A stretch of 62,629 bases of DNA from an uncultured Pseudomonadota bacterium (GTDB lineage Bacteria > Myxococcota_A > UBA796 > SXON01). The DNA lies in the NCBI GenBank assembly GCA_903921785.1, contig CAIXRH010000116.1, forward strand, positions 1 through 62,629, written 5' to 3'. Positions 1-62,629 of the stretch are shown one piece after another. Each line of letters opens with the position of its first letter. The first letter of the stretch is position 1. Made by a program: the position numbers and the translations under genes. Below the pieces are notes generated by a model. That model was not told where the DNA came from. It worked only from the letters and a program-made list of their open reading frames with translations, and searched no databases.

Positions 1-576
1 ACCCCCCCGCCCGCGCCGCCCCCGGCCGCCCCGTCCGCCACCGGCGACATCGGCATCCCGGACTGCGACGCCTACGTGAAGACGGAGACGGACTGCCTCG
101 CGAAGATGGACCCCGCGGCGAAGGCCGCCACGGAGGCCGCCTTCAAGCAGTCGGTGGAGTCCTGGCGCATGGCAGCCTCCAACCCCGCCACCAAGGACGC
201 GACCGGCGCCGCCTGCAAGGCCGCCCTGGATGCGCTCGGCACCAACTGCGGCATGCCCGCAGGCATGACCATGCCGACCGGCGGCGCAGCTCCGGCGGGC
301 GGCGCGGCTCCGGCCGGCGGCGCGGCTCCGGCGGGCGGCACCACGGGCTCGGCGGCCCCGGCGGGTGGCACCACCACCACGACCACCGCAGCGGCGGGCG
401 GCGCGTCGGCCACGGTCACCACCAACGGCACGACCACCACCGTCACCACCACCACTCCCGACAAGAAGACCACCACCGTGAAGGCCCCGGTCGGTCAGGC
501 GCCCGTCACCACCACCTACGGTGGCGGCAAGGACGACGACAAGAAGGGCAAGGGCAAGGGCAAGAAGCACAAGTAA
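1..576 (+). CDS. Secreted low-complexity protein, C-terminal part (5' end outside window)
   Basis: The reading frame is open from base 1, so the true start lies upstream. The visible 191 residues begin with a Pro/Ala-rich stretch, then a compact segment of about 75 residues with four cysteines (in PDCD, TDC, AACK and TNCG). A run of APAGGA-type repeats follows, then a Thr-rich region and a Lys/Gly tail ending KGKGKGKKHK. The GTG at 76 is an in-frame internal start candidate, but the upstream frame has the same composition. The linker and basic tail suggest an exported, perhaps wall-associated protein, but I recognise no family. A GC-rich hairpin follows the stop. Function unknown. Confidence 0.6.
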   Translation, partial: TPPPAPPPAAPSATGDIGIPDCDAYVKTETDCLAKMDPAAKAATEAAFKQSVESWRMAASNPATKDATGAACKAALDALGTNCGMPAGMTMPTGGAAPAGGAAPAGGAAPAGGTTGSAAPAGGTTTTTTAAAGGASATVTTNGTTTTVTTTTPDKKTTTVKAPVGQAPVTTTYGGGKDDDKKGKGKGKKHK

Positions 577-585
577 GCCGGCGCC

Positions 586-610
586 GGGGCGGGGCCTCGT
601 GCTCCGCCCC
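586..610. terminator. Possible bidirectional hairpin between convergent genes
   Basis: GGGGCGGGGC (586-595) can pair with GCTCCGCCCC (601-610) around the loop ctcgt, with one G-T wobble. It lies in the 78-base gap between two convergent genes. No T-run follows on either strand, so it is at best a weak or factor-assisted terminator. Confidence 0.35.
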
Positions 611-654
611 GACCCTCCTCGGTTGCCCCACGTTGGCGCCGCGACGGGGTCCGC

Positions 655-1629
655 TCAGCCCGCGTGCGCCAGCGCGCCCAGCGCACGGCGGGTGAAAACC
701 GCAGCCATCTGCCGCCGCCACGCCGTGTCTCCGTGGACGCTCCCCTGCGGGCGCGTCTGCTTGTGCACGAGGTCCGCCACCGCGTCGATCGCGGCGGCGT
801 CCAGCGTGCGTCCCAAGAAGGCGTCGAGCCCCCGCACCGGCTTGGGCTGCGGGCTCACCGCCCCCACGACGATCTCCAGCGCCGTCGGGGTCGCGCCCTC
901 CCAGGTGCCGCAGACCGCCAGTCCCAGCTGCGGGAAGTCGATGCTGTCGCGGGTGCGAAGCTTGGTGTAGCTGCCCCGGAACCCGTCGCCCGGCAGCGGC
1001 ACGACGATCTCCGTCAGCAGCTCGCCCTTCTCCACCGCGAGGTGGTCCATGCCGTTGAAGCGGTAGAGATCGCGCAGCGCGAGCTCCCGCGTGCCCGAGG
1101 GACCGCGGAATCGGAGGCGCGCATCGAGCGCCAGGAGCACCGGCACCGTGTCGCTCGACTGGGTGGCCACGCAGGTCTTCGGCCCACCGACGACATGGCA
1201 CCACGTCCCCTCGGCCTTGAGGCAGTACCCAAGGGACCGCCGCCAGAACTCGGTCTGGTTGTAGAACATGCACCGCGTGTCGAGCATCACGTTGCCGCCG
1301 AGCGTGGCCATCGTCCGCAGCTGCGGCCCGGCGACGCTCGCCGCCGCCTCCGCCAGCGGGAGGACGAGGCGGCGCACGACCGGGTCGGCCGCGAGCACGT
1401 CGAGCCGCGACGTTGCGCCGATGACCAGGTCCCCGTCCCGCTCCACCACGCCGCCAGGGATGCCGGAGAGCCCCACCAGGACCTTCGGCGCGAGGAGCCC
1501 GTGCTTCACGTTGGGGAGGAGGTCGGTCCCGCCGGCGACGTACACCGCGCCGGGGTTGTCCTGCCAGAGGCGGAGCGCCTCGTCCCAGTCCCCCGCGTGG
1601 CGGTAGCCGAAGCCTTGCATCCGAAGCAT
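655..1629 (-). CDS. hcrB: 4-hydroxybenzoyl-CoA reductase beta-like subunit (FAD plus extra 4Fe-4S)
   Basis: This is the 324-residue FAD-binding medium subunit of a xanthine-oxidase-family molybdenum hydroxylase. The FAD loops AGGTD (residues 32-36) and TLGGN (109-113) are present. After the second loop come four cysteines at 120, 136, 144 and 153. Their spacing (15, 7 and 8 intervening residues) is that of the inserted 4Fe-4S ligands I recall for Thauera 4-hydroxybenzoyl-CoA reductase (Cys122, 138, 146 and 155). That cluster marks the subfamily that reductively removes the para-hydroxyl of 4-hydroxybenzoyl-CoA in anaerobic aromatic degradation. The ATG shares its A with the upstream gene's stop (TGATG), so the two are translationally coupled. 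No CoA ligase or ferredoxin gene lies nearby, so the substrate is inferred. Confidence 0.85.
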   Translation of the reverse strand: MLRMQGFGYRHAGDWDEALRLWQDNPGAVYVAGGTDLLPNVKHGLLAPKVLVGLSGIPGGVVERDGDLVIGATSRLDVLAADPVVRRLVLPLAEAAASVAGPQLRTMATLGGNVMLDTRCMFYNQTEFWRRSLGYCLKAEGTWCHVVGGPKTCVATQSSDTVPVLLALDARLRFRGPSGTRELALRDLYRFNGMDHLAVEKGELLTEIVVPLPGDGFRGSYTKLRTRDSIDFPQLGLAVCGTWEGATPTALEIVVGAVSPQPKPVRGLDAFLGRTLDAAAIDAVADLVHKQTRPQGSVHGDTAWRRQMAAVFTRRALGALAHAG

Positions 1630-4421
1630 CAGACACCTCCCGCGCGGATGGCCGCCAGCACCCGGTCGGGCGTGAACGGGATTCGTTTGAGGCGGATGCC
1701 CACGGCGTCCGCGATGGCGTTGGCGATCGCCGGGATGATCGGGTGCAGAGGGCCCTCGCCGGCTTCCTTGGCGCCGTAGGGGCCACCGGGGTCGATCGAC
1801 TCGACGATCTGGGCGATGAGGTCCGGCGTCTCCTTGGAGGTCGGAAGCCGGTAGTCGAGCAGGTTCGGGCCGGAGTGGAGGCCGCGCTCGTCGAACGTGT
1901 GCGCCTCCATGAGCGCCTCGGCGTAGCCCATGTAGACCGAGCCCTCGATCTGCCCTTCGACGATCTGAGGATTGAGCGCGCGCCCACAGTCGTGGGCCGC
2001 CCACACCTTCTCCACGCGCACGATGCCGGTCTCCGGATCGACGGTGACCTCGCAGACGTGCGCCGTGGCCGAATACGCTGGCGACGCCCCGATGGTGCCG
2101 CCGCGGTAGTCGCCGCCCACCTTGCGCGTGCGGTAGCCGCCGCTGGACGACAACGGCGTCCCCGCCGCCGCCTCGGCGAGCACCAGCGCCTCCCGGGCCG
2201 AGACCTGCCGCCCCGGCTCCTCGGCGTCCGCGTAGAAGCCGTAGCCCTTCTTCACGCGCTCCACCGGCACCTTCCAGGCCTTCGCCACCGCCTCGCGCAG
2301 CTTCGCGCCCATCGCCGCCCCCGCCTCCTGCGCCGCGATGCCGCACATGAAGGTGACCCGGCTGGAGTAGGAGCCGAGGTCCACCGGGGTGAGCTCGGTG
2401 TCGCCGGAGACGACGGTGATGTCATCCGGCGAGACCCCGGTCTCCTCGGCGATCACGTAGGCGAGCATGCCGTCGCTGCCCTGGCCGATGTCGTTGGCGC
2501 CACAGAAGACGGTGAGCTTGCCCGAACGGTCCGCGCGGACGAGCACGCCGGACTGGGGCATGTCGTTGGGGTAGATCGGGTAGGCCGTGCCCGAGATGTA
2601 CATCGAGGTGGCGACGCCCAGGCCCCGCCCGCGGGGGAGCTTGCCCCGGCGCTCCTTCCAGCCGCTCGCCGCCTCCACCCGATCCAGGCACGCGAGGAGC
2701 CCGGTGGAGGGCACCAGGAGGCCGTTGACGGTGCGGTCGCCGGCCACCACGGCATTGCGTCGCCGCACCTCGATGGGGTCGAGGCCGAGCTTGTCGGAGA
2801 GCTCGTCGAGCGCACACTCAAACGCGAACCGCGGCTGCACGCTGCCGTGGCCACGCTTGGGGCCGCAGCAGGGCTTGTTCGTGTACACCCGCCGGGAGCG
2901 GAAGTGGTAACTCTCGAAGCCGACCGGCCCGGTGAGCAGTTGCCCCGAGTAGTAGGTCGTGACCAAACCGAAGGAGTGGTACGCACCGCCATCGACGAGA
3001 ATGTCACTTTCGACGGCGGTGATGCGGCCGTCCTTGGTGCCCGCCACCTTGAAGTGCATGTCCATGGGGTGGCGACCGCGATGGGCGTAGAAAACCTCCT
3101 CGCGAGTGTAGAGGATCTTCACCGGCCGGCCCGCCTTCTTCGACAGGGCGGCCACGCAGAACTCCAGGTCGAACGGCTCTGACTTTCCGCCGAACGCCCC
3201 GCCGAGGACCGGCTGGATCACCCGCACCTCCTCCGTGCGGACGCCGAGCACCTTCGCCAGCTCGCGGTGGAGGTAGTGCGACACCTGCGTGGCGGACCAG
3301 ACCGTGAGCTTCCCGTCCGCAGACCACTGGGCGACCGCGCAGTGCGGCTCGATGGCGGCGTGGGTGCTCCCCTCGTAGAACCAGCGACCCTCCACCACCG
3401 CGTCCGCCTTGGCGAAGCCGGCGGGGACGTCGCCGAACGCGAGGTCGACCTCCTTGCAGACGTTGTTCTCCCACGGGCGGCCCTTCCAATCCACCTCGTG
3501 CACGAGGGCGGCGCCAGGGGCGATCGCCGCCTCCGCGTCCTTCACGATCGGGAGCGGGTCGTACTCCACGACGATCGCGGCGAGGGCGCGGTTGGCGGTC
3601 TCTTCATCCACGGCGGCCACCGCGGCGATCCCCTCGCCGATGTACCGCACCTTGCCGATGGCCAGCGCGGTCTCATCCGGCGTCCACGGGATGACGCAGT
3701 AGGCGGTGGGCAGATCGGCGCCGGTGACCACGGCGAACACGCCGGGCATGGCCGCGGCCGCGGACACGTCCACCTTCAACAGGCGGGCGTGCGCGTGCGT
3801 GGAGCGGAGGATCTTCCCATGGGCCATCCGAGGAAGCCGGATGTCGTCGGCGTAGATCGCCTCTCCGGTGGCCTTGGCGATGCTGTCCGCCTTGCGACCC
3901 CGGGCGCCGATCACCGAGAAGCCCTCGGCGGGCTCGCCGTAGCGCACCGGCACCTGCCGTTCACACCCGTTGGCGGCCAGCTTCACCGCGTCGAAGATCT
4001 TGGTGTAGCCGGTGCAGCGGCAAAGGTTGCCGGAGAGCGCCTCGCGGATCTCGGCGTCCGTGGGCTGGGGCGAGCGCGCGAGGAGCGCCTTGGCGCTGAG
4101 GATCATCCCGGGCTGGCAGAAGCCGCACTGGAGGGCCCCGGACACGTCGAACGCGCGCTGCACGGGATCGGGACCCTCCGGCGTGGACACGCCCTCGATC
4201 GTGGTGACCTCACCGCGGACGGAGTGCGCCAGCGTAAGGCACGCCAGGGTGGGCTTCCCGTCGATGAGCACGGTGCACGCGCCACAGTCGCCCTTGTCGC
4301 ACCCTTGCTTCGTTCCGGTGAGCCCCGCGCCGTAGCGGAGGGCCTCGAGGAGCGTCCACGCCTCGGGGACCGCGAGGGTCAGGTCCTCGCCGTTGACGCG
4401 CAGCTGGAGGAGAGACTTCAT
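1629..4421 (-). CDS. Fused 2Fe-2S and molybdopterin subunits, 4-hydroxybenzoyl-CoA reductase-like
   Basis: A 930-residue fusion of two subunits that are normally separate. Residues 1-150 are the small two-cluster [2Fe-2S] subunit (HcrC-like): C41, C46, C49 and C61 bind the plant-type cluster, and C99, C102, C134 and C136 the second. From about residue 170 it is the large molybdenum-cofactor subunit (HcrA-like), with AKATGEAIYADD, GGAFGGK, a GPKRGHG loop and a C-terminal GAKEAGEGP containing the base-type glutamate expected in the family. Electrons would pass between the Mo site, the 2Fe-2S clusters, and the FAD and 4Fe-4S of the next gene. A TA dinucleotide lies 10 bases before the ATG, suggesting a leaderless transcript. 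The gene is divergent from the next plus-strand gene. Family assignment is firm; exact substrate is inferred. Confidence 0.85.
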   Translation of the reverse strand: MKSLLQLRVNGEDLTLAVPEAWTLLEALRYGAGLTGTKQGCDKGDCGACTVLIDGKPTLACLTLAHSVRGEVTTIEGVSTPEGPDPVQRAFDVSGALQCGFCQPGMILSAKALLARSPQPTDAEIREALSGNLCRCTGYTKIFDAVKLAANGCERQVPVRYGEPAEGFSVIGARGRKADSIAKATGEAIYADDIRLPRMAHGKILRSTHAHARLLKVDVSAAAAMPGVFAVVTGADLPTAYCVIPWTPDETALAIGKVRYIGEGIAAVAAVDEETANRALAAIVVEYDPLPIVKDAEAAIAPGAALVHEVDWKGRPWENNVCKEVDLAFGDVPAGFAKADAVVEGRWFYEGSTHAAIEPHCAVAQWSADGKLTVWSATQVSHYLHRELAKVLGVRTEEVRVIQPVLGGAFGGKSEPFDLEFCVAALSKKAGRPVKILYTREEVFYAHRGRHPMDMHFKVAGTKDGRITAVESDILVDGGAYHSFGLVTTYYSGQLLTGPVGFESYHFRSRRVYTNKPCCGPKRGHGSVQPRFAFECALDELSDKLGLDPIEVRRRNAVVAGDRTVNGLLVPSTGLLACLDRVEAASGWKERRGKLPRGRGLGVATSMYISGTAYPIYPNDMPQSGVLVRADRSGKLTVFCGANDIGQGSDGMLAYVIAEETGVSPDDITVVSGDTELTPVDLGSYSSRVTFMCGIAAQEAGAAMGAKLREAVAKAWKVPVERVKKGYGFYADAEEPGRQVSAREALVLAEAAAGTPLSSSGGYRTRKVGGDYRGGTIGASPAYSATAHVCEVTVDPETGIVRVEKVWAAHDCGRALNPQIVEGQIEGSVYMGYAEALMEAHTFDERGLHSGPNLLDYRLPTSKETPDLIAQIVESIDPGGPYGAKEAGEGPLHPIIPAIANAIADAVGIRLKRIPFTPDRVLAAIRAGGV

Positions 4422-4431
4422 CCCGCGCGGC

Positions 4432-4433
4432 TA
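4432..4433 (-). promoter_or_regulatory. Putative leaderless -10 core (TA at N10) of the molybdenum hydroxylase operon
   Basis: On the minus strand GTTAGC ends 8 bases before the ATG, placing TA exactly 10 bases from the start. There is no Shine-Dalgarno sequence. It fits a leaderless promoter pattern seen at many genes in this window. Confidence 0.45.
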
Positions 4434-4453
4434 ACCCGGATAGGCTCCGGCGG

Positions 4454-5215
4454 ATGACCCTCGTGTGGCTCCTGCTCGCCGCCGCGCCGGACTCCGCAGT
4501 CCGCATTCCGACGGGCGTATTCCCCATGGGCGACGAAGACATGCCCGACGCGCGGCCCGTGAAGCGGGTCACCGTCTCCGCCTTCGCGATCGACAAGACC
4601 GAGGTCACCCTCGCGGACTACGAGCGATTCGCCACGGGGGCCGGGTGGAGCGACGACCGCTGCTGGTCCACCGAGGGGAAGACCTGGCGGCTCACCCACC
4701 CCACCGGCTCCGGGGCCACGGCCCGGGCGTCCGGGCGGCCCGGCGACCATCCGGTCGTGGCGGTGACCCTCTGGGAAGCGGAAGCCTACTGTGCGTGCGC
4801 GGGCGGCGCGCTCCCCACGGAGGCACAGTGGGAGCGGGCCGCGTGCGGCGTCGAGCCGAAACCTCCCCCGCCCGCCCAGGACTCCGGGGTGGCCTGGTGG
4901 TATGACGAGGGCAAGTACGGGAGCCTGCCCGGGGTGTACACCCATGCCGTCACCGTCACATCCCCGCCGAACACCTTTGGCCTGCTCGACATGTTCGGCA
5001 ACGTCTGGGAGTGGACCCGGGACACCTACCGTGCCGACGGCTACGCCAGCCTGGCGGCGAAGGACCCGATCGCCACGGCCGCCTCGCCCTGGCACACCAT
5101 CCGCGGCGGCTCCTACATGAACCTCCCGTCGTACGCTGGATGTTCGCACCGGGAGCCGATGCGCCCGGCCGAGCCCCGCCTGACGGTCGGCTTCCGCTGC
5201 GTGTACCCGCAATGA
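4454..5215 (+). CDS. FGE/SUMF1-fold protein, probably non-catalytic
   Basis: 253 residues. A short hydrophobic N-terminus (MTLVWLLLAAAP) suggests export, followed by a complete formylglycine-generating-enzyme-type fold. Signatures in order are a KTEVTLADYERF motif, PVVAVTLWEAEAYC, LPTEAQWERAA, GLLDMFGNVWEW, IRGGSY and the C-terminal GFRCV. True sulfatase-activating enzymes carry two redox cysteines just after the GGSY motif. Here that segment has only one cysteine (AGCSHR), so classical FGE activity is doubtful. Such domains often serve as ligand-binding scaffolds. The stop overlaps the next ATG (ATGA), and the following gene is a lipoprotein of the same fold, so the two probably act together in the envelope. 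A TA lies 11 bases before the start. Confidence 0.8.
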   Translation: MTLVWLLLAAAPDSAVRIPTGVFPMGDEDMPDARPVKRVTVSAFAIDKTEVTLADYERFATGAGWSDDRCWSTEGKTWRLTHPTGSGATARASGRPGDHPVVAVTLWEAEAYCACAGGALPTEAQWERAACGVEPKPPPPAQDSGVAWWYDEGKYGSLPGVYTHAVTVTSPPNTFGLLDMFGNVWEWTRDTYRADGYASLAAKDPIATAASPWHTIRGGSYMNLPSYAGCSHREPMRPAEPRLTVGFRCVYPQ

Positions 5216-6282
5216 TCGCGGCCCTTCTCCTGCTCGCCGGCTGCCCACAGACGACCGACACCCCCCCAGCCGAGCCCAAGCCCGGCCCGGGCGGACCCGC
5301 CGGGCCCGACCCCGGCCATGGGCCGGGAGGAGGGCCCCAGGGGCCGCCGCTTCCGGTGCAAAGCGGCCCGCCCGGCCCCCCGCCGGTGCCCAAGGTGCCG
5401 GTTGAGATCGTCCGTGGCACGGGGGGCTATGCGGGGATGCTCCAGGTGCCCGCCTCGTCGGTGCGCGCCGGCGGACGCCGCGGCGCCATGCGCCCGCCGC
5501 CGGGGAGCAAAGAGCTCCCGCTCCCGACCTTCACCTGCTCCGCCGACGAGATCGACCACGACCAATGTCCCGGTCTCGACCACGAGCCTCTCCCCTCCAA
5601 GCCTGTCCAGGTAGCCAAATTCTGGATCGACGAGTTCGAGGTCACCCGACGAGACTACGGAAGATTCCTTAGTGATACAGGGTATCGTCCGCCCCACGTG
5701 GAGGAGGAGTGGGCCGAGAAGGAGTGGAACTGGGATGGATCGACCCCGCCGGCCGGCACGGAGGACCACCCGGTCGTGCTCACGAGCTGGTACGACGCAC
5801 GGGAGTACTGCCTCTGGCGCGGCGCCCGCCTGCCCACCGAGGCCGAGTGGGAGCTCGCCGCGCTCGGCCCGGCCGACGACGAGTGGGCGTACCCCTGGGG
5901 CAATGACTACGCCGAAGGGAAGATGAACCGCGGCAAGGTGGAGCCGCCGAATTATGACGACAGCGACGGATATCTCACCACGGGGCCCGTAGGGAAATTT
6001 CCCGATGGAGCCAGCCGATATGGTGCGCAGGACATCTACGGCAATGCCTGGGAGTGGGTTGCCGACATCCGTATGCGGAATTGGGATGAGGTGCGGTTCG
6101 ACGACGAGGCAGCCTCCCGCGGGCCCTACACCACCACTCTCGGCCTCTATGCTGGCGCCCGAGGGTTCAGCTACTTCGCCGATCCGCGCATCAACCTCGC
6201 GATGGATCACAACGCGTTCCCCGTGGAACTCCGCCGGAAGACCAGCGGCTTCCGCTGCGCGAAGGACGCAGGACCGGAATGA
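5212..6282 (+). CDS. FGE/SUMF1-domain lipoprotein
   Basis: 356 residues. The start at 5212 overlaps the previous stop (ATGA) and gives a lipoprotein signal, MIAALLLLAGC, with Cys11 as the lipidation site. A long Pro/Gly-rich linker (about residues 12-70) leads to an FGE-type domain with EFEVTRRDYGRF, PVVLTSWYDAREYC, LPTEAEWELAALG, YPWGND, GAQDIYGNAWEWV and a C-terminal SGFRCA. The expected catalytic cysteine pair after the GFSY position is absent (FADPRINLAMD instead), so enzymatic formylglycine formation is unlikely. With the preceding paralogue and the following membrane SGNH protein it forms a three-gene envelope operon. Role unknown beyond the fold. Confidence 0.8.
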   Translation: MIAALLLLAGCPQTTDTPPAEPKPGPGGPAGPDPGHGPGGGPQGPPLPVQSGPPGPPPVPKVPVEIVRGTGGYAGMLQVPASSVRAGGRRGAMRPPPGSKELPLPTFTCSADEIDHDQCPGLDHEPLPSKPVQVAKFWIDEFEVTRRDYGRFLSDTGYRPPHVEEEWAEKEWNWDGSTPPAGTEDHPVVLTSWYDAREYCLWRGARLPTEAEWELAALGPADDEWAYPWGNDYAEGKMNRGKVEPPNYDDSDGYLTTGPVGKFPDGASRYGAQDIYGNAWEWVADIRMRNWDEVRFDDEAASRGPYTTTLGLYAGARGFSYFADPRINLAMDHNAFPVELRRKTSGFRCAKDAGPE

Positions 6283-8315
6283 AACAGGCGGATCGCCTCC
6301 TCGCTGGCCTCGCGGGAGCAGGCCTGTGTTTTTCCCTATGGTGGGGCTTCGCCGGCACCCGAGAGGAGGGCGTCGGCTCCGGGTGGACCCTCGGCCGGCC
6401 CGTGCTGGTGCTCTCGAGCGCGGCGCTCTCCGGCCCGCTCCGAAACGACCCCGCGTCGATGGACCTCTCGGGGAACCGCGCGGCCGAGGCGCCGAGCCCC
6501 CTGCGGATCGGCACCACGCTCACCCTCGACGCGACGCTCCCCGACGGCGGACAATTGCTGCTCCGCACCGGCCGCGTGCCGCGGGGCTCGGCGGCCCCTC
6601 AACACGGGCCCGGCGGCCCGGCGGGAGCAGGCCCGGGCGGGAACGGACCGATCGCGCGCGACAGCGGCGCGGGCGGTGATGACGGCAACGACGAGTCGTC
6701 CCCGACCCTCACCTTTGATCGTGGGCCTTCTGCCGCGCTGCACGGCACCGGCGGTCTGGTCTGCGACCCGCTGCCGATCCTCGACGGCGCGCTGCACGCG
6801 ACCGTGAAGGTCGCGCCCGACGGAGCCACCGTACGGGTCGGCGACCACGAAGCCCGGTGTTCGGGGCGTCGGCTTGAGGGACCGTGGATGTTGCGCTCGG
6901 GGGTGGAGCGGATCCACATCGCCCAGGTGACGAGCACCACCCCGTCCGGCACGACGGTGCTGCTGGGATCCGGCCCCTGGTACACCCGCGCGTGGGCCGG
7001 CGTACTCGCCGCAGCGCTTGGCGGCCTCGCCGCCGCGTTCGCCCCCCTGCCCCGCTCGGCGAGCGCTGCGCTGATCCCCCTGGCCTTGAGCCCGCTCTTC
7101 GCCCTCGTCCGCACCGGGCGGTGGCTTGAGTCGATGCGCCTCCTGGAGTTTCCGGAGGCCCTCGTGCCGATGCTCGCGGGGGCCATCCCCTCGGCGATCG
7201 CCGCTATCTTCCTGGTGGCCCGGCGACACACGCTGCGGAACACGCTCCTCGTCGGCGCGGCCCCACTCCTGGTGTCGCTCACCCTCTGGCTCCGGTACCG
7301 CGACGCCCGCGGGTGGAGCCTCCTCGCGGCGGCGTTCATCCCCCTCGCAGCGCTCACGTGGGCCAACGTCCGGAAGGTGCGCGGCCTCGGGCTGTGGTCC
7401 TGGGCGGCGGTGCTCCTGATGCTGGGGCTCGCCGAGACCGGGGTGCGGCAGACCCGCGTGGGCGACACCTGGGTGCGCACCGCCGGCTACGAACGCGCCG
7501 CGAAAGAGTTCCAGGAGCTCCTCGAGCTCCGGCAGTACCGCACGTACCCCTCCGAGGGGTTCCCGGTGAAACCACCGGAGCCGCGGCCGGGCGTCCACCG
7601 CATCGTGGCGTTTGGGGGCTCGAGCACCGGCGGTGCGTTCCAAATGGACAACATCGACCTGTTCTGGCCGAAGAAGCTCGAAGATCAGCTCGCATCGCCG
7701 GATTGGGAGGTGGTGAACCAGGGCGTAGGCGGATGGAACACGCTCCACATCCGCCTCTACGCGGAGAGCCAGCTGGCCCGCCTCGCCCCCGAGATCGTGG
7801 TGCTCTATGTCGGCCACAACGACCTGATGTCTGGGGGCGCGGCCACCCACAAGACGCTGCTCTCCCGCTACCAGGCGCCTCCCAATGCGACCTTCACCGC
7901 GGTGGACGACGCCCTGAACGCCTCGCGGCTCTTCGTCGGCTTCAAGTTCCTGCTCCTGAGCTGGCGGGGGGACTCCGCCGCCGCCGTCCCCCTCACGGAC
8001 GCCAGGGAGAACCTGGAGGAGATCATCACCCTCAGCAAGGCGATACACGCACATGTGTTGCTTGTATCAGAGGGAATGAACCCCGACGCGGCGCCCATGG
8101 TGCCGTACGCGAAGCTGGAGGCCGAGATCGCCGCCGCGACGGGAGAACGCGCCTTCGACGCCGCCGGAAAATTCGCGAAAGAGGCCGATCCCGACGACTT
8201 CCTCGACGACTGCCACCTCACCATCGGCGGCCACGAGCGCCTCGCCTCCTGGGTGCTGTCGGAGCTCCGTGCCGCGGGCTGGGTGGCCGGCGGCGACGCG
8301 CCCCCCGCGCACTGA
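6279..8315 (+). CDS. Multi-pass membrane protein with C-terminal SGNH/GDSL hydrolase domain
   Basis: 678 residues, starting in an ATGA overlap. One N-terminal membrane segment precedes a roughly 200-residue extracytoplasmic region with a Gly/Pro-rich low-complexity patch. About six hydrophobic segments follow (roughly residues 230-400). The SGNH hydrolase domain is residues 435-678: block I FGGSS with Ser448 as likely nucleophile, block III GHND with Asn514, and block V DDCHLT with Asp644 and His646. The catalytic set is complete, so this is probably an active esterase or O-deacetylase acting at the membrane face. The partners are two FGE-fold proteins, which suggests modification of a surface sugar or polymer. 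That role is inferred from context only. Confidence 0.75.
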   Translation: MKQADRLLAGLAGAGLCFSLWWGFAGTREEGVGSGWTLGRPVLVLSSAALSGPLRNDPASMDLSGNRAAEAPSPLRIGTTLTLDATLPDGGQLLLRTGRVPRGSAAPQHGPGGPAGAGPGGNGPIARDSGAGGDDGNDESSPTLTFDRGPSAALHGTGGLVCDPLPILDGALHATVKVAPDGATVRVGDHEARCSGRRLEGPWMLRSGVERIHIAQVTSTTPSGTTVLLGSGPWYTRAWAGVLAAALGGLAAAFAPLPRSASAALIPLALSPLFALVRTGRWLESMRLLEFPEALVPMLAGAIPSAIAAIFLVARRHTLRNTLLVGAAPLLVSLTLWLRYRDARGWSLLAAAFIPLAALTWANVRKVRGLGLWSWAAVLLMLGLAETGVRQTRVGDTWVRTAGYERAAKEFQELLELRQYRTYPSEGFPVKPPEPRPGVHRIVAFGGSSTGGAFQMDNIDLFWPKKLEDQLASPDWEVVNQGVGGWNTLHIRLYAESQLARLAPEIVVLYVGHNDLMSGGAATHKTLLSRYQAPPNATFTAVDDALNASRLFVGFKFLLLSWRGDSAAAVPLTDARENLEEIITLSKAIHAHVLLVSEGMNPDAAPMVPYAKLEAEIAAATGERAFDAAGKFAKEADPDDFLDDCHLTIGGHERLASWVLSELRAAGWVAGGDAPPAH

Positions 8316-8362
8316 GGCGCCACGGAACGCCTCCGTCGACGTGCTCCACCGCGCCGACACGC

Positions 8363-8364
8363 TA
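8363..8364 (+). promoter_or_regulatory. Putative leaderless -10 core (TA at N10)
   Basis: GCTACC ends 8 bases before the ATG at 8375, with TA exactly 10 bases upstream. The same GCTACCTT string precedes the lipoprotein gene that starts at 23765 on the minus strand. Confidence 0.4.
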
Positions 8365-8374
8365 CCTTGCCCCC

Positions 8375-8800
8375 ATGGACGAGCAGGAGTGGGATCAGCG
8401 GGTGGCACGGACGCGGGCCGAGGCGGCGGTCTTCCTGCCCTTCGTGGGGCGGTGGGTCGGCCAAGGGCGGGCGCATGGGGAGCCGTTCGAGGGCAGCCTG
8501 GAGGGCGCCGCGATCCTCGACGGCAGCTTCATCGAGGTCGTCGAGCGCTCGACCGGGCACGAAGACCGGTGCTTCTACCGTTTTGAACCTGAGGATGGAA
8601 GCCTCCGCGTCACCCACCTGCTCGCGGGGGCAACCCTACGGGAATATCCGGTAGAGCGCACGGAGAACGGGTTGGTTTGGGTCACCCCTCCTGGCGAGCC
8701 GGTGGTGGAGTGGCGCTTCGGCGCCGACGAGCTCCGGTGCGAGGTGCTCTGGCCCGGTGAGCCGGAGCCCGAGGTGGTGATGCTCTGGAGGCGCACCTGA
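8375..8800 (+). CDS. Small conserved-type protein, possible lipocalin-like barrel
   Basis: 141 residues, soluble, with no signal peptide. The N-terminal FLPFVGRWVGQGRAHGEPFEGSLEG, then paired strands rich in aromatic and acidic residues ending VVMLWRRT, resemble the small beta-barrel (lipocalin/DUF1579-like) proteins that begin with a GxWxGxG motif. That is a fold impression, not an identification. Its stop shares a base with the start of aroC (TGATG), so the two are probably co-translated. It is 59 bases from the preceding membrane hydrolase and has its own leaderless-type -10 site. No catalytic residues are recognised. Confidence 0.6.
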   Translation: MDEQEWDQRVARTRAEAAVFLPFVGRWVGQGRAHGEPFEGSLEGAAILDGSFIEVVERSTGHEDRCFYRFEPEDGSLRVTHLLAGATLREYPVERTENGLVWVTPPGEPVVEWRFGADELRCEVLWPGEPEPEVVMLWRRT

Positions 8801-9879
8801 TGGCCGGAAACAGCTTCGGACGCCGCTTCGTGGTCACCACCTTCGGAGAGAGCCACGGCCCGGCGCTCGGCGTGGTGATCGACGGTGTGCCCCCCGGCCT
8901 CGCGCTCGATCTCGACGGCATCGCCGCCGACCTCGCCCGACGCCGACCCGGGCAGGGTCCCCTCACCACCCCCCGGCGGGAGGAGGACGCGGCCGAGCTG
9001 CTCAGCGGGGTGTTCGAGGGGCGCACGCTCGGAACCCCGATCGCCTTCCTCTTCCACAACCACGACGCCCGCTCGGAGCCTTACGCGGCACTCCAGGACG
9101 TGTATCGACCGTCGCACGCCGACTACACCTGGGAAGCACGCTTCGGCGTTCGCGACTGGCGGGGCGGGGGCCGGGCCAGCGCCCGCGAGACCGTGGGGCG
9201 CGTCGCCGCCGGTGCAGTGGCGAGGCAGGTCCTCTCCGGAGCTGGCATCGAAGTCGTCGCCTGGGTGGACCGGGTCGCCGATGTATCGGCATGTGTCGAT
9301 CCGCAGAACGTCACCCGCGCGTCGGTCGACGCCTTCGCGGTGCGTTGCCCGGATTCCGCCGCCGCACCGAAGATGGAAGCCGAGATCCTCGATGCACGGT
9401 CCGCGGGTGACACGGTGGGGGGGGTCATCCGGTGTGTCGCTCGCGGGGTCCCTCCCGGGCTCGGCAGCCCGGTGTTCGACAAGCTCGAAGCCGACCTCGC
9501 CAAGGCGATGCTCTCGCTCCCCGCCGCCAAGGGATTTGAGTCCGGGAGCGGGTACGCCGGCACCCGGCTGCGCGGCAGCGCCCACAACGACGCGTTCATC
9601 CCCGGACCCGACGGTCGCCCGCGCACCTCGACCAATCGGTCCGGCGGCGTACAGGGCGGGATCACCAACGGGATGCCCGTGGAGTTCAGCGTCGCGTTCA
9701 AGCCGGTGGCGACGATCTTCTCCGAGCAGGACACGGTGAACCGCGCCAACGAAGCGGTGAAGCTGGCGCCCAAGGGGCGACATGACCCGTGTGTGCTGCC
9801 CCGGGCCGTGGCCCTGGTGGAGGCGATGGCGTGCCTGGTGATCGTCGATCATTGGCTGGATCGCCTACAGACGCCGTGA
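8800..9879 (+). CDS. aroC: Chorismate synthase
   Basis: 359 residues, the usual length. It converts 5-enolpyruvylshikimate-3-phosphate to chorismate using reduced FMN, the last step of the shikimate pathway. Family signatures are GNSFGRRFVVTTFGESHG at the N-terminus, the RRRPGQG loop, the DWRGGGRASARET motif and a C-terminal GRHDPCVLPRAV. It is coupled to the preceding small gene by a TGATG overlap; no other aro gene is present. Codons around 9280-9300 are unusually AT-rich because a TGTATC-type repeat lies inside the gene, where it encodes the ADVSACVD segment. Confidence 0.95.
   Translation: MAGNSFGRRFVVTTFGESHGPALGVVIDGVPPGLALDLDGIAADLARRRPGQGPLTTPRREEDAAELLSGVFEGRTLGTPIAFLFHNHDARSEPYAALQDVYRPSHADYTWEARFGVRDWRGGGRASARETVGRVAAGAVARQVLSGAGIEVVAWVDRVADVSACVDPQNVTRASVDAFAVRCPDSAAAPKMEAEILDARSAGDTVGGVIRCVARGVPPGLGSPVFDKLEADLAKAMLSLPAAKGFESGSGYAGTRLRGSAHNDAFIPGPDGRPRTSTNRSGGVQGGITNGMPVEFSVAFKPVATIFSEQDTVNRANEAVKLAPKGRHDPCVLPRAVALVEAMACLVIVDHWLDRLQTP
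9282..9297 (+). repeat. TGTATC-type hexamer pair inside aroC
   Basis: TGTATC at 9282 and TGTGTC at 9292, 10 bases apart, in frame inside aroC. A third single TGTATC lies at 9101. One of several similar clusters in the window. Confidence 0.5.
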
Positions 9880-9882
9880 ACC

Positions 9883-9940
9883 GCGGGGAGCCCCGCTCGA
9901 CAACCCCCTCCTCGTGCCTACAGCTGGGCTCCAGCCCGGC
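9883..9940. other. Two short hairpins between aroC and tldD
   Basis: GCGGGG/CCCCGC (9883-9896) is an exact inverted repeat, and GCTGGGCT/AGCCCGGC (9923-9940) is near-exact. The second ends just before the tldD start region. No T-run follows, so they may slow transcription or structure the RNA rather than act as classical terminators. Confidence 0.3.
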
Positions 9941-9952
9941 TAAGAGGACCCC

Positions 9953-11365
9953 GTGACCCACTTCTCCACCTTTGGCATCGACGCGGCCTTGTGCCGGCGT
10001 GTGCTGTCCGTCGCGCTCGGGCGCGGGGCCGACGACGCAGACCTCTACTTCGAACACTCCGGCAGCACCTCCGTCGCCTTGTCCGACGGCAAGGTGAACC
10101 GCGCCAGCACCCATGTCGACCTCGGGGTCGGCGTGCGCGTCGTGGTCGGCGACCAGGTCGGGTACGCCTACACCGAGGAGCTCACCGAGGCCTCGATGGT
10201 GGAGGCCGCCCGGGTGGCCGCGGAGATCGCGGCGGGCAACAAGCATGTGTCGCCGGTGGCCCTCACCGAGCGCCGCCTGGCAGACCGGTACCACGCCGAC
10301 ATTCCTTGGGAAGGGGTCGACCTCGAGACCCGGGTCCGGCTCGTGCGCGACTGGGAGCAGCGTGCGTTCGCACGCGACTCGCGGATCATCCGGGTGGAGA
10401 CCTCCCTGGGGGACAGCTTCCGGCACGTGCTGGTCGTCCGGCCCGACGGGCGGATGGTCTACGACTACCAGCCGATGACGCGCGGCTGGGTGGTGTGCAC
10501 CGGCAAGGACGGCGACAAACGAGAGTCTTCCAGCGCGAACCTGGCGCAGCGCGCCGGCCTCGAATTCTACGACGAAGCGCGTGTATCGCGCATGTGTCAC
10601 AAGGCAGTCGACGACACCCTGCTGCTCTTCGAAGCCGCGCCCGCGCCCTCGGGGGAGATGACGGTGGTCCTCGGCGCAGGTTCGTCCGGCATCCTCTTGC
10701 ACGAGGCGATCGGGCACGGCCTGGAGGCCGACTTCAACCGCAAGGGCATCAGCATCTTCGCCGATCGGGTCGGCCAGCGCATCGCCCCCAAGGGGGTGAC
10801 GGTGGTCGATGACGGCACGATCCCCAACGCCCGCGGCACCATCAACAACGACGACGAGGGCAATGAGGCCCAGCGCACCGTACTGGTGGAAGACGGCATC
10901 CTCCGTGGCTTCCTCCACGACGAGATCAGCGCCCGCCACTACGGGGTGTCCCCCACCGGCTCGGGCCGGCGGGAGAGCTTCCGCCACGTGGTGCTGCCCC
11001 GCATGCGCAGCACCTACATGGAGAGCGGCACCCACAGCCCCGAGGAGATCATCGGCAGCGTCTCCCGCGGCATCTACTGTGCAGACTTCGCGAACGGCCA
11101 GGTGCAGATCGGCGCCGGCGACTTCGCCTTCTACGTGCGCCGCGGCTACCTCATCGAGGACGGGAAGCTCACCCGTCCCATCAAGGACGTGAACTTGATC
11201 GGAAACGGCCCCGACGTGCTCGCCACCATCGAGATGGTCGGCAACGACCTGAAGATCGACGAAGGCGGGTGGACCTGCGGCAAGGACGGGCAGAGCGTCC
11301 CGGTGAGCCAGGGCATGCCCACCGTGAAGGTGTCGAAGCTCTCCGTCGGGGGGGCCTCCGCATGA
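9953..11365 (+). CDS. tldD: TldD metalloprotease subunit
   Basis: 470 residues. TldD is the zinc-bearing half of the TldD/TldE (PmbA) heterodimeric protease that degrades unfolded peptides and matures some RiPPs. The HExxxH zinc motif is at H250, E251 and H255 (LHEAIGHGLEADF), followed by the conserved GTINNDDEG stretch and a C-terminal GNGPDVLATIEMVGND. It starts at GTG 9953, with TA exactly 10 bases before it and a purine-rich AAGAGGA between. The stop overlaps the start of pmbA (ATGA), as expected for obligate partners. A TGTATC/TGTGTC repeat pair lies in frame at 10582-10598. Confidence 0.93.
   Translation: MTHFSTFGIDAALCRRVLSVALGRGADDADLYFEHSGSTSVALSDGKVNRASTHVDLGVGVRVVVGDQVGYAYTEELTEASMVEAARVAAEIAAGNKHVSPVALTERRLADRYHADIPWEGVDLETRVRLVRDWEQRAFARDSRIIRVETSLGDSFRHVLVVRPDGRMVYDYQPMTRGWVVCTGKDGDKRESSSANLAQRAGLEFYDEARVSRMCHKAVDDTLLLFEAAPAPSGEMTVVLGAGSSGILLHEAIGHGLEADFNRKGISIFADRVGQRIAPKGVTVVDDGTIPNARGTINNDDEGNEAQRTVLVEDGILRGFLHDEISARHYGVSPTGSGRRESFRHVVLPRMRSTYMESGTHSPEEIIGSVSRGIYCADFANGQVQIGAGDFAFYVRRGYLIEDGKLTRPIKDVNLIGNGPDVLATIEMVGNDLKIDEGGWTCGKDGQSVPVSQGMPTVKVSKLSVGGASA
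10582..10598 (+). repeat. TGTATC-type hexamer pair inside tldD
   Basis: TGTATC at 10582 and TGTGTC at 10593, 11 bases apart, in frame inside tldD and more AT-rich than the surrounding codons. Confidence 0.5.
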
Positions 11366-12687
11366 GCGACCTCCTCGACCTCGCCCAACAGACGATGGAA
11401 CGCGCCCGGCGGCTGGGCGCGAACGAAGCCACCGTGTCCGTCTCCCGGAGCAGCGAGCTCTCCCTGGTGCGTCGTGCCGGGAAGATCGAGCAGGCGACCA
11501 AGGCCACCAGCCGGTCGCTGTCCGTCTCGCTCCTCGTCGACGACCGCTTCTCGACCCACAGCTCCTCCGACCTCCGGCCCGACGCGCTGGAGGCGTTCCT
11601 GGTCCGGGCGATTGGCGCGACCCGCGTGCTCGAACCCGAGCCCGAACGCCGGCAGCCCGACGTGGCCCTGTGTGGCCGCGGCGTGTCCGAAGCCGAGCTC
11701 GACGCGGTGGACGCGTCCTTCCCCTCCCTCACCGTGGAAGATCGCCGCGCGGCTTCCGAGGCCCTCGAGGCCGCGGTGGACGCGCTCCCCGAGCGCAAGC
11801 AGGTGCTCAGCGCCACCATCTACGTCGGCGACTCGTCGGACTCCGGCGTGCGCGTGATGTCCAACGGGTTCTTCGGCGAACGCTCGGGCACCGGGTTCGG
11901 CGCCGGCGTGGAGATGACGCTGGAAGAGCCCGGCGGCCGCCGGCCCGAGGCCACCGCCTGGTACTCGGCGATGCACCGCGCCGACCTCCCCGGTCCGGAG
12001 GTGCTCGCGGCCGAGGCCTGGAAGAAGGCCGCCGAGCGGCTCGGCAGCAAGGCGATCGCCTCGGGGAAGTACCCGATGCTGCTCCAGAACCAGGTCGCCG
12101 GGCGCATCCTCGGCGTCCTTGGCGGCCCGCTCTCGGGCAGTGAGCTGCACCAGCAGCGGAGCTTCCTCGCCGGTCGGGTCGGAACCGCGATCGCGAATTC
12201 GGCGCTCACCCTCCGAGATGTGCCGAACCTCCGCCGCGGCCTCGGCTCCCGCCCCTGGGACGGCGATGGCCTGGTGGCCCGGGAGATGTCGGTCATCGAA
12301 GCCGGCGTCCTCCGGAACTACTACATCAACACCTACTACGGGCGAAAGCTCGGTGTCCCGGCCACCACGGGCGGGCGCAGCAACTGGGTGGTCACGCCGG
12401 GCACGCGAACCCCCGCCGAGATCCTCGCCGATGTGCCCTCCTGCATCGTGGTGACCGGGTTCCTCGGCGGCAACAGCAACGGCCTCACCGGCGACTTCAG
12501 CTTCGGGATCCAGGGCTTGCTCGTCGAGCGGGGCGAGGTCGTCGCCCACCTCTCCGAGATGAACGTCTCCGGAAACATCGAACAGGTGCTCGGCCGCATG
12601 GTCGAGCCCGCGTCGGACGTGTGGACGTGGTCCAGCACCCGCAGCCCGTCGCTGTTCTTCGACTCGATGCAGTTCTCGGGGAGCTGA
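11362..12687 (+). CDS. pmbA: PmbA/TldE protease subunit
   Basis: 441 residues, starting in an ATGA overlap with tldD. PmbA (TldE) lacks the zinc site and forms the substrate-enclosing heterodimer with TldD. Recognisable are the N-terminal EATVSVSRSSELSLVRRAGKIE segment, SNGFFGERSGT, LNQVAGRILGVLGGPLSG-like text near residue 245, RNYYINTYYGRKL, and the C-terminal GNSNGLTGDFSFGIQG that typifies the family. No HExxxH motif is present, as expected. No obvious RiPP precursor gene lies beside the pair. Confidence 0.92.
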   Translation: MSDLLDLAQQTMERARRLGANEATVSVSRSSELSLVRRAGKIEQATKATSRSLSVSLLVDDRFSTHSSSDLRPDALEAFLVRAIGATRVLEPEPERRQPDVALCGRGVSEAELDAVDASFPSLTVEDRRAASEALEAAVDALPERKQVLSATIYVGDSSDSGVRVMSNGFFGERSGTGFGAGVEMTLEEPGGRRPEATAWYSAMHRADLPGPEVLAAEAWKKAAERLGSKAIASGKYPMLLQNQVAGRILGVLGGPLSGSELHQQRSFLAGRVGTAIANSALTLRDVPNLRRGLGSRPWDGDGLVAREMSVIEAGVLRNYYINTYYGRKLGVPATTGGRSNWVVTPGTRTPAEILADVPSCIVVTGFLGGNSNGLTGDFSFGIQGLLVERGEVVAHLSEMNVSGNIEQVLGRMVEPASDVWTWSSTRSPSLFFDSMQFSGS

Positions 12688-12694
12688 GCCGCGC

Positions 12695-13621
12695 CTACGC
12701 CACCCGCGGCGCGCCCGTGGGCGGCGTGTGGCTCTCGGGCAGCAGGCTCGCGATGCGGGTGTGCGCCTGATCGACCGTGGCGGTCTTCCCCGGGTAGTCC
12801 CGCGGACGGAACGGAGCGCCGAAGGTGAGGGTGGCCCGCCCGGGGGTGAGGGCCGGCGCATCGCGAGGGAACATCCGCTCGCCGCCCACCTGGGCCAAGG
12901 GAAGCACCTCGACGCCCTCGATGAGCAGATAGCGGGCCGCGGCCCGAAGGAACGGCTGAAGGCGACCGTCGCGGGAACGGGTGCCCTCCGGGTAGAGCAG
13001 GACGAGGTACCCTTCGTCCATGAGCCGACCGCAGTCGGCCATGGTCTCAAAGGCCACGGCGGCGAGCTCCCGGGGCGTGAGCGTGTCCTGCTCCGACGCC
13101 ACCGCGCTGGACTGGGCAGTCTTCCTCGTGTTCAGTGCGATCGACGCCATGCGGCGCCAGGGGTCGGTGTAGACCTTGGGGCCAGCCACCGCGACCAGCC
13201 GGTCGGCCACCTCCGCGAAGCCGGCGCGCACCAGCACCGTGTCGGTGACCTGGGTGTCGGTGTAGGAGAGGTGGTTACAAAGCACCATCCGCCGCTGGCG
13301 CGGCTCGGCGAGGAAGGCCTCGAGGTGTTCGGCCCCGAAGACCTCGGACTCGGCGACCACCCGGTTCATGAACACCCGGGTGATGGCCCGGGAGAGCGGG
13401 TCGGCAGGGTGGAAGCGCCATGCGTCCCCGGCTGCGGCGAACGTCTCCCGCATACGGGTGATCGCACCGTCGTCCGTCTGGTCGAGGAGCGTTTGGAGCT
13501 CGCCGCGAAGCGACTCTCGCGCGGCGTCGGTGTCCTGGAGGTGCTGGGCGACCCACGCGGCAAGCCCGGTCCGGATCATCGGGGTGGAGAGCGACGCGAG
13601 GAGCTCGATCGACAGGTCCAT
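12695..13621 (-). CDS. 1-acylglycerol-3-phosphate O-acyltransferase-like (PlsC family)
   Basis: 308 residues. The acyltransferase block I NHLSYTD (Asn116, His117, Asp122) and block III YPEGTRSRDG are intact. The PLAQVGGERMFP segment fits block IV. The first 90 or so residues are an alpha-helical extension not typical of short PlsC enzymes, and no clear transmembrane helix is visible, so it may be a peripheral or specialised acyltransferase. It would transfer an acyl chain to a lysophospholipid or related acceptor. It is convergent with pmbA, 7 bases from its stop, and divergent from the DUF1704 gene. A TA lies 12 bases before its ATG. Confidence 0.8.
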   Translation of the reverse strand: MDLSIELLASLSTPMIRTGLAAWVAQHLQDTDAARESLRGELQTLLDQTDDGAITRMRETFAAAGDAWRFHPADPLSRAITRVFMNRVVAESEVFGAEHLEAFLAEPRQRRMVLCNHLSYTDTQVTDTVLVRAGFAEVADRLVAVAGPKVYTDPWRRMASIALNTRKTAQSSAVASEQDTLTPRELAAVAFETMADCGRLMDEGYLVLLYPEGTRSRDGRLQPFLRAAARYLLIEGVEVLPLAQVGGERMFPRDAPALTPGRATLTFGAPFRPRDYPGKTATVDQAHTRIASLLPESHTPPTGAPRVA

Positions 13622-13668
13622 GCACCGCGCCGATAGCCCGGCGGCCCCTCACCCGGCTACATCGACCC

Positions 13669-14706
13669 GTGCCCCTGCCCCCCGAGCTCCTCCGCGCCGA
13701 CCTCGCCCTCGACGCGGTGCAGCGTCGCCTCGACGCGTCCCACCACCTCAACCCCATGGACGAAGTGGAGGCGCGAGCCCGGTTCTTGAGGGGCGGCCCC
13801 GTCCGCTTCCGCTACCACCCGCTCCGGGATGCCGACGAGCTGCTCCGCGCCTGTGACGCGGTTCGTCCCCCCGAGCACCACCCGCTCGGCAGGGAGCTGG
13901 TCGACGCCACCGTGGAGCTCCGCCACGCGGTCCTCGCGCTCCGGGACCGCACCTCCGCCGCCTTCGACGCCCTGAACGCGGTGAGCGGCTGGTACGACGA
14001 GGTGGGGGTCCCGCCCGACTTTCAACCGGCCGTGCGCGCCCCGGACGACTCCGTCGTGCCGATCGAACAGGTGGCCCAGACCTTCCGGAACGTGCTCGCC
14101 GAGCGTGGCCTGAACCGGTGGACCGTGCGGCAGGACCCGGTGATGAGCGCCCGGGTGGTGGTCGATGCCCCGCGGGCCGAGGTGCGGCTCAACCCCCGCG
14201 CAACCATCTCCGAGACCGACCTCCGGGCGCTCGTCGCCCACGAGCTCGACGTACACGTGGCACGCGCAGAGGCGGGTCGCCGGCAGCCCCTGCGGCTCTT
14301 CGGAAACGGCCTCGCCGGCTCCCTGGCCACCGAGGAGGGGCTCGCGTTGCACGCCGAGGCCGCCGCCGCAGGGCTCCCAGCGGGCGCGGCGGACCGGCTG
14401 GCGCTGCTCGCGGCGGCGGCCCGGCGGGCGAAGGAGCAGGGGTTCACCGGGCTCTATCGGGGCCTGGAGCCGCTCATCGGCGCCAACGGCGCCTGGACCA
14501 CCTGCCTCCGCCTCAAACGCGGCCTCGCCGACCCCGAGGCCCCCGGCGTCTACGCCAAGGACCGGGTGTACTGGATCGGCTGGTGCACCGTGACCCGGTG
14601 GATCCAACAAGGCGGGGAACGCCGCTGGTTGGGCGTCGGCAAGGTGGGCACCCAACACCCCGTCGCTGCGTGGATCGCGGCCGGGTGGCTCAATCCACCT
14701 GGATGA
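13669..14706 (+). CDS. DUF1704 (MATCAP-like) metallopeptidase
   Basis: 345 residues from a GTG start. The zinc motif AHELDVHVAR (HExxxH) is followed about 27 residues later by LFGNGLAGSLATEEGLALHAE, the QEGLA-type motif that defines DUF1704 proteins. Eukaryotic members (MATCAP) remove C-terminal tyrosine from tubulin; bacterial substrates are unknown. The N-terminal half is helical and the C-terminus Trp/Gly-rich. No signal peptide is seen, so it is probably cytoplasmic. The last 17 bases overlap the convergent Nfu-type gene. A TA sits 9 bases before the GTG. Confidence 0.8.
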   Translation: MPLPPELLRADLALDAVQRRLDASHHLNPMDEVEARARFLRGGPVRFRYHPLRDADELLRACDAVRPPEHHPLGRELVDATVELRHAVLALRDRTSAAFDALNAVSGWYDEVGVPPDFQPAVRAPDDSVVPIEQVAQTFRNVLAERGLNRWTVRQDPVMSARVVVDAPRAEVRLNPRATISETDLRALVAHELDVHVARAEAGRRQPLRLFGNGLAGSLATEEGLALHAEAAAAGLPAGAADRLALLAAAARRAKEQGFTGLYRGLEPLIGANGAWTTCLRLKRGLADPEAPGVYAKDRVYWIGWCTVTRWIQQGGERRWLGVGKVGTQHPVAAWIAAGWLNPPG

Positions 14707-15349
14707 GGTTGCCGAACCCCGGGAGCTCCTCACGAAGCAGCGCTTCCACGCCCATCTTCATGGTCATCACCGAGCTCGGGCAGCTGGAGCAGCTGCCCAC
14801 GAGGCGCACGTAGACGTCGTTCTGCTCGATACGGAGGAGGGCGATGTCCCCGCCATCGCCCTGTAGCGCCGGGCGCACCATCTCGTCGAAGAGCTCCTGG
14901 ACCTGCTCCATCGAGAACGCCGCGGGGCCGACGGTGTCGGTGGGGGCCTCGACGACGGGCGGCGGGGCGTCCACCTCGAGGGCCGCGGACGGCGCCGCCA
15001 CCACCTCGGGCTCCTCGCCCTTCTTGGCCTTCTTCGCCTTGGCCTTCTTGGGGGCCGGCTCCACGGCCTCCGCCACCTCGACGGCCACGGGGGCCTGAAG
15101 AGCGGGCGCCGCTTCCACCGGAGCCGCCACGACGGGCTCCGGATCGGGCGCCACGACGACCGGCGGAGCGACAGGCGCGGTGGCGGGCGCGACAGGCGCG
15201 GTGGCGGGCGCGGCGGCCCGGGCCGCGGGAGGCTCGACCTTCACCGCCGGCTCCGAGCGCCATGCGGGCGGAGGAGGCGGCGCGGCGGCGGGCTTCACCT
15301 CGACCCCGAGCAGCCGCTTGATGCCGGACTTGAGCGTGCTACGAATCAT
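14690..15349 (-). CDS. NifU C-terminal (Nfu-type) Fe-S protein with long Ala/Pro linker
   Basis: 219 residues. The C-terminal 75 form an Nfu domain with the cluster-binding CSSC motif in GSCSSCPSSVMTMKMGVE, which transfers Fe-S clusters to target proteins. The N-terminus (MIRSTLKSGIKRLLGVE) is a short basic helix, followed by about 110 residues of Ala/Pro/Val linker with a Lys-rich KKAKAKKAKKGEE patch. Such a basic helix plus flexible linker is unusual for Nfu and could tether the protein to membrane, RNA or a partner. Its 3' end overlaps the convergent metallopeptidase gene by 17 bases. A TATACT -10-like sequence lies about 24 bases upstream. Confidence 0.85.
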   Translation of the reverse strand: MIRSTLKSGIKRLLGVEVKPAAAPPPPPAWRSEPAVKVEPPAARAAAPATAPVAPATAPVAPPVVVAPDPEPVVAAPVEAAPALQAPVAVEVAEAVEPAPKKAKAKKAKKGEEPEVVAAPSAALEVDAPPPVVEAPTDTVGPAAFSMEQVQELFDEMVRPALQGDGGDIALLRIEQNDVYVRLVGSCSSCPSSVMTMKMGVEALLREELPGFGNLIQVD

Positions 15350-15372
15350 CCGAACCCCGTTTCGTTCCGGCC

Positions 15373-15378
15373 AGTATA
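15373..15378 (-). promoter_or_regulatory. Putative -10 element (TATACT on minus strand) of the Nfu-type gene
   Basis: GGCTATACTGG on the minus strand, about 24 bases before the ATG at 15349. A related GGCTATACC occurs upstream of the helicase at 55301. No good -35 match is visible. Confidence 0.35.
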
Positions 15379-15488
15379 GCCACCGGCGGCGGGACGTCCG
15401 GTAAGCTGGTCCACCCGCCGGAGGTGATCGGCACCAACGGGGCCGGTCGGCGCGGAGCTTGATAGAGCGCGAAGAGCACGGGTCGCAG

Positions 15489-15881
15489 ATGTCCCTCCCC
15501 CACGTCCGCATCGTCGCCGCCGAAGTGGAGGTCAACGGTGCGTTCCTCATCACCCAGCGCCGCGCCGAGGCCGAGCTCCCCCTGATGTGGGAGTTCCCCG
15601 GCGGCCGCGTTCGGGACGACGAGAGCGACGGGGAGGCCCTCCGCCGCTCCCTCCGCGACCGCCTCGGCGTGGAGACGCAGGTCGGGCACCGGGTGCTCCA
15701 CGTCACCCACGCCTACAGCACCTACACCCTCGACATGGTGGTGTACCGCTGCGGCGTCGTGGGTACGCCCAAGCCGCTGCGTGTGGCCGATGTACGCTGG
15801 GTGCGTCCCGAGGCGTTCGGCGACTACACGTTCCCCGGCGCCGACCAACTGACGGTCGACAAGCTGCTGCGCGACACCTGA
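15489..15881 (+). CDS. NUDIX-fold protein with degenerate catalytic box
   Basis: 130 residues from the ATG at 15489; a TTG at 15459 is possible but less likely. The fold is MutT-like: HVRIVAAEVEVNGAFLITQRR, then MWEFPGGRV and a C-terminal helix. The NUDIX box should read G-x5-E-x7-RE-U-x-EE-x-GU. Here G-x5-E is present, but RExxEE is replaced by RSLRDR, so the three metal-binding glutamates are Ser, Asp and Arg. It may be inactive or a binding protein rather than an 8-oxo-dGTP or mismatch pyrophosphohydrolase. It is divergent from the Nfu-type gene. Confidence 0.75.
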   Translation: MSLPHVRIVAAEVEVNGAFLITQRRAEAELPLMWEFPGGRVRDDESDGEALRRSLRDRLGVETQVGHRVLHVTHAYSTYTLDMVVYRCGVVGTPKPLRVADVRWVRPEAFGDYTFPGADQLTVDKLLRDT

Positions 15882-15985
15882 TCGCCCGCGCCCATACGGA
15901 CCGGCCGTGACCACCGCTCGCCCGGCGAGGACGCTGCGCCGGGGGGGGCGGGCTGGCGAACCATACTCATCACGCACGGACCGTA

Positions 15986-17044
15986 TCAGGGGCTCGGCGG
16001 CGGAGATGGAGCGGGATCCGGCGTGGTGGGCGCGGCCGGCGCGGCAGCCGGCGGCTGCGTGCCCCCGTGGCTCCCCGGCGGGTTCTGCAAAACCCGCGGG
16101 AGCCGGCGCATGTCGCCCATCTCGGAGCGAGAAGGGTCGCCGGGGAACGACTCGACCAGCTTGCCCTTGCGAGCGAGGTCCATGTCGACGATGCGCAGCA
16201 GGTCGAAGGTGCTGTCCTCCGGACGCACGACCACGTAGATCCGGCGGTCACCGCGCCAATACCAGGCCTTCAGATCGTTGTCCCACTTGCCCTGACCGAA
16301 GCGGACCTTGAGGTTCTGCCGGAGGATGTAGGAGGCGGCGTCGCCCTCGACCCGCACCGACGCGCCATAGAGCCCGAATTCGGCCTCGAAGTCGAGGATG
16401 CAGACGACCGGCACCCCGAGGTACCGCGCGTTGTCGTCGATCATCCGGTTGTAATGACGCGCGTTGCCGTGGGTGTCGGTGAGGTGGCCATCCCGCAGGC
16501 CGGCGGTGGCGCCGCCGAACGCCACGCCCGCAAAACCCCCGTCGAGGTCGATGGCGGAAGGGACCGAGGTCGGCGGACCGGTGAACGTGAGCGTCCAGGT
16601 GGGCGCGAGGGTCTTTCCGGTGTGGAGCAGCGCGCCGACGGCCTGCTTGTCGAGCGTCGTGCTCGCGCAGCCCGCGAGACCCGCATCCCCGGCCCCCTTG
16701 GCGCGCGCCCGGACGGTGCCATCCAGGTTGAACGTCACCGTGACCGAAGCGGTGGCCCCGGGGGCGACGTTTGCCTTCGCCGCGCAGTCGGCGATGAGCG
16801 GCGCGCGGTAGCGCATCGTCAGATCGGCCTCCTCAAGGTCGGCGCGACGGTCCTTGTAGGTCTCCATCTCTCGGATGTAGGCCTCGGAGGCGGCCTGGCT
16901 GTCGTTGGTCGGGGCTTCGGGGTCCCCTCCCTCCAGCTCATCCCCAGGGCGGGCGAACGTGATGCCGTCCCCGATGGTGGTGACGAGCTCGGGCGGCGGG
17001 GTCCGCACATCCTTGGCGAGCGCCAGGGAAAGCATCAAAAGCAT
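15986..17044 (-). CDS. Exported hypothetical protein downstream of psd
   Basis: 352 residues from the ATG at 17044, which gives the signal peptide MLLMLSLALAKDV. The C-terminus is a Pro/Ala-rich tail. The middle has a segment resembling a TonB-like or secretin-type small domain (SVTVTFNLDGTVRARAKGAG) and a late WYWRGDRRIYVVVRPEDS region, but I assign no family. It begins 8 bases after the psd stop, so it is co-transcribed with phosphatidylserine decarboxylase and is probably a periplasmic or outer-membrane-associated protein. Function unknown. Confidence 0.65.
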   Translation of the reverse strand: MLLMLSLALAKDVRTPPPELVTTIGDGITFARPGDELEGGDPEAPTNDSQAASEAYIREMETYKDRRADLEEADLTMRYRAPLIADCAAKANVAPGATASVTVTFNLDGTVRARAKGAGDAGLAGCASTTLDKQAVGALLHTGKTLAPTWTLTFTGPPTSVPSAIDLDGGFAGVAFGGATAGLRDGHLTDTHGNARHYNRMIDDNARYLGVPVVCILDFEAEFGLYGASVRVEGDAASYILRQNLKVRFGQGKWDNDLKAWYWRGDRRIYVVVRPEDSTFDLLRIVDMDLARKGKLVESFPGDPSRSEMGDMRRLPRVLQNPPGSHGGTQPPAAAPAAPTTPDPAPSPPPSP

Positions 17045-17051
17045 GGAAGCC

Positions 17052-17891
17052 TCAGGTCGGCGAAGCGGGGAGGGCGATGCGCTGGCCAACCCGCACGGGG
17101 TCGCCCGGCTTGCACGTGAAGGTGACCTTTCCCGGGGGGAAGAGCAGGACCACCGTGGAGCCCATCTCGAACCGCCCGATCTCCGCGGCGCGCGCCAACC
17201 TCGGGGCCGGCCGTACGTCCCGCTCCACCGTCTGCTTTCCGCCGGTGTTGCTCACGATCGGATCGAAGACGACCCGGATCCGCCCGACGCCGAACGCGCC
17301 CACCATGACCAGCGCAACCTCGCCGACCGCGCTCTGGAGCATCGCGCTGAGGCGTTCGTTCCGAGAGAACAGGTACGGAATCTTCCGAGTGGCCGCGGGG
17401 AAGACCGGCCACAGCGCGCCAGGTACGTATTGGAACCGATCCACGGTCCCGGCGACCGGGGTGTGGACCCGGTGGTAGTCGCGCGGGGAGAGGTAGATGA
17501 CGATGTAGCTCCCCCCCTCGTAGCCCTCCCGGCCAGCGAGCAGTTCCTTCGCCGAGAAGTGCTGGACCTCACTTTGAGGGATACGATCGTTCTCGACGAT
17601 ACCGCAGGCGTACACCTTCCCATCGGCGGGGCTCACAATCGCCTCCGGGTCCGGGTCGATCGGACGGACCCCGGGGCGCAGCTCGCGGGTGAAGAAGTCC
17701 ACCAGGCTGGTGTACGATTCGAGCGGAGCGGCGGCCTCCGACACATCCACCGCATACTTCCAGACGTACCACCGGAGCGCGAGCCGGAGCAGCGGCCCCG
17801 GGAGCCGCGCCCGGGCAAGCGCGCCCATCCATCCCGAGACCGCGTGCTTGGGCACGAGCGAGAGCGCGGAGACGATCAGGGCGTCCTTCAT
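17052..17891 (-). CDS. psd: Phosphatidylserine decarboxylase proenzyme
   Basis: 279 residues. It decarboxylates phosphatidylserine to phosphatidylethanolamine at the inner membrane. The self-cleavage motif is MGST within RFEMGSTVVLLFPPGKV (LGST in most members); cleavage before the Ser yields the pyruvoyl alpha chain. Other family marks are VSPADGKV, YLSPRDYHRVH(T/A)P and NERLSAML. Length matches the proteobacterial enzyme. The start ATG has a TA 11 bases upstream and the intergenic space to the divergent rsmB-like gene is only 65 bases, so both promoters are compact. Confidence 0.93.
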   Translation of the reverse strand: MKDALIVSALSLVPKHAVSGWMGALARARLPGPLLRLALRWYVWKYAVDVSEAAAPLESYTSLVDFFTRELRPGVRPIDPDPEAIVSPADGKVYACGIVENDRIPQSEVQHFSAKELLAGREGYEGGSYIVIYLSPRDYHRVHTPVAGTVDRFQYVPGALWPVFPAATRKIPYLFSRNERLSAMLQSAVGEVALVMVGAFGVGRIRVVFDPIVSNTGGKQTVERDVRPAPRLARAAEIGRFEMGSTVVLLFPPGKVTFTCKPGDPVRVGQRIALPASPT

Positions 17892-17956
17892 CGCGAGGGC
17901 GATAACCCGCGATCGGGGGAGGGCGCCGCCGCGGACCGCGCGCGATAGCGGCCCCC

Positions 17957-18974
17957 ATGCGCATCTGGTCCTGCGCCCTGCCGCGCCCTGTCGTTCCCTC
18001 CGGGCGCATCCTCCGCGTGGTGGAGAAGGTGTGGGCGGAGATGCAGGGCGATCCGCGCCACGCCGGGCCGATCCTCTCCCGATCCCTGCGCGCCGAGCGG
18101 AGCCTCGGCAGCAAGGAGCGCCCCGTCGCCGGGGACCTGCTCACCGGCCTCATCCGCCACGAACGTGCCCTCGCGCGGATCGACGCCGACCCGATCCGCG
18201 CCTGGCTGCGGCTCACCGAGGGCGACCCGCCCGACCTCGACGATCCGCCCGACGCCTACGCGATCGCCACCTCCATGCCCGACGACCTCGCGGCGGAGTG
18301 GTGGCAGCGCCTCGGCCCCCGAGCGTGCCGTGGAGCACGCCCGCACCCTGGCCGGACGCGCGCCCGTCTGGCTCCGCGCCCTCCGCGAACCCGGAGAGCT
18401 GCCGATCGCGCACACCCGGCGCGGCGCGGCGATCCGCCTGGAGGCGGGCGCCAACATCCACACCCTGGAAGCGTTCAAGGCGGGCCGGATCGAGGTGCAG
18501 GACCTCGGCAGCCAGCAGATCGCCGAGGCGGCGTTCCTCGGGCCGGGCTGCACCGTGCTCGACCTCTGCGCCGGCGCGGGCGGAAAGTCGCTGACCCTCG
18601 CCGCGCTGGGCGCCCGCGTCACCGCCTGGGACGTTCGCCCCGCGGCCCTCCAGGAGCTCTCCTTCCGCGCCCGACGCGCCGGCCTCGACATCCGGGTGGC
18701 CGAACCCCGCGGTCGCTACGACGTGGTGCTGGTGGACGCACCTTGCAGCGGCACGGGGGTGCTCCGACGCCACCCGGAGAACCGCTGGAAGCTGCGTTTT
18801 CCAACTGATATCCAGCGTAATCTCCTGAGCCGTGCGCGACACATCGGCGGATGTGTCGTCTACGCCACCTGCGCCCTCACCCTGCGGGAGAACGAGGAGG
18901 TCGCCGGCGAAGGCACGACCCTCTGGCCCGCGCCAGGGGAGAGCGAAGGCTACTTCTGGAGCGTCCTCCGCTGA
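17957..18974 (+). CDS. RsmB-like 16S rRNA m5C methyltransferase, frameshifted
   Basis: Two frames together make one RsmB-type protein of about 338 residues. The first frame (17957 to about 18316) gives a helical NusB-like start ending EWWQRLG. The second (from about 18321) resumes ERAVEHARTLAG and carries VLDLCAGAGGKS (SAM binding), VDAPCSGTG, PENRWKLRF and VYATCAL, so both family cysteines are present. The frames meet in the run ggccccc (18314-18320). Removing one C restores a continuous frame. A homopolymer sequencing error is the simplest cause; a true mutation or programmed slippage is possible. An inverted repeat of the TGTATC family lies in frame at 18838-18857. Confidence 0.75.
18838..18857. 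repeat. Inverted GACACATC/GATGTGTC repeat inside the rsmB-like gene
   Basis: GACACATC (18838-18845) and GATGTGTC (18850-18857) are perfect inverted repeats separated by 4 bases, in the frame encoding ARHIGGCVV. They are related to the TGTATC/TGTGTC clusters elsewhere. Confidence 0.5.
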
Positions 18975-19066
18975 CGTCGAGGGGCGGGGGCGCTCCACCG
19001 CCCTTCCCACCGGCGGGCGCCGCGGTCGAGGAGCCACAGGGGCGAGAATGGCGCGGGGGCCGCGCC

Positions 19067-20062
19067 TCAGCGCGCGGACACGCTCCGCAACGTCGCCCCG
19101 CAGAGCTTGTAGAACAGCCGCGCCGCGACGTTGCCATCCCACGGGTCGTCGCCGATCTCATTGACGTCGAACCCGACGATCTGCCGATGGCGCGACAGCG
19201 TGGCCAGGAGCACCTGCACGTCACGGAAGGTGAGGCCGCCGGGCACTGGCGTGCCGGTGTTCGGGCAGAGCCCCGGCTCCATGCCGTCCACGTCGAAGGA
19301 GACGTAGACCTGTGGCGGCAGGGCCTCGACGATCGTGTCGACGATGGACTGCCACGTCTCGCCGCCCGCGAGACGAGCGGCGACCTCCGGGTCGAAGAAC
19401 GTGGTGATCCGGGCGTCGCCACGGATCCGCGCCACCTCGGCGCTCCCCACGTCACGGATGCCCACCTGCACCAGCTTCGCCACCCCGGCTGCCTCCGCGA
19501 GCACGTTGTGCATGATGCTCGCGTGGCTGTAGGTGAAGCCCTCGTAGGCGTCACGCAGATCGGCGTGGGCGTCGATGTGGAGCACACCGACCCCCGGGAA
19601 CCGCTGAGCCACGGCCTGGATGGCACCGAGCGGAGTCGAATGATCGCCGCCGATGAGGGCGGGGATGGCGCACCGGTCGAGAATCTGCTGCGCCGCCGCG
19701 AAAACCGCCTCGTTCACCGCCGAAGAGAGCTCGTTGACCCGCGACGCCGCCTCGGGCGCATCGCCGCCCGATTCGATGACCTCCAACGCGTCCGCCTCGG
19801 CGAGCGCGTCCCACTCGCGGAAGCGGGGATCTTCCGGGAGCATCGCGATGCCTTTCCGCCAGAAGTCGCCGTACTCCAGGTCGAAGAGGTCCACCTGGAG
19901 GGAGGCCTCCACGAGCGCCGCCGGCCCCTCGCGGGTGCCCCGGCGGAAGCTGGTGGTGGCCTGCCACGGCACCACCTGCGCGACGATCCGGGCGTTCTCG
20001 GGGGTGAACGGGAGGCCGAAGAGGGCGCCGGCCGCGGCCGGGGCGTCGGGGTCGAATTCCAT
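19067..20062 (-). CDS. Agmatinase/arginase-family ureohydrolase
   Basis: 331 residues. All six Mn-binding residues are visible: GGDHS (His141), HIDAHAD (Asp164, His166, Asp168) and SFDVDG (Asp257, Asp259). It hydrolyses a guanidino or related group; agmatine to putrescine plus urea is the likeliest reaction, but formimidoylglutamate or guanidinobutyrate are alternatives that motifs alone cannot separate. No signal peptide. It has its own leaderless-type promoter with TA exactly 10 bases before the ATG, and converges with the rsmB-like gene across a 92-base GC-rich gap in which I see nothing definite. Confidence 0.85.
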   Translation of the reverse strand: MEFDPDAPAAAGALFGLPFTPENARIVAQVVPWQATTSFRRGTREGPAALVEASLQVDLFDLEYGDFWRKGIAMLPEDPRFREWDALAEADALEVIESGGDAPEAASRVNELSSAVNEAVFAAAQQILDRCAIPALIGGDHSTPLGAIQAVAQRFPGVGVLHIDAHADLRDAYEGFTYSHASIMHNVLAEAAGVAKLVQVGIRDVGSAEVARIRGDARITTFFDPEVAARLAGGETWQSIVDTIVEALPPQVYVSFDVDGMEPGLCPNTGTPVPGGLTFRDVQVLLATLSRHRQIVGFDVNEIGDDPWDGNVAARLFYKLCGATLRSVSAR

Positions 20063-20072
20063 GCGGCGCCGC

Positions 20073-20074
20073 TA
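20073..20074 (-). promoter_or_regulatory. Putative leaderless -10 core (TA at N10) of the agmatinase-like gene
   Basis: GTTAGC on the minus strand, 8 bases before the ATG at 20062, the same hexamer and spacing as upstream of the molybdenum hydroxylase operon. Confidence 0.45.
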
Positions 20075-20131
20075 ACGCGCGGCCGCTCCGGCGCCCCGAC
20101 GACACCCGTCGGGGCCCCTGAACCACGCCGA

Positions 20132-20147
20132 TGTATCGTGATGTATC
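20132..20147 (+). repeat. Tandem TGTATC repeat downstream of the inactive M16 gene
   Basis: GATGTATC occurs twice, 10 bases apart (20130-20147), ending 10 bases from the stop of the M16 lipoprotein gene, in an intergenic gap. It is the clearest tandem copy of the repeat family. Confidence 0.55.
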
Positions 20148-20157
20148 GCCGCGGCGG

Positions 20158-21672
20158 CTACTTCACGTCCACGAACTCGTAGCCGAGCTTCGCGAGGCCC
20201 CCCGCCACGTCGACCGTGGTCTTTCCGCCCTTGCCGTCGTCCACCTCGACCGTGCGCGGCCCGACCACCACCACGATCATCCGCTCGGTGGCGAGGAGGC
20301 GCTTGGAGGCCTCCAAGGTGGCCGCGCCGTCTACGCCGTTGACGTTGGTCGCGTAGGACTGCCAGGCGTTCTCGGGGACCCCGAACTGCGGGACCGCGAG
20401 GAACGACCCCGCCGTCGCGGCGTTGGTCTCGAAGTTGCCGGGGAGCGACTTCACCAGCGAGTCCTGCGCCAGCTTGAGCATCTCCGCGGAGGGCGGCGCC
20501 GCGAGCTGCTTCTGCAGCTCTTCGAGCACCACCGCCACGGACTCGGCGGTCTTGTCGGCCTGGACGCTGCTGCGCGCCTGCACGATGCCGTAGTCCCGGC
20601 TGTCGCTCATGCCGGCGTAGGCACCGTAGCTCCAGCCCTTCTCTTCGCGCAGCGCCATGTTGAGCCGTGAGCTGAACATGCCACCGAAGAGATTGACCGC
20701 GACCTGATCACTCCAGTAGTCCGGGCTGTTTCGCGCCACGGCGAGCGATCCCACACGAAGAACGCTCTGTACCGCGCCCTGTTTCTCGTGGAACACCACC
20801 CGCGGCTTGAGTGGAACCGAGGGAGCCGCTACGGAAGAATGGGTAGCCTTCCCCTTCTTCCAGGCGCCGAAGCGCGCCTCGAGCAGCGGCTTGAGCCGCG
20901 CTTCGTCGATGTTGCCGGCCACCACGAAGGCGGCGTTGCCTGCATGCCACCAGTCCCCGTAGGCCTTGGTGAGATCGGCGAGCTTCAGCCCCTTCACGCT
21001 CGCTTCGGTGCCCACGGAGGGGGTGCCGTAGGGGTGATCCGCGCCCCAGAGCTGCTTGAGGAACTCCCGCCGCGCCATGTCGTTGGGCTCGGTGGCGCTG
21101 GCCTGGATGGCGGCGATGGTGTCGCCTTGCACCCGGGAGAAGTCCTTCTTGTCGAACTTGGGGTGGAGCACCACGTCGGCCATGAGGTCGAGGCTGGGCT
21201 CGAGCTCCGCGCCGCCGAGGGAATCGAGCGAGACGACGGTGTTCTCGTCGCCCGCGCCGATGCCCAGCTCAGCGCCGAGCCGCGCCGCGTCCGCCGCGAT
21301 GGTCGCGCTGTCCCGCGTCTTGGTGCCTTCATCGAGCATGTTCGCGGTGAGCGCGAGCAGGCCCGCCTTGCCCTTCGGGTTCGCCTCCCGGCCGATGGCC
21401 AGGTTGAGGCGCACGCTGACCAGCGGCAGGTCGCCCTGCTTCACCAGGTAGACCGGGATGCCGTTGCTGAGCGTGAACCGGGTGGCGGCCGGGGCCGTCC
21501 ACTTCCCTTCGGGGCCGGGCTTGGGCACGGCGGCGCGCCAGGCGTTCGGGTCGGGCGGGGGCGTCGTGGCCGCGACTTCCATGATCGGCTCGGGCTTCTT
21601 CGGCCCGCAAGCGGCCAACCCGGGGAGGGCCAGGCAAGCGAGCGACACCAGGGAGACGGTGAGATGTTTCAC
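20158..21672 (-). CDS. M16-family lipoprotein, catalytically inactive subunit
   Basis: 504 residues. A lipoprotein signal (MKHLTVSLVSLACLALPGLAAC) places it at a membrane. Two M16 (pitrilysin) repeats follow, but the zinc motif HxxEH is missing: the equivalent helix reads LLALTANMLDEGT. The C-terminal half keeps the REEKGWSYGAYA element, the Arg/Tyr pair that binds substrate in this family. Together with the upstream active gene (4-base ATGA overlap) this matches the heterodimeric M16B peptidases, one subunit with zinc and one with the R/Y pair. It probably degrades peptides in the periplasm. Confidence 0.88.
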   Translation of the reverse strand: MKHLTVSLVSLACLALPGLAACGPKKPEPIMEVAATTPPPDPNAWRAAVPKPGPEGKWTAPAATRFTLSNGIPVYLVKQGDLPLVSVRLNLAIGREANPKGKAGLLALTANMLDEGTKTRDSATIAADAARLGAELGIGAGDENTVVSLDSLGGAELEPSLDLMADVVLHPKFDKKDFSRVQGDTIAAIQASATEPNDMARREFLKQLWGADHPYGTPSVGTEASVKGLKLADLTKAYGDWWHAGNAAFVVAGNIDEARLKPLLEARFGAWKKGKATHSSVAAPSVPLKPRVVFHEKQGAVQSVLRVGSLAVARNSPDYWSDQVAVNLFGGMFSSRLNMALREEKGWSYGAYAGMSDSRDYGIVQARSSVQADKTAESVAVVLEELQKQLAAPPSAEMLKLAQDSLVKSLPGNFETNAATAGSFLAVPQFGVPENAWQSYATNVNGVDGAATLEASKRLLATERMIVVVVGPRTVEVDDGKGGKTTVDVAGGLAKLGYEFVDVK

Positions 21673-23003
21673 TTGCCACCTCCTTCGGCCTTGGCCTTGG
21701 GTACGACGTCCACCACCACCCGGTTGTCCTTGCGGATCGCCTCCGAGAACGCCTTCTGCAGCGACTCGGGCGTGACCGCCTCATACCGGGCGAAATCCTT
21801 GCCCAGGTACCCGGGATCGCCGGTGTGGTGGTTGTAATAATCGAGCGTGTCGGCCTTGCCGGAGAAGCCGCCGATCGACTCCAGGCCGCGGAGCACGCGG
21901 GCCTTGGTGCTGGTCCAGGCGCGGTCGATCTCCTCCTTCTGCGGCGGCGCCTTGCGGAGCCCCTCGATGACCGACCACGCTTCGGTCTCCAGCTTTGCGG
22001 GGAGCTGGCCGGGCTTGCCGACGATCTCCACCGCGAAGACCGAGCCGAGGGTGAGCGGGTACTGGTACGCCTTCACCGACTGCGCGATCTGCTGCTTCTC
22101 CACCAGCTCGCGGTACAGGCGGCTGGACTTGCCGTCCGCGAGCACCTGGGCGGCGAGCTGGAGCTCCGCGTCGCCCGGCTTGAACACCGGCGCGGTGACC
22201 CAACCGAGGTAGACCTTGGGGAGCTCCACGTTGTCTTCGAAGTGGGCGCGCTTCTCGGCGGTGATCGGGGGCGCCATCTGCGGGGTGACCGTGGGCTCGG
22301 GGCCCGCGGCGAGCCCGCCGAAGTACTTCTCCACCGTGGCCTTGATCGTGGACTCGTCGTAGTCCCCACAGATGACGAGCGTGGCGTTGTTGGGCAGGTA
22401 CCAGGTCTTGAAGAAGCCCTTCACGTCGTCGAGGCTGGCGGCCTGGAGGTCCTCATGGCTGCCGATGACCACGCCGTTGTACGGGTGCGGCGCCGGGTAG
22501 AGCAGCTTGTAGAACTGCTCCTCGGCCACGCCGTAGGGCACGTTCTCGGTGGACTGCTGGCGCTCTTTCCGGACCACGTCCCGCTGGTTGTCGAGGCGCC
22601 CCTGGGTGAGCGTGTCGGTGAGAAAACCCATGCGGTCGCTCTCCAACCACAGGGCGAGCTCGAGCTGGTTGCTCGGCACCGTCTCCAGGTAGTTGGTGCG
22701 GTCGAAGTCGGTGGTGCCGTTGACGAAGGTGGCGCCTGCGCCCTCCATCATCGGGAAGAACTGGTCCTCCCGCACGTTCCGGCTGCCCTGGAACATGATG
22801 TGCTCGAAGAGGTGCGCGAAGCCCGAGCGCCCGGGGACCTCGTACCCGGCGCCGACGTGGTACCAGATATCGGTCGCGACGAGCGGGAGCCGGTGATCCG
22901 GCGAGAGGATGACTTCCAGCCCGTTTGCGAGCGTGTATTTCTCGAACGGGATGCTGGGCGGGGGATCGGCGGCGAGGGCCACGCCGAGGAGGGTGAGGAG
23001 CAC
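21669..23003 (-). CDS. M16-family zinc peptidase, active subunit
   Basis: 444 residues from a GTG start, with a GGAGG Shine-Dalgarno a few bases upstream. A short signal peptide (MLLTLLGVALAADP) precedes the inverted zinc motif HLFEH (His64, Glu67, His68). The third zinc ligand region, NQRDVVRKERQQ, follows about 75 residues later. It lacks the R/Y element found in its downstream partner, so the two probably form a heterodimer in the periplasm. Substrates are unknown. The two genes overlap by 4 bases, so they are translated in step. Confidence 0.9.
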   Translation of the reverse strand: MLLTLLGVALAADPPPSIPFEKYTLANGLEVILSPDHRLPLVATDIWYHVGAGYEVPGRSGFAHLFEHIMFQGSRNVREDQFFPMMEGAGATFVNGTTDFDRTNYLETVPSNQLELALWLESDRMGFLTDTLTQGRLDNQRDVVRKERQQSTENVPYGVAEEQFYKLLYPAPHPYNGVVIGSHEDLQAASLDDVKGFFKTWYLPNNATLVICGDYDESTIKATVEKYFGGLAAGPEPTVTPQMAPPITAEKRAHFEDNVELPKVYLGWVTAPVFKPGDAELQLAAQVLADGKSSRLYRELVEKQQIAQSVKAYQYPLTLGSVFAVEIVGKPGQLPAKLETEAWSVIEGLRKAPPQKEEIDRAWTSTKARVLRGLESIGGFSGKADTLDYYNHHTGDPGYLGKDFARYEAVTPESLQKAFSEAIRKDNRVVVDVVPKAKAEGGGK

Positions 23004-23090
23004 CGGACCTCCAGAGGTGGCGGGGAAGTATCGCCCAGGCCGCGATCGGCCAACAATTGCGACACGGCCGCACAGGGACCTGACCGGCGC

Positions 23091-23765
23091 CTACTCCACG
23101 CAACGCGCCCGGACGCCCATGTACGCCTGGTTGATCGCGTTGGAGACCCGCACCGCGAGCACGTTCTCGCCCGGGTGCAGGAGCGCGGTGATCTCCGCCG
23201 GGTCGGCCTCCACGAACTCGGCGCAATTGGCCTTGTCGTTCACGCAGCCCTCCTCCTGCCAGTCGCCGCCCCAGTGGCCGACCTCCGTGCCGTTCACCCA
23301 GACCCAGAGCCCGTCGTCGGACTGGAGGTCCAGCCAGATTCCCGGGCCCACGTCCGAGAGGGTCAGCGGGACCCGGTAGGCCTTGTCCGAGCCGGACGGG
23401 CAGTGGCCGGAGTCGGGGTTGCTCACGGTGGACCAGTCCTTCAGGTCGAAGTCGACCGACCAGAACGCGCGCCCGCTGCCATCGGTGAGATCGGCCTCCG
23501 TGGCAAACGGCATGGAGCCCCACCACTGGCCCTCCGTGAGGCCGGCGCCTGCACAGTCCACATAGTCGCCTTCGTCGGGGATCACCACCGAAGATGTATC
23601 GACACTTGTATCGATACTTGTATCAGATGTATTGGAGTCCGGAACGACGTCCCCGGTGTCGGTGGGCTCGTCCTGCGGGGGGTCCTTGAGCGCGGTGACC
23701 CCCTGGTCGGAGCAGGCGGCGAGGGCGGCGACGAAGAGCAGCGGGGCGAAGCGCGCGGCGGACAT
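23091..23765 (-). CDS. Lipoprotein with Asp/Thr-rich linker and lectin-like domain
   Basis: 224 residues from the ATG at 23765, with signal MSAARFAPLLFVAALAAC and lipidation Cys18. A linker rich in Asp, Thr and Ser follows, including TSDTSIDTSVDTSS. The rest is a compact domain with five cysteines and GPGIWLDLQSDDGLWVWVNGTEVG-like text, which resembles the jelly-roll carbohydrate-binding domains seen in secreted hydrolases; this is a fold impression. The linker is encoded by a cluster of TGTATC repeats, so the DTS repeats come from the DNA repeat. A TA lies exactly 10 bases before the start. Function unknown. Confidence 0.7.
   Translation of the reverse strand: MSAARFAPLLFVAALAACSDQGVTALKDPPQDEPTDTGDVVPDSNTSDTSIDTSVDTSSVVIPDEGDYVDCAGAGLTEGQWWGSMPFATEADLTDGSGRAFWSVDFDLKDWSTVSNPDSGHCPSGSDKAYRVPLTLSDVGPGIWLDLQSDDGLWVWVNGTEVGHWGGDWQEEGCVNDKANCAEFVEADPAEITALLHPGENVLAVRVSNAINQAYMGVRARCVE
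23595..23634 (+). repeat. Cluster of four TGTATC-type hexamers in the lipoprotein linker
   Basis: TGTATC at 23595, 23607 and 23619, then TGTATT at 23629, at 12, 12 and 10 base steps. This is a sharply AT-rich island in a GC-rich gene and encodes the DTS-type linker on the minus strand. Confidence 0.6.
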
Positions 23766-23775
23766 CCGGCGAAGG

Positions 23776-23777
23776 TA
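23776..23777 (-). promoter_or_regulatory. Putative leaderless -10 core (TA at N10) of the lipoprotein gene
   Basis: GCTACCTT on the minus strand with TA exactly 10 bases before the ATG at 23765; the same octamer precedes the gene at 8375. Confidence 0.4.
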
Positions 23778-23913
23778 GCACGGGCGGGAGTCGATCCGTT
23801 CGGAGGGGAGCCGGGGCGGCGCCTCGCCCGCACCCGCAGACCCTCGGGCGACCGGGAGGGAGCAAACCGGGTGCCCGGAGCGGCTTGCCCGTGCAAATTT
23901 TCGTCTGTGTCCC

Positions 23914-23945
23914 CCCTCCCGGCCCTGCTCCACCGTCGCGAGCCA
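23914..23945 (-). repeat. 32-base intergenic repeat, copy A
   Basis: Read on the minus strand this is a tggctcgcgacggtggagc-type element. It lies between the stop of the DUF4760-like gene and the start of the lipoprotein gene. It matches three other intergenic copies, at 29468, 33880 and 43995, over 32 bases with a few differences. Confidence 0.7.
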
Positions 23946-23969
23946 CCACAACCGTCGGCGGCGCCGCCG

Positions 23970-24476
23970 CTACGGCTTCCACTTGCGGTGGGCGATGTGG
24001 GCCCCGATCTTCTTTCCGGGGCTGGGGAACTCGATCATCCGCTCGGCGAGCCACTGCATCCACTCGCCGTAGAAGACACCCTGCTCGGCGCGCCGCGCCA
24101 CCACGAAGGGCTCGAGCTTCGTCCAACTCCCGCGGATGTAGCCACCCATGAGGTCGTCCACGAGGTGGAGCGGGAGGATGCGGTGGTACACCAGCACGCC
24201 GAGGCTCTCGTAGACGTGACTCAGGGAGAGCACCGCCGAGAGCATCTCCGGATTATCACGGATGATCGCCGGATCAGCGCGATCGGGGAGCTGCATGATG
24301 AGCCGCACCGAATGGCTGAATCCGGGCGTCTGGATCGTGTGCACCAGCTCGCCGGCCGTAAACAGCGCCCGCGACTTGCGCATCTGGCGGATCTGCAAGA
24401 ACCCGAGGCTGATGGCGACGATGACGGACACGGCCGAGGCCATGTTCGCGATCGTCCCCAGGGCGATCATCTTCAT
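23970..24476 (-). CDS. Membrane-anchored hypothetical protein, DUF4760-like
   Basis: 168 residues. One N-terminal transmembrane helix (residues 5-27) is followed by IRQMRKSRALFTAGEL and a helical cytoplasmic part with LPDRADPAIIRDNPEMLSAV and RWSK-like Trp/Lys-rich ends. This layout resembles small DUF4760 proteins, but the assignment is tentative. The ATG directly follows the stop of the esterase gene with no gap, so it is the last gene of an operon with the SDR reductase and esterase. Confidence 0.6.
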   Translation of the reverse strand: MKMIALGTIANMASAVSVIVAISLGFLQIRQMRKSRALFTAGELVHTIQTPGFSHSVRLIMQLPDRADPAIIRDNPEMLSAVLSLSHVYESLGVLVYHRILPLHLVDDLMGGYIRGSWTKLEPFVVARRAEQGVFYGEWMQWLAERMIEFPSPGKKIGAHIAHRKWKP

Positions 24477-25691
24477 CTACAACCCCGCGAAGATGCCGAG
24501 CGGACGGCCGACGCGCGCGGCCCAGGCGACCTCGTCGTGGGTGGCGTTCGGCTCCCACCAGTGCCAGAGGTCCTCGTCGAAGGCGTAGCCCTCGGCGGCG
24601 AGGGTGTCGCGCATCTGGGCGGTCTCGCAGTAGTTGTCGGCGCTGTCGACGTCGTCGTCGTGGGTGCCGTCGCCGTCGGCGTCGGCGCAGGTGGTGCCGT
24701 AGCCGCCCGAGTCCAGGTAGATGGCGGTGTCCCGGTGACCGGCGCCGGTGTAGCGCTGGATCATGGTGTCGTTGTCGGCGCCGATGCTGCCCCAGCCGAG
24801 GGTGCCGCTCATGCTGGCCGCGAAGGTGAACTCTCCCGGGTAACGATCGGCGATGTGCAGGGAGATCAGCCCGCCGAGGGAGCTGCCGAGGAGCCCCACG
24901 CGGTCGGGCTCGCCGTAGTGCGCCTGGATGAGCGGCCGCACCGTGTCCTCGACGAAGGCGGCGTAGGCATCCCCCTGGCCACCATACCAGTCGCCCGTGT
25001 CGTCGATGTGGTCGGGGACATGGGTATATTCGTCGAACCGGGCGGCGGTGTTGTCGATGCCGACGATGAGCATGCCGGGGGGCGCGCTGTCCTGGAGGTG
25101 CCAGCCGCCCCAGATCGCGTCGGGGTCGAAGAGGTTCTGGCCGTCCTCGGCGTACAGCGCGTGGGTGACCGGCTCCGCGGGCACGAGCACCCGCACCGTG
25201 CGCGGGGCCATGGCGCCGTCGCCGACGGAGAACCAGCGTTCGAGGTGTGTTTCGTCGCTGGCGAACAAGCTGAGCTCGCCGTTTTCGTCGTACGTGAAGC
25301 GGCGCGACCACGGGTCGGCCACCCAGGCCGCTCCGTCGGTGAACTTGTAGCCGCCGTTGCGCCGTGCGTCGTGCACGAGCGCCCAGCATAGGCCGTCGCC
25401 GCAGGTCATCGGCTCGCCGGCCCACGCGTCGAAGTCGCCGGCGACGGACCACGCGCCGGTCGCGGCGTAGGCGAAGAACAGGCCCTCCTTGGTCTCGGCG
25501 GGCCACCCGGAGTCCGCCGAGATGCGGAGAAACGCAGCCTCCCCCTCCGCGTGCAGGGCCGCGACGAGCTCCTCGGCGGTCGGCCGGGTGTCTGCCGTGT
25601 CGTCCGGACAGTCCCACGTGCAGGCAAGCTCCGGCGTGTCCACGGTGTAGCCGTCGCACCCGAGCAGAAGGGGGACGAGGCCCCTGATCAT
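24477..25691 (-). CDS. Secreted esterase of the enterochelin-esterase/EstD type (lipoprotein)
   Basis: 404 residues from the ATG at 25691, which overlaps the upstream stop (ATGA). The short signal MIRGLVPLLLGC has a lipobox with Cys12. An N-terminal beta-domain (about residues 60-190; CBM48-like, as in enterochelin esterases) is followed by the alpha/beta-hydrolase domain. That domain has the nucleophile elbow GSSLGG, a later YLDSGG with Asp, and the C-terminal HDEVAW His. It therefore probably cleaves esters at the cell surface. A Ca-binding-like DADGDGTHDDDVD loop is also present. The siderophore link is by fold only; the native substrate is unknown. Confidence 0.8.
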   Translation of the reverse strand: MIRGLVPLLLGCDGYTVDTPELACTWDCPDDTADTRPTAEELVAALHAEGEAAFLRISADSGWPAETKEGLFFAYAATGAWSVAGDFDAWAGEPMTCGDGLCWALVHDARRNGGYKFTDGAAWVADPWSRRFTYDENGELSLFASDETHLERWFSVGDGAMAPRTVRVLVPAEPVTHALYAEDGQNLFDPDAIWGGWHLQDSAPPGMLIVGIDNTAARFDEYTHVPDHIDDTGDWYGGQGDAYAAFVEDTVRPLIQAHYGEPDRVGLLGSSLGGLISLHIADRYPGEFTFAASMSGTLGWGSIGADNDTMIQRYTGAGHRDTAIYLDSGGYGTTCADADGDGTHDDDVDSADNYCETAQMRDTLAAEGYAFDEDLWHWWEPNATHDEVAWAARVGRPLGIFAGL

Positions 25692-26455
25692 CCGGCGATG
25701 TCCTCGCCGCCATCCACCCGGAGGATGTTCCCGTTCACCCACCGCGCGCCGGGCCCGGCGAGGAGCACGAGGAAGTCCGCGACGTCCTCCGGCGTGGTGA
25801 GCCGCCCGCCGGGGTTGCGCGCCAACGCCTTCTCCACGAGCGCCTCGGACCCGGGGATCTTGCGAAGCGCCGGCGTCTCGGTGACGCCCGCGAGGATCGC
25901 GTTGGTGGTGATGCCCTTCGGCGCGAGCTCCACCGCGAGCTGCCGGCAGGTGGCCTCGAGCACCGCCTTCGCCGCGCTCACCGGCCCGTAGCCCGGCCAG
26001 ACCATGTGGGAGCCGCTGCTGGTCATCGCCCAGATGCGGCCGCCTTCGCCGAGGAGCCCCGCGTCCACCAGGTCTTGCGCCCAGTACACCAGCGAGCTGC
26101 CCATGACGTCGAGCGTCATCTCCATCTGCTTGCGGGTGACCTGCCGCGGCCCGGAGAACGGCGCGAGGGAGCCGAACGCGAGCGAGTGCAGCAGGCCGCG
26201 GACGCTGCCGGGCGGGCAGAGCTCGCGCAGCTTCGCCACGATCTCGGCCCGACTGGCGTCGTCCGCCGCGTTCTGGTTGAAGAAGTGCACCTGACGGCCG
26301 GTGGCCGACAGCTCGGCGAGCAGCGCGTCGATCGCCGGCTGGGCCGCGCGACGATCGAGGTGCACCCCGACGATGTCGAAGCCCACCCGGGCGAACGCAC
26401 GCGCCGCCGCGGCGCCGAACCCGGAGGAGGCGCCGAGGATGACGACGGTGCTCAT
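25688..26455 (-). CDS. Short-chain dehydrogenase, FabI/FabL-like enoyl-ACP reductase
   Basis: 255 residues. The N-terminal GASSGFG binds NAD(P)H. The active site is Y-x6-K (YGPVSAAK) rather than the usual Y-x3-K of classical SDRs. Y-x6-K is the hallmark of enoyl-ACP reductases FabI and FabL, which carry out the last step of each fatty-acid elongation cycle. The GGRLTTPEDVADFLVLLAG and NGNILRVDGG end is also family-like. A physiological enoyl reductase is likely but not proven. It is the first gene of a three-gene operon with the secreted esterase and the small membrane protein. Confidence 0.78.
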   Translation of the reverse strand: MSTVVILGASSGFGAAAARAFARVGFDIVGVHLDRRAAQPAIDALLAELSATGRQVHFFNQNAADDASRAEIVAKLRELCPPGSVRGLLHSLAFGSLAPFSGPRQVTRKQMEMTLDVMGSSLVYWAQDLVDAGLLGEGGRIWAMTSSGSHMVWPGYGPVSAAKAVLEATCRQLAVELAPKGITTNAILAGVTETPALRKIPGSEALVEKALARNPGGRLTTPEDVADFLVLLAGPGARWVNGNILRVDGGEDIAG

Positions 26456-26468
26456 GGACCCTCCGAGG

Positions 26469-27362
26469 CTACTTGCCCGCGGCCGGGGGGGCTTCCGCCG
26501 CGGGGGCGGCGCCCTCGGCGGGGGCCGGGGTCACGCTTGCGCCACCCGCCGCGGCGGCGGTGGCGTCGGTGATGGTCGCGGCCTTCTGGAGCTCCTCGAT
26601 GTACGCCTTCACCAGGTCGTCGCGGAGCTGGCCCTTGATCTTGTCCTTGACCTCATCGACCGGCACGGACTCGCGCTTGTCCTCGATCTCGATGATGTGG
26701 AAGCCGAACTTGGTCTCCACGAGGCCGAGCAGATCGCCCTTGTTGCCGGCGAAGACCGCGTCGGCGAATTCGGGGACCATGCGGTTCTTGTCGAACCAGC
26801 CGAGATCGCCGCCATCCTTCGCGGAGCCCTTGTCGATGCTCTTGGCGGTGGCGATCTCCCCGAACTTGGAGCGATCGGCCTTGAGCGCCTCAAGCGCCTT
26901 CTCAGCCTCGGCCTTGTCCTTCTTGTCGAAGAGGATGTGGCGGGCCTTGACCTGCGGGCGGGCGAACTGCACCGCGTGGTCGTCGTACCACTTCTTGATC
27001 GCGTCGTCCGTCATACGGGCGGTGACGGTGCGCTCGATGAGGGCGCTGGCGAGGGCGCCGCGCTCGGCGAGGGCGATCGAAGACTTGACCTTCGGGTCGT
27101 CCTGGAGCTTCTGCTTGAGCGCCTCCTGGTAGAGGACCTCGCCGATGACCACGTTCTCCTTGACCCGGTCCATCTGGCCGCGGGCCACGATCTGGTCCTT
27201 GGTCTCGGCGGGGAGCTGGTCGAGCTGGGCGTCCACCATGCCCTGGGTGACGTTCTGGCCGTTGACGACCTTGAGGACCTCCCCAGTGCGTTCGACCTGG
27301 CCGGGCACGGGGGGAGGCGGGGGCTCGCAGCCGACGAGCAGGAACGTGACGAGCGACAGCAT
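26469..27362 (-). CDS. Parvulin-type peptidyl-prolyl isomerase lipoprotein
   Basis: 297 residues. Signal MLSLVTFLLVGC with lipidation Cys12. A SurA-like helical N-terminal region (residues 30-130) precedes one parvulin domain, starting VKARHILFDKK and including GDLGWF and FGFHIIEIEDKRE. The tail is Ala/Pro-rich. It is expected to catalyse prolyl isomerisation and chaperone outer-membrane or secreted proteins (PrsA or PpiD/SurA role) on the periplasmic face. It stands 13 bases downstream of the SDR operon start region, on the same strand but with a separate upstream gap of 70 bases. Confidence 0.88.
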   Translation of the reverse strand: MLSLVTFLLVGCEPPPPPVPGQVERTGEVLKVVNGQNVTQGMVDAQLDQLPAETKDQIVARGQMDRVKENVVIGEVLYQEALKQKLQDDPKVKSSIALAERGALASALIERTVTARMTDDAIKKWYDDHAVQFARPQVKARHILFDKKDKAEAEKALEALKADRSKFGEIATAKSIDKGSAKDGGDLGWFDKNRMVPEFADAVFAGNKGDLLGLVETKFGFHIIEIEDKRESVPVDEVKDKIKGQLRDDLVKAYIEELQKAATITDATAAAAGGASVTPAPAEGAAPAAEAPPAAGK

Positions 27363-27421
27363 GGAATCCTCGGAAGCCCGCGCTCCTTACCGGTGAGGAC
27401 CCCGTCGTCAAGCGGCGCGAC

Positions 27422-27434
27422 GTATCGAGATGTC
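27422..27434 (+). repeat. Degenerate TGTATC-type pair at the end of the SpmAB-like gene
   Basis: GTATCG then GATGTC (27422-27434) straddles the stop codon of the SpmA-SpmB gene. It is a weaker member of the dispersed hexamer family. Confidence 0.3.
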
Positions 27435-28869
27435 AGGCGCCGCCCAACATCCACCGCACGAAGAACACTGCGGCGAGGATGCCGAGGAGCTCGCTGAGCA
27501 GCCCGACGGCCACGGCGTGCCGCACCCGCTTCACGCCCACGGTGCCGAAGTAGACCGCGAGCACGTAGAACGTCGTCTCCGTGGTGCCCTGCATCGTCCC
27601 GGCGAGGTGGCCGATGTACGTGTCGGGCCCGTAGGTGCGGGTGATGTCGGAAGCGAGGGCGAAGGCGCCGGAGCCGGAGAGCGGGCGGAGGAGGGCGAGG
27701 GGGATCACCTCCGGGGGGACGCCGACGACCTTGGCCGGGATGGCGAGGATCGAGACGACCCAGCCGAGCGCGCCGCTCGCCCGGAACATCGCCACCGCGA
27801 CCAGGATCGCCACCACGTACGGGATGATGCGCGTCGCGGAATTGAACCCTTCCTTCGCGCCCTCCATCAGCGACTCGTAGACCTTCACCTTCCGGGTGGC
27901 CCCGAAGAAGACCATCCCCCCGATGAGCACCGGGAGGATGTAGTAGGTGGCCTGCGGGTCCACCGCGACCCAGGCGCACAAGCCGAGGAGCCCGGCCGTG
28001 AACGCCCCGAAGGGGAGGAAGTCGCGGGGGCGGAGCGGCTCGGATTCCACGATCTCCGTCTCGCCGCCGGGGAAGAACCGCGCGAGCCACTTCGCGAGGA
28101 GCACGGCCACCAGGGTGGTGATGTGGCTCGCCGCGATGGTGGTCGGGAAGATCGCCGCCGGGTTCTTGCTGCCGAGCGCCGCGCGCACCGCCATCATCCC
28201 GGTGGGCAGGACCGCCAGCCCGGTGGTGTTGATGGCGAGGAAGAGCACCATGGCGTTGGTGGCGGTGCCCTTGTCCTTGTTGAGGGTGTCGAGCTCCTGC
28301 ATCGCCTTGATCCCGAACGGGGTGGCGGCGTTGCCGAGGCCGAGCATGTTCGCGGCGATGTTCATCACCATGGCGCCCATGGCGGGGTGCTTCGCGGGCA
28401 CGTCGGGGAAGAGCCAGAGCATGAACGGGCGGATGGCGCCGGCGATGAGGTCCAGCCCCCCGGCGGCCTCCACGACCTTCATCAGGCCAAGGAACAACGT
28501 CATCATCCCCACGAGGCCGATGGCCAGCTCGACGCCCTTCTTCGCGGCGTCCACCGCGCCGTCGGAGACGAGCTTCATCTTGTGCTCGTCGTTGAACCGG
28601 ACGACCGCGGCCCCGTCCGGGGCGATGGTGCGGACCGTGGCCGTCGGCGGTTCGCCCGGGTTCGCGGCAGCCTTCACCGCGGTGACGGTGCCGGAATACT
28701 CCACCCCGCCGACCTCCACGCGCGCCTCTGCGCCCACCTTCACCAGCGAGTCCACTTCCAGGGGGACCTCGTTGTCCCAGCCCTTCACCGCGGCCTCGTG
28801 GCCGGGCGCGCCGGTGAAGCCAGCGACGACGACGCTCAGCAGGACCAGGGCGGTGAAGACGATGTTCAT
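27433..28869 (-). CDS. SpmA-SpmB fusion membrane protein with inserted soluble domain
   Basis: 478 residues. Spore-maturation proteins SpmA and SpmB, which are usually two genes, are joined here. The SpmA half starts with one helix ending GFTGAPG, is interrupted by about 75 soluble residues, and resumes AAKKGVELAIGLVGMMTLFLGLMK. It contains NIAANMLGLGNAATPFGIKAM, a signature of the family. The SpmB half follows from about residue 300, with ALLRPLSGSGAF and MQGTTETTFYVLAVYFG. Both halves belong to the nucleoside-recognition/Gate fold. In non-sporulating bacteria the role is unknown, perhaps transport. The inserted domain is odd. Confidence 0.85.
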   Translation of the reverse strand: MNIVFTALVLLSVVVAGFTGAPGHEAAVKGWDNEVPLEVDSLVKVGAEARVEVGGVEYSGTVTAVKAAANPGEPPTATVRTIAPDGAAVVRFNDEHKMKLVSDGAVDAAKKGVELAIGLVGMMTLFLGLMKVVEAAGGLDLIAGAIRPFMLWLFPDVPAKHPAMGAMVMNIAANMLGLGNAATPFGIKAMQELDTLNKDKGTATNAMVLFLAINTTGLAVLPTGMMAVRAALGSKNPAAIFPTTIAASHITTLVAVLLAKWLARFFPGGETEIVESEPLRPRDFLPFGAFTAGLLGLCAWVAVDPQATYYILPVLIGGMVFFGATRKVKVYESLMEGAKEGFNSATRIIPYVVAILVAVAMFRASGALGWVVSILAIPAKVVGVPPEVIPLALLRPLSGSGAFALASDITRTYGPDTYIGHLAGTMQGTTETTFYVLAVYFGTVGVKRVRHAVAVGLLSELLGILAAVFFVRWMLGGA

Positions 28870-28930
28870 GGCTGGGGAACCTATGGCCTCGACGCGTCAA
28901 GAGCGAGCCGCATTCGCGCGCGAAGGGGAT

Positions 28931-28932
28931 TA
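28931..28932 (+). promoter_or_regulatory. Putative leaderless -10 core (TA at N10) of the TlpA-like gene
   Basis: ATTAGG followed by 8 bases then GTG at 28943, with TA exactly 10 bases before the start. The spacing supports the GTG rather than the ATG two bases before it, which is followed at once by TGA. Confidence 0.4.
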
Positions 28933-28942
28933 GGCTCCCCAT

Positions 28943-29437
28943 GTGAAGCGACTCCTTCAAGACTGGGCCATCGCCATCGGCGTGGCCCTCGCGCTCATCG
29001 CGGGCGCCTCCGTGCTCGACCATGTCAACCGCCCCTCGGGCACCGCTCCGCCCCTGGCGTTGGTGAACGTGGCTGGAGGAAAGGTCGATCTCCACGAGTA
29101 CGCCGGCAAGGTGGTGGTGGTGAACTTCTGGGGGAGTTGGTGCCCGCCGTGCCGGGCGGAGATTCCCGAGATCAGCAAATGGTCCGCGGAACATCCCGAC
29201 ATTCCGGTGCTCGGGGTGGCGGTGAACAGCGGCGGCGGCGCCCGCCTGAAGTCCGACGCGGAGAAGCTCGGCATCACCTACACCGTGCTCGAAGGCACCA
29301 ACCAGGTGGTGGACGACTGGAAGGTCGATGCGTACCCGACCACCTTCGTCATCGGCGCCGACGGCGACATCAAGGCCGTCCGTGCCGGCCGCATCGACCT
29401 CGACGAGCTCCAGGCGCTGGTCAAGCAGGCGGGGTAG
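28943..29437 (+). CDS. TlpA/ResA-like membrane-anchored thioredoxin
   Basis: 164 residues from GTG 28943. One N-terminal anchor helix, then a thioredoxin fold with WCPPC redox motif in VVVVNFWGSWCPPCRAEIPE. The cis-Pro YPTTF segment is also present. It is expected to reduce disulfides outside the membrane, for example in cytochrome c maturation; c-type haem proteins do occur in this window. It is divergent from the SpmAB-like gene (73 bases). The downstream repeat (copy B) lies between it and the next convergent gene. Confidence 0.88.
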   Translation: MKRLLQDWAIAIGVALALIAGASVLDHVNRPSGTAPPLALVNVAGGKVDLHEYAGKVVVVNFWGSWCPPCRAEIPEISKWSAEHPDIPVLGVAVNSGGGARLKSDAEKLGITYTVLEGTNQVVDDWKVDAYPTTFVIGADGDIKAVRAGRIDLDELQALVKQAG

Positions 29438-29467
29438 TCGAGGGGGGAGGAGGCACATTTTGCCCTG

Positions 29468-29499
29468 CCCTCCCGGCCCCGCTCCACCGTCGCGAGCCA
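29468..29499 (-). repeat. 32-base intergenic repeat, copy B
   Basis: Located between the convergent TlpA-like gene and the 29513 gene. On the plus strand it reads ccctcccggccccgctccac and then the same end as copy A; on the minus strand tggctcgcgacggtggagcg, then gggccgggaggg. Confidence 0.7.
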
Positions 29500-29512
29500 G
29501 GAGCGGCGTCGG

Positions 29513-30190
29513 CTAGGGCGCCGCGGGAGTTTGCGCCGGCCGCGGCACCCGCGACGCCCGGCGGTCGTCCCAGGTGGTGCCCCAATTCAGGCCGATGGAC
29601 CACTGGTTCCCGGGGTCGGGGAGGGCGGGCGCGGCGTTGTAGAACTCCCAGCCGACGTAGGCGCCGAAGCCGAGCCAGATGCGGCGCCATTCGGCGCGAA
29701 CGCCGCCGTCCAACGTGTAGAGGCCGGAGTCGGCGCGCCGGAACACGGTGTAGAACGACGTCTCCAGGTCGGTGAGGTGGTCGCCGACGGGGATCGGAAC
29801 CCGATTGCCCCACTCCAGCCAGGGCTCCAGCGCCGGCGTGCTGCCGTCGAGCGGGTTGGCCAGCGCCATGCCTACGGCGACGTGCATGGAGCCGAACCCA
29901 CCGCGGAGGCCCGCGCTGAGCCGCAGCGGGTCGGGCACCTGGTAGCCGCCGTCGATCCGGAAGGTCCACTCCCGCCAGTCCACCCGCGCCTGCCCGGCGA
30001 ACCCGAGGCGTCCGGCGCGCCCCGACGCCGCCGCGGTGTCGGACTGCGCGAACGACGGGCCGACCGACACCTCCGCGAACGCCGGCATCCACGCGGTGGT
30101 GAGCCCGTCCTGGTACGCCGCCTCCTGCGCGGGCGCCACGGGAGGCGCCGCGAACGCGGGGAGCGACAACGTGACGAGCAGCAGCGACAT
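29513..30190 (-). CDS. Exported outer-membrane-type beta-barrel protein
   Basis: 225 residues from the ATG at 30190; signal peptide MSLLLVTLSLPAFAAP. Alternating hydrophobic strands rich in Gly, Trp and Tyr (for example FRIDGGYQVPDPL, LGFGAYVGWEFYNAAP) suggest a small outer-membrane barrel. An in-frame extension to 30313 exists but precedes the signal peptide and looks non-coding. No family recognised. It is 163 bases from the ferric-reductase-like gene upstream, in which I see only GC-rich sequence. Confidence 0.65.
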   Translation of the reverse strand: MSLLLVTLSLPAFAAPPVAPAQEAAYQDGLTTAWMPAFAEVSVGPSFAQSDTAAASGRAGRLGFAGQARVDWREWTFRIDGGYQVPDPLRLSAGLRGGFGSMHVAVGMALANPLDGSTPALEPWLEWGNRVPIPVGDHLTDLETSFYTVFRRADSGLYTLDGGVRAEWRRIWLGFGAYVGWEFYNAAPALPDPGNQWSIGLNWGTTWDDRRASRVPRPAQTPAAP

Positions 30191-30352
30191 CCGGGCCTCC
30201 GCACCAGGGTATCCGGTGCGGTGGCCGCCGGAGCGCTGAGGGTGGGTCAACGCGCAACCGTGCGCTCGTTGCCGGTCGGTTGAAGCGCCGAGGGTGGGGA
30301 TGCGCACCCGCATCGCTCCGACCGGCGCGGCCCTGGCCCCCCAAAGCCGGAG

Positions 30353-31015
30353 CTACGCCGTCGGTTTGACCCGCACCGGCTGCGGCCCCGCGGGGCCCGA
30401 CGCGACCGCCGTCGCGCCCAGCGGCAGCCCTGCGCCGCCCGCCCGCGCCAGCGCCTTGCCGCCCTTCGCCGCGCCGCCGTCGTTGTCCATCGCCACCAGG
30501 ATCCGCTGCGCCGTCGCGCCGATGAGCACCGCGGCGGTGGCATATACGGCGGCCTTCACCGGCCAGATCGCCATGTCCGTGCCCCCGAGGACCGTGTGGG
30601 CGACCGCGAGGACCCATGCGCCGAACGAGAGCGCGTGCAGCGCACGCCACACCTCCGGCCGCCACGACGCCTTCGTCAACGACGACACGACCAGCCCGCC
30701 AAAGCCCCACATCGCGATCGTGCCGACCGTGATGACCCCGCGCATCGTCGGCGACACCAGCGGGACCAGCACCGCCATCGCGGGAATCCCCCCTTCCGGC
30801 GCGAGGACCGCCGCCAACGCGTGGACCAACGCCGCGCCGAGGCCGACCACCGCCCATTGTTTGTGCAGCTCCGCCGCGCTCGCGATGTGCAGCCAGCCTC
30901 CAGAGCCCTTCGCGGAGACGCTCACGCCGAAGAACATCGCGAACCAGAGCGCGCCGTAGGCGACGAGACCCGTCACGCGGCAGGCCCACCAGAGGAAGGG
31001 AAGCGAGATCAACAT
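30353..31015 (-). CDS. Ferric-reductase-like di-haem transmembrane protein
   Basis: 220 residues with about six transmembrane segments. Two histidine pairs fit b-type haem ligation across neighbouring helices: LHKQWAVVGLGAALVHAL and LHALSFGAWVLAVAH, the spacing seen in ferric-reductase-like (YedZ/Nox-type) membrane domains. It lacks the FAD/NADPH-binding domain, so electrons must come from a partner. The start overlaps the ApbE stop by 7 bases, so it is in the same operon as the flavin transferase. A Lys/Ala tail follows the last helix. Confidence 0.75.
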   Translation of the reverse strand: MLISLPFLWWACRVTGLVAYGALWFAMFFGVSVSAKGSGGWLHIASAAELHKQWAVVGLGAALVHALAAVLAPEGGIPAMAVLVPLVSPTMRGVITVGTIAMWGFGGLVVSSLTKASWRPEVWRALHALSFGAWVLAVAHTVLGGTDMAIWPVKAAVYATAAVLIGATAQRILVAMDNDGGAAKGGKALARAGGAGLPLGATAVASGPAGPQPVRVKPTA

Positions 31016-31842
31016 GCGACGGCTCCGGGGTTGCTGGTCCACCAACGGCCTTCATCATCACCGAGCCACGCGGTCTGTCCGGGTCGCTCGAAACGTTCGG
31101 CGAGCTCCGGACGGACCAGGATCGCCTTGGCCCAGGTCTCCGCCTGCGTGGCCGTTCGCGCCGTGGTGGTCACCGTGTGCACCGGGCCGAGCACGGGCGC
31201 GCCGGTGGCGGGGTCGAGCAGGTGGTGCACCAGCCGGCCATCCTCAGCGAACCACCTACGCTCCAGGGTGGAGGAGGTGGCGACCGCGGCGTCGACGAGC
31301 TCGATGGCGCCGCCGTCCGGCAGACCGATCGCCCAGGGCGGGCCGAACCCCCGCAGATCGCCGGCCCCGTCCACCAGTCCGGCCTTCGCGCCGGCGGCTC
31401 GCAACCACACCACCAGCTGGTCGACCGCCCAGCCCTTGCCGATCCCGCCGAGATCGAGGCTCCCCCGGCCGTGCAGCCGCACGCGGTTGCCAGAGACGTC
31501 CACGACCAGCACCGAGCGGCCCGTCGGGGCACGACCGCGGCGACCGGCGAGCGTGTCGAGCGGGGCGCCGTAGCCCCAGGCGGTCAGCTCGTCGCCGAGG
31601 GTGGGGTCAAAGGCGCCGTCGGTCTCCTGCCGCGCCCGGATCGCCGCAGCCGCGACGCAGGCGAGGATCGGGTCCTCGCAGGTGCGCTCGCGGTTGAGCC
31701 GGGAGAGCGCAGAGTCGGGGCGGAAGCGGGAGAGCGCGGCTTCGATCTTCTCCACCTCGGCGACAGCGCCGTCGAGGAGGTCGCCGCGGTCGGTGCTCAC
31801 CCACCACTCCCCGCCCATCGCGTCGAACGCCCGCTCGGTCAT
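31009..31842 (-). CDS. apbE: FAD:protein FMN transferase (ApbE)
   Basis: 277 residues. ApbE covalently links FMN through a phosphoester to Ser or Thr of target flavoproteins (for example RnfG or NqrC type), outside the membrane. Signs are N-terminal AMGGEWWVS, FDPTLG, LDLGGIGKGWAVDQL and the C-terminal HHLLDPATGAPV region with DGA...TATQAETWAKA. No signal peptide is clear. The start overlaps the preceding small gene's stop (ATGA). No neighbouring protein shows the D-x-[ST]-[GA]-x-[ST] flavinylation motif, so the target lies elsewhere or is unusual. It is in a tight operon with the ferric-reductase-like protein. Confidence 0.88.
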   Translation of the reverse strand: MTERAFDAMGGEWWVSTDRGDLLDGAVAEVEKIEAALSRFRPDSALSRLNRERTCEDPILACVAAAAIRARQETDGAFDPTLGDELTAWGYGAPLDTLAGRRGRAPTGRSVLVVDVSGNRVRLHGRGSLDLGGIGKGWAVDQLVVWLRAAGAKAGLVDGAGDLRGFGPPWAIGLPDGGAIELVDAAVATSSTLERRWFAEDGRLVHHLLDPATGAPVLGPVHTVTTTARTATQAETWAKAILVRPELAERFERPGQTAWLGDDEGRWWTSNPGAVAC

Positions 31843-32138
31843 GACGCCCTCGACCGGCGGACGACGACCCGGGGCCGCGGGCGGGAGCGCACGACGCCCG
31901 CCGTGGGTGGACGCTCGGCTGCGGCGACCAGCACCGCTTGCGCCTCGGCTTGTTTCGCTTCGGCTCGGTCCATGTCGGTGGCCACCACGGCGCTCACCCC
32001 CAGCCCGAGCAGCACCGCCACGCCGAAGACCACCGAGTCGCGGACGCTCAGCTCGCGGAGCACGCGCGGGTTCGGCGCGGGTGCCGCCGCGGCGGACACC
32101 CCAGGCGAGGCGGCGGACGCCGGACGGGCGTCAGTCAT
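31839..32138 (-). CDS. Small single-pass membrane protein in the ApbE operon
   Basis: 99 residues. An Ala/Pro-rich N-terminus leads to one transmembrane helix (about residues 35-55, DSVVFGVAVLLGLGVSAVVA), then a basic Arg-rich tail (RSRPRPRVVVRRSRAS). It overlaps the preceding Arg/Glu-tail gene by 8 bases and ApbE by 4 bases (ATGA). No family recognised. Being between flavin transferase and a haem membrane protein suggests a small subunit or assembly factor for the redox module; this is context inference only. Confidence 0.55.
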   Translation of the reverse strand: MTDARPASAASPGVSAAAAPAPNPRVLRELSVRDSVVFGVAVLLGLGVSAVVATDMDRAEAKQAEAQAVLVAAAERPPTAGVVRSRPRPRVVVRRSRAS

Positions 32139-32529
32139 CGTCGCGCTCGCCACCTTCCCCGCGCTCGCCACGTTCGGCGCGCTCGTTCTCACCGCGCTCA
32201 CCGCGCTCGCCGCGTTCGCCCCGCTCTTCGCGCTCACCGCGTTCGCCGCGCTCTTCGCGCTCCCCCCACTCGAAGCCCTCTCGCTCCTCCTCCTCTTCGC
32301 GCCACTCGCCGCGCAGGGGGCGCCCACGCTCATCCACGTAGACCACCGGCTGCTCCGCGCCGGGGTCCGCGGGGGCCGCCGCCTCGGCGTTCACCGCGCT
32401 GGCGACGTCCGCATGAGGGTCCGCCGGCGGCCCCTCGGCGGCCCCGCCGCGCGCCGCGAGCACCGCCACCATGGCGATCGCCGTCGCCACTCCCGCCACC
32501 GCATAGGCCAAGGTCACGTTTCGATCCAT
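32131..32529 (-). CDS. Membrane-anchored protein with Arg/Glu/Gly repeat tail
   Basis: 132 residues. One N-terminal transmembrane helix (about 5-27), an Ala/Pro-rich linker, a short VVYVDERGRPL motif, then a tail of about 55 residues made mainly of GER, EER and EREE units. The tail comes from imperfect 9-base repeats. It probably lies outside the membrane and is highly charged, so it may bind metal, cation or nucleic acid; no enzyme domain is seen. A GGAGG-like Shine-Dalgarno precedes the ATG. It starts the operon with the small membrane protein, ApbE and the ferric-reductase-like protein. Confidence 0.65.
   Translation of the reverse strand: MDRNVTLAYAVAGVATAIAMVAVLAARGGAAEGPPADPHADVASAVNAEAAAPADPGAEQPVVYVDERGRPLRGEWREEEEEREGFEWGEREERGERGEREERGERGERGERGENERAERGERGEGGERDDD
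32134..32304. repeat. Imperfect 9-base repeats encoding the GER/EER tail
   Basis: The plus strand shows repeated gcgctcttc, gcgctcacc and gcgttcgcc blocks. The unit length keeps the frame. A second, similar array encodes the tail of the gene at 37531. Confidence 0.75.
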
Positions 32530-32550
32530 GGATGCCTCCTGGTCACGCTC

Positions 32551-33633
32551 TCAATGTGCGTCGGCCACGTTGGGATTCCCTGAGTCGACTGTTGGAAGTG
32601 AGGCCGCGTTGGCCAGCCGCTCGTCCCACCACCGCAGGACGCGTCGCTCGACGTCGCGCACCACGAGCACATTCCGCCCGTTCTCGCTCTCGGCCGGCGC
32701 GTCCACCGACTCGGGGAGCCGGGCGAGGCGCTCGCGGCACGCGCGGGCCAGCCGTTCCCGCCCCTCGGGGAGGGCGGCGAGACGCGCGAGCATCTGCTGC
32801 ACCTCGGGCGCGGTCGCGCTCGGGCGCAGCAGGTACGCACCCGCGTCGCCCAGGTCGATCACGCAGTCTTCGACCGGGTTGTCGGGCAGCACGAAGCCGT
32901 AGTGGAGCAGCAACCGCCCGTTGGACTTGGCCCCGTACGTGTCCCGGACCTCCGCGCCACCGGCAACATCGACGTCGGCGCGCACCTGGACCGAACCGGT
33001 CGCGTCCAGGAGATTCCAGGTCGCCTCCGGCGCGGGGGCGTGGTTGAGCAGGTCGGCGAGCGGCACCAGCGTGGGCACCCGGTCGGGGCTGAGCGCGAAC
33101 GCGCGGCTGGCGACCAGGGTCCGGGCGAACGCCCACTCGCCCCACTCGAGGTCGGCGAGGCCGGGCGCCCCGCGGCGAAGGCGGTCCCACTCGACCTCGA
33201 GGCGCTCGCGCCGCGCGACCAGCAGGTCGTGACACATCGTCCCCCGGAGCCGCGCGAGGTCGGCGTCCGCGAAGAACAGCGGATGATGGGGCATCGCGGC
33301 GGGGAGGGTGTCCGTGTAGGGCGTCCACGCGGGATCGCGGGTGCGCGTCGCGTGCACGAGGAAAAGCGCCAGCAGCACCTGGGGGTGAGCCGCGAGGTCC
33401 AGGTGCTCCGACACGAATCGGCCCGGCGGCGTCGCCGCGACCCGGTCCCCGGTGATCAGACGAGCGCGCGGAACCGAGAGCAGCACCTCTCCCGCGGCGA
33501 TCGGTCGGCCGGCGAACGCGCCGCGCTCGCCGGCCGTGGCCTCGAAGCACAACGGCCCCACGGCGCCGCCCGCCGCTTCGACCCACTCGATCGCGCGGAG
33601 AATCGCGTCGTCGGCCCAGCCCTGGGCCGCCAA
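32551..33633 (-). CDS. SET-domain protein methyltransferase of the SETD3/RuBisCO-LSMT type
   Basis: 360 residues, beginning at a TTG one base after the upstream stop. The family pattern is clear: GAFAGRPIAAGEVLLSVP (SET start), VPLADLLNHAP (the split-SET NH motif) and DTYGAKSNGRLLLHYGFVLPDNP near the end of SET, then a helical C-terminal substrate domain with Arg/Glu-rich helices. This group methylates Lys or His in proteins (SETD3 acts on actin, LSMT on RuBisCO) and is mainly eukaryotic. SAM binding and the catalytic Tyr (HYGF) are kept. Bacterial substrate unknown. Confidence 0.82.
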   Translation of the reverse strand: MAAQGWADDAILRAIEWVEAAGGAVGPLCFEATAGERGAFAGRPIAAGEVLLSVPRARLITGDRVAATPPGRFVSEHLDLAAHPQVLLALFLVHATRTRDPAWTPYTDTLPAAMPHHPLFFADADLARLRGTMCHDLLVARRERLEVEWDRLRRGAPGLADLEWGEWAFARTLVASRAFALSPDRVPTLVPLADLLNHAPAPEATWNLLDATGSVQVRADVDVAGGAEVRDTYGAKSNGRLLLHYGFVLPDNPVEDCVIDLGDAGAYLLRPSATAPEVQQMLARLAALPEGRERLARACRERLARLPESVDAPAESENGRNVLVVRDVERRVLRWWDERLANAASLPTVDSGNPNVADAH

Positions 33634-33634
33634 C

Positions 33635-33832
33635 CTACTTCTGCTTCTCTTTCTGGTCCTCGAGGAAGGCCTGCTTCACGGCGTCCGAGACGCCTGCTTT
33701 CGGCGGCTTCACGTCGTTGAGGGTCGCGGGAGCCCTGCCGGAGTCGAGCGCGGCCTGGGGCGTGGCGGCCTGATCGGGCTGCGCGCCATTCTTGGACTTG
33801 GCCGAGAGGGTCTTGTCGGGGACAGGGGTCAT
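33635..33832 (-). CDS. Small hypothetical protein upstream of the SET gene
   Basis: 65 residues, MTPVPDKTLSAKSKNG to AFLEDQKEKQK. No signal, no membrane segment; likely disordered and helical at the end, Lys/Gln-rich. Its stop is one base before the SET start, so the two are cotranslated, which marks it as a possible partner or substrate. TA lies exactly 10 bases before its ATG. No family recognised. Confidence 0.5.
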   Translation of the reverse strand: MTPVPDKTLSAKSKNGAQPDQAATPQAALDSGRAPATLNDVKPPKAGVSDAVKQAFLEDQKEKQK

Positions 33833-33842
33833 GCCGGCAGCG

Positions 33843-33844
33843 TA
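33843..33844 (-). promoter_or_regulatory. Putative leaderless -10 core (TA at N10) of the SET operon
   Basis: GTACGC, with TA exactly 10 bases before the ATG at 33832, on the minus strand; no Shine-Dalgarno visible. Confidence 0.35.
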
Positions 33845-33879
33845 CGCGCCTCCCGCGTCCGAATCAACGACGTGGGTCC

Positions 33880-33911
33880 TGGCTCGCGACGGTGGAGGAG
33901 GGCCGGGAGGT
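33880..33911 (+). repeat. 32-base intergenic repeat, copy C
   Basis: tggctcgcgacggtggagga then gggccgggaggt, in the divergent space between the SET operon and the gene at 33953. Similar bases also precede it (gacgtgggtcc), as in copy D. Confidence 0.7.
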
Positions 33912-33940
33912 GGGACCCCATCTCTCCTCCCCTCGCCGGA

Positions 33941-33942
33941 TA
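33941..33942 (+). promoter_or_regulatory. Putative leaderless -10 core (TA at N10)
   Basis: GATACG then 8 bases then GTG at 33953; TA exactly 10 bases before the start. It supports GTG 33953 as the true start. Confidence 0.4.
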
Positions 33943-33952
33943 CGAGGCCTGC

Positions 33953-35437
33953 GTGCTCCTCCTCCTCCTCGCTCCGCTGCTCGCGGCGACGCCGGCCGAC
34001 GCGCTCGGGGCCTGGCACACCCGCTACGCAATCCTCGGCAAGACGGGCCCCTACGACTTCCTCCGCACCCGCTTCGGCTGCCTGGTCGGTGTCCCGCGGG
34101 AGGGCGGGCCCACCGTGCTCCGGTGCGGCGGGAACCCCGTCCCGGACGCCGGACAGACGCCTCCCGCGGACATCCCGGGGCTGATCGCCAAGGCGGCCGA
34201 GGACAAACGCCTGGGGTGGGCGGTGAAGCGCACGCCGACCTGGGTGGGCACCTGGCGCGAGGTGACCCTCTTGGAGTTCGTGCCAACGCGCACGGAGGGC
34301 AGTCGCGGCGGCCGGGCGGCGGAGGGCGCAGCGGCGTGGGACGGCGCGACCGGCGTGTACGGGTGGGAGCGGAAGCTGCCTCCGCCCCTGGCCAACGCGC
34401 AGTGGATCGACTGGCGCCCGCCCCCCGACCTCGACGGGACCTTCCTCACGATCGGCCCACGCTCGCTCCCCAACTACGCCCAGCCGAAGGCCGAGCTCGA
34501 CGCGGCGATCCAGTCCACGGTCGAGCGGTACCTCCGCGGCGAGCCGCTGCCGACGGGCCTGGCCGAGGTGCCCGGGGGGCCGCTGCCGCACCTCCCGCCC
34601 ACGCGCTTCGCCTTCTTGCTGACCGTCTTCCTGCAGTCCGGCCTCGAGGACACGCTCGGGCTGTCTTGGGACTTTCGCGAGCTCGACGTGCCCGTGGCGC
34701 TGTTGGACCAGGTGCTCCGCTTCGAGTCCCGGCTCCCGGGGGGCCGCACCAGCCTGCTCATCACGGTCACCCAGTGGGGGGCACGCTTCGAGCTGGGCGC
34801 GGCGGGCCGCCCCTGCTCGGCGTGGACGCCCCGCGCGTGCCGTCGGCCCGCAGACACGGTGGAGTCGGTGTCGGCGTCGCTCGGCATGCCGGTGCGTCGG
34901 GAGGGGTCGGCGGCCGCGCTCGACGGGGAGCTGAGGGACGGAGGGACCACCCCGGACAGCGCCCTCGCCGCGGGGAACGGGGCGTGGCGCCGGGAGTGGA
35001 TCCTCGGCACGCAGCTCGAACCTTCCCCCAAGGCGTGGCGAGGGTCGGAGCCCCTGGTGGTGATCGCGCACCCCAAACCGCCGCCGCGCAACCCCTCGTA
35101 CGACCCCTATCCGCCCCCGCCGGAGGAGCGCTTCGCGGTGCCCGCCGCGGCCGTGCTCACCGGCGCCCGCGGCCGCTGGACCGTCCACGGGCGCCCCTCG
35201 GTCTTCCCGCTCGACCTGGACGTGACCCGCACCCAGGCGGTGACCCTGGAGTCCGTCGCGTTCTACGGGGACTCACCGCCGTTCCCGGACGACGAGGGGC
35301 CCGGCCCGCCCGAGGTGACGGACGCGCGCAAGGTGAAGGGGTGGACCTGGCGGTTCACCGGGGAGCGCCCGCGCTGGGTGCGGCTGCGGTGGATGTCAGG
35401 GGCGCACGTGCTCGCGACGGCGATCCTGCCGGTTTGA
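33953..35437 (+). CDS. Exported hypothetical protein of about 494 residues
   Basis: From GTG 33953 the N-terminus MLLLLLAPLLAATPADA is a signal peptide. The mature protein is Pro/Arg/Trp-rich with long loops, a Pro-rich patch (YDPYPPPPEERFAVP) and four cysteines; I recognise no domain. Composition (soluble, no helix-rich repeats, few cysteines) suggests a periplasmic or surface protein. It follows repeat copy C and has a leaderless-type promoter. The reading frame is open well upstream of 33953, but that part lies across an intergenic repeat and the divergent genes. Confidence 0.6.
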   Translation: MLLLLLAPLLAATPADALGAWHTRYAILGKTGPYDFLRTRFGCLVGVPREGGPTVLRCGGNPVPDAGQTPPADIPGLIAKAAEDKRLGWAVKRTPTWVGTWREVTLLEFVPTRTEGSRGGRAAEGAAAWDGATGVYGWERKLPPPLANAQWIDWRPPPDLDGTFLTIGPRSLPNYAQPKAELDAAIQSTVERYLRGEPLPTGLAEVPGGPLPHLPPTRFAFLLTVFLQSGLEDTLGLSWDFRELDVPVALLDQVLRFESRLPGGRTSLLITVTQWGARFELGAAGRPCSAWTPRACRRPADTVESVSASLGMPVRREGSAAALDGELRDGGTTPDSALAAGNGAWRREWILGTQLEPSPKAWRGSEPLVVIAHPKPPPRNPSYDPYPPPPEERFAVPAAAVLTGARGRWTVHGRPSVFPLDLDVTRTQAVTLESVAFYGDSPPFPDDEGPGPPEVTDARKVKGWTWRFTGERPRWVRLRWMSGAHVLATAILPV

Positions 35438-35558
35438 GCTGCGGATCGGCGTGGGCGTGCGCGACGCAGCGCCATTCTCCCCTCCGCGGCTCCTCGACCG
35501 CCGACGCCCACCGCGCGGCACGCCGGCGCTCCCGCGCCGCTCCCTCGCCACCCCGACC

Positions 35559-36863
35559 CTACGCCCTCCCCGCTCCGGCCAGGGTCATCCGCACGCAGGC
35601 GCCGCCCAGGGGCGAGGTTCCGAGGGTGACGTCGCCGCCGTGTCGCCGCGCCACCTCGCGCGCGAACGCCAACCCCAGGCCGAGCCCGTCGTGATCGCGA
35701 CGCCGCGCTTCACTCCCGCGCCCGAACCGCGCGAAGACGGCCTCGCGCTCCGCCTCCGCCACCCCCGGGCCCGCGTCGTGCACCTCGACCACCGCACGTT
35801 CGCCCTGGGTGCTCACGCGCACCTCCACCGCCGCGCCCGGCGCGTGACGGGCCGTGTTGCGCAGCAGGTTGCCGATCGCCAGCTCCAAAAGCGGCACGTT
35901 CGCGCGCAGCTCCCGGTCGTCGGTGACCGTGACCGTGGGCGGCGGAGCGAGCCGTTCGGCCTTCACCGCGGCCTCCACCAGCTCCCGCGCCCGGGTGATG
36001 GTGCGCGAGCGCTCGGCCTCCCCCGCGTCGAGCCGCGCGAGCGCCGTGAGCGCTTCGACGATGCGGCGGAGGCGCTCGACCTCCTCGCGGGTGGAGACGA
36101 GGGCTTCGCGGTAGGCGGGCGCATCGCGATCCCGGCGAAGGATGACGTCGATCTCGCCGAGCATCGCGGCGACGGGCGTGCGCAGCTCGTGCGCGGCCTC
36201 CTGGGTGAACCGCGCCTGGGCGGCCCACGCGGCGTCGAGCCGGTCGAGCAGGCCGTTGACGGCTCCGAGCAGCGCGGCGACCTCCTCAGGGGCGTCGGTG
36301 GTGAGGCGTTGGCCGTGGCCGAGGCCAAGCACGGCCTCGGCCTCCTTTCGCGCTCGATCGAGCGGTACGAACGCCCGGCGCACCGTCGCCCGGAGCACCG
36401 CCGCCGCGCCGACCACCACGAGCAGGCTGAAGACCGAGTAGGCCGCGGCGAACGGCCCCACCGTCTCCGCGACGCCGAGCTGCGGGGCGAGCGCGGCGAC
36501 CACGATGTGAACCTCATCCGGACCTTCGCCACGCTCGGCGGGGAGCAGCAGCAGCCGGCCGGTGCCCGCGTTGACGTACACCGGCTCCTCCCTGTCCAGC
36601 GCGCGGGTGAGCGCCTCAGCCGGAACCCGAGGATCTCCCCGGGAAACCACCCAGGCCTCCACCGGTGCGCGGCTGTGCTCCACCCGGTATTCGTCCACCA
36701 CCTCGGGGTGGACGTGCCCGTAGGCGGACGCGAGGAGCGCCGAGTCGAGCGCGCGGGTGGCGGTGAGGTGAAGCGTCGTGCCGGTCGCGACGCCCAGCGC
36801 GAGCAGGCTGCCGAGGAGCACCGCAGTGCCTCGGGAGACCACCCGCGCCGCGACCGAGGTCAC
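35559..36863 (-). CDS. Two-component sensor histidine kinase
   Basis: 434 residues from GTG 36863, which overlaps the response-regulator stop (GTGA). Two transmembrane helices (about residues 10-32 and 125-148) flank a periplasmic sensor region of about 90 residues. A HAMP-like linker follows. The HisKA box is AAHELRTPVAAML. The ATPase has LRNTARHAP (N box), DAGPGV (G1), GRGSEARRRDHDGLGLGLAF (F and G2 boxes). It phosphorylates the OmpR-type regulator encoded just upstream. The signal is unknown; the linked CxxCH haem protein suggests a redox or metal stimulus (inference). Confidence 0.9.
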   Translation of the reverse strand: MTSVAARVVSRGTAVLLGSLLALGVATGTTLHLTATRALDSALLASAYGHVHPEVVDEYRVEHSRAPVEAWVVSRGDPRVPAEALTRALDREEPVYVNAGTGRLLLLPAERGEGPDEVHIVVAALAPQLGVAETVGPFAAAYSVFSLLVVVGAAAVLRATVRRAFVPLDRARKEAEAVLGLGHGQRLTTDAPEEVAALLGAVNGLLDRLDAAWAAQARFTQEAAHELRTPVAAMLGEIDVILRRDRDAPAYREALVSTREEVERLRRIVEALTALARLDAGEAERSRTITRARELVEAAVKAERLAPPPTVTVTDDRELRANVPLLELAIGNLLRNTARHAPGAAVEVRVSTQGERAVVEVHDAGPGVAEAEREAVFARFGRGSEARRRDHDGLGLGLAFAREVARRHGGDVTLGTSPLGGACVRMTLAGAGRA

Positions 36864-37531
36864 CGTTGCCGATCCTCGATCACGTACCCGACGCCGCGGA
36901 CGGTGTGGAGCAGCGGCTGGTCGAAGCCCTTGTCGACCTTGGAGCGGAGGTAGCTCACGTACACATCTACCGTGTTCGTGCCTGGGTCGTGCGTGGTGTC
37001 CCACACGGCCTCGAGCAGGCGGGTGCGGCTGATCACCCGACCGCGGTGCTCCACGAGGTACCGCAGGAGGTCGAACTCTCGGGCGGTGAGGCGGAGCTCC
37101 GTGGCGCCGCGTTGTACGCGGCGAGCGGCGACGTCGATCTCCAGGTCGCCGACCCGCAACACGTCGACGCCGCGAGAGCGGCGGGTCACCGCCTCGATGC
37201 GAGCGAGGAGCTCGTCGAACGAGAAGGGCTTGACGAGGTAGTCGTCGGCGCCGCCCTGCAGGCCCTCCACCCGCTCCTCTACGCGGTCCCGCGCGGTGAG
37301 GCAGATGGCGGACAGCGTGACCTGCTTCCGGCGCACCTCGCGGATCAGGCTGAGCCCGTCTCCGTCGGGGAGCATCCGATCGACCAGCAGGAGGTCGTAT
37401 TCGGCCAGGTCCACGGCCGAGCGGGCGGCGGCGAGGTCCGCCGCGACGTCCACCCGGTGGCCTTCGTCGCTGAGCCCCCGTTGCAGGAAGCCAGCGATCT
37501 TTCGCTCGTCTTCAACGACCAGGATCCGCAT
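36860..37531 (-). CDS. OmpR-family response regulator
   Basis: 223 residues. Receiver domain with acidic pocket (VEDER) and phospho-acceptor Asp in LLLVDRMLPDGDG, the switch Thr and KPFSFDELLARIEA Lys. The C-terminal winged helix (LTAREFDLLRYLVEHRGRVISR, then VDVYVSYLRSKVD and HTVRGVGYV) matches OmpR/PhoB-type DNA binding. It is cotranslated with the upstream haem protein gene (TGATG) and the downstream kinase (GTGA), so all three are one operon. Confidence 0.93.
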   Translation of the reverse strand: MRILVVEDERKIAGFLQRGLSDEGHRVDVAADLAAARSAVDLAEYDLLLVDRMLPDGDGLSLIREVRRKQVTLSAICLTARDRVEERVEGLQGGADDYLVKPFSFDELLARIEAVTRRSRGVDVLRVGDLEIDVAARRVQRGATELRLTAREFDLLRYLVEHRGRVISRTRLLEAVWDTTHDPGTNTVDVYVSYLRSKVDKGFDQPLLHTVRGVGYVIEDRQR

Positions 37532-38085
37532 CAGCGCTCCTCGCGCTCCTCGCGCTCTTCGCGTTCTTCCCGCTCTTCGCGCTCGCGGGCCTCGCCGCGT
37601 TCGCCCGCCTCACCGCGTTCGCCGGCCTCGCCGCGTTCGCCGGCCTCGCCGGCCTCGCCGCCTTCCCCGGCGCCGAGGCTCCGCTCCAGCCCGTCCACCA
37701 GCTTTTTCCGATCGGCCGGGGTGAGCGCCGCTTCGGGGTGCATCAGATCGTAGCCGCCCATGGGCATCTCCCCCTTGGACACCTCCTCGCTGGCGTCTTC
37801 GGCGGCTTCCCAGCCCACGTCCCACTCGGTGAAGTTCAGCGTCTCACGCCCCTCGTCCACGTGGTTCTGCACGAACCAGGAGACCGGGGCGATGTTGCTG
37901 TACCAGGGCCACTTCGTCTGGTTGCTGTGGCAGTCGAAGCAGGCGCCGACGACGAGCTTGCGCGTCTCCGGGGAATCCCACTGAGGTTCGACGTCCTTGG
38001 TGGGGTTGGTGTGGTCCCGACCGTAGGGCACCAGTTGGATGCCGAGGACCAGACCGACGATGCCGAGGATGATGCGCTTGCCCAT
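37531..38085 (-). CDS. Haem-binding (CxxCH) protein with Arg/Glu repeat tail
   Basis: 184 residues. One N-terminal anchor helix, then a small domain with a CFDCH haem c motif in GACFDCHSNQTKWPWYSNIAPVSWFV, matching the Haem_bd (PF14376-type) family, and a distal MPMGGYDLMHP segment. The last 48 residues are GEAGERGEAGER and REEREER repeats encoded by imperfect 9-base units. It is the first gene of an operon with the response regulator and sensor kinase, so it may be a redox sensor or accessory input to that system. The tail is like the one in the ApbE operon gene at 32131. Confidence 0.85.
   Translation of the reverse strand: MGKRIILGIVGLVLGIQLVPYGRDHTNPTKDVEPQWDSPETRKLVVGACFDCHSNQTKWPWYSNIAPVSWFVQNHVDEGRETLNFTEWDVGWEAAEDASEEVSKGEMPMGGYDLMHPEAALTPADRKKLVDGLERSLGAGEGGEAGEAGERGEAGERGEAGERGEAREREEREEREEREEREER
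37534..37677. repeat. Imperfect 9-base repeats encoding the Arg/Glu tail
   Basis: Units such as gcgctcctc, gcgctcttc and gcctcgccg in frame at the 3' end of the haem-protein gene. The pattern resembles the array at 32134-32304. Confidence 0.75.
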
Positions 38086-38169
38086 GAACTCTCTCCGTAC
38101 TCCCCAACCGTAGGATGGCCACCTTGGACCCAGCCGGGGTCGAACATTGGAAGATGATTGGAACCCGCT

Positions 38170-38727
38170 TCAGGGAGCGGGCGCCGCCACCGGGCGGGCG
38201 TCCTGCGCCTGCGCCTCCTCGAGGGTGAGCCCGAGGTGCCGACGAAGCGAGGCGTTGTGGGCGCGGATCAGCTCATCCGCCACCTCGAGGGTGTAGTAGT
38301 GATCCACCGTGCGGTGGTTGACGATCTGCACCCACACCGGCGACGAATCGGGCGCGCCGCCGGGCTGCGGCACCGTGTCGGTCGGCCCCAGGGAGCCGTC
38401 GTTGTCCGCGAAGCCGGCGCCGGCGGTGATGAGCAGCGCCACGACCGTGAGCGCCGTGTTCGTGCCTTTGGCCTTGTCCTCTTCCCGATCAAACCGGGCC
38501 TGCATGCCGCGGTCGTGCGCGCCGGCGGCGAAATCTTCGGCCGAGACCATGTGGCCACCACCGTCGAAGACCGCCCACTCCACCGGGGCCAGCTTCGGGT
38601 CCCACCGCTCGGTGAGCACCACCCCGGCACCCACTACGGAGAAGGACGAGCGAAGCCAGCGTTCCGACGAGTATTCTTCGACGGCTGCGGGCGTGGCCGC
38701 GAGCGCCGCGGCGAGCAGGAGCACCAT
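38170..38727 (-). CDS. Exported hypothetical protein
   Basis: 185 residues from the ATG at 38727: signal MVLLLAAALAATPA, then a domain including SVVGAGVVLTERWDPKLAPVEWAVF, an acidic DREEDKAKG patch and one possible transmembrane segment (ALTVVALLITAGAGF). The C-terminal half is helical and His-containing (VNHRTVDHYYTLEV). No family recognised. The in-frame extension upstream of 38727 overlaps TesB and is not credible. Confidence 0.55.
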   Translation of the reverse strand: MVLLLAAALAATPAAVEEYSSERWLRSSFSVVGAGVVLTERWDPKLAPVEWAVFDGGGHMVSAEDFAAGAHDRGMQARFDREEDKAKGTNTALTVVALLITAGAGFADNDGSLGPTDTVPQPGGAPDSSPVWVQIVNHRTVDHYYTLEVADELIRAHNASLRRHLGLTLEEAQAQDARPVAAPAP

Positions 38728-38812
38728 CACCCACCTCTCAACCGCAAGGTAATCGCCGGGCGCGCCGCGACCGGAGAGACCGGTGGATCGGTAAGGTCGT
38801 GCCGGACGTGAG

Positions 38813-39628
38813 TCAGCGCGGCGGCGGCAGCCGGGAGAATTCGGCCACCAGCTGCCGCCCGACGAGGGCGAGCTGCCCGTCCGGCGCCCAGAGCCGCTGG
38901 GTGGTGTCGGCGCATCCGTCGGACGCCCCTTCGACCTCCGACTCGAAGCGCCACCACGCCGAGCCGGGGTGGGTGCGCAGCGGCGTGTGCACCTGCACCA
39001 GCCAGAGAACCGTGGACGCGGGCGTCGGCGCGTGGGTGAGCGCGAGCACCGGGGCCGGCCACGCATCGAGCATCGCGACCTGGGTGAGCGGGTCGGCCGC
39101 TCCCTCCCGGGGGCGCACCCAGCCGCCGGCGCCGGGACGATCCGCGCCGGAGGAGGGGATCGGGTGATCCCCCCAGCGATAGACGAACTTCTTGGTGAAC
39201 GCCGGGGTGAGCCCTTCGAGGAACGGGAGCTCTACCCTCCCCTCTGGACCCTCGGCCACGGGCGCAGACGCGGAAGCCACGTGGATGCCCGTCGCCCGCG
39301 GCACGGCGAAGATCGCCATGACCAGTGCGCACACCCGCTCGCCCTGCATCACCCGCGCTTCAAGGTGCGAGGTGGCCTTGCCCTGGTGGAGCACCCGGGC
39401 GATCACCTGCACTTCGCCCACCTCGGCGGGGGTGACAAAATCCATGGTGAAGCTGCGTAACGGGCGATCGTCGCCCACCAGCTCCCCGCAGGCCCGCAGC
39501 GCGAAGACCGCGACCAGGCCCCCGAACGCCGTGCGGCCCTGCCCCCAGTCGGCGGTGACCTCGGCGCGCCAGTGGCCCGGCCGGATCGGGTGGAGCGCGC
39601 TGGCCTCGGCAAAAGCGGTGGACGACAT
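38813..39628 (-). CDS. Acyl-CoA thioesterase, TesB-like
   Basis: 271 residues. A double hot-dog thioesterase: the first half starts HPIRPGHWRAEVTADWGQGRTAFGG, with a VTPAEVGEVQVIARVLHQGKATSHLEARVMQG strand pattern; the second contains ADPLTQVAMLDAWPAPVLA and VLWLVQVHTPL, with the Asp/Thr/Gln set usual for TesB-type enzymes. It hydrolyses acyl-CoA to free acid and CoA in the cytoplasm. The start ATG is only 24 bases from the divergent recX start; the two share a central TATA (39639-39642), each with TA 10 bases before its own start. Confidence 0.85.
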   Translation of the reverse strand: MSSTAFAEASALHPIRPGHWRAEVTADWGQGRTAFGGLVAVFALRACGELVGDDRPLRSFTMDFVTPAEVGEVQVIARVLHQGKATSHLEARVMQGERVCALVMAIFAVPRATGIHVASASAPVAEGPEGRVELPFLEGLTPAFTKKFVYRWGDHPIPSSGADRPGAGGWVRPREGAADPLTQVAMLDAWPAPVLALTHAPTPASTVLWLVQVHTPLRTHPGSAWWRFESEVEGASDGCADTTQRLWAPDGQLALVGRQLVAEFSRLPPPR

Positions 39629-39638
39629 CGGCCCCGCG

Positions 39639-39642
39639 TATA
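39639..39642. promoter_or_regulatory. Shared bidirectional leaderless -10 core (TATA) between TesB and recX
   Basis: The sequence GCGTATATCTCG places one TA exactly 10 bases from the TesB ATG (minus) and the next TA exactly 10 bases from the recX ATG (plus). The two starts are 24 bases apart, so both transcripts would be leaderless. Confidence 0.5.
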
Positions 39643-39652
39643 TCTCGACCGG

Positions 39653-40201
39653 ATGCCGCGCCCCGCCCGTCCGCTCACCCCCGAGTCCGTCCGCGCGGCC
39701 GTGCTCGACTACGTCCAGCGGTTTCCCGGATCGGTGGCGAACACCCGCCGACGGTACCTGCTGAAGATCAACCGCGCCGTCACCGAGCTCGAGCTGGAGC
39801 GTGAGCCGCTGGTCGCGGCGTTGGAGGCGGCGATTGAAGTGTCGCTGCGCTACGGCTACCTCGACGACGCGAAGTTCGCCGAGGGCCGCGCGCGCCGGGC
39901 GCTCGCCCGGGGGGTTGCGCCGGCGCGGGTGAGCGCGGGCTTGTCGTCGAAGGGGGTGTCTTCCACGGTGGCAAGGGCGGGGATCGCCGCGGCCACCGAG
40001 GGCAATCCGCAGGTGGAGGCGTGCGCCGCCTACGTGCGCCGCCGGAAGCTCGGGCCGTGGCGCCCCCCGGAGAAGCGTGCTGCGGAGGCGATGAAGGACC
40101 TCGCGAAGGTGGCCCGCGCGGGCTTCCCGTTCGACGTGGCCCGGGCCGCGCTCCGGGCCGACGCGCTGGACGACCCGCCGGACGACGCGTCCGAGGAGTG
40201 A
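39653..40201 (+). CDS. recX: RecX-family recombination regulator
   Basis: 182 residues. RecX proteins bind the RecA filament and inhibit or modulate it. The tandem three-helix repeats show typical motifs: YVQRFPGSVANTRRRYLLKINRAV, RYGYLDDAKFAEGRARRALARG and the GLSSKGVSSTVARAGI unit, with a final GFPFDVARAAL. It is divergent from TesB over 24 bases; no recA is nearby. The start ATG was chosen because it follows the shared TATA core and begins MPRPARPLTPESVRAAVLDYV. Confidence 0.75.
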   Translation: MPRPARPLTPESVRAAVLDYVQRFPGSVANTRRRYLLKINRAVTELELEREPLVAALEAAIEVSLRYGYLDDAKFAEGRARRALARGVAPARVSAGLSSKGVSSTVARAGIAAATEGNPQVEACAAYVRRRKLGPWRPPEKRAAEAMKDLAKVARAGFPFDVARAALRADALDDPPDDASEE

Positions 40202-40203
40202 TA
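40202..40203 (+). promoter_or_regulatory. Putative leaderless -10 core (TA at N10)
   Basis: GATAGT then 8 bases then ATG at 40214; TA exactly 10 bases upstream and right after the recX stop. Confidence 0.35.
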
Positions 40204-40213
40204 GTTCGCCCCC

Positions 40214-40984
40214 ATGGCGACCCCGCCCCCCACCCTCTACGGCTGGCAGAACGAACCGCTCCCGTTCACGATGGCGGTGCCGCTCAACGCCCCCAAGGCC
40301 GTCGGCGTGGTCTTCCCCGGCGCGGCGTACACCCAGGATCGTCCGCTGTGCACCATCGCCAAGGACGTGATGGTGGCCGCGGGCGCGGAGGTGATCCTCT
40401 CCACGCGCTACTACGGGATGGACCCGAAGCTCAGCGCGCTCACCGGCGACGACCGTGAGGCCTGTCTCGCGACGGACAGCGGCGGCTACGCCCGGGGGGC
40501 GTTCACCCGCGCGGCCGGAAAGCCGGTCTTGCTCGCGGGCAAGTCCATCGGCACCACCGCCCTCGCGCACGCGCTCACCCAGGTGCCCGACCTCGTGGCC
40601 GGCTGGTCGGTGTGGCTCACCCCGTTGTGGAAGGACGAAGCGGTCTTCAAGGCGATCGCCACGGCCGGCGCCCGGGCCTACGTGCTCATCGGCACGGCCG
40701 ACCCGCAGTGGGACCCCGCGATCCTCGAAGCGCTCAACAAGAAGGCGATGAAGGTGGCGAAGTCGCTGCCCACTGTGAAGGTGGTCGACGGAGCGGACCA
40801 CGGGATGAGCGTGGCGGGCAACCCGGTGGCCACGGCGGCGGTGCTCACGGAGCTCCGTCCGGCGTTGGCGGCACACTTCGCGGCGGCGATGGCGGCGGCG
40901 GCGGCGGCGGGCACGGCGGTCGGGGCGCCTGCTTCAGGGACGACACCCCCGGGAACGACGACGACGCCGACCCCCACGCCTTAG
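40214..40984 (+). CDS. Alpha/beta-hydrolase-fold protein
   Basis: 256 residues, no signal peptide. Ser111 in GKSIGT is the likely nucleophile, Asp near residue 166 (GTADPQWD) and His in GADHGMSV complete a triad. The N-terminal half starts PKAVGVVFPGAAYTQDRPL, a typical hydrolase strand. The last 40 residues are Ala- and Thr/Pro-rich low complexity. The exact family is uncertain (possible dienelactone-hydrolase-like or peptidase-like member). It ends near the FG-GAP gene, which is convergent. Confidence 0.7.
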   Translation: MATPPPTLYGWQNEPLPFTMAVPLNAPKAVGVVFPGAAYTQDRPLCTIAKDVMVAAGAEVILSTRYYGMDPKLSALTGDDREACLATDSGGYARGAFTRAAGKPVLLAGKSIGTTALAHALTQVPDLVAGWSVWLTPLWKDEAVFKAIATAGARAYVLIGTADPQWDPAILEALNKKAMKVAKSLPTVKVVDGADHGMSVAGNPVATAAVLTELRPALAAHFAAAMAAAAAAGTAVGAPASGTTPPGTTTTPTPTP

Positions 40985-41162
40985 GGCGCGCCGGGAGCTC
41001 CGTCCGGGTGGGCGGGGGGTCCGCGATCGAGCGGGTCTTTTTGGGGCACGGGAACCGCCTCCCCGGAGCGCCGGCCGCCTCCGCTCCCGCTCCCGCGCGG
41101 GCAGCGGTCCCTCGGGCAGCGGCCTCCGCCGCGCGTGCCCGACCCGGAGGCTCGCTCCCCGG
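40985..41162. other. GC-rich convergent intergenic space
   Basis: No gene, repeat copy or clear terminator is seen in this 178-base gap apart from a short TTTTT after GTC (about 41036-41041). Confidence 0.4.
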
Positions 41163-43127
41163 CTACTTCATCACCACCTTGTACGTGAACTTCACCCCCT
41201 CGGGTGCGCCCTTGTAGGGGTAGAACCGCCAGCTCAGGAGCACGGGCTGGACCACGGCGAAGACGGCGGGATCGCAGATGCGCGCCTCGACGCGCGTCGG
41301 CACCCCCTCCGAGTCCATCGTGATGTTCACCACGCAGGACCGGGACGACTCGCCCGGCGGAAGCGGAATCGCGGGTAGGGTCGTCTTCGTCTTCACCAGC
41401 ACCTCCGACCAGTGGACGGTCTTCGGGCCCGTGGCGGGCAGGGCGCTGGCGCCCGGGGTCACGCCCCCGAGGACGCCGCCCACCACCCCGCCGGCCGCGG
41501 CGGCGTCGGTCGCGGGCCGGGGCGGCCGCGCGTGGGCCGGCGCGGCGTCCCAGGTCCAGGCGGCGCCGCTGAAGACGCGAACTTCGTCCTGGCTCATCAC
41601 CGGGAGGCCGAGCTCCCCGCCGAGGCGGGTGGGGGTGAGGGCGAGTCGGGCGTCGTCGGGGAGTCGGACCGCCTTCCCCGCCTCCATCCCCGGGAGCCAC
41701 ACCCGCACCTCCCGGCGATCGGTGGAGACCACCGCGCCCCCGGGCGCCTCGGGCAGCGGGGCCACGACGGCGTCCCCCTCGAGCCCTGCCCTCGCCAGGC
41801 CGACGCTCCACAGCCGCGCCCCGGCGAGCGAGTAGCCGACGAGGTGGTCGAGGTTCTTGAGCGGGTCCCGGTAGCGCGCGACGACGTCGCGCTTCCCGTC
41901 GCCGTCCAGGTCCAGGGCGCCGAGGGGATCGCGGAGCCCCTCGGCCCACTCGCCGACGACGGGCAGCACATTCGGCTGGCCGCCGGCCTTGGCGCCAAGG
42001 ACCAGGAGGATCGCGCCGCGGCCGTCGCCGAAGCCGTCCAGCGTGAGGGCGAGGTCGTCGGTGCCGTCCCCGTCCACGTCCCCGAGCGCGGCGAGCTGCT
42101 TGACGGCCTGCGGGAGCGCCAGGGTGGCCGGAGTTTGCCCGTCGCCGACCGACATCGTCAGCGTGGACCCGCTCGCCCACACCAGCTCGTTCCTCCGGTC
42201 GCCGTCGAGGTCGAGGGCGGTGTACACGACGCTCCCGTGGAGCGCAGCGGGGGCCGCCGCGGCCCGCGCGGGGTCCCCGCCCGACCACACGGACCACGCC
42301 GGCCCGCCCTGGACCAGGACGTCCGTGCGCCCGTCCCCGTCGACGTCGCCGACGTCGCGCACGACGAACTTCGTGTCGAGCCGTCGGGCGGGGCGCCCCG
42401 CGCCGTCCAGGAGCTCGCCGGACGCGAGGAGGAGGTCGGCGTGACCGTCGCCGTCGAGGTCCCCGGGGACGAAGCCCTTGCCGCCGGGCGAGCGGGCCGG
42501 CCAGCCCGACACCGCGAGCCCCGCGAGGGACGCTCGCAGGCGCTGGCGCTCCGCCTCCCGCTCGGCGGGCACGTCGTGGGTGGCCGCCTCCGCCCACGCC
42601 TCGAACACCTTCACCTCACTCCCCTGCACCACCGCCACCACCGACCAGACCTTTCCGCTGGCCGCGATCCCCAGCGCGCGCGGCGGGGCGCCCGCCTCGC
42701 AGGCCAGCGGCACGCTGGCGAGCGTGCGGGCGCTCTCCCGGTAGGGCCAGAGGGCGGCCACCTCGGACGCGGCGTGGGGGCTGAGCGTGAACGAACGCGC
42801 CGCCCCCGACACGTGGCACCCCGCCGCCAACCGGGCCCAGGCCTCGGCCGCCTCGGTCAGATCGCGCTTGTGCCAAGGGTCCATGGTGAAGGCGCGGAAG
42901 GCAAGGAGCTTGCCCTCCTCCCCGGAGGCGCGCCCGCGCCCGAACGCGGCGATGCCCTCCTTATGGGCGTAGACGCCCCACGCCGCGCCGTGGACCCACT
43001 CGTCGGGGTCCGCCCCCGCCTTGAGGTGGGTCAGGAGCTCCGCGGCGGCCTTCTCCGCCGGGAGGTCCGCGGAGGGGCGGGAAGACTGCGCAGCAGCGAT
43101 GCCGGCCCAGAGCCAGACGAACGTCAC
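41163..43127 (-). CDS. Secreted FG-GAP/VCBS-repeat protein with TonB-like C-terminal domain
   Basis: 654 residues from GTG 43127 (MTFVWLWAGIAAAQS, signal peptide). An N-terminal helical part (about 30-130) is followed by several FG-GAP-like beta-propeller repeats with Ca-binding DxDGDGxxD loops (GDLDGDGHADLLLA, GDVDGDGRTDVLV, GDVDGDGTDDLAL, LDLDGDGKRDVVA). After a Gly/Ala-rich linker, the C-terminal 100 residues look like a TonB C-terminal-type fold (CVVNITMDSEGVPTRVEARICD, SWRFYPYKG). It is last in the envelope operon that includes the lipoprotein at 43911. Confidence 0.75.
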   Translation of the reverse strand: MTFVWLWAGIAAAQSSRPSADLPAEKAAAELLTHLKAGADPDEWVHGAAWGVYAHKEGIAAFGRGRASGEEGKLLAFRAFTMDPWHKRDLTEAAEAWARLAAGCHVSGAARSFTLSPHAASEVAALWPYRESARTLASVPLACEAGAPPRALGIAASGKVWSVVAVVQGSEVKVFEAWAEAATHDVPAEREAERQRLRASLAGLAVSGWPARSPGGKGFVPGDLDGDGHADLLLASGELLDGAGRPARRLDTKFVVRDVGDVDGDGRTDVLVQGGPAWSVWSGGDPARAAAAPAALHGSVVYTALDLDGDRRNELVWASGSTLTMSVGDGQTPATLALPQAVKQLAALGDVDGDGTDDLALTLDGFGDGRGAILLVLGAKAGGQPNVLPVVGEWAEGLRDPLGALDLDGDGKRDVVARYRDPLKNLDHLVGYSLAGARLWSVGLARAGLEGDAVVAPLPEAPGGAVVSTDRREVRVWLPGMEAGKAVRLPDDARLALTPTRLGGELGLPVMSQDEVRVFSGAAWTWDAAPAHARPPRPATDAAAAGGVVGGVLGGVTPGASALPATGPKTVHWSEVLVKTKTTLPAIPLPPGESSRSCVVNITMDSEGVPTRVEARICDPAVFAVVQPVLLSWRFYPYKGAPEGVKFTYKVVMK

Positions 43128-43131
43128 GGCT

Positions 43132-43911
43132 TCACCGGGCCGGCTGCGCTTCCGGCGCCCCGCTCAGGTCGAGCACCTTCACGATCGCGCCGGGAGGCGG
43201 CTCCAGCGCAAACGCGGCGTCGGCGGGGGAAGCGGCCTGCCAGGCGTCGAACCGCACGTCGGCGCTGGCGCCGAGCGTGGGCAGCTTCACCCGCAGCGCG
43301 GTGGGGCTCGCGGCGGGCTCCCAGGCCCCGGAGAAGAGGACCACGCCCTGGGCGTCGGTGGCCCGCGCGTCGACCAGATGGCCGTAGCGGCTCTCGAAGC
43401 CCGCGGTGAACGCCGCGCCGTCCGCGCGGGTCCACGCCGCGGTGGCGACGGGCCCGACCGCGGTCAGCGTGGGCGGCGTGGTCAGCTCGGGGAGGCGGCC
43501 CAGCAGCAGGCTGGTGGCCACCGCGGCGCCGCGGAGACCCTCGCCGCCGGCGAGCAGCCGCCCGAGCGTGCCGTCCGCGTCGTCGGCCCGGTAGTAGGTG
43601 TTCTTCGGCGCGATGAACGCCGACACGTCCTTGCCGTTGCAGGTGACGATCACCTGGGCCGGGCCGATGGGGCCGCGCAGCTCCACCCGAAACCGGTCCG
43701 GCGGCGCGACCACCAGCGTGCCCGAGAGGGACATGCTCTGCTGGGGCGTGGTGAGCACCGCGGAGAACTGGGCGAACGCCGGGACGGGCGCGGCCTCGGC
43801 GCGGGCGCGGGCGAGGAGCGCCGCCGGATCGGCGACGTCGGGCGCGGGCGGGGCGACCGGGTGGCAGCCGGCGAAGAGGAGGGCGGCGGCGAGGGCGAAG
43901 CGAAGGTGCAC
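43132..43911 (-). CDS. LolA/DUF4292-like lipoprotein
   Basis: 259 residues from GTG 43911, with signal MHLRFALAAALLFAGC and lipidation Cys16. The mature part is beta-rich: FSAVLTTPQQSMSLSGTLVVAPPDRFRVELRGP fits a LolA/LolB- or DUF4292-type half-barrel that carries lipid or lipoprotein, followed by TYYRADDADG and VKLPTLGASADVRFDAW. It probably has a transport or lipid-binding role in the periplasm. The FG-GAP gene starts 4 bases downstream of its stop, so they are one operon. A TA lies exactly 10 bases before the GTG. Confidence 0.65.
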   Translation of the reverse strand: MHLRFALAAALLFAGCHPVAPPAPDVADPAALLARARAEAAPVPAFAQFSAVLTTPQQSMSLSGTLVVAPPDRFRVELRGPIGPAQVIVTCNGKDVSAFIAPKNTYYRADDADGTLGRLLAGGEGLRGAAVATSLLLGRLPELTTPPTLTAVGPVATAAWTRADGAAFTAGFESRYGHLVDARATDAQGVVLFSGAWEPAASPTALRVKLPTLGASADVRFDAWQAASPADAAFALEPPPGAIVKVLDLSGAPEAQPAR

Positions 43912-43921
43912 GGTGGCGGCG

Positions 43922-43923
43922 TA
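43922..43923 (-). promoter_or_regulatory. Putative leaderless -10 core (TA at N10) of the LolA-like gene
   Basis: GATTAC on the minus strand; TA exactly 10 bases before GTG 43911. Confidence 0.35.
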
Positions 43924-43994
43924 ATCCGGTGAGGAGAACGCGGCGCCGCCCCGGCCCCGCGGGCCTGCCGCAGCGGCGTCGCCGACGTGGGTCT

Positions 43995-44026
43995 TGGCTC
44001 GCGAGGGTGGAGCGGGGCTGGGAGGG
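43995..44026 (+). repeat. 32-base intergenic repeat, copy D
   Basis: tggctcgcgagggtggagcg then gggctgggaggg, in the 144-base space between two minus-strand genes. Bases gacgtgggtc before it match copy C. Confidence 0.7.
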
Positions 44027-44055
44027 GAAACCAAGAAAACCGATTCCGTTCCTGG

Positions 44056-44784
44056 TCAGGATCCCGGCGGCCACGCAGTCAACAGCGCCTCGGCGGCGGT
44101 CGTGTCCGTGCCGCCGGAGTTCACGACCGCCAGGGCGCGGCGGGCGTCGTCGGCGCGACCGACGGGGCCGCAACGCGTCGCCACCACGCCTGGCGCGATG
44201 GCCTCGCCGAGGAGCACGGCGCCGAGGGCGTCCTGGCAGAGCGAAGCGGCCCCGACGGCGTCGCCGGGGACCGCGAGGGTCGCGCGCAGCGCTCGCCCCC
44301 CCCGACCGGGATCGGCCAGGGCGAGCCAGCGGGCGGTGATCGCGGCCCGATCGTTCACCGCGGCGACGCTCAGCCACTCCGCGTAGTTCTCGCTGCCGGC
44401 GCCCCGCAGCTCCGCCTCCGCGAACGCCGCGCCAGCTTCGGGGCTGCCGAGGGCCGCCCGGGCGTTTCCGAGCGCCGTCCACGCCGACGCCGGCGCCCCG
44501 TGCACGCGGGTGGCCTCCTCGAGCAGCCGCAGGCGCTCGTCGGGCGTCGGCGCCGCCGGAGCTGGGAGAGAGACGAGCAGCAACCGAGGCGCGGCCGCGA
44601 GCGGATCGTGGAAGAGGGCGGTGCGGGCCGCCGTCGCCGCGTCCGCCGCGTTCCCGTGCGCCGCCGCCCACACCGCGACCAGCTCCTGGTACCGGGCGCG
44701 CTGGGGCGTGGCGGGCGTGGACGGCCCCGACGGCGCGCCCGCCTGGGCGAGGCCCAGCCCGGCGAGCACCAGCAGCAGGTTCAG
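44056..44784 (-). CDS. TPR-like exported protein, probable CTG start
   Basis: 243 residues if it starts at CTG 44784, which overlaps the permease stop (CTGA) and opens directly on a signal peptide, LNLLLVLAGLGLAQA. GTG 44769 or ATG 44850 are alternatives; the ATG would add 22 residues before the signal peptide. The mature part is Ala-rich and helical with TPR-like spacing (AAHGNAADAATAARTALFHDPLAAAPRLLLV and later repeats). No family is certain. It belongs to the operon with the permease and MCE protein. Confidence 0.5.
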   Translation of the reverse strand: MNLLLVLAGLGLAQAGAPSGPSTPATPQRARYQELVAVWAAAHGNAADAATAARTALFHDPLAAAPRLLLVSLPAPAAPTPDERLRLLEEATRVHGAPASAWTALGNARAALGSPEAGAAFAEAELRGAGSENYAEWLSVAAVNDRAAITARWLALADPGRGGRALRATLAVPGDAVGAASLCQDALGAVLLGEAIAPGVVATRCGPVGRADDARRALAVVNSGGTDTTAAEALLTAWPPGS

Positions 44785-46460
44785 TTGAGCCCCCGCGCCC
44801 AGAGGATCGCGGCAGCCCGCCGCGTGGGCCACTCGCCCGAGAAGACGCACAGCGCGAGCGGCACCGAGGCGAGGATCGCCGCGATGATCCAGCGGTCCTT
44901 GAAGGCGAGGTACGCCGCGAGCACGAAGAACGCGAGGATCACCGCCACCAGCACCTGCGCGATCACCATGAAGAACACCGCCGCCGGGCTCGACGCCGCA
45001 CGCGCCGCGTTCTCCGCGGTGAAGTCAGGCCAGATCGCCCCGAGGGCCGTGGCGATCCCCGAGATGCCCCAGGCCATGAACAGGGTGAGCACGCCCTCGG
45101 CCACCAGCACCCCGGGCCGGGCGCCGAGGAGCAGCCCGCTCCCCACCACCACGACCTCGCCGACGATGATCATCGGCGGGAGGCCGAACGCGGCCTTGGC
45201 GCGGAGCACCACCAGCGGGTCCACCGGGGCGCCGCGCAGCACCCACCAGCTCTTGCCTTCCCGGGAGATCGCGGTGAATTGGAAGCGGGCGGCGATGGCC
45301 GCCATCACGAAGCCGGCCATGCCGAGGTTCAGGAAGGTGATGCCTTCCCGGAGGAGCTGCGCCCCCTCGCCCCGGAACGCGCCGACCGGGAGCGCCTTCA
45401 CGCTCACCAGGTAGATCGCGCACAAGCCGATGAGCAGGAAGACCTGGGACCACTGGCTCGGGTCACGCACCAGGACCCTCAGCTCCTTCGCGGCGATCGG
45501 GCGCCAGGTCCGGGGCAGCACCGCCACGAGGTGGTCGAAGATGCGGCTGCGGTAGAACCGCGCGGCGCGGGCCTCCTGGGCGAGCGCCCAGCCGCCGTCG
45601 AAGCCACGGGCGGTGGCCCAGCGCGCGAGCGCGAGCGACGCCAGGGCGCCGCTGATGAGGAGCGCAGTCGGAACCCAGGGGATCGGGGAATGCAAGAGCG
45701 GAGCGCCGATGACCTCGCCCGCCCACCGCGGCGGGAAGAGCACCGGGAACGGGAGCTCCAACGCGGCGAGGTACTCGCTGAGGGAGGCGAACGCCTGGGC
45801 GTCGGCGAGCTGCTCGGGGCGGAGCGCGCGCAGCAGCACGAACGCCGCCGCGACCATGAGCACGCCCACGAAGACCATGAACTCGCGGGTGCGCCGCGCT
45901 GGGAAGACGTTCACCAGGAACGTGGCCACGATCACGCCGATGCTCGTGGCGATGACCATGATGCACGGCACCGCGAAGACCACCGTGAAGTAGTAGGCCG
46001 GCCCAGCGTTGGCGATCACCCCCGCGGCGGAGAACACCGGGAAGCCGAAGAGCAGCATCATCCAGCTGGATTGCACCAGCGTGTCCACATAGCGGGCGTA
46101 GTGGAACGTCGACCGGCTCACCGGGAGCGCGAGCAGCAGCTCCAGGTCATCGCTGAGGTAGAACACCGACAACGCGGTGATGATGTTGGAGAAGGCGAGG
46201 AGGCTGAACAGGCTGGCAAGGAGGATGTCGAGGAACTTCCTCGCCAGGACCGGGCCGACGGCGCCGACCTCCCAGAACTGGTCCACCAGGTAGAGCATCC
46301 CGGCGAAGAGCCCGGCCCAGAAGAAGAGCGCGAGCACGGCGAACGACAGGTACAGGCCTCGTCGCTCGCCGCGGGTGACCGCGTTCTTCAGCGCCAGCGT
46401 GCGCGGGCTGAGCAGGCGCCGGACCAGCGGGAGCGAGAGACCGGCGGAGTCGGCGGCCAC
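44781..46460 (-). CDS. Large ABC-2-type permease-like membrane protein
   Basis: 559 residues from GTG 46460, which follows the MCE stop by 4 bases. About 12 transmembrane segments in two halves; the LPVSRSTFHYARYV motif and the second-half PRTWRPIAAKELRVLVRDPSQW segment are like ABC-2 exporter permeases. No ATP-binding subunit is encoded nearby. The partner ATPase would have to come from elsewhere. It is cotranscribed with the MCE protein upstream and the TPR-like gene downstream, suggesting an envelope lipid or polymer exporter (inference). Confidence 0.7.
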   Translation of the reverse strand: MAADSAGLSLPLVRRLLSPRTLALKNAVTRGERRGLYLSFAVLALFFWAGLFAGMLYLVDQFWEVGAVGPVLARKFLDILLASLFSLLAFSNIITALSVFYLSDDLELLLALPVSRSTFHYARYVDTLVQSSWMMLLFGFPVFSAAGVIANAGPAYYFTVVFAVPCIMVIATSIGVIVATFLVNVFPARRTREFMVFVGVLMVAAAFVLLRALRPEQLADAQAFASLSEYLAALELPFPVLFPPRWAGEVIGAPLLHSPIPWVPTALLISGALASLALARWATARGFDGGWALAQEARAARFYRSRIFDHLVAVLPRTWRPIAAKELRVLVRDPSQWSQVFLLIGLCAIYLVSVKALPVGAFRGEGAQLLREGITFLNLGMAGFVMAAIAARFQFTAISREGKSWWVLRGAPVDPLVVLRAKAAFGLPPMIIVGEVVVVGSGLLLGARPGVLVAEGVLTLFMAWGISGIATALGAIWPDFTAENAARAASSPAAVFFMVIAQVLVAVILAFFVLAAYLAFKDRWIIAAILASVPLALCVFSGEWPTRRAAAILWARGLN

Positions 46461-46464
46461 CCGG

Positions 46465-47580
46465 CTACTTCCCGCCGGTTTTCGGGTCGCCGGTGGGGGG
46501 CGTCCAGGCGCCGCCGTCTTCGCCCTGGGCGTGGGCGACGGTGGAGCGCACGTAGGCGCGCAACAGCGCGTTACGCTGGGCGCCGCCGAAGAGGGCGCGG
46601 AGGTCCTCGTAGAGCTGCGGGTCACGGGCGAGGAGGCCGAGGGTGCCTTCGCCGTCGTTCACGTTGGCCACCAGCGTGTGCGCCTCGCCGACGGTGCCGC
46701 GCAGCTCGTCGATGATCTCGGCGTTCTCGGGCACGTACAACAGGCTGTGCATCGCGGAGGGCTTGGTCTTGATGTCGGCCACGAGGCCGGTGGCCTCCTC
46801 GGCGAAGTCCCCGAGCTGGGAAGCCAGCGCATCGCCCCCTTCGCCGTAGATCATCGCGTGGGCCAGCCCGTCCCCCGTGCGGATTTCCTGGGTCATGTCG
46901 GCCACGTCGCCGGTGACGGTGTCCACATTGACGAGGATCGACTTCACCTTCTGACCTGCAGCGGCGTCGTAGAACAGCACGTGGAGCACGCCCTTGCCGT
47001 TCTGCGCCTCGGACAACATCTCCTCGACGTGGGTGAGGCTCTCGCTGATCTTCGCCTTCTTGGCTTCGTCTTCCGAGCCGAGCATCAGGTCGAACTTGTG
47101 GGAGACGCTCGCGGCGTTGTCCACGATGGCGGTCGCGCGGTCGGCGTACGACACGAAATCGAGGGCTTCAGCGGACTGGAGCTCCTGGCCGTCCTGGAGC
47201 ACGGGCTGACCGTCGGTGCCGACGGTGAGGGTGATGATGTTGTCGCCGAGCACGCCGACGTTGCTGATCCCCGCCACGGAGTCGGCGGTGATCCGGCTGG
47301 AGTACTCCTTGCGGATCGTGAGCTCGACGTGGACGTTCTTGCCGTCGGCCCGATCGGGCGCCAGCTCCACCTTGGTGACCTCGCCCACGTCGATGCCGGC
47401 GAGGCGCACGACGGCGCCGGGCTTGAGCCCCTTCACGTCGACATACTGGGCGAAGAGCTTGTAGCGGGGCGCGAACGCCTCGGTTCCTCCGCCGAGCACA
47501 AAGGCCGCCACCGCGATGAGCAGCACGAACGCCATCACGAAAGCGCCGACCTTGAGCTCCTGGAAGATGTTGCGTTCCAT
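46465..47580 (-). CDS. MCE/MlaD-family lipid-transport protein
   Basis: 371 residues. One N-terminal helix (residues 11-32) anchors an MCE domain, YVDVKGLKPGAVVRLAGIDVGEVTKVEL. A long helical tail (about residues 150-330) follows, rich in Glu and Lys. MCE proteins bind phospholipids and bring them across the periplasm with MlaE and MlaF; neither gene is present here. It lies in an operon with the large permease. The start has TA 10 bases upstream and an AGGAG Shine-Dalgarno. Confidence 0.9.
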   Translation of the reverse strand: MERNIFQELKVGAFVMAFVLLIAVAAFVLGGGTEAFAPRYKLFAQYVDVKGLKPGAVVRLAGIDVGEVTKVELAPDRADGKNVHVELTIRKEYSSRITADSVAGISNVGVLGDNIITLTVGTDGQPVLQDGQELQSAEALDFVSYADRATAIVDNAASVSHKFDLMLGSEDEAKKAKISESLTHVEEMLSEAQNGKGVLHVLFYDAAAGQKVKSILVNVDTVTGDVADMTQEIRTGDGLAHAMIYGEGGDALASQLGDFAEEATGLVADIKTKPSAMHSLLYVPENAEIIDELRGTVGEAHTLVANVNDGEGTLGLLARDPQLYEDLRALFGGAQRNALLRAYVRSTVAHAQGEDGGAWTPPTGDPKTGGK

Positions 47581-47590
47581 TCCCGCTCCT

Positions 47591-47592
47591 TA
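47591..47592 (-). promoter_or_regulatory. Putative -10 core (TA at N10) with internal AGGAG for the MCE operon
   Basis: GATAAGGAGCGGGA precedes ATG 47580. TA is exactly 10 bases upstream, but AGGAG is also well placed, so this site may be a Shine-Dalgarno rather than a leaderless promoter. Confidence 0.3.
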
Positions 47593-47620
47593 TCGCGGCC
47601 CGCCGTGCGGGGTCCGACGC

Positions 47621-48130
47621 TCAGGGTACATCGAGTTCGTGACGCACGCCCGCGGCATCGTAGAGGCAGAAGGTGACGTGCCCGCTCCGGACGCGGAAGG
47701 CGTCGGGATCGAAGGGCGCCGCGATGGGCGCACGCCCGAGGAGCCGCGAGGCGCGCTTCAGCCGCTTGGGCGCCGCCTTCTCGTCGTACTCCGCGAGGGT
47801 GATCGGACGCCCGTCCACCACGTCCCAGGTGCGGCAGGACTCCTTCGCGGCGTCGGAGGCAGTGAGCAGAGATACGTAGCGGCCATCCTGCCCCAGCACG
47901 TCGATCGTGGCCCAATGATCGTTGGGGGAACGACACCAGTCGGTGTCGTCGGGCGGGTCGGCGCCGAGGACCCGGTGTTCGCCGACCCACAGGCCCTCCT
48001 CTTCCCAGGAGCAGTCGCGCCCCTCCCCGTCGGCCACCTCGTGCCGCGCCGCGAGGCGGATGGTGACCGGCTCGGGCAGCGGCTCGTGGGGCGGCGTGTG
48101 CAAGCACCCCACGGCGAACAGGAGGATCAT
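47621..48130 (-). CDS. Small lipoprotein
   Basis: 169 residues from ATG 48130, which overlaps the NUDIX stop (ATGA). The short lipobox MILLFAVGC gives Cys9. The remainder is polar, with GRDCSWEEEGLWVGEHRV, several Trp residues and four Cys; a C-terminal SGHVTFCLYDAAGVRHEL. No family recognised. It is cotranslated with the CoA-type NUDIX gene, but the link is unexplained. Confidence 0.6.
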   Translation of the reverse strand: MILLFAVGCLHTPPHEPLPEPVTIRLAARHEVADGEGRDCSWEEEGLWVGEHRVLGADPPDDTDWCRSPNDHWATIDVLGQDGRYVSLLTASDAAKESCRTWDVVDGRPITLAEYDEKAAPKRLKRASRLLGRAPIAAPFDPDAFRVRSGHVTFCLYDAAGVRHELDVP

Positions 48131-48684
48131 CCGCCCTCCACGAGGCTGATGATCTCGTCCACCATCTTGAGGGTCATCCCCCAGAGCAGCGTCCCCTCCA
48201 GGCGCACGCAGGGCAGTTGCAGCGCGGCGCCCTGCCAGGTGTACGGGAACGTGCCGCGCGCTTCGCGGGCGAGGAGGCGATCGAAGCGGAAGCGGACGAT
48301 CCCGGCGACCTCCTCGCTCATCGTGAACGCCGGCCAGGCCTCCACCCGAAAAACGTAGGGGACGACGGTGAGGCGCTTGATCGCCGCGTCCCGAGGGGAG
48401 CTCATCGGGCTCAACGCGCCCAGGCAGACGGCCCCGGACAAATCGAGACCGATCTCTTCCCAGGTTTCCCGCTCGGCGGTGGCCTGCAGCGAGGCATCGT
48501 GGGCCTCCTCCCGACCCCCGGGGAACGCCATGTGGCCGCTCCACACGTCCCCCACCCGCTCCGCCCGTTGGATGAACAAAAGCTCGTCCTTCGGGCCGAA
48601 GATGGCGGCCACCGCAGCACGAGGCACGCCGGGCTCCAACGGGCCGGGCTCGGGCGGCAGGACAAGTCGGTCCACAGTCGACAC
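48127..48684 (-). CDS. CoA pyrophosphatase-type NUDIX hydrolase
   Basis: 185 residues from GTG 48684. The SGHMAFPGGR segment before the box is the CoA/NUDT7-type motif. The box, GGREEAHDASLQATAERETWEEIGL, has the REtwEE core with intact metal ligands, the earlier glutamate position being Asp. It is expected to split CoA (or acyl-CoA) to phosphopantetheine and adenosine 3',5'-bisphosphate. It overlaps the lipoprotein downstream by 4 bases. TA is exactly 10 bases before the GTG. Contrast the degenerate NUDIX protein at 15489. Confidence 0.85.
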   Translation of the reverse strand: MSTVDRLVLPPEPGPLEPGVPRAAVAAIFGPKDELLFIQRAERVGDVWSGHMAFPGGREEAHDASLQATAERETWEEIGLDLSGAVCLGALSPMSSPRDAAIKRLTVVPYVFRVEAWPAFTMSEEVAGIVRFRFDRLLAREARGTFPYTWQGAALQLPCVRLEGTLLWGMTLKMVDEIISLVEGG

Positions 48685-48694
48685 GTTCCCGGTC

Positions 48695-48696
48695 TA
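48695..48696 (-). promoter_or_regulatory. Putative leaderless -10 core (TA at N10) of the NUDIX gene
   Basis: GCTAGA on the minus strand; TA exactly 10 bases before the GTG at 48684. Confidence 0.4.
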
Positions 48697-48737
48697 GCGC
48701 GCGGCGTGGTAGGACGCCCGCGACGCCAGGGACCCGG

Positions 48738-49604
48738 ATGAGCGACGGCTTGGACATCGACCTGCGACAAGAGGTCGGCGAGACCCCGAGGCCCTCGGGC
48801 AACCCGTTGGTCGACGCCTGGATGGCGGTGTGGGGCGTGATCAAGAGCTGGGGCCCCCCGCTCCTTGCGGTGCTCGTAATCCGCTCGATCATCGCCGAGC
48901 CCTTCCAGATCCCTTCGGGCTCCATGGTGCCCACCCTCGCGATCGGCGACTTCATCGTGGTGAGCAAGTTCAGCTACGGGCTGCGCGTGCCGTTCACGGA
49001 TGTGGAGATCCTCCCGTTGGGCGAGCCGGAACGCGGCGACATCGACGTGTTCATCCACCCGCCGACCGTGAGCTCCGACCCCTACTGCTGGGTCAAGCGC
49101 ATCCCCCGCACCGTCACGTTCGACCTCCTGTCGTTCATGCCCGGCCCCGAGCAACCCTGCACCGTCGACTACGTGAAGCGCCTCGTCGGCCTCCCGGGCG
49201 ACACGGTGGAGGTGCGCGACGACATCGTCTACATCAACGGTGAAGCCCAGAACCGGGCGGACGACGGCGACTACGACTACACCGACGTCCGCGGCTGCTC
49301 TCCCCAGCCGATGAAGAAGTACAAGGAGACGCTGGGCTCCGTGGAACACCCGACCCTTCAGTCCACCATGTGGGGCATGCACTCGGCCAACTACCCGCCC
49401 ACCAAGGTGCCGGAGGGCCAGTACTTCTTCATGGGCGACAACCGGGACAACAGCGCCGACAGCCGGTACTGGGGCTTCGTCCCCCGCAACTACATCAAGG
49501 GCAAGGCCAAGTTCGTGTGGTTGTCCTTCGATCCGTGCAGCAGCGGCGGGCAGGCGGGGCTCGGGCGGCCGCGCACGGAGCGGATCGGGCAGGCGTTGCA
49601 CTGA
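48738..49604 (+). CDS. lepB: Signal peptidase I
   Basis: 288 residues. One N-terminal helix, then FQIPSGSMVPTL with catalytic Ser62, the Lys motif VDYVKRLVGLPGD, and the conserved GDNRDNSADSRYWGFV. It cleaves signal peptides of exported proteins, acting on the periplasmic side of the inner membrane. An insert of about 50 residues (roughly 170-225) is slightly longer than in short bacterial enzymes, as in many proteobacteria. It runs into the GST gene 13 bases downstream. Confidence 0.95.
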   Translation: MSDGLDIDLRQEVGETPRPSGNPLVDAWMAVWGVIKSWGPPLLAVLVIRSIIAEPFQIPSGSMVPTLAIGDFIVVSKFSYGLRVPFTDVEILPLGEPERGDIDVFIHPPTVSSDPYCWVKRIPRTVTFDLLSFMPGPEQPCTVDYVKRLVGLPGDTVEVRDDIVYINGEAQNRADDGDYDYTDVRGCSPQPMKKYKETLGSVEHPTLQSTMWGMHSANYPPTKVPEGQYFFMGDNRDNSADSRYWGFVPRNYIKGKAKFVWLSFDPCSSGGQAGLGRPRTERIGQALH

Positions 49605-49605
49605 T

Positions 49606-49607
49606 TA
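49606..49607 (+). promoter_or_regulatory. Putative leaderless -10 core (TA at N10) of the GST gene
   Basis: ATTAGA with TA exactly 10 bases before ATG 49618, just after the lepB stop. Confidence 0.35.
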
Positions 49608-49617
49608 GACGGCCCCG

Positions 49618-50298
49618 ATGATCGACCTCTACTCCTGGCCCACGCCGAACGGCATCAAGGTCTCCATCGCGCTGGAGGAGATGGAGCTGCCCTACACCTT
49701 CCACCCGATCAACATCGGGCGGGGGGAGCAGTTCCAGCCGGACTTCCTCCAGAAGAGCCCGAACAACCGCATCCCCGCGATCCTCGACAACGACACCGGC
49801 ATCTCGGTCTTCGAGTCCGGGGCGATCCTGATGTACCTCGCTGAGAAGTCGGGGAAGTTCCTCCCCACCGAGCTGGCCGCCCGCTTCGAGGTGCTCCAGT
49901 GGCTCTTCTGGCAGATGGGCGGCATCGGGCCGATGTGCGGTCAGGCGCACCACTTCCGGCAGTACGCCCCGGAGACCGTGCCCTACGCCATCGAGCGCTA
50001 CACCCGCGAGGTCGGCCGCCTGTACGGGGTGCTGGACCGCCGCCTCGCCGACCGCGACTTTGTGGCCGGCGACTACTCGATCGCCGACATGGCCATCTTC
50101 CCCTGGATCGCCCCGTACGAGGCCCAGGGCCAGACCCTCGCGGACTTCCCGAACGTGGCGCGCTGGTTTGAGGCCGTGGCGGCGCGTCCGGGCGTCCAGC
50201 GCGGGCGCTCGGTGGGCTCGGAGCTGCGCAAGCCGCTCGATCCCGACGCCAAGAAGGTGCTCTTCTCGCAGGGCCCCGGCGGCCCGCCGAAGCCGTGA
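49618..50298 (+). CDS. Glutathione S-transferase-like protein (YfcG/YghU type)
   Basis: 226 residues. N-terminal thioredoxin fold with MIDLYSWPTPNGIKVSIALEE (YfcG-type motif), SPNNRIPAI (cis-Pro) and VFESGAILMYLAEKSGKF, then an all-helical C-terminal domain (YGVLDRRLADRDFVAGDYSIADMAIFPW). YfcG-type proteins act as disulfide-bond reductases with glutathione rather than as classical transferases. Its stop overlaps the S4 gene start (GTGA). Confidence 0.9.
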   Translation: MIDLYSWPTPNGIKVSIALEEMELPYTFHPINIGRGEQFQPDFLQKSPNNRIPAILDNDTGISVFESGAILMYLAEKSGKFLPTELAARFEVLQWLFWQMGGIGPMCGQAHHFRQYAPETVPYAIERYTREVGRLYGVLDRRLADRDFVAGDYSIADMAIFPWIAPYEAQGQTLADFPNVARWFEAVAARPGVQRGRSVGSELRKPLDPDAKKVLFSQGPGGPPKP

Positions 50299-50681
50299 GC
50301 TCCGTCCGGGCGGACAAGTGGTTCTGGGCCGCGCGCTTCTGGAAGACGAGGTCCCAGGCGGCCAACGCGCTGCGGGAGGGCGCGGTCACCCTCGGCGATC
50401 GCCGCGCGGACCCCGCCACCCTCCTCCGGGTGGGCGACGAGATGGTCGCGCGCACGCCCGGCGGCCGCAAGGTGCTCCGGATCAAGGCGCTGTCCGACAC
50501 GCGCGGCGGCGCCGAGGTGGCCCGACTGCTCTACGACGACCTCACCCCACCCGAGACGCCCGGCGTCGCCGTCGCCCTCCGCGACCGAGGCGCCGGCCGC
50601 CCCACCAAGCGAGAGCGGCGCGACATCGAGCGCTGGACGGGCGAAGGCGAAGGCGAAGGCGAAGGCGAAGGCGAGGAGTAG
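50295..50681 (+). CDS. S4-domain RNA-binding protein (HslR-like)
   Basis: 128 residues from GTG 50295. A single S4 domain (RADKWFWAARFWKTRSQAANALREGAVTLGDRR, then RKVLRIKAL) as in HslR/Hsp15, which binds stalled 50S subunits carrying a peptidyl-tRNA. A basic KRERRDIERWTG follows, then a tail of five GE repeats (GEGEGEGEGEE) encoded by a gaaggc tandem. It is cotranslated with the GST gene; physiological link unknown. Confidence 0.85.
   Translation: MSSVRADKWFWAARFWKTRSQAANALREGAVTLGDRRADPATLLRVGDEMVARTPGGRKVLRIKALSDTRGGAEVARLLYDDLTPPETPGVAVALRDRGAGRPTKRERRDIERWTGEGEGEGEGEGEE
50640..50677 (+). repeat. 6-base tandem repeat encoding the Gly-Glu tail
   Basis: Five or more consecutive gaaggc units (ggcgaaggcgaaggc) in frame at the end of the S4 gene; its length can vary without frame loss. 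Confidence 0.7.
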
Positions 50682-50709
50682 TCGCCGGACGGGCCAAGCC
50701 CCGACGTCG

Positions 50710-51426
50710 TCACCCGAACCCCAGCGCCCGCGCGTTCGCCGTGAGCGCCTCGGCGAGGGGCTCTCCCCTCACCCGCTCCATCGCGGCGACCACCAGCGGC
50801 AACATCGCGGGCTCGGAGCGCCCCCGGTGCGGCGCTGGGCACTGGTCGGGCGCGTCGGTCTCCACCAGCAGGCGCTCCCGCGGCACGCGCCGGAGCGCTT
50901 CGAGCGGCTTCCGTGCGTTGGCCCAGGTGATCGGCCCGGCGAAGGAGAGGTGGAGCCCGAACGACACGTACGTGGACACCAGCTCCGGCCCCCCGGAGTA
51001 GCTGTGCAGCACGCCGCGGAGGGGCGCCCAGCGGCGCAGCGCGGCGACGAGCGCCCCGTGAGCGCGGTAGCCGTGGAGGAGCACGGGCAAGCCGGCCTCG
51101 CGCGCGAGCGCGAGGTGGGCGTCGAGCACCCGCACCTGCTCGTCCATCGGCACGGGAACGCCGCCGTCAAGGCCGCACTCGCCGATGGCGCAGGCGCCGG
51201 CGAGGTCGGTCGGCACGACGCGGGAGCGCGGGAGGGCGTGGGGGTGGGTGCCGAGCGCGAAGCGCCAGCCGTAGGCGGCGCTGAGCGCGCGGAGCCGCGC
51301 CCACCCCGACTCCTCGACTGCGGGCACCACGATTCCCAAAACGCCCGCAGCGCGGGCGCGGGCCATCACCTCGGACCGATCGGCGTCGAACGCCGGATCG
51401 TCGAGATGAGCGTGGCTGTCGATCAG
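50710..51426 (-). CDS. tatD: TatD-family metal-dependent DNase, probable CTG start
   Basis: 238 residues if it starts at CTG 51426. That start is needed to include LIDSHAHLDDPAF, the HxH metal-binding N-terminus of TatD enzymes. The next ATG (51369) would drop both histidines. CTG overlaps the stop of pal by CTGA, like ATGA overlaps elsewhere. Further signs are ALGTHPH, AIGECGLD, VLLHGYRAHG, VLHSYSGG and the terminal LVETDAP. It is a probable 3'-5' exonuclease or general deoxyribonuclease. It is translated right after pal. Confidence 0.82.
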   Translation of the reverse strand: MIDSHAHLDDPAFDADRSEVMARARAAGVLGIVVPAVEESGWARLRALSAAYGWRFALGTHPHALPRSRVVPTDLAGACAIGECGLDGGVPVPMDEQVRVLDAHLALAREAGLPVLLHGYRAHGALVAALRRWAPLRGVLHSYSGGPELVSTYVSFGLHLSFAGPITWANARKPLEALRRVPRERLLVETDAPDQCPAPHRGRSEPAMLPLVVAAMERVRGEPLAEALTANARALGFG

Positions 51427-51935
51427 TTGACGGTGCCCTTGGTGCGCGCCTTCGGGTCCCAGGTGACCACGAACTCGGCGCGGCGGTTCTGCTCGTAGGC
51501 GGTCTCGGTGGAGCGACCGTCCACCGGGCGCTCTTCCCCGTAGGAAACCGACTTCACGCGGCTCGGGCCGACGCCGCGGCCGAGGAGGTAGCGCACCACC
51601 GCGTCGGCGCGCTTCTGACCGAGCGCAAGGTTGTACTCGGTCGTGCCGCGCTCATCCGCGTGCCCCTGGACCTCGATCGTGATGTCGGAGTTCTCGGTCA
51701 TGATCCCGGCGTTCGCATCGAGCGCCGCCTTTCCGTCGGCGCTGAGCTCGGCGCTGTCGTACGCGAAGAGCACCTTCGAGAAGTTGCGGACCATCTCCGC
51801 GACCGGCGCCGGGATGTCCTTCTTGTCGTCCTTCGGCTGCTCCACCACGACGTGATCATCGGGGGGAGGCGTGGGATCGACCTTCTTGGGGCAGCCAACG
51901 AGCAGGAGGGGGAGGAACATCAGGATGCGGAGCAT
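51423..51935 (-). CDS. pal: Peptidoglycan-associated lipoprotein (OmpA-like)
   Basis: 170 residues from ATG 51935; signal MLRILMFLPLLLVGC with lipidation Cys15. A short acidic and Pro-rich linker leads to an OmpA/Pal domain: FAYDSAELSADGKAALDANAGIM, then TIEVQGHADERGTTEYNLALGQKRADAVVRYL with the peptidoglycan-binding Asp and Arg set, and VSYGEERPV. It ties the outer membrane to peptidoglycan. No tol genes lie nearby. The upstream gap is 300 bases; see the entry at 51936. Confidence 0.92.
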   Translation of the reverse strand: MLRILMFLPLLLVGCPKKVDPTPPPDDHVVVEQPKDDKKDIPAPVAEMVRNFSKVLFAYDSAELSADGKAALDANAGIMTENSDITIEVQGHADERGTTEYNLALGQKRADAVVRYLLGRGVGPSRVKSVSYGEERPVDGRSTETAYEQNRRAEFVVTWDPKARTKGTVN

Positions 51936-52235
51936 GCGGGGTCTCCAGAGCGGGAGGCGGGCGTAACCCGCGAGGGATCGTGAGGCTTCCCGCCGATCGC
52001 GGGCGCCAGGGACCCCTGGTACACACCCCGGGGCATCTTGACAAGTCAAGTCTCCGGTCGTCGCCGGACGGCGCGGGTTCACGCACCGCCCCGTCGGCTG
52101 CATCCCCGGGTGACGCCCCGCCGCCCCGCGCGTGACCAGAGCGCGCGGAAGCGCCCGTTTGGGGGCTTTTTTACGATCCGCACTTGCGGAAGACCACGCG
52201 TGGTATAGCTACCGGCCCGACTCGGAGTCGTCGCC
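51936..52235. other. 300-base divergent intergenic region with palindrome and T-run
   Basis: Holds the perfect inverted repeat CTTGAC-AA-GTCAAG (52037-52050), which contains a -35-like TTGAC on each strand and may be an operator/promoter for pal and the gene at 52236. Next to it (52153-52172) is GCCC-gtttgg-GGGC followed by TTTTTT, like an intrinsic terminator in the plus direction. A TATAGC at 52204-52209 may be the -10 for the 52236 gene. I see no gene in it. Confidence 0.45.
52037..52050. promoter_or_regulatory. Palindrome CTTGAC-AA-GTCAAG
   Basis: A perfect 6-2-6 inverted repeat, about 100 bases upstream of the pal start, carrying consensus TTGACA on the plus strand. Confidence 0.4.
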
Positions 52236-52487
52236 ATGAAGATCGCCGCTGGATGTTTCGGTTGTCTCGCCCTCATCATGTTCGCGTTCGTGATCGCGTT
52301 CAACTTCTTCGGTGCGATGGTCGTGAGCGCGCTCGCCGACATCGATCCCAGCCTCGGCGCCTCGGTCGGCCCGCTCCTCGGCATCGTCTCCTACGTGTCC
52401 GACGGCTGCTGCTGCCTCAGCGGCGTGCTCGCGATCGTCCTGTTCGCCGTCGGGATGTCCCGCGGCAACAACGAAGCCGTCGAGTAG
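52236..52487 (+). CDS. Small Cys-rich membrane protein
   Basis: 83 residues with two transmembrane helices (about 3-32 and 55-75). Six cysteines, including GCFGC and DGCCC, and a polar C-terminal SRGNNEAVE. No family recognised. Cysteines near the membrane face could bind metal or form disulfides. It precedes the sugar-kinase-like gene by 6 bases and has a candidate -10 (TATAGC) 26 bases upstream. Confidence 0.55.
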   Translation: MKIAAGCFGCLALIMFAFVIAFNFFGAMVVSALADIDPSLGASVGPLLGIVSYVSDGCCCLSGVLAIVLFAVGMSRGNNEAVE

Positions 52488-52493
52488 CTGCGG

Positions 52494-53492
52494 GTGAGCG
52501 GAACTCCAGGCTTCCCCCTCGGGGAAGCATGGTCGGCCCTTCGCGGGGCCCCGCTGCGCGACTGCGCCGACGCGGGGCTCATCAATCACACCTGGCTGGT
52601 CGGCGACCCGACCCGCTACGTGGTCCAACGGGTGAACCCGCTGTTCGCCCCGTCGGTCCATGACGACATCGAGGCGGTCACCGCCCACGTAGAGGCCCGG
52701 GGCCTGCGCACGCCGCGGCTCGTGCGCACCGACAACGGGGCGCTGTGCGCCGTAGCAGGGGACGGCGCCGCCTGGCGGGTGCTCACGTTCGTCCCGGGCG
52801 TCACGGTCCACAAGATGGACAGCCCGGCCCGAGCCCAGGCGGCCGGGGAGCTCGTGGCGCAGTTCCACCTCGCGGTGGACTCGTTGGCGTGGACCTACCG
52901 GCACGTACGCCCCGGCGCGCACGACACCGCCCTGCACATGAAGAGGTTGGAGGCTGCGGTCCGCGAAGGCCCGGCGCTCCCGGTGGCCGAGGGGATCCTC
53001 GAGCTCTGGCGGCAGTGGCCCGGCCGGCTCGACCTCCCGCTCCGCCACGCCCACGGCGACTTGAAGCTCTCCAACCTGCGCTTCGACGAAGCCGGTCGCG
53101 GCCTCTGCCTCCTCGACCTCGACACGCTCTCGCTCCAGCCGATCGACGTGGAGCTCGGCGACGCGTGGCGCTCCTGGTGCAACCCCGTCGGCGAAGACGG
53201 CACGGACACCCGGCTCGATCTCGAACTCCTCGCCGCCGCGGTGGCCGGCTACCGCGCCGTTCGGCCGCTCACGGTCGAGGAGGGCGAGGGGCTGATCCTC
53301 GCCGTGGAGCGGATCTCGCTGGAGCTCGCCTCGCGCTTCTGCCGGGACGTGGTGGAGGACAACTACTTCGGCTGGAACCCCAGCCGGTTCCCCAGCCGCG
53401 CCGCCCACAACCTCCACCGCGCCCAAGGGCAGCTCAACCTCGCGCGGAGCGCCCACGCGCAGCGGGCGGCGATCGCCGCGCTGTTCCGGTAG
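52494..53492 (+). CDS. APH-family kinase, NahK-like
   Basis: 332 residues from GTG 52494. The aminoglycoside-phosphotransferase-like fold has catalytic HGDLKLSN and the metal DLDT motif. The N-terminus (AGLINHTWLV, YVVQRVNPLFAP) is most like N-acetylhexosamine 1-kinases (NahK) and related proteins. It may phosphorylate a sugar or small alcohol. Evidence for substrate is thin. It follows the small membrane protein and is followed by a GC hairpin at 53517. Confidence 0.72.
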   Translation: MSGTPGFPLGEAWSALRGAPLRDCADAGLINHTWLVGDPTRYVVQRVNPLFAPSVHDDIEAVTAHVEARGLRTPRLVRTDNGALCAVAGDGAAWRVLTFVPGVTVHKMDSPARAQAAGELVAQFHLAVDSLAWTYRHVRPGAHDTALHMKRLEAAVREGPALPVAEGILELWRQWPGRLDLPLRHAHGDLKLSNLRFDEAGRGLCLLDLDTLSLQPIDVELGDAWRSWCNPVGEDGTDTRLDLELLAAAVAGYRAVRPLTVEEGEGLILAVERISLELASRFCRDVVEDNYFGWNPSRFPSRAAHNLHRAQGQLNLARSAHAQRAAIAALFR

Positions 53493-53516
53493 GGCGGGAG
53501 CCGAAGGCGGACCGCT

Positions 53517-53551
53517 CGCCGGGCTGTCCGGCGACTGATAGGGGGTTTTTT
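53517..53551 (+). terminator. Possible terminator after the NahK-like gene
   Basis: CGCCGG (53517-53522), loop GCTGT, CCGGCG (53528-53533): a perfect 6-bp stem, then TTTTTT at 53546-53551. The T-run is 12 bases beyond the stem, so it is an imperfect intrinsic terminator. Confidence 0.4.
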
Positions 53552-53678
53552 GGTAGGCCTTGACGCCTCGACGCGCGGGACCTCCCGGAGCCTCCCGGCT
53601 CCCCGAGGGGGTCCGCGTTGAGGGGCAGGGGCCGCGGCGGCGGGGATCGCCCGACGCCGCAGCCCCGCCGCCGCTGCG

Positions 53679-55301
53679 CTACTTGTCGCCGCCGCGGCGC
53701 CAGATTCCCGGCTTCACCTCGACCGAGTCCGCGGAGCGGGGGCCAGGGGCGGAGTCGTTGTTCTGGCGGCGCCACGAGGGCGCGGGGGCCGAGGTCGGCT
53801 TCGCCGCTTCGCCGGGGCCGGCGCTGGCCACGAGGCGGTCGTTGCCGCCATCGCGGCGACGATCGTCGCGGAACGGCGACCGATCCTGGTCGCGGCGGGG
53901 GCCGCGCGGACCATCGCCACGCGGGCCGTCGCCGCGGGAACCGGGGCGCGAATGCCGAGCGTCGCGGGGAGCGCCCGCGCGGGACTCGTCCCCTGCGCCG
54001 GGGGCGCGCCGCCCGTTGGGGGCGCCGCCGCCGCCGGGACGGTCACCGCCCGCGGAGGCCTGCCCGCCGGCCGCGCGAGCGGCCCTGCCCTTCCCGGCTG
54101 CCCGCTCTTCCGCCTTGCGCGACCGGATCTCGGCGATGCGCACCGCGAGGGGGATCTCCAGGGCCTCGGCCACGCGCTGGGCGTAGTCGAAGTCGGGCAG
54201 CGTGCGCCGCTCGATCTTCTTGCCGATCGCCCGCTCGATCTGCCGGAGATCCTCCTCCTCGTCGGGGCTGACGAAGGTGAAGGCTTCCCCCACCGCGTCC
54301 GCGCGCGCGGTGCGGCCCACGCGGTGGATGTAATCGGCCGGGACGTGGGGAACGTCGAAGTTGACGACGTGCTCGAGCGCCTCCACGTCGATGCCGCGGG
54401 CGACGATGTCCGTCGCGCAGAGCACGCGCAGCTTGCCGGACTTGAAGTCGGCGAGGGCCTGGGTGCGCTGCGACTGGCTGCGGTTGCCGTGGATGCGGGC
54501 GTTGGGGATGCCGTGCTTCTCCAGGTACTCGGAGAGCCGGTTGGTGCGGTGCTTCGTGCGGGTGAACACGATCACGTTGCCGATGACGTTGCGACGGAGC
54601 ATCTCCGCGAGGAGCGCGCTCTTGTTGCCACCGTTGACCGGCCAGAGCGACTGCGTGACGCCGGTGGCGGGCGCGGACTGCCGCTCCACGTTGATGGCGA
54701 CCGCGTCCTTGAGCATGTCGCGGGAGAGCGTCCGTACTTCGGGGGGCAGCGTGGCGGAGAAGAACATCGTCTGCCGCTGGGTGGGCAGGCGCGAGAGCAC
54801 CCGGCGCACGTCGGGGAGGAAGCCCATGTCCAGCATACGATCCGCCTCGTCGAGCACGAGGTAGTCGAGCTTGTCGAGCTTCACGCCGGGGCGGCCGAGG
54901 TGGTCGAGCAGGCGCCCGGGGGTGGCGATGAGCACGGCCACGCCGCGGCGCAGCGCATCTTCCTGGGGGCCCATGCCCACGCCGCCGAAGATCGCGGCGG
55001 AGGAGACCCCGGCGTACTTGGCGAAGCCCTGGCAGGCCTCGAGGATCTGCGCGGCGAGCTCGCGGGTGGGGGTGAGCACCAGCACCCGGGTGCCGGGCTT
55101 CGGCGCCTGGAGCAGGCGGTGGAGGATGGGGAGGAGGAAGGCGGCGGTCTTGCCGCTGCCGGTCATCGCGGCGGCGAGCACGTCCCGCCCCGCCATCGCC
55201 GGGGGGATCGACTCCGCCTGGATGGGGGTGGGCGTGGAGTAGCCGAGGGCTTCGACGGCGCGCAACAGGCGCGCGTCGAGACCGAATTCACTGAACTGCA
55301 A
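53679..55301 (-). CDS. rhlE: DEAD-box RNA helicase, RhlE-like
   Basis: 540 residues from TTG 55301, supported by AAGGA 7 bases upstream. The Q motif (GYSTPTPIQ), Walker A (AAMTGSGKT), DEAD, SAT, and C-terminal VFTRTKHR, HGNRSQSQR and HRVGRTARAD are intact. The C-terminal 150 residues are Arg/Gly/Asp/Ala-rich, the usual disordered RNA-binding extension, ending GIWRRGGDK. It unwinds RNA in ribosome assembly or cold response. It is divergent from gyrB across 431 bases. Confidence 0.93.
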   Translation of the reverse strand: MQFSEFGLDARLLRAVEALGYSTPTPIQAESIPPAMAGRDVLAAAMTGSGKTAAFLLPILHRLLQAPKPGTRVLVLTPTRELAAQILEACQGFAKYAGVSSAAIFGGVGMGPQEDALRRGVAVLIATPGRLLDHLGRPGVKLDKLDYLVLDEADRMLDMGFLPDVRRVLSRLPTQRQTMFFSATLPPEVRTLSRDMLKDAVAINVERQSAPATGVTQSLWPVNGGNKSALLAEMLRRNVIGNVIVFTRTKHRTNRLSEYLEKHGIPNARIHGNRSQSQRTQALADFKSGKLRVLCATDIVARGIDVEALEHVVNFDVPHVPADYIHRVGRTARADAVGEAFTFVSPDEEEDLRQIERAIGKKIERRTLPDFDYAQRVAEALEIPLAVRIAEIRSRKAEERAAGKGRAARAAGGQASAGGDRPGGGGAPNGRRAPGAGDESRAGAPRDARHSRPGSRGDGPRGDGPRGPRRDQDRSPFRDDRRRDGGNDRLVASAGPGEAAKPTSAPAPSWRRQNNDSAPGPRSADSVEVKPGIWRRGGDK

Positions 55302-58174
<2,873 letters not shown>

Positions 58175-58217
58175 GCGCGCGGCGCAACGTCCGGGCAGGT
58201 TAGGGCCAAGGACGTTC

Positions 58218-58223
58218 AGGAGG
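58218..58223 (+). promoter_or_regulatory. Shine-Dalgarno AGGAGG fixing the fabH GTG start
   Basis: A perfect AGGAGG, 4 bases before GTG 58228. Confidence 0.65.
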
Positions 58224-58227
58224 TCGG

Positions 58228-59220
58228 GTGCGTCGCAGTCGGATCGTGGGCATGGGGCACTTCGTCCCGGAGCGGGTCGTCACCAACGACGAGCTGGGCC
58301 AGCAGATGGAGACGTCGGACGAGTGGATCGTCCAGCGTTCGGGCATCCGTGAACGCCGGTGGGTGGAAGGCAACGTCGGCGCGAGCGACCTCGCGGTGCC
58401 GGCGGCGCTCCAGGCCCTCGCCGAAGCCGGCCGCACCGTCGCCGATGTCGACCTCATCCTCTTCGCCACGCTCTCGCCCGACCTCAACTTCCCGGGCAGC
58501 GGCTGCATCCTCGGCGCGAAGCTGGGCATCCCCGGCGTCCCGGCGATGGACATCCGCACCCAGTGCACCGGCTTCCTCTACAGCCTCTCCACCGCCGACG
58601 CGATGGTGCGCTCCGGCATGGCGAACTGCGTGCTGGTCGTGGGCTCCGAGGTGCACTCTTCGGGGCTCGACATCAGCACCCGCGGCCGGGACGTCACCGT
58701 GCTCTTCGGCGATGGTGCCGGCGTGGCGGTCGTGGCCGCGTCCGACGACACGTCCGGGCTCATCGACCACGAGCTCCACGCCGACGGCCGGTATGCCGAG
58801 ATCCTCATGGTGGAGGCGCCCGCGAGCCGCCTCACTCCGCGCCTCACCAAGGAGATGATGGACGAAGGTCGTCATTTCCCCAAGATGGACGGCAAGGCGG
58901 TGTTCAAACACGCGGTGGAGAAGCTCCCCGCGCTCGTCCACAGCCTCCTCGGCCGCAACGGCCTCACCCTCGCCGACATCGCGCTCCTGGTGCCGCACCA
59001 GGCGAACATGCGCATCAACGAGCTCGTCGCCCGGCACCTCGGCCTCGGGCCCGAGAAGGTGATGCACAACATCCAGAAGTACGGCAACACCACGGCCGGC
59101 AGCATCCCGATCGCGCTCCACGAGGCCGCCCTCGAGGGCCGGATCCAGAAGGGCGACCTCGTCCTCCTGGCCGGCCTCGGCGCGGGCCTCACCTGGGGCG
59201 GTACCCTCCTCCGCTGGTGA
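58228..59220 (+). CDS. fabH: 3-oxoacyl-ACP synthase III
   Basis: 330 residues from GTG 58228. Catalytic triad: Cys113 (RTQCTGF), His257 (PHQAN), Asn287 (GNTTAGSIP). N-terminal SDEWIVQRSGIRERR is family-typical. It condenses acetyl-CoA or other short acyl-CoA with malonyl-ACP to begin fatty-acid synthesis. Acp or fabD are not nearby; the next genes are two ArsA-type ATPases, coupled by a GTGA overlap, which is an odd operon. Confidence 0.93.
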   Translation: MRRSRIVGMGHFVPERVVTNDELGQQMETSDEWIVQRSGIRERRWVEGNVGASDLAVPAALQALAEAGRTVADVDLILFATLSPDLNFPGSGCILGAKLGIPGVPAMDIRTQCTGFLYSLSTADAMVRSGMANCVLVVGSEVHSSGLDISTRGRDVTVLFGDGAGVAVVAASDDTSGLIDHELHADGRYAEILMVEAPASRLTPRLTKEMMDEGRHFPKMDGKAVFKHAVEKLPALVHSLLGRNGLTLADIALLVPHQANMRINELVARHLGLGPEKVMHNIQKYGNTTAGSIPIALHEAALEGRIQKGDLVLLAGLGAGLTWGGTLLRW

Positions 59221-60173
59221 ACGTGTCTGTCGACGTCCCCACCCTGCTTCGGTCCCGAGTCCTCTTCGTCTCGGGGAAGGGTGGGGTGGGCAAGACGTCG
59301 ATCTCGGCCGCGCTCGGGCGTCTGGCTGCGGCGCAGGGGCGCCGCACGCTGGTCCTGGAGGTCGACAACCAGCACCCCACCTTGCCCGTGCTGTTCGGCC
59401 GGCCCACCGCCTACGAGCCCTCGGAGGTGGAGAAGAACCTCGCCATCGCCAACATCGCCTGGGCGCCGGCGCTGGAAGACTGGATCGAGAGCATCGTGTC
59501 GATGCGGCGCCTGGTCCGGCTCATCATGAAGAACCGGGTGGTGTCGCTGTTTTTGCAGGTCACCCCCGGCGCCCGCGACCTGGTCATGCTCTGGCGCACG
59601 ATGGAGCTGGCCCGCAAGTTCGACCTGGTGATCGTCGACATGCCCGCGTCGGGCAACGCCGTGGCGATGCTCACCGTGCCGCTCACCGCCGAGCGCCTGT
59701 TCCCCGCCGGGCCGATCCGCCGCTGCGCGGATGAGCTGCTCGCGATGTACACCCGCCCCGACACCCGCATGCTCCTCGTGGCCCTGCCCGAGGAGATGGT
59801 GGTGAACGAGACGATGGAGACCTACGCCAAGCTGGGCCGGGAGGTCCGGGGGCTGGAGCACCCGACCGTGCTGCTCAACCGATCCAGCCTGCCGAGCTTC
59901 ACGGAGGCGGAGCGTACGCTCCTGCGGTCGCTGGAGGCGGGCGTGGAGCCAGGCACGGCGGCCGCCGAGGTGCTCGCCGCCGGGCGCTGGGAAGAAGCAC
60001 TGGAAGCCGCAACCGGCGAGGCGCTCACCCGCCTCCGCGCGGTGGCCGGCGAGGTGGTCGCGCTCCCGGCGCTCCCCCGCGGGGAGGGCGCGCGGCGCAT
60101 CATCGCCCAGCTCGCCTCGGCGCTCGCGCGTGCGGGCGGCCTCCGGGTGGACCTGCGTGGGGGTGCGTCGTGA
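59217..60173 (+). CDS. ArsA/GET3-family ATPase, first of tandem pair
   Basis: 318 residues from GTG 59217 (overlaps fabH stop). P-loop SGKGGVGKTS with signature lysine (Lys21) and Walker A Lys26; switch I VDNQHPTL, switch II IVDMPASGNAVAML. The C-terminal domain is helical. No CxxC motif for a Get3-type zinc dimer. Likely couples ATP hydrolysis to membrane-protein or anion handling, but actinobacterial homologues in tandem (such as the Mycobacterium BagA/BagB pair) suggest a heterodimer with the next gene. Role unproven. Confidence 0.85.
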   Translation: MNVSVDVPTLLRSRVLFVSGKGGVGKTSISAALGRLAAAQGRRTLVLEVDNQHPTLPVLFGRPTAYEPSEVEKNLAIANIAWAPALEDWIESIVSMRRLVRLIMKNRVVSLFLQVTPGARDLVMLWRTMELARKFDLVIVDMPASGNAVAMLTVPLTAERLFPAGPIRRCADELLAMYTRPDTRMLLVALPEEMVVNETMETYAKLGREVRGLEHPTVLLNRSSLPSFTEAERTLLRSLEAGVEPGTAAAEVLAAGRWEEALEAATGEALTRLRAVAGEVVALPALPRGEGARRIIAQLASALARAGGLRVDLRGGAS

Positions 60174-61291
60174 AGATCGGCACCCTGGTCGCCCAGAAGA
60201 AGCTCCTGGTGTGTGTAGGCTCCGGGGGGGTCGGCAAGACGACCACTGCGGCCTCCATCGCCCTCGCCGGCGCCTACGCCGGTCGCCGCGCGCTCGTCCT
60301 CACCATCGACCCGGCCCGGCGCCTCGCGAATTCGCTTGGGCTCACCGAGATCGGCAACCTGGAACATCGCATCGTGCTCCCGCCCGAGGTCAAGGGCGAG
60401 CTCTGGGCGATGATGCTCGACGCCCCGAGCACGTTCGACGACGTGATCCGCAAGGTCGCCCGCGACGACGCGACGCGGGAGGCGATCTTCGCCAACCGCA
60501 TCTACCGCTCCATCGCCGCCAGCTTCTCCGGGAGCCAGGAGTACATGGCCACCGAGCGTCTGTACGACGTGGTGCAGAGCGGCCGCTACGACCTGGTGAT
60601 CCTCGACACCCCGCCGGTGAAGAACGCGCTCGACTTCCTCGACGCCCCGGGCCGCCTCGCCCGCTTCCTCGACAAGCAGGTGATGAAGCGGCTGCTGGCG
60701 CCGCACGAAGAGGACCACGGCGGCGGCTTCTTCGGGAGCCGGCTGCTCGCGGGCACCACCGCGGTGGTGTATCGCCTGCTCGGTCACATCTTCGGCGAGG
60801 CCTTCCTCGGGGACATCGCCGCCTTCTTCGCGCTGTTCAAGGACCTCTACGACGGCTTCCGCGAGCGCCACGAGGCGGTGGAGCGCATGTTCATCGACGC
60901 GGGCACGAGCTTCGTCGTCGTCGCCGCGCCCACCGAGCCCTCGATGGAGGTGGCCGGGTTCTTCTTCACCGAGCTGCGCGCGCGGGGGCTGCCGCTCGGC
61001 GCGCTCATCGCGAACCAGGTCCACCGCGCTGAGTTCCGCACGCCCGACGTGGAGGCCACCCTCGGCGCCGCCGCCCGCGCGCAGGACCCCACGGCGGCCG
61101 GGCCGCTGCTCGCGCGCTTGGAGGCGGCGCATGGCCGGCTCGGCGCGCTCGCTACGCTCGAGAGCGCCCGGGTGGAGCAGCTGCGTCGTCAGGCCGGCCC
61201 CACGGTGGACCTCCACGTGGTCCCCCGGCTCGACGGGGAAGTCCATGACCTCGCCAGCCTCGCCCTCCTTCACCGTTTCCTGATTGGATGA
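60170..61291 (+). CDS. ArsA/GET3-family ATPase, second of tandem pair
   Basis: 373 residues from GTG 60170 (GTGA overlap). P-loop GSGGVGKTT: the first (signature) lysine of GKGGVGKTT is replaced by Ser18, Walker A Lys23 is kept. Switch I VLTIDPARRLANSLG, switch II VILDTPPVKNALDFLDAP. A variable helical insert (about residues 150-235) and a C-terminal DLASLALLHRFLIG. It probably forms an asymmetric dimer with the previous protein. Fatty-acid fabH upstream hints at a membrane or envelope link, but this is inference. Confidence 0.85.
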   Translation: MKIGTLVAQKKLLVCVGSGGVGKTTTAASIALAGAYAGRRALVLTIDPARRLANSLGLTEIGNLEHRIVLPPEVKGELWAMMLDAPSTFDDVIRKVARDDATREAIFANRIYRSIAASFSGSQEYMATERLYDVVQSGRYDLVILDTPPVKNALDFLDAPGRLARFLDKQVMKRLLAPHEEDHGGGFFGSRLLAGTTAVVYRLLGHIFGEAFLGDIAAFFALFKDLYDGFRERHEAVERMFIDAGTSFVVVAAPTEPSMEVAGFFFTELRARGLPLGALIANQVHRAEFRTPDVEATLGAAARAQDPTAAGPLLARLEAAHGRLGALATLESARVEQLRRQAGPTVDLHVVPRLDGEVHDLASLALLHRFLIG

Positions 61292-61311
61292 TCGGCGGCG
61301 GTGGGTATAGT
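61284..61311 (+). promoter_or_regulatory. Putative sigma70-like promoter for the barrel gene
   Basis: TTGGAT (61284-61289), spacer of 16, TATAGT (61306-61311), 23 bases before ATG 61335; the -35 overlaps the end of the ArsA gene. Confidence 0.5.
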
Positions 61312-61334
61312 GGGGCCCCCGGCCGGGTAACCCC

Positions 61335-61913
61335 ATGCTCAGCACCCTCCTCGTCCTCGTCGCCTCCTCCGGCGTAGCCCAGGCTGCAGCCCTCGAACCG
61401 CAGGTACGCCTGCACTTCGGCGGCAACTACGTCAGCGGGCCGAGCCCGTTCGGACTGAGCCTTGGCATGGACGCGCGGCTCACGCGCCTGGTGTCGATGG
61501 ATGTGGGCGCCTTCGTCTCGCCGGTGGCCATCGGGGAAGAAGAGTTCGTCGATCAGACGGACAACGCCGACTACTTCCACCTCCGGCACGGATTCTACTT
61601 CGCGCCTGGGATCCGCATCCCTCACCCGCAGCCCCGCACCTGGGCGTGGGAGTTCTTCCTCCGCGCCGGCACCGGCGTCGTCTGGTTCGCCGACACCGAC
61701 CCCGACGCCTACGGCCTCGGGGGGGACGACTACGCCGTCACCGCCAGCATCGGCGGCTTCGGCGGGGCGGACGCGTTCGTGCGCTTCGGCCCCCACTTCG
61801 GGCTCCGTTTCGTGGGCCGGGCCTGGGTCTACCAGGGCCAGCACCCCCAGGCCGACGAACCCGCGCTGCTCGTCCAGCCGCAGCTCGCGGTCGAGGCGAT
61901 GTGGCAGTTCTGA
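61335..61913 (+). CDS. Small outer-membrane beta-barrel protein
   Basis: 192 residues. Signal MLSTLLVLVASSGVAQAA, then alternating strands, LEPQVRLHFGGNYVSG, FGLSLGMDARLTRLVSMDVGAF and a C-terminal ...AVEAMWQF with terminal Phe, the usual BAM-recognised end. An eight- or ten-strand barrel is likely. No enzyme motif. It has its own promoter and stands between the ArsA pair and the RRM gene. Confidence 0.75.
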   Translation: MLSTLLVLVASSGVAQAAALEPQVRLHFGGNYVSGPSPFGLSLGMDARLTRLVSMDVGAFVSPVAIGEEEFVDQTDNADYFHLRHGFYFAPGIRIPHPQPRTWAWEFFLRAGTGVVWFADTDPDAYGLGGDDYAVTASIGGFGGADAFVRFGPHFGLRFVGRAWVYQGQHPQADEPALLVQPQLAVEAMWQF

Positions 61914-61941
61914 TTCTTTTCGATGCCCCACGCCCCCGCAG

Positions 61942-61983
61942 AGCTTGACATTCCTTTACGGATCGACCAAGCTCAGCTATGCG
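61942..61983 (+). promoter_or_regulatory. Putative promoter and inverted repeat upstream of the RRM gene
   Basis: AGCTTG (61942-61947) and CAAGCT (61968-61973) are inverted repeats. TTGACA (61945-61950) and TTTACG (61955-61960) are -35 candidates; TATGCG (61978-61983) is 17 bases from TTTACG. This would leave a leader of about 80 bases before ATG 62072, AT-richer than its surroundings, as in some cold-regulated RNA-binding protein genes. Confidence 0.4.
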
Positions 61984-62071
61984 GCGGTGAGCGCACCGGC
62001 GTGGATGTCGTACAGGTGTACGGCGTCGCTCTGAAACTGGCCCAGACAATCCTATCGGACTGATCCCGAGA

Positions 62072-62629
62072 ATGTCCCGAAACGTGTACGTGGGGAACCT
62101 CCCCTACCGCATCTCCGACGAGGAAGTGCGGGAGCTCTTTGGCCATGATGGCCGAGAGGTCGTGAGTGTAAACCTGATCATCGACCGTGAAACCGGTAAG
62201 CCCCGCGGCTTCGGATTCGTCGAGTTTGCCAACGAGGCCCAGGCGGAAGCCGCGGTCCAGGCGCTCGACGGGTACAACGTGGGCGGCCGGCCACTGAAGG
62301 TGAACATCGCTCGCGACCGTGAAGGGGGTCCCCCGCGTGGACCCGGCGGTCCCGGTGGTCCGCCTCGGCGGCCGCGTGAGGGCTTCGCGCCCCAGGCGGT
62401 CTACCGTACGGGTGGCCCGCGCGGTGGCGAGGGTGATCCCAGCGGCGGTGGCGGCGGCGGTGGCGAACCCTCCGGCGGCGGCTACGGCGGCGGCGGTGGT
62501 GGCTACGGCGGCGGCGGCGGGCGCCCCTCCGGTGGCGGCTACGGCGGCGGCGGTGGTGGCTACGGCGGTCCCGGTGGCGGGAGCGGCGGTGGTTACGGCG
62601 GCGGCCCTGGCGGCAGCAGCGGTGGTGGC
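62072..62629 (+). CDS. Glycine-rich RRM RNA-binding protein (3' end outside window)
   Basis: 186 visible residues, open at the window end. One RRM domain: RNP2 VYVGNLPY (residues 5-12) and RNP1 KPRGFGFVEF, with alpha/beta pattern complete to about residue 85. The C-terminus is Gly/Arg/Pro-rich, then Gly/Tyr repeats (GGGYGGGGGGYGGG), like cyanobacterial Rbp and plant glycine-rich proteins that act as cold-induced RNA chaperones. It may form condensates. The true end is unknown. Confidence 0.88.
   Translation, partial: MSRNVYVGNLPYRISDEEVRELFGHDGREVVSVNLIIDRETGKPRGFGFVEFANEAQAEAAVQALDGYNVGGRPLKVNIARDREGGPPRGPGGPGGPPRRPREGFAPQAVYRTGGPRGGEGDPSGGGGGGGEPSGGGYGGGGGGYGGGGGRPSGGGYGGGGGGYGGPGGGSGGGYGGGPGGSSGGG

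Follow-up and report, generated by a model that had tools for sequence, protein, structure and literature searches.

The four intergenic copies of a short repeat in the 62,629-nucleotide stretch of DNA analyzed here (the window) are members of a family of ~53-bp units, which we named F1. On balance, we favor a reading of F1 as a REP-like, non-coding mobile unit, probably not autonomous, most of whose copies have settled in the 3′ untranslated zone of genes. The distribution of F1 is best read as that of an element with low copy number in the genus that has expanded in this species.

Copies and structure of the F1 unit

A sequence-only reading had reported four copies of a 32-base repeat, all lying between genes, and the core 31-mer was found again at each of these places. 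Core mismatches are given relative to TGGCTCGCGACGGTGGAGCNGGGCCGGGAGG.

23908..23960 (-): F1 copy A, positions -15 to +37 of the unit; core 23915-23945(-), 0 mismatches
28943..29437 (+): AhpC/TSA (peroxiredoxin/thioredoxin-like) gene, Pfam PF00578, E 2e-20; copy B at its 3′ end
29462..29514 (-): F1 copy B; core 29469-29499(-), 0 mismatches
33865..33917 (+): F1 copy C; core 33880-33910(+), 1 mismatch
43980..44032 (+): F1 copy D; core 43995-44025(+), 2 mismatches
44056..44832 (-): gene without a Pfam match; copy D at its 3′ end, in the common orientation

Independent gene calls, based on codon usage, trained on the same genome and used for the counts of F1 placement below, put copies A and D between tandem genes, copy B between convergent genes and copy C between divergent genes, in agreement with the sequence-only reading. 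An origin as coding remnants was rejected on the same gene calls, and so was a chance origin, with no match in 100 shuffles of the window or in the reversed controls.

The repeat is not confined to the window. A genome-wide pattern search (7.48 Mb) retrieved 178 copies of the 31-mer at up to 3 mismatches, 89 on each strand, while the reversed pattern, serving as a control, gave none. Further statistics on F1 in this genome are based on a 1.14-Mb sample of it (~72% G+C), which was in part picked around F1 copies. Raising the limit from 3 to 4 and 5 mismatches increased the number of copies in this sample only from 74 to 77 and 79, and control matches appeared only from 6 mismatches. There is hence no long tail of decayed copies; nearly all lie within 3 of 31 mismatches.

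The unit extends beyond the 32 bases originally delimited, with information rising at position -15 (CGCCGACG) and fading near +37. It consists of GCCGACGYYKGTCNTGGCTCGCGASGGTGGAGNNGGGCCGGGAGG and a 3′ type from a small set (GGGAAC, TGGGACC, TGAACCCA, TCAGCGCA, GCAGGGCA or TGAGCCTA). The consensus of the 74 copies reads CGCCGACG-YYK-GTC-N-TGGCTCGCGA-S-GGTGGAG-NN-GGGCCGGGAGG, then the 3′ type. The segment GGCTCGCGA is invariant in all 74 copies, GGGAGG is nearly so, and 60 of 73 have an exact GAC-N4-GTC. The GACGTGGGTC noticed ahead of the core in both C and D is there because GAC-GNNN-GTC belongs to the unit and only its middle is variable. Minor types in the same genome keep both ends and carry a swapped middle module, e.g. 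CGTTCCTGCCGAGAC or CGCCCCTGCACCACC. Variable positions are tightly linked inside the 3′ block (31-38) and mostly unlinked outside it. Head-to-head inverted pairs number one or two.

The analysis lends no support to the proposed conserved RNA structure, since folding was no better than that of shuffled sequences and covariation was absent from the helix-like block GCC GAC N4 GTC NT GGC. The mean folding z was -0.2 for the strand first written and +0.7 for the opposite strand, the flanks did not pair with the element (t about -0.6 for GGGAGG against the locus flank), and membership in Rfam was not supported. One pair, +32/+36, covaries (56 G-C, 14 C-G), but does so through two linked 3′ types, possibly representing two events. 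The conservation of F1 resides in its primary sequence, not in a structure. A G-quadruplex was also rejected: the G-runs occur only in the main type and are broken by the middles of the other types of this genome and of the relatives.

Repeated sequence is common in this DNA, with over 40% of the gaps of at least 50 bp in the 1.14-Mb sample holding some. The window contains two further families. F2, unrelated to F1, is ~75-85 bp long (...GGTCGAGGAGCCGCCGGGGCGAGAATGGC) and lies at about 18979-19060(+) and 35470-35544(-). It has 41 intergenic matches in the sample, 27 of them with a same-strand gene end upstream (median 20 bp), and a structured RNA finds weak support at best. A composite of F1 and F2 was rejected, a clear F2 lying just upstream of only 3 of the 74 F1 copies. 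F4 (GACGGTTCACGG...CCGGCGCCTGAC...GCGCCGACGNNGGTCTGGCGCC), at about 55514-55610(+) upstream of gyrB and directly preceded by an F2-like GAGAATGGCG at 55480, has nine intergenic copies in the sample, mostly just past an opposite-strand stop, and has the block GCCGAC-N4-GTC in common with F1. Finally, a subset of F1 copies is continued on the 3′ side by a longer common stretch (TTTGCACGGGCAAGCC...GGTTTGCTCCCTCC; window 23860-23910, L002, L024, L052 and L081), perhaps another gene-end repeat.

Placement behind stop codons

The sequence-only reading had placed the copies in all kinds of gap, which holds, but it had missed a positional rule: most copies lie in one orientation, directly 3′ of a stop codon. 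In 50 of 73 copies, the 3′ side of F1 points toward the 3′ end of a gene on the opposite strand, at a median distance of 31 bp. An opposite-strand stop lies within 70 bp in 43 of 73, against 16.7% expected from random placement in gaps (p 5e-16), and the mirror position is occupied by 17 copies, compared with the 43 in the common one. On three large contigs chosen regardless of F1, 8 of 10 copies obey the stop-codon rule.

Two of the window copies follow this orientation. Copy B occupies the whole of a 75-bp convergent gap, its complement strand beginning ~23 bp past the stop of the AhpC/TSA gene, and the complement strand of copy D begins ~22 bp past the stop of the gene at 44056-44832(-). 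The exceptions are copy A, which lies 9 bp past the stop of a DUF4760 gene (23970-24476(-)) but on the same strand as that gene, and copy C, in whose divergent gap the gene starts are uncertain.

As the complement of the strand first written starts just past stop codons, it is most likely the natural reading strand of F1. Read in this direction, the stop codon is followed by sequence poor in C, in which a T-run is frequent, and then by CCTCCC...TCGCGAGCCA...CGTCGGC. TTTT precedes the complement-strand F1 in 24% of cases, against 1% in control gene ends, and the element itself opens with the C-rich stretch CCTCCCGGCCC.

Relatives of F1 and a possible role as a transcript-end signal

At up to 3 mismatches, F1 has no match in 57 relatives, and with 178 copies here it has therefore expanded in this lineage. 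A covariance model did retrieve weak matches in genomes of the same genus, which have the same ends (TGGCTCGCGACG...CGGGAGG) and another 12-bp middle. The exact gapped pattern of their framework, cTGGCTCGCGACG-N12-CGGGAGG, has five copies in the sister species G006 and three in its fellow G009, with none for the control in either; a low-copy relative is probably also present in G002. Among the places listed for G006 and G009, 8 of 11 end 6-37 bp from an opposite-strand stop. G006 also has an abundant intergenic repeat of its own, well over 100 bp long (GGCCTCCAAGCTTCGCTTTCCGGCC; e.g. L139, L168 and L180), in which a single gap has as many as 15 partners within 0.4 Mb.

Orthologous sites were compared for three genes in these two sister species. 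In both, ybeY and an esterase gene are each followed by an F1 relative, and the relative is absent from those ends of the two genes that were readable in other members of the genus. At ybeY, the unit is near-identical over ~40 bp in the two species; beyond it the alignment is poor and different genes follow. In G009, the core of the esterase copy is damaged and reads TCATGA. Behind the malic enzyme gene, the relative is present in G006 and absent in G009, the flanks being too divergent to reveal a clean empty site. These comparisons indicate a history of long-term gain and loss within the genus, most copies being constrained while present.

Outside the genus, the sole match in a public collection of genome contigs was CAIKTR010000121.1 (L031), from an Opitutae MAG. 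It was rejected as an outside occurrence: over 6 kb it shows 100% identity to our contig G000:C121, and it is therefore a contig of this very species that looks misbinned. Searches of viral contigs and of phages gave no match, and a Burkholderia replicon gave one weak match covering 70% of the query. In line with the sequence-only reading, no named family was found for F1.

Part of this evidence would also suit a cis-acting transcript-end signal, i.e. a Rho-type terminator or a site for 3′-end protection or processing, that is selected gene by gene and spreads only secondarily. We regard this as possible, but tentatively so. The strand and the distance past stops are fixed in the species as well as in the genus, the ybeY copies have stayed near-identical despite their poorly aligning surroundings, and the C-rich start of the complement strand has a T-run and a C-poor stretch just ahead. 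Against this, the fold is no stabler than that of shuffles and the layout of an intrinsic terminator is absent, while the C-richness is gone in other types and in relatives. Most orthologous genes lack F1, the malic enzyme copy is confined to one of the two sister species, and the core of one of the esterase copies is damaged. A bolder form of the idea, in which F1 would be a modular transcript-end cassette, that is, a genus-wide 3′-UTR element with fixed ends, a 12-bp middle and a 3′ type that can both be swapped, and a directional, RAYT-independent placement, acting as a terminator or 3′-end signal, appears unlikely to us. We rank a mobile repeat tolerated at gene ends above a transcript-end signal, and it may possibly have a side role as the latter.

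Proposed mobility and comparison with known repeats

The mobile-unit reading has points against it too. The missing tail of decayed copies and the weak linkage between most variable positions would also be expected from selection on each copy, and of the four window copies two, A and C, depart from the orientation rule. The flanking duplications proposed as a check were absent at every tested pair of F1 borders. The search for a linked transposase led to four Y1_Tnp (RAYT-like) genes in the genome (L126, L127, L128 and L129; 77-84% alike as DNA), which carry a different repeat, GGGGTCAGGCCGATCGC, unlike F1. It stands as an inverted pair upstream of all four genes and is also dispersed, with about ten copies in the 1.14-Mb sample. 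By contrast, no F1 copy lies within 1.5 kb of these genes, and only two were found within stretches of 8-12 kb. Three proteins encoded between close F1 copies were rejected as an autonomous partner: one is a clostripain-like peptidase, another matches PQQ_2 weakly, the third has no match, and none is a transposase. As there was no clean empty site, target duplication or linked transposase, we infer the mobility of F1 rather than observe it.

The suggested REP/BIME or miniature type holds in part: F1 is high-copy and intergenic, but has no palindrome, GTAG tag or RAYT link. REPs are palindromes of 20-40 bp, tagged GTAG or CGTC and located mostly downstream of coding regions (Di Nocera 2013, PMC3733652). 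With REPs, BIMEs and REPINs, F1 has in common more than 100 short intergenic copies and a species-specific expansion (PMC3733652; Nunvar 2010, PMC2817692; Bertels and Rainey 2011, PMC3116915), as well as subfamilies with swappable inner parts and a placement mostly past coding regions. It differs in having, instead of a 20-40 bp palindrome, only the short block GCC-GAC-N4-GTC-NT-GGC. It also lacks GTAG, and CGTC occurs only inside this block on the complement strand, not as an unpaired tag. Furthermore, F1 consists mostly of single copies that follow a strand rule. That the resident RAYT genes are flanked by the other repeat is a further difference, but not a decisive one for CGTC-type REPs, which apparently have no dedicated transposase (PMC3733652). 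Failing on palindrome, tag and RAYT link, F1 is REP-like, not a REP.

That F1 is a classical REP/BIME relying for its movement on the resident RAYT (Y1 tyrosine) transposases is accordingly very unlikely. The four genes are present, the copy number and placement are REP-like, and the one or two head-to-head inverted pairs would fit, but all four genes have the unrelated inverted repeat and F1 has neither GTAG nor a long palindrome. F1 and GGGGTCAGGCCGATCGC are both dispersed and intergenic in one genome, yet their sequences are unrelated and only GGGGTCAGGCCGATCGC is paired and inverted upstream of the RAYT genes. As F1 neither resembles GGGGTCAGGCCGATCGC nor flanks these genes, it is not their evident partner.

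MITEs and modular repeats such as BOX, ERIC and NEMIS are short, non-coding, dispersed and modular, and often lie beside genes. F1 is like them in all these respects. It differs from MITEs in lacking a target duplication, in having ends that are not inverted copies of each other, and in its length of ~53 bp compared with the 70-300 bp given for MITEs.

A putative double-strand binding site of a sequence-specific (nucleoid or regulatory) protein is highly improbable: conservation in primary sequence, including the block GAC-N4-GTC and the invariant GGCTCGCGA, and even strand use would agree with it, but the strand rule relative to genes and the handful of copies in the sister species would remain unexplained.

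If F1 is a mobile unit, as we favor, it would move by an enzyme probably other than the resident RAYT. It would persist at gene ends because its insertion is tolerated or mildly useful there, perhaps helping to end or protect transcripts. Read on the complement, its most likely natural strand, the order is a stop codon, usually 10-60 bp of intervening sequence, and TTCCC (or a different 3′ type)-CCTCCCGG...TCGCGAGCCA..GAC..CGTCGGC.

F1 is thus a countable, directional gene-end repeat that shares its genome with a RAYT system evidently serving another repeat, which makes it a good case in which to study how REP-like repeats that lack a dedicated transposase spread. It is also suited to the question of whether gene-end placement arises from target choice or from selection.
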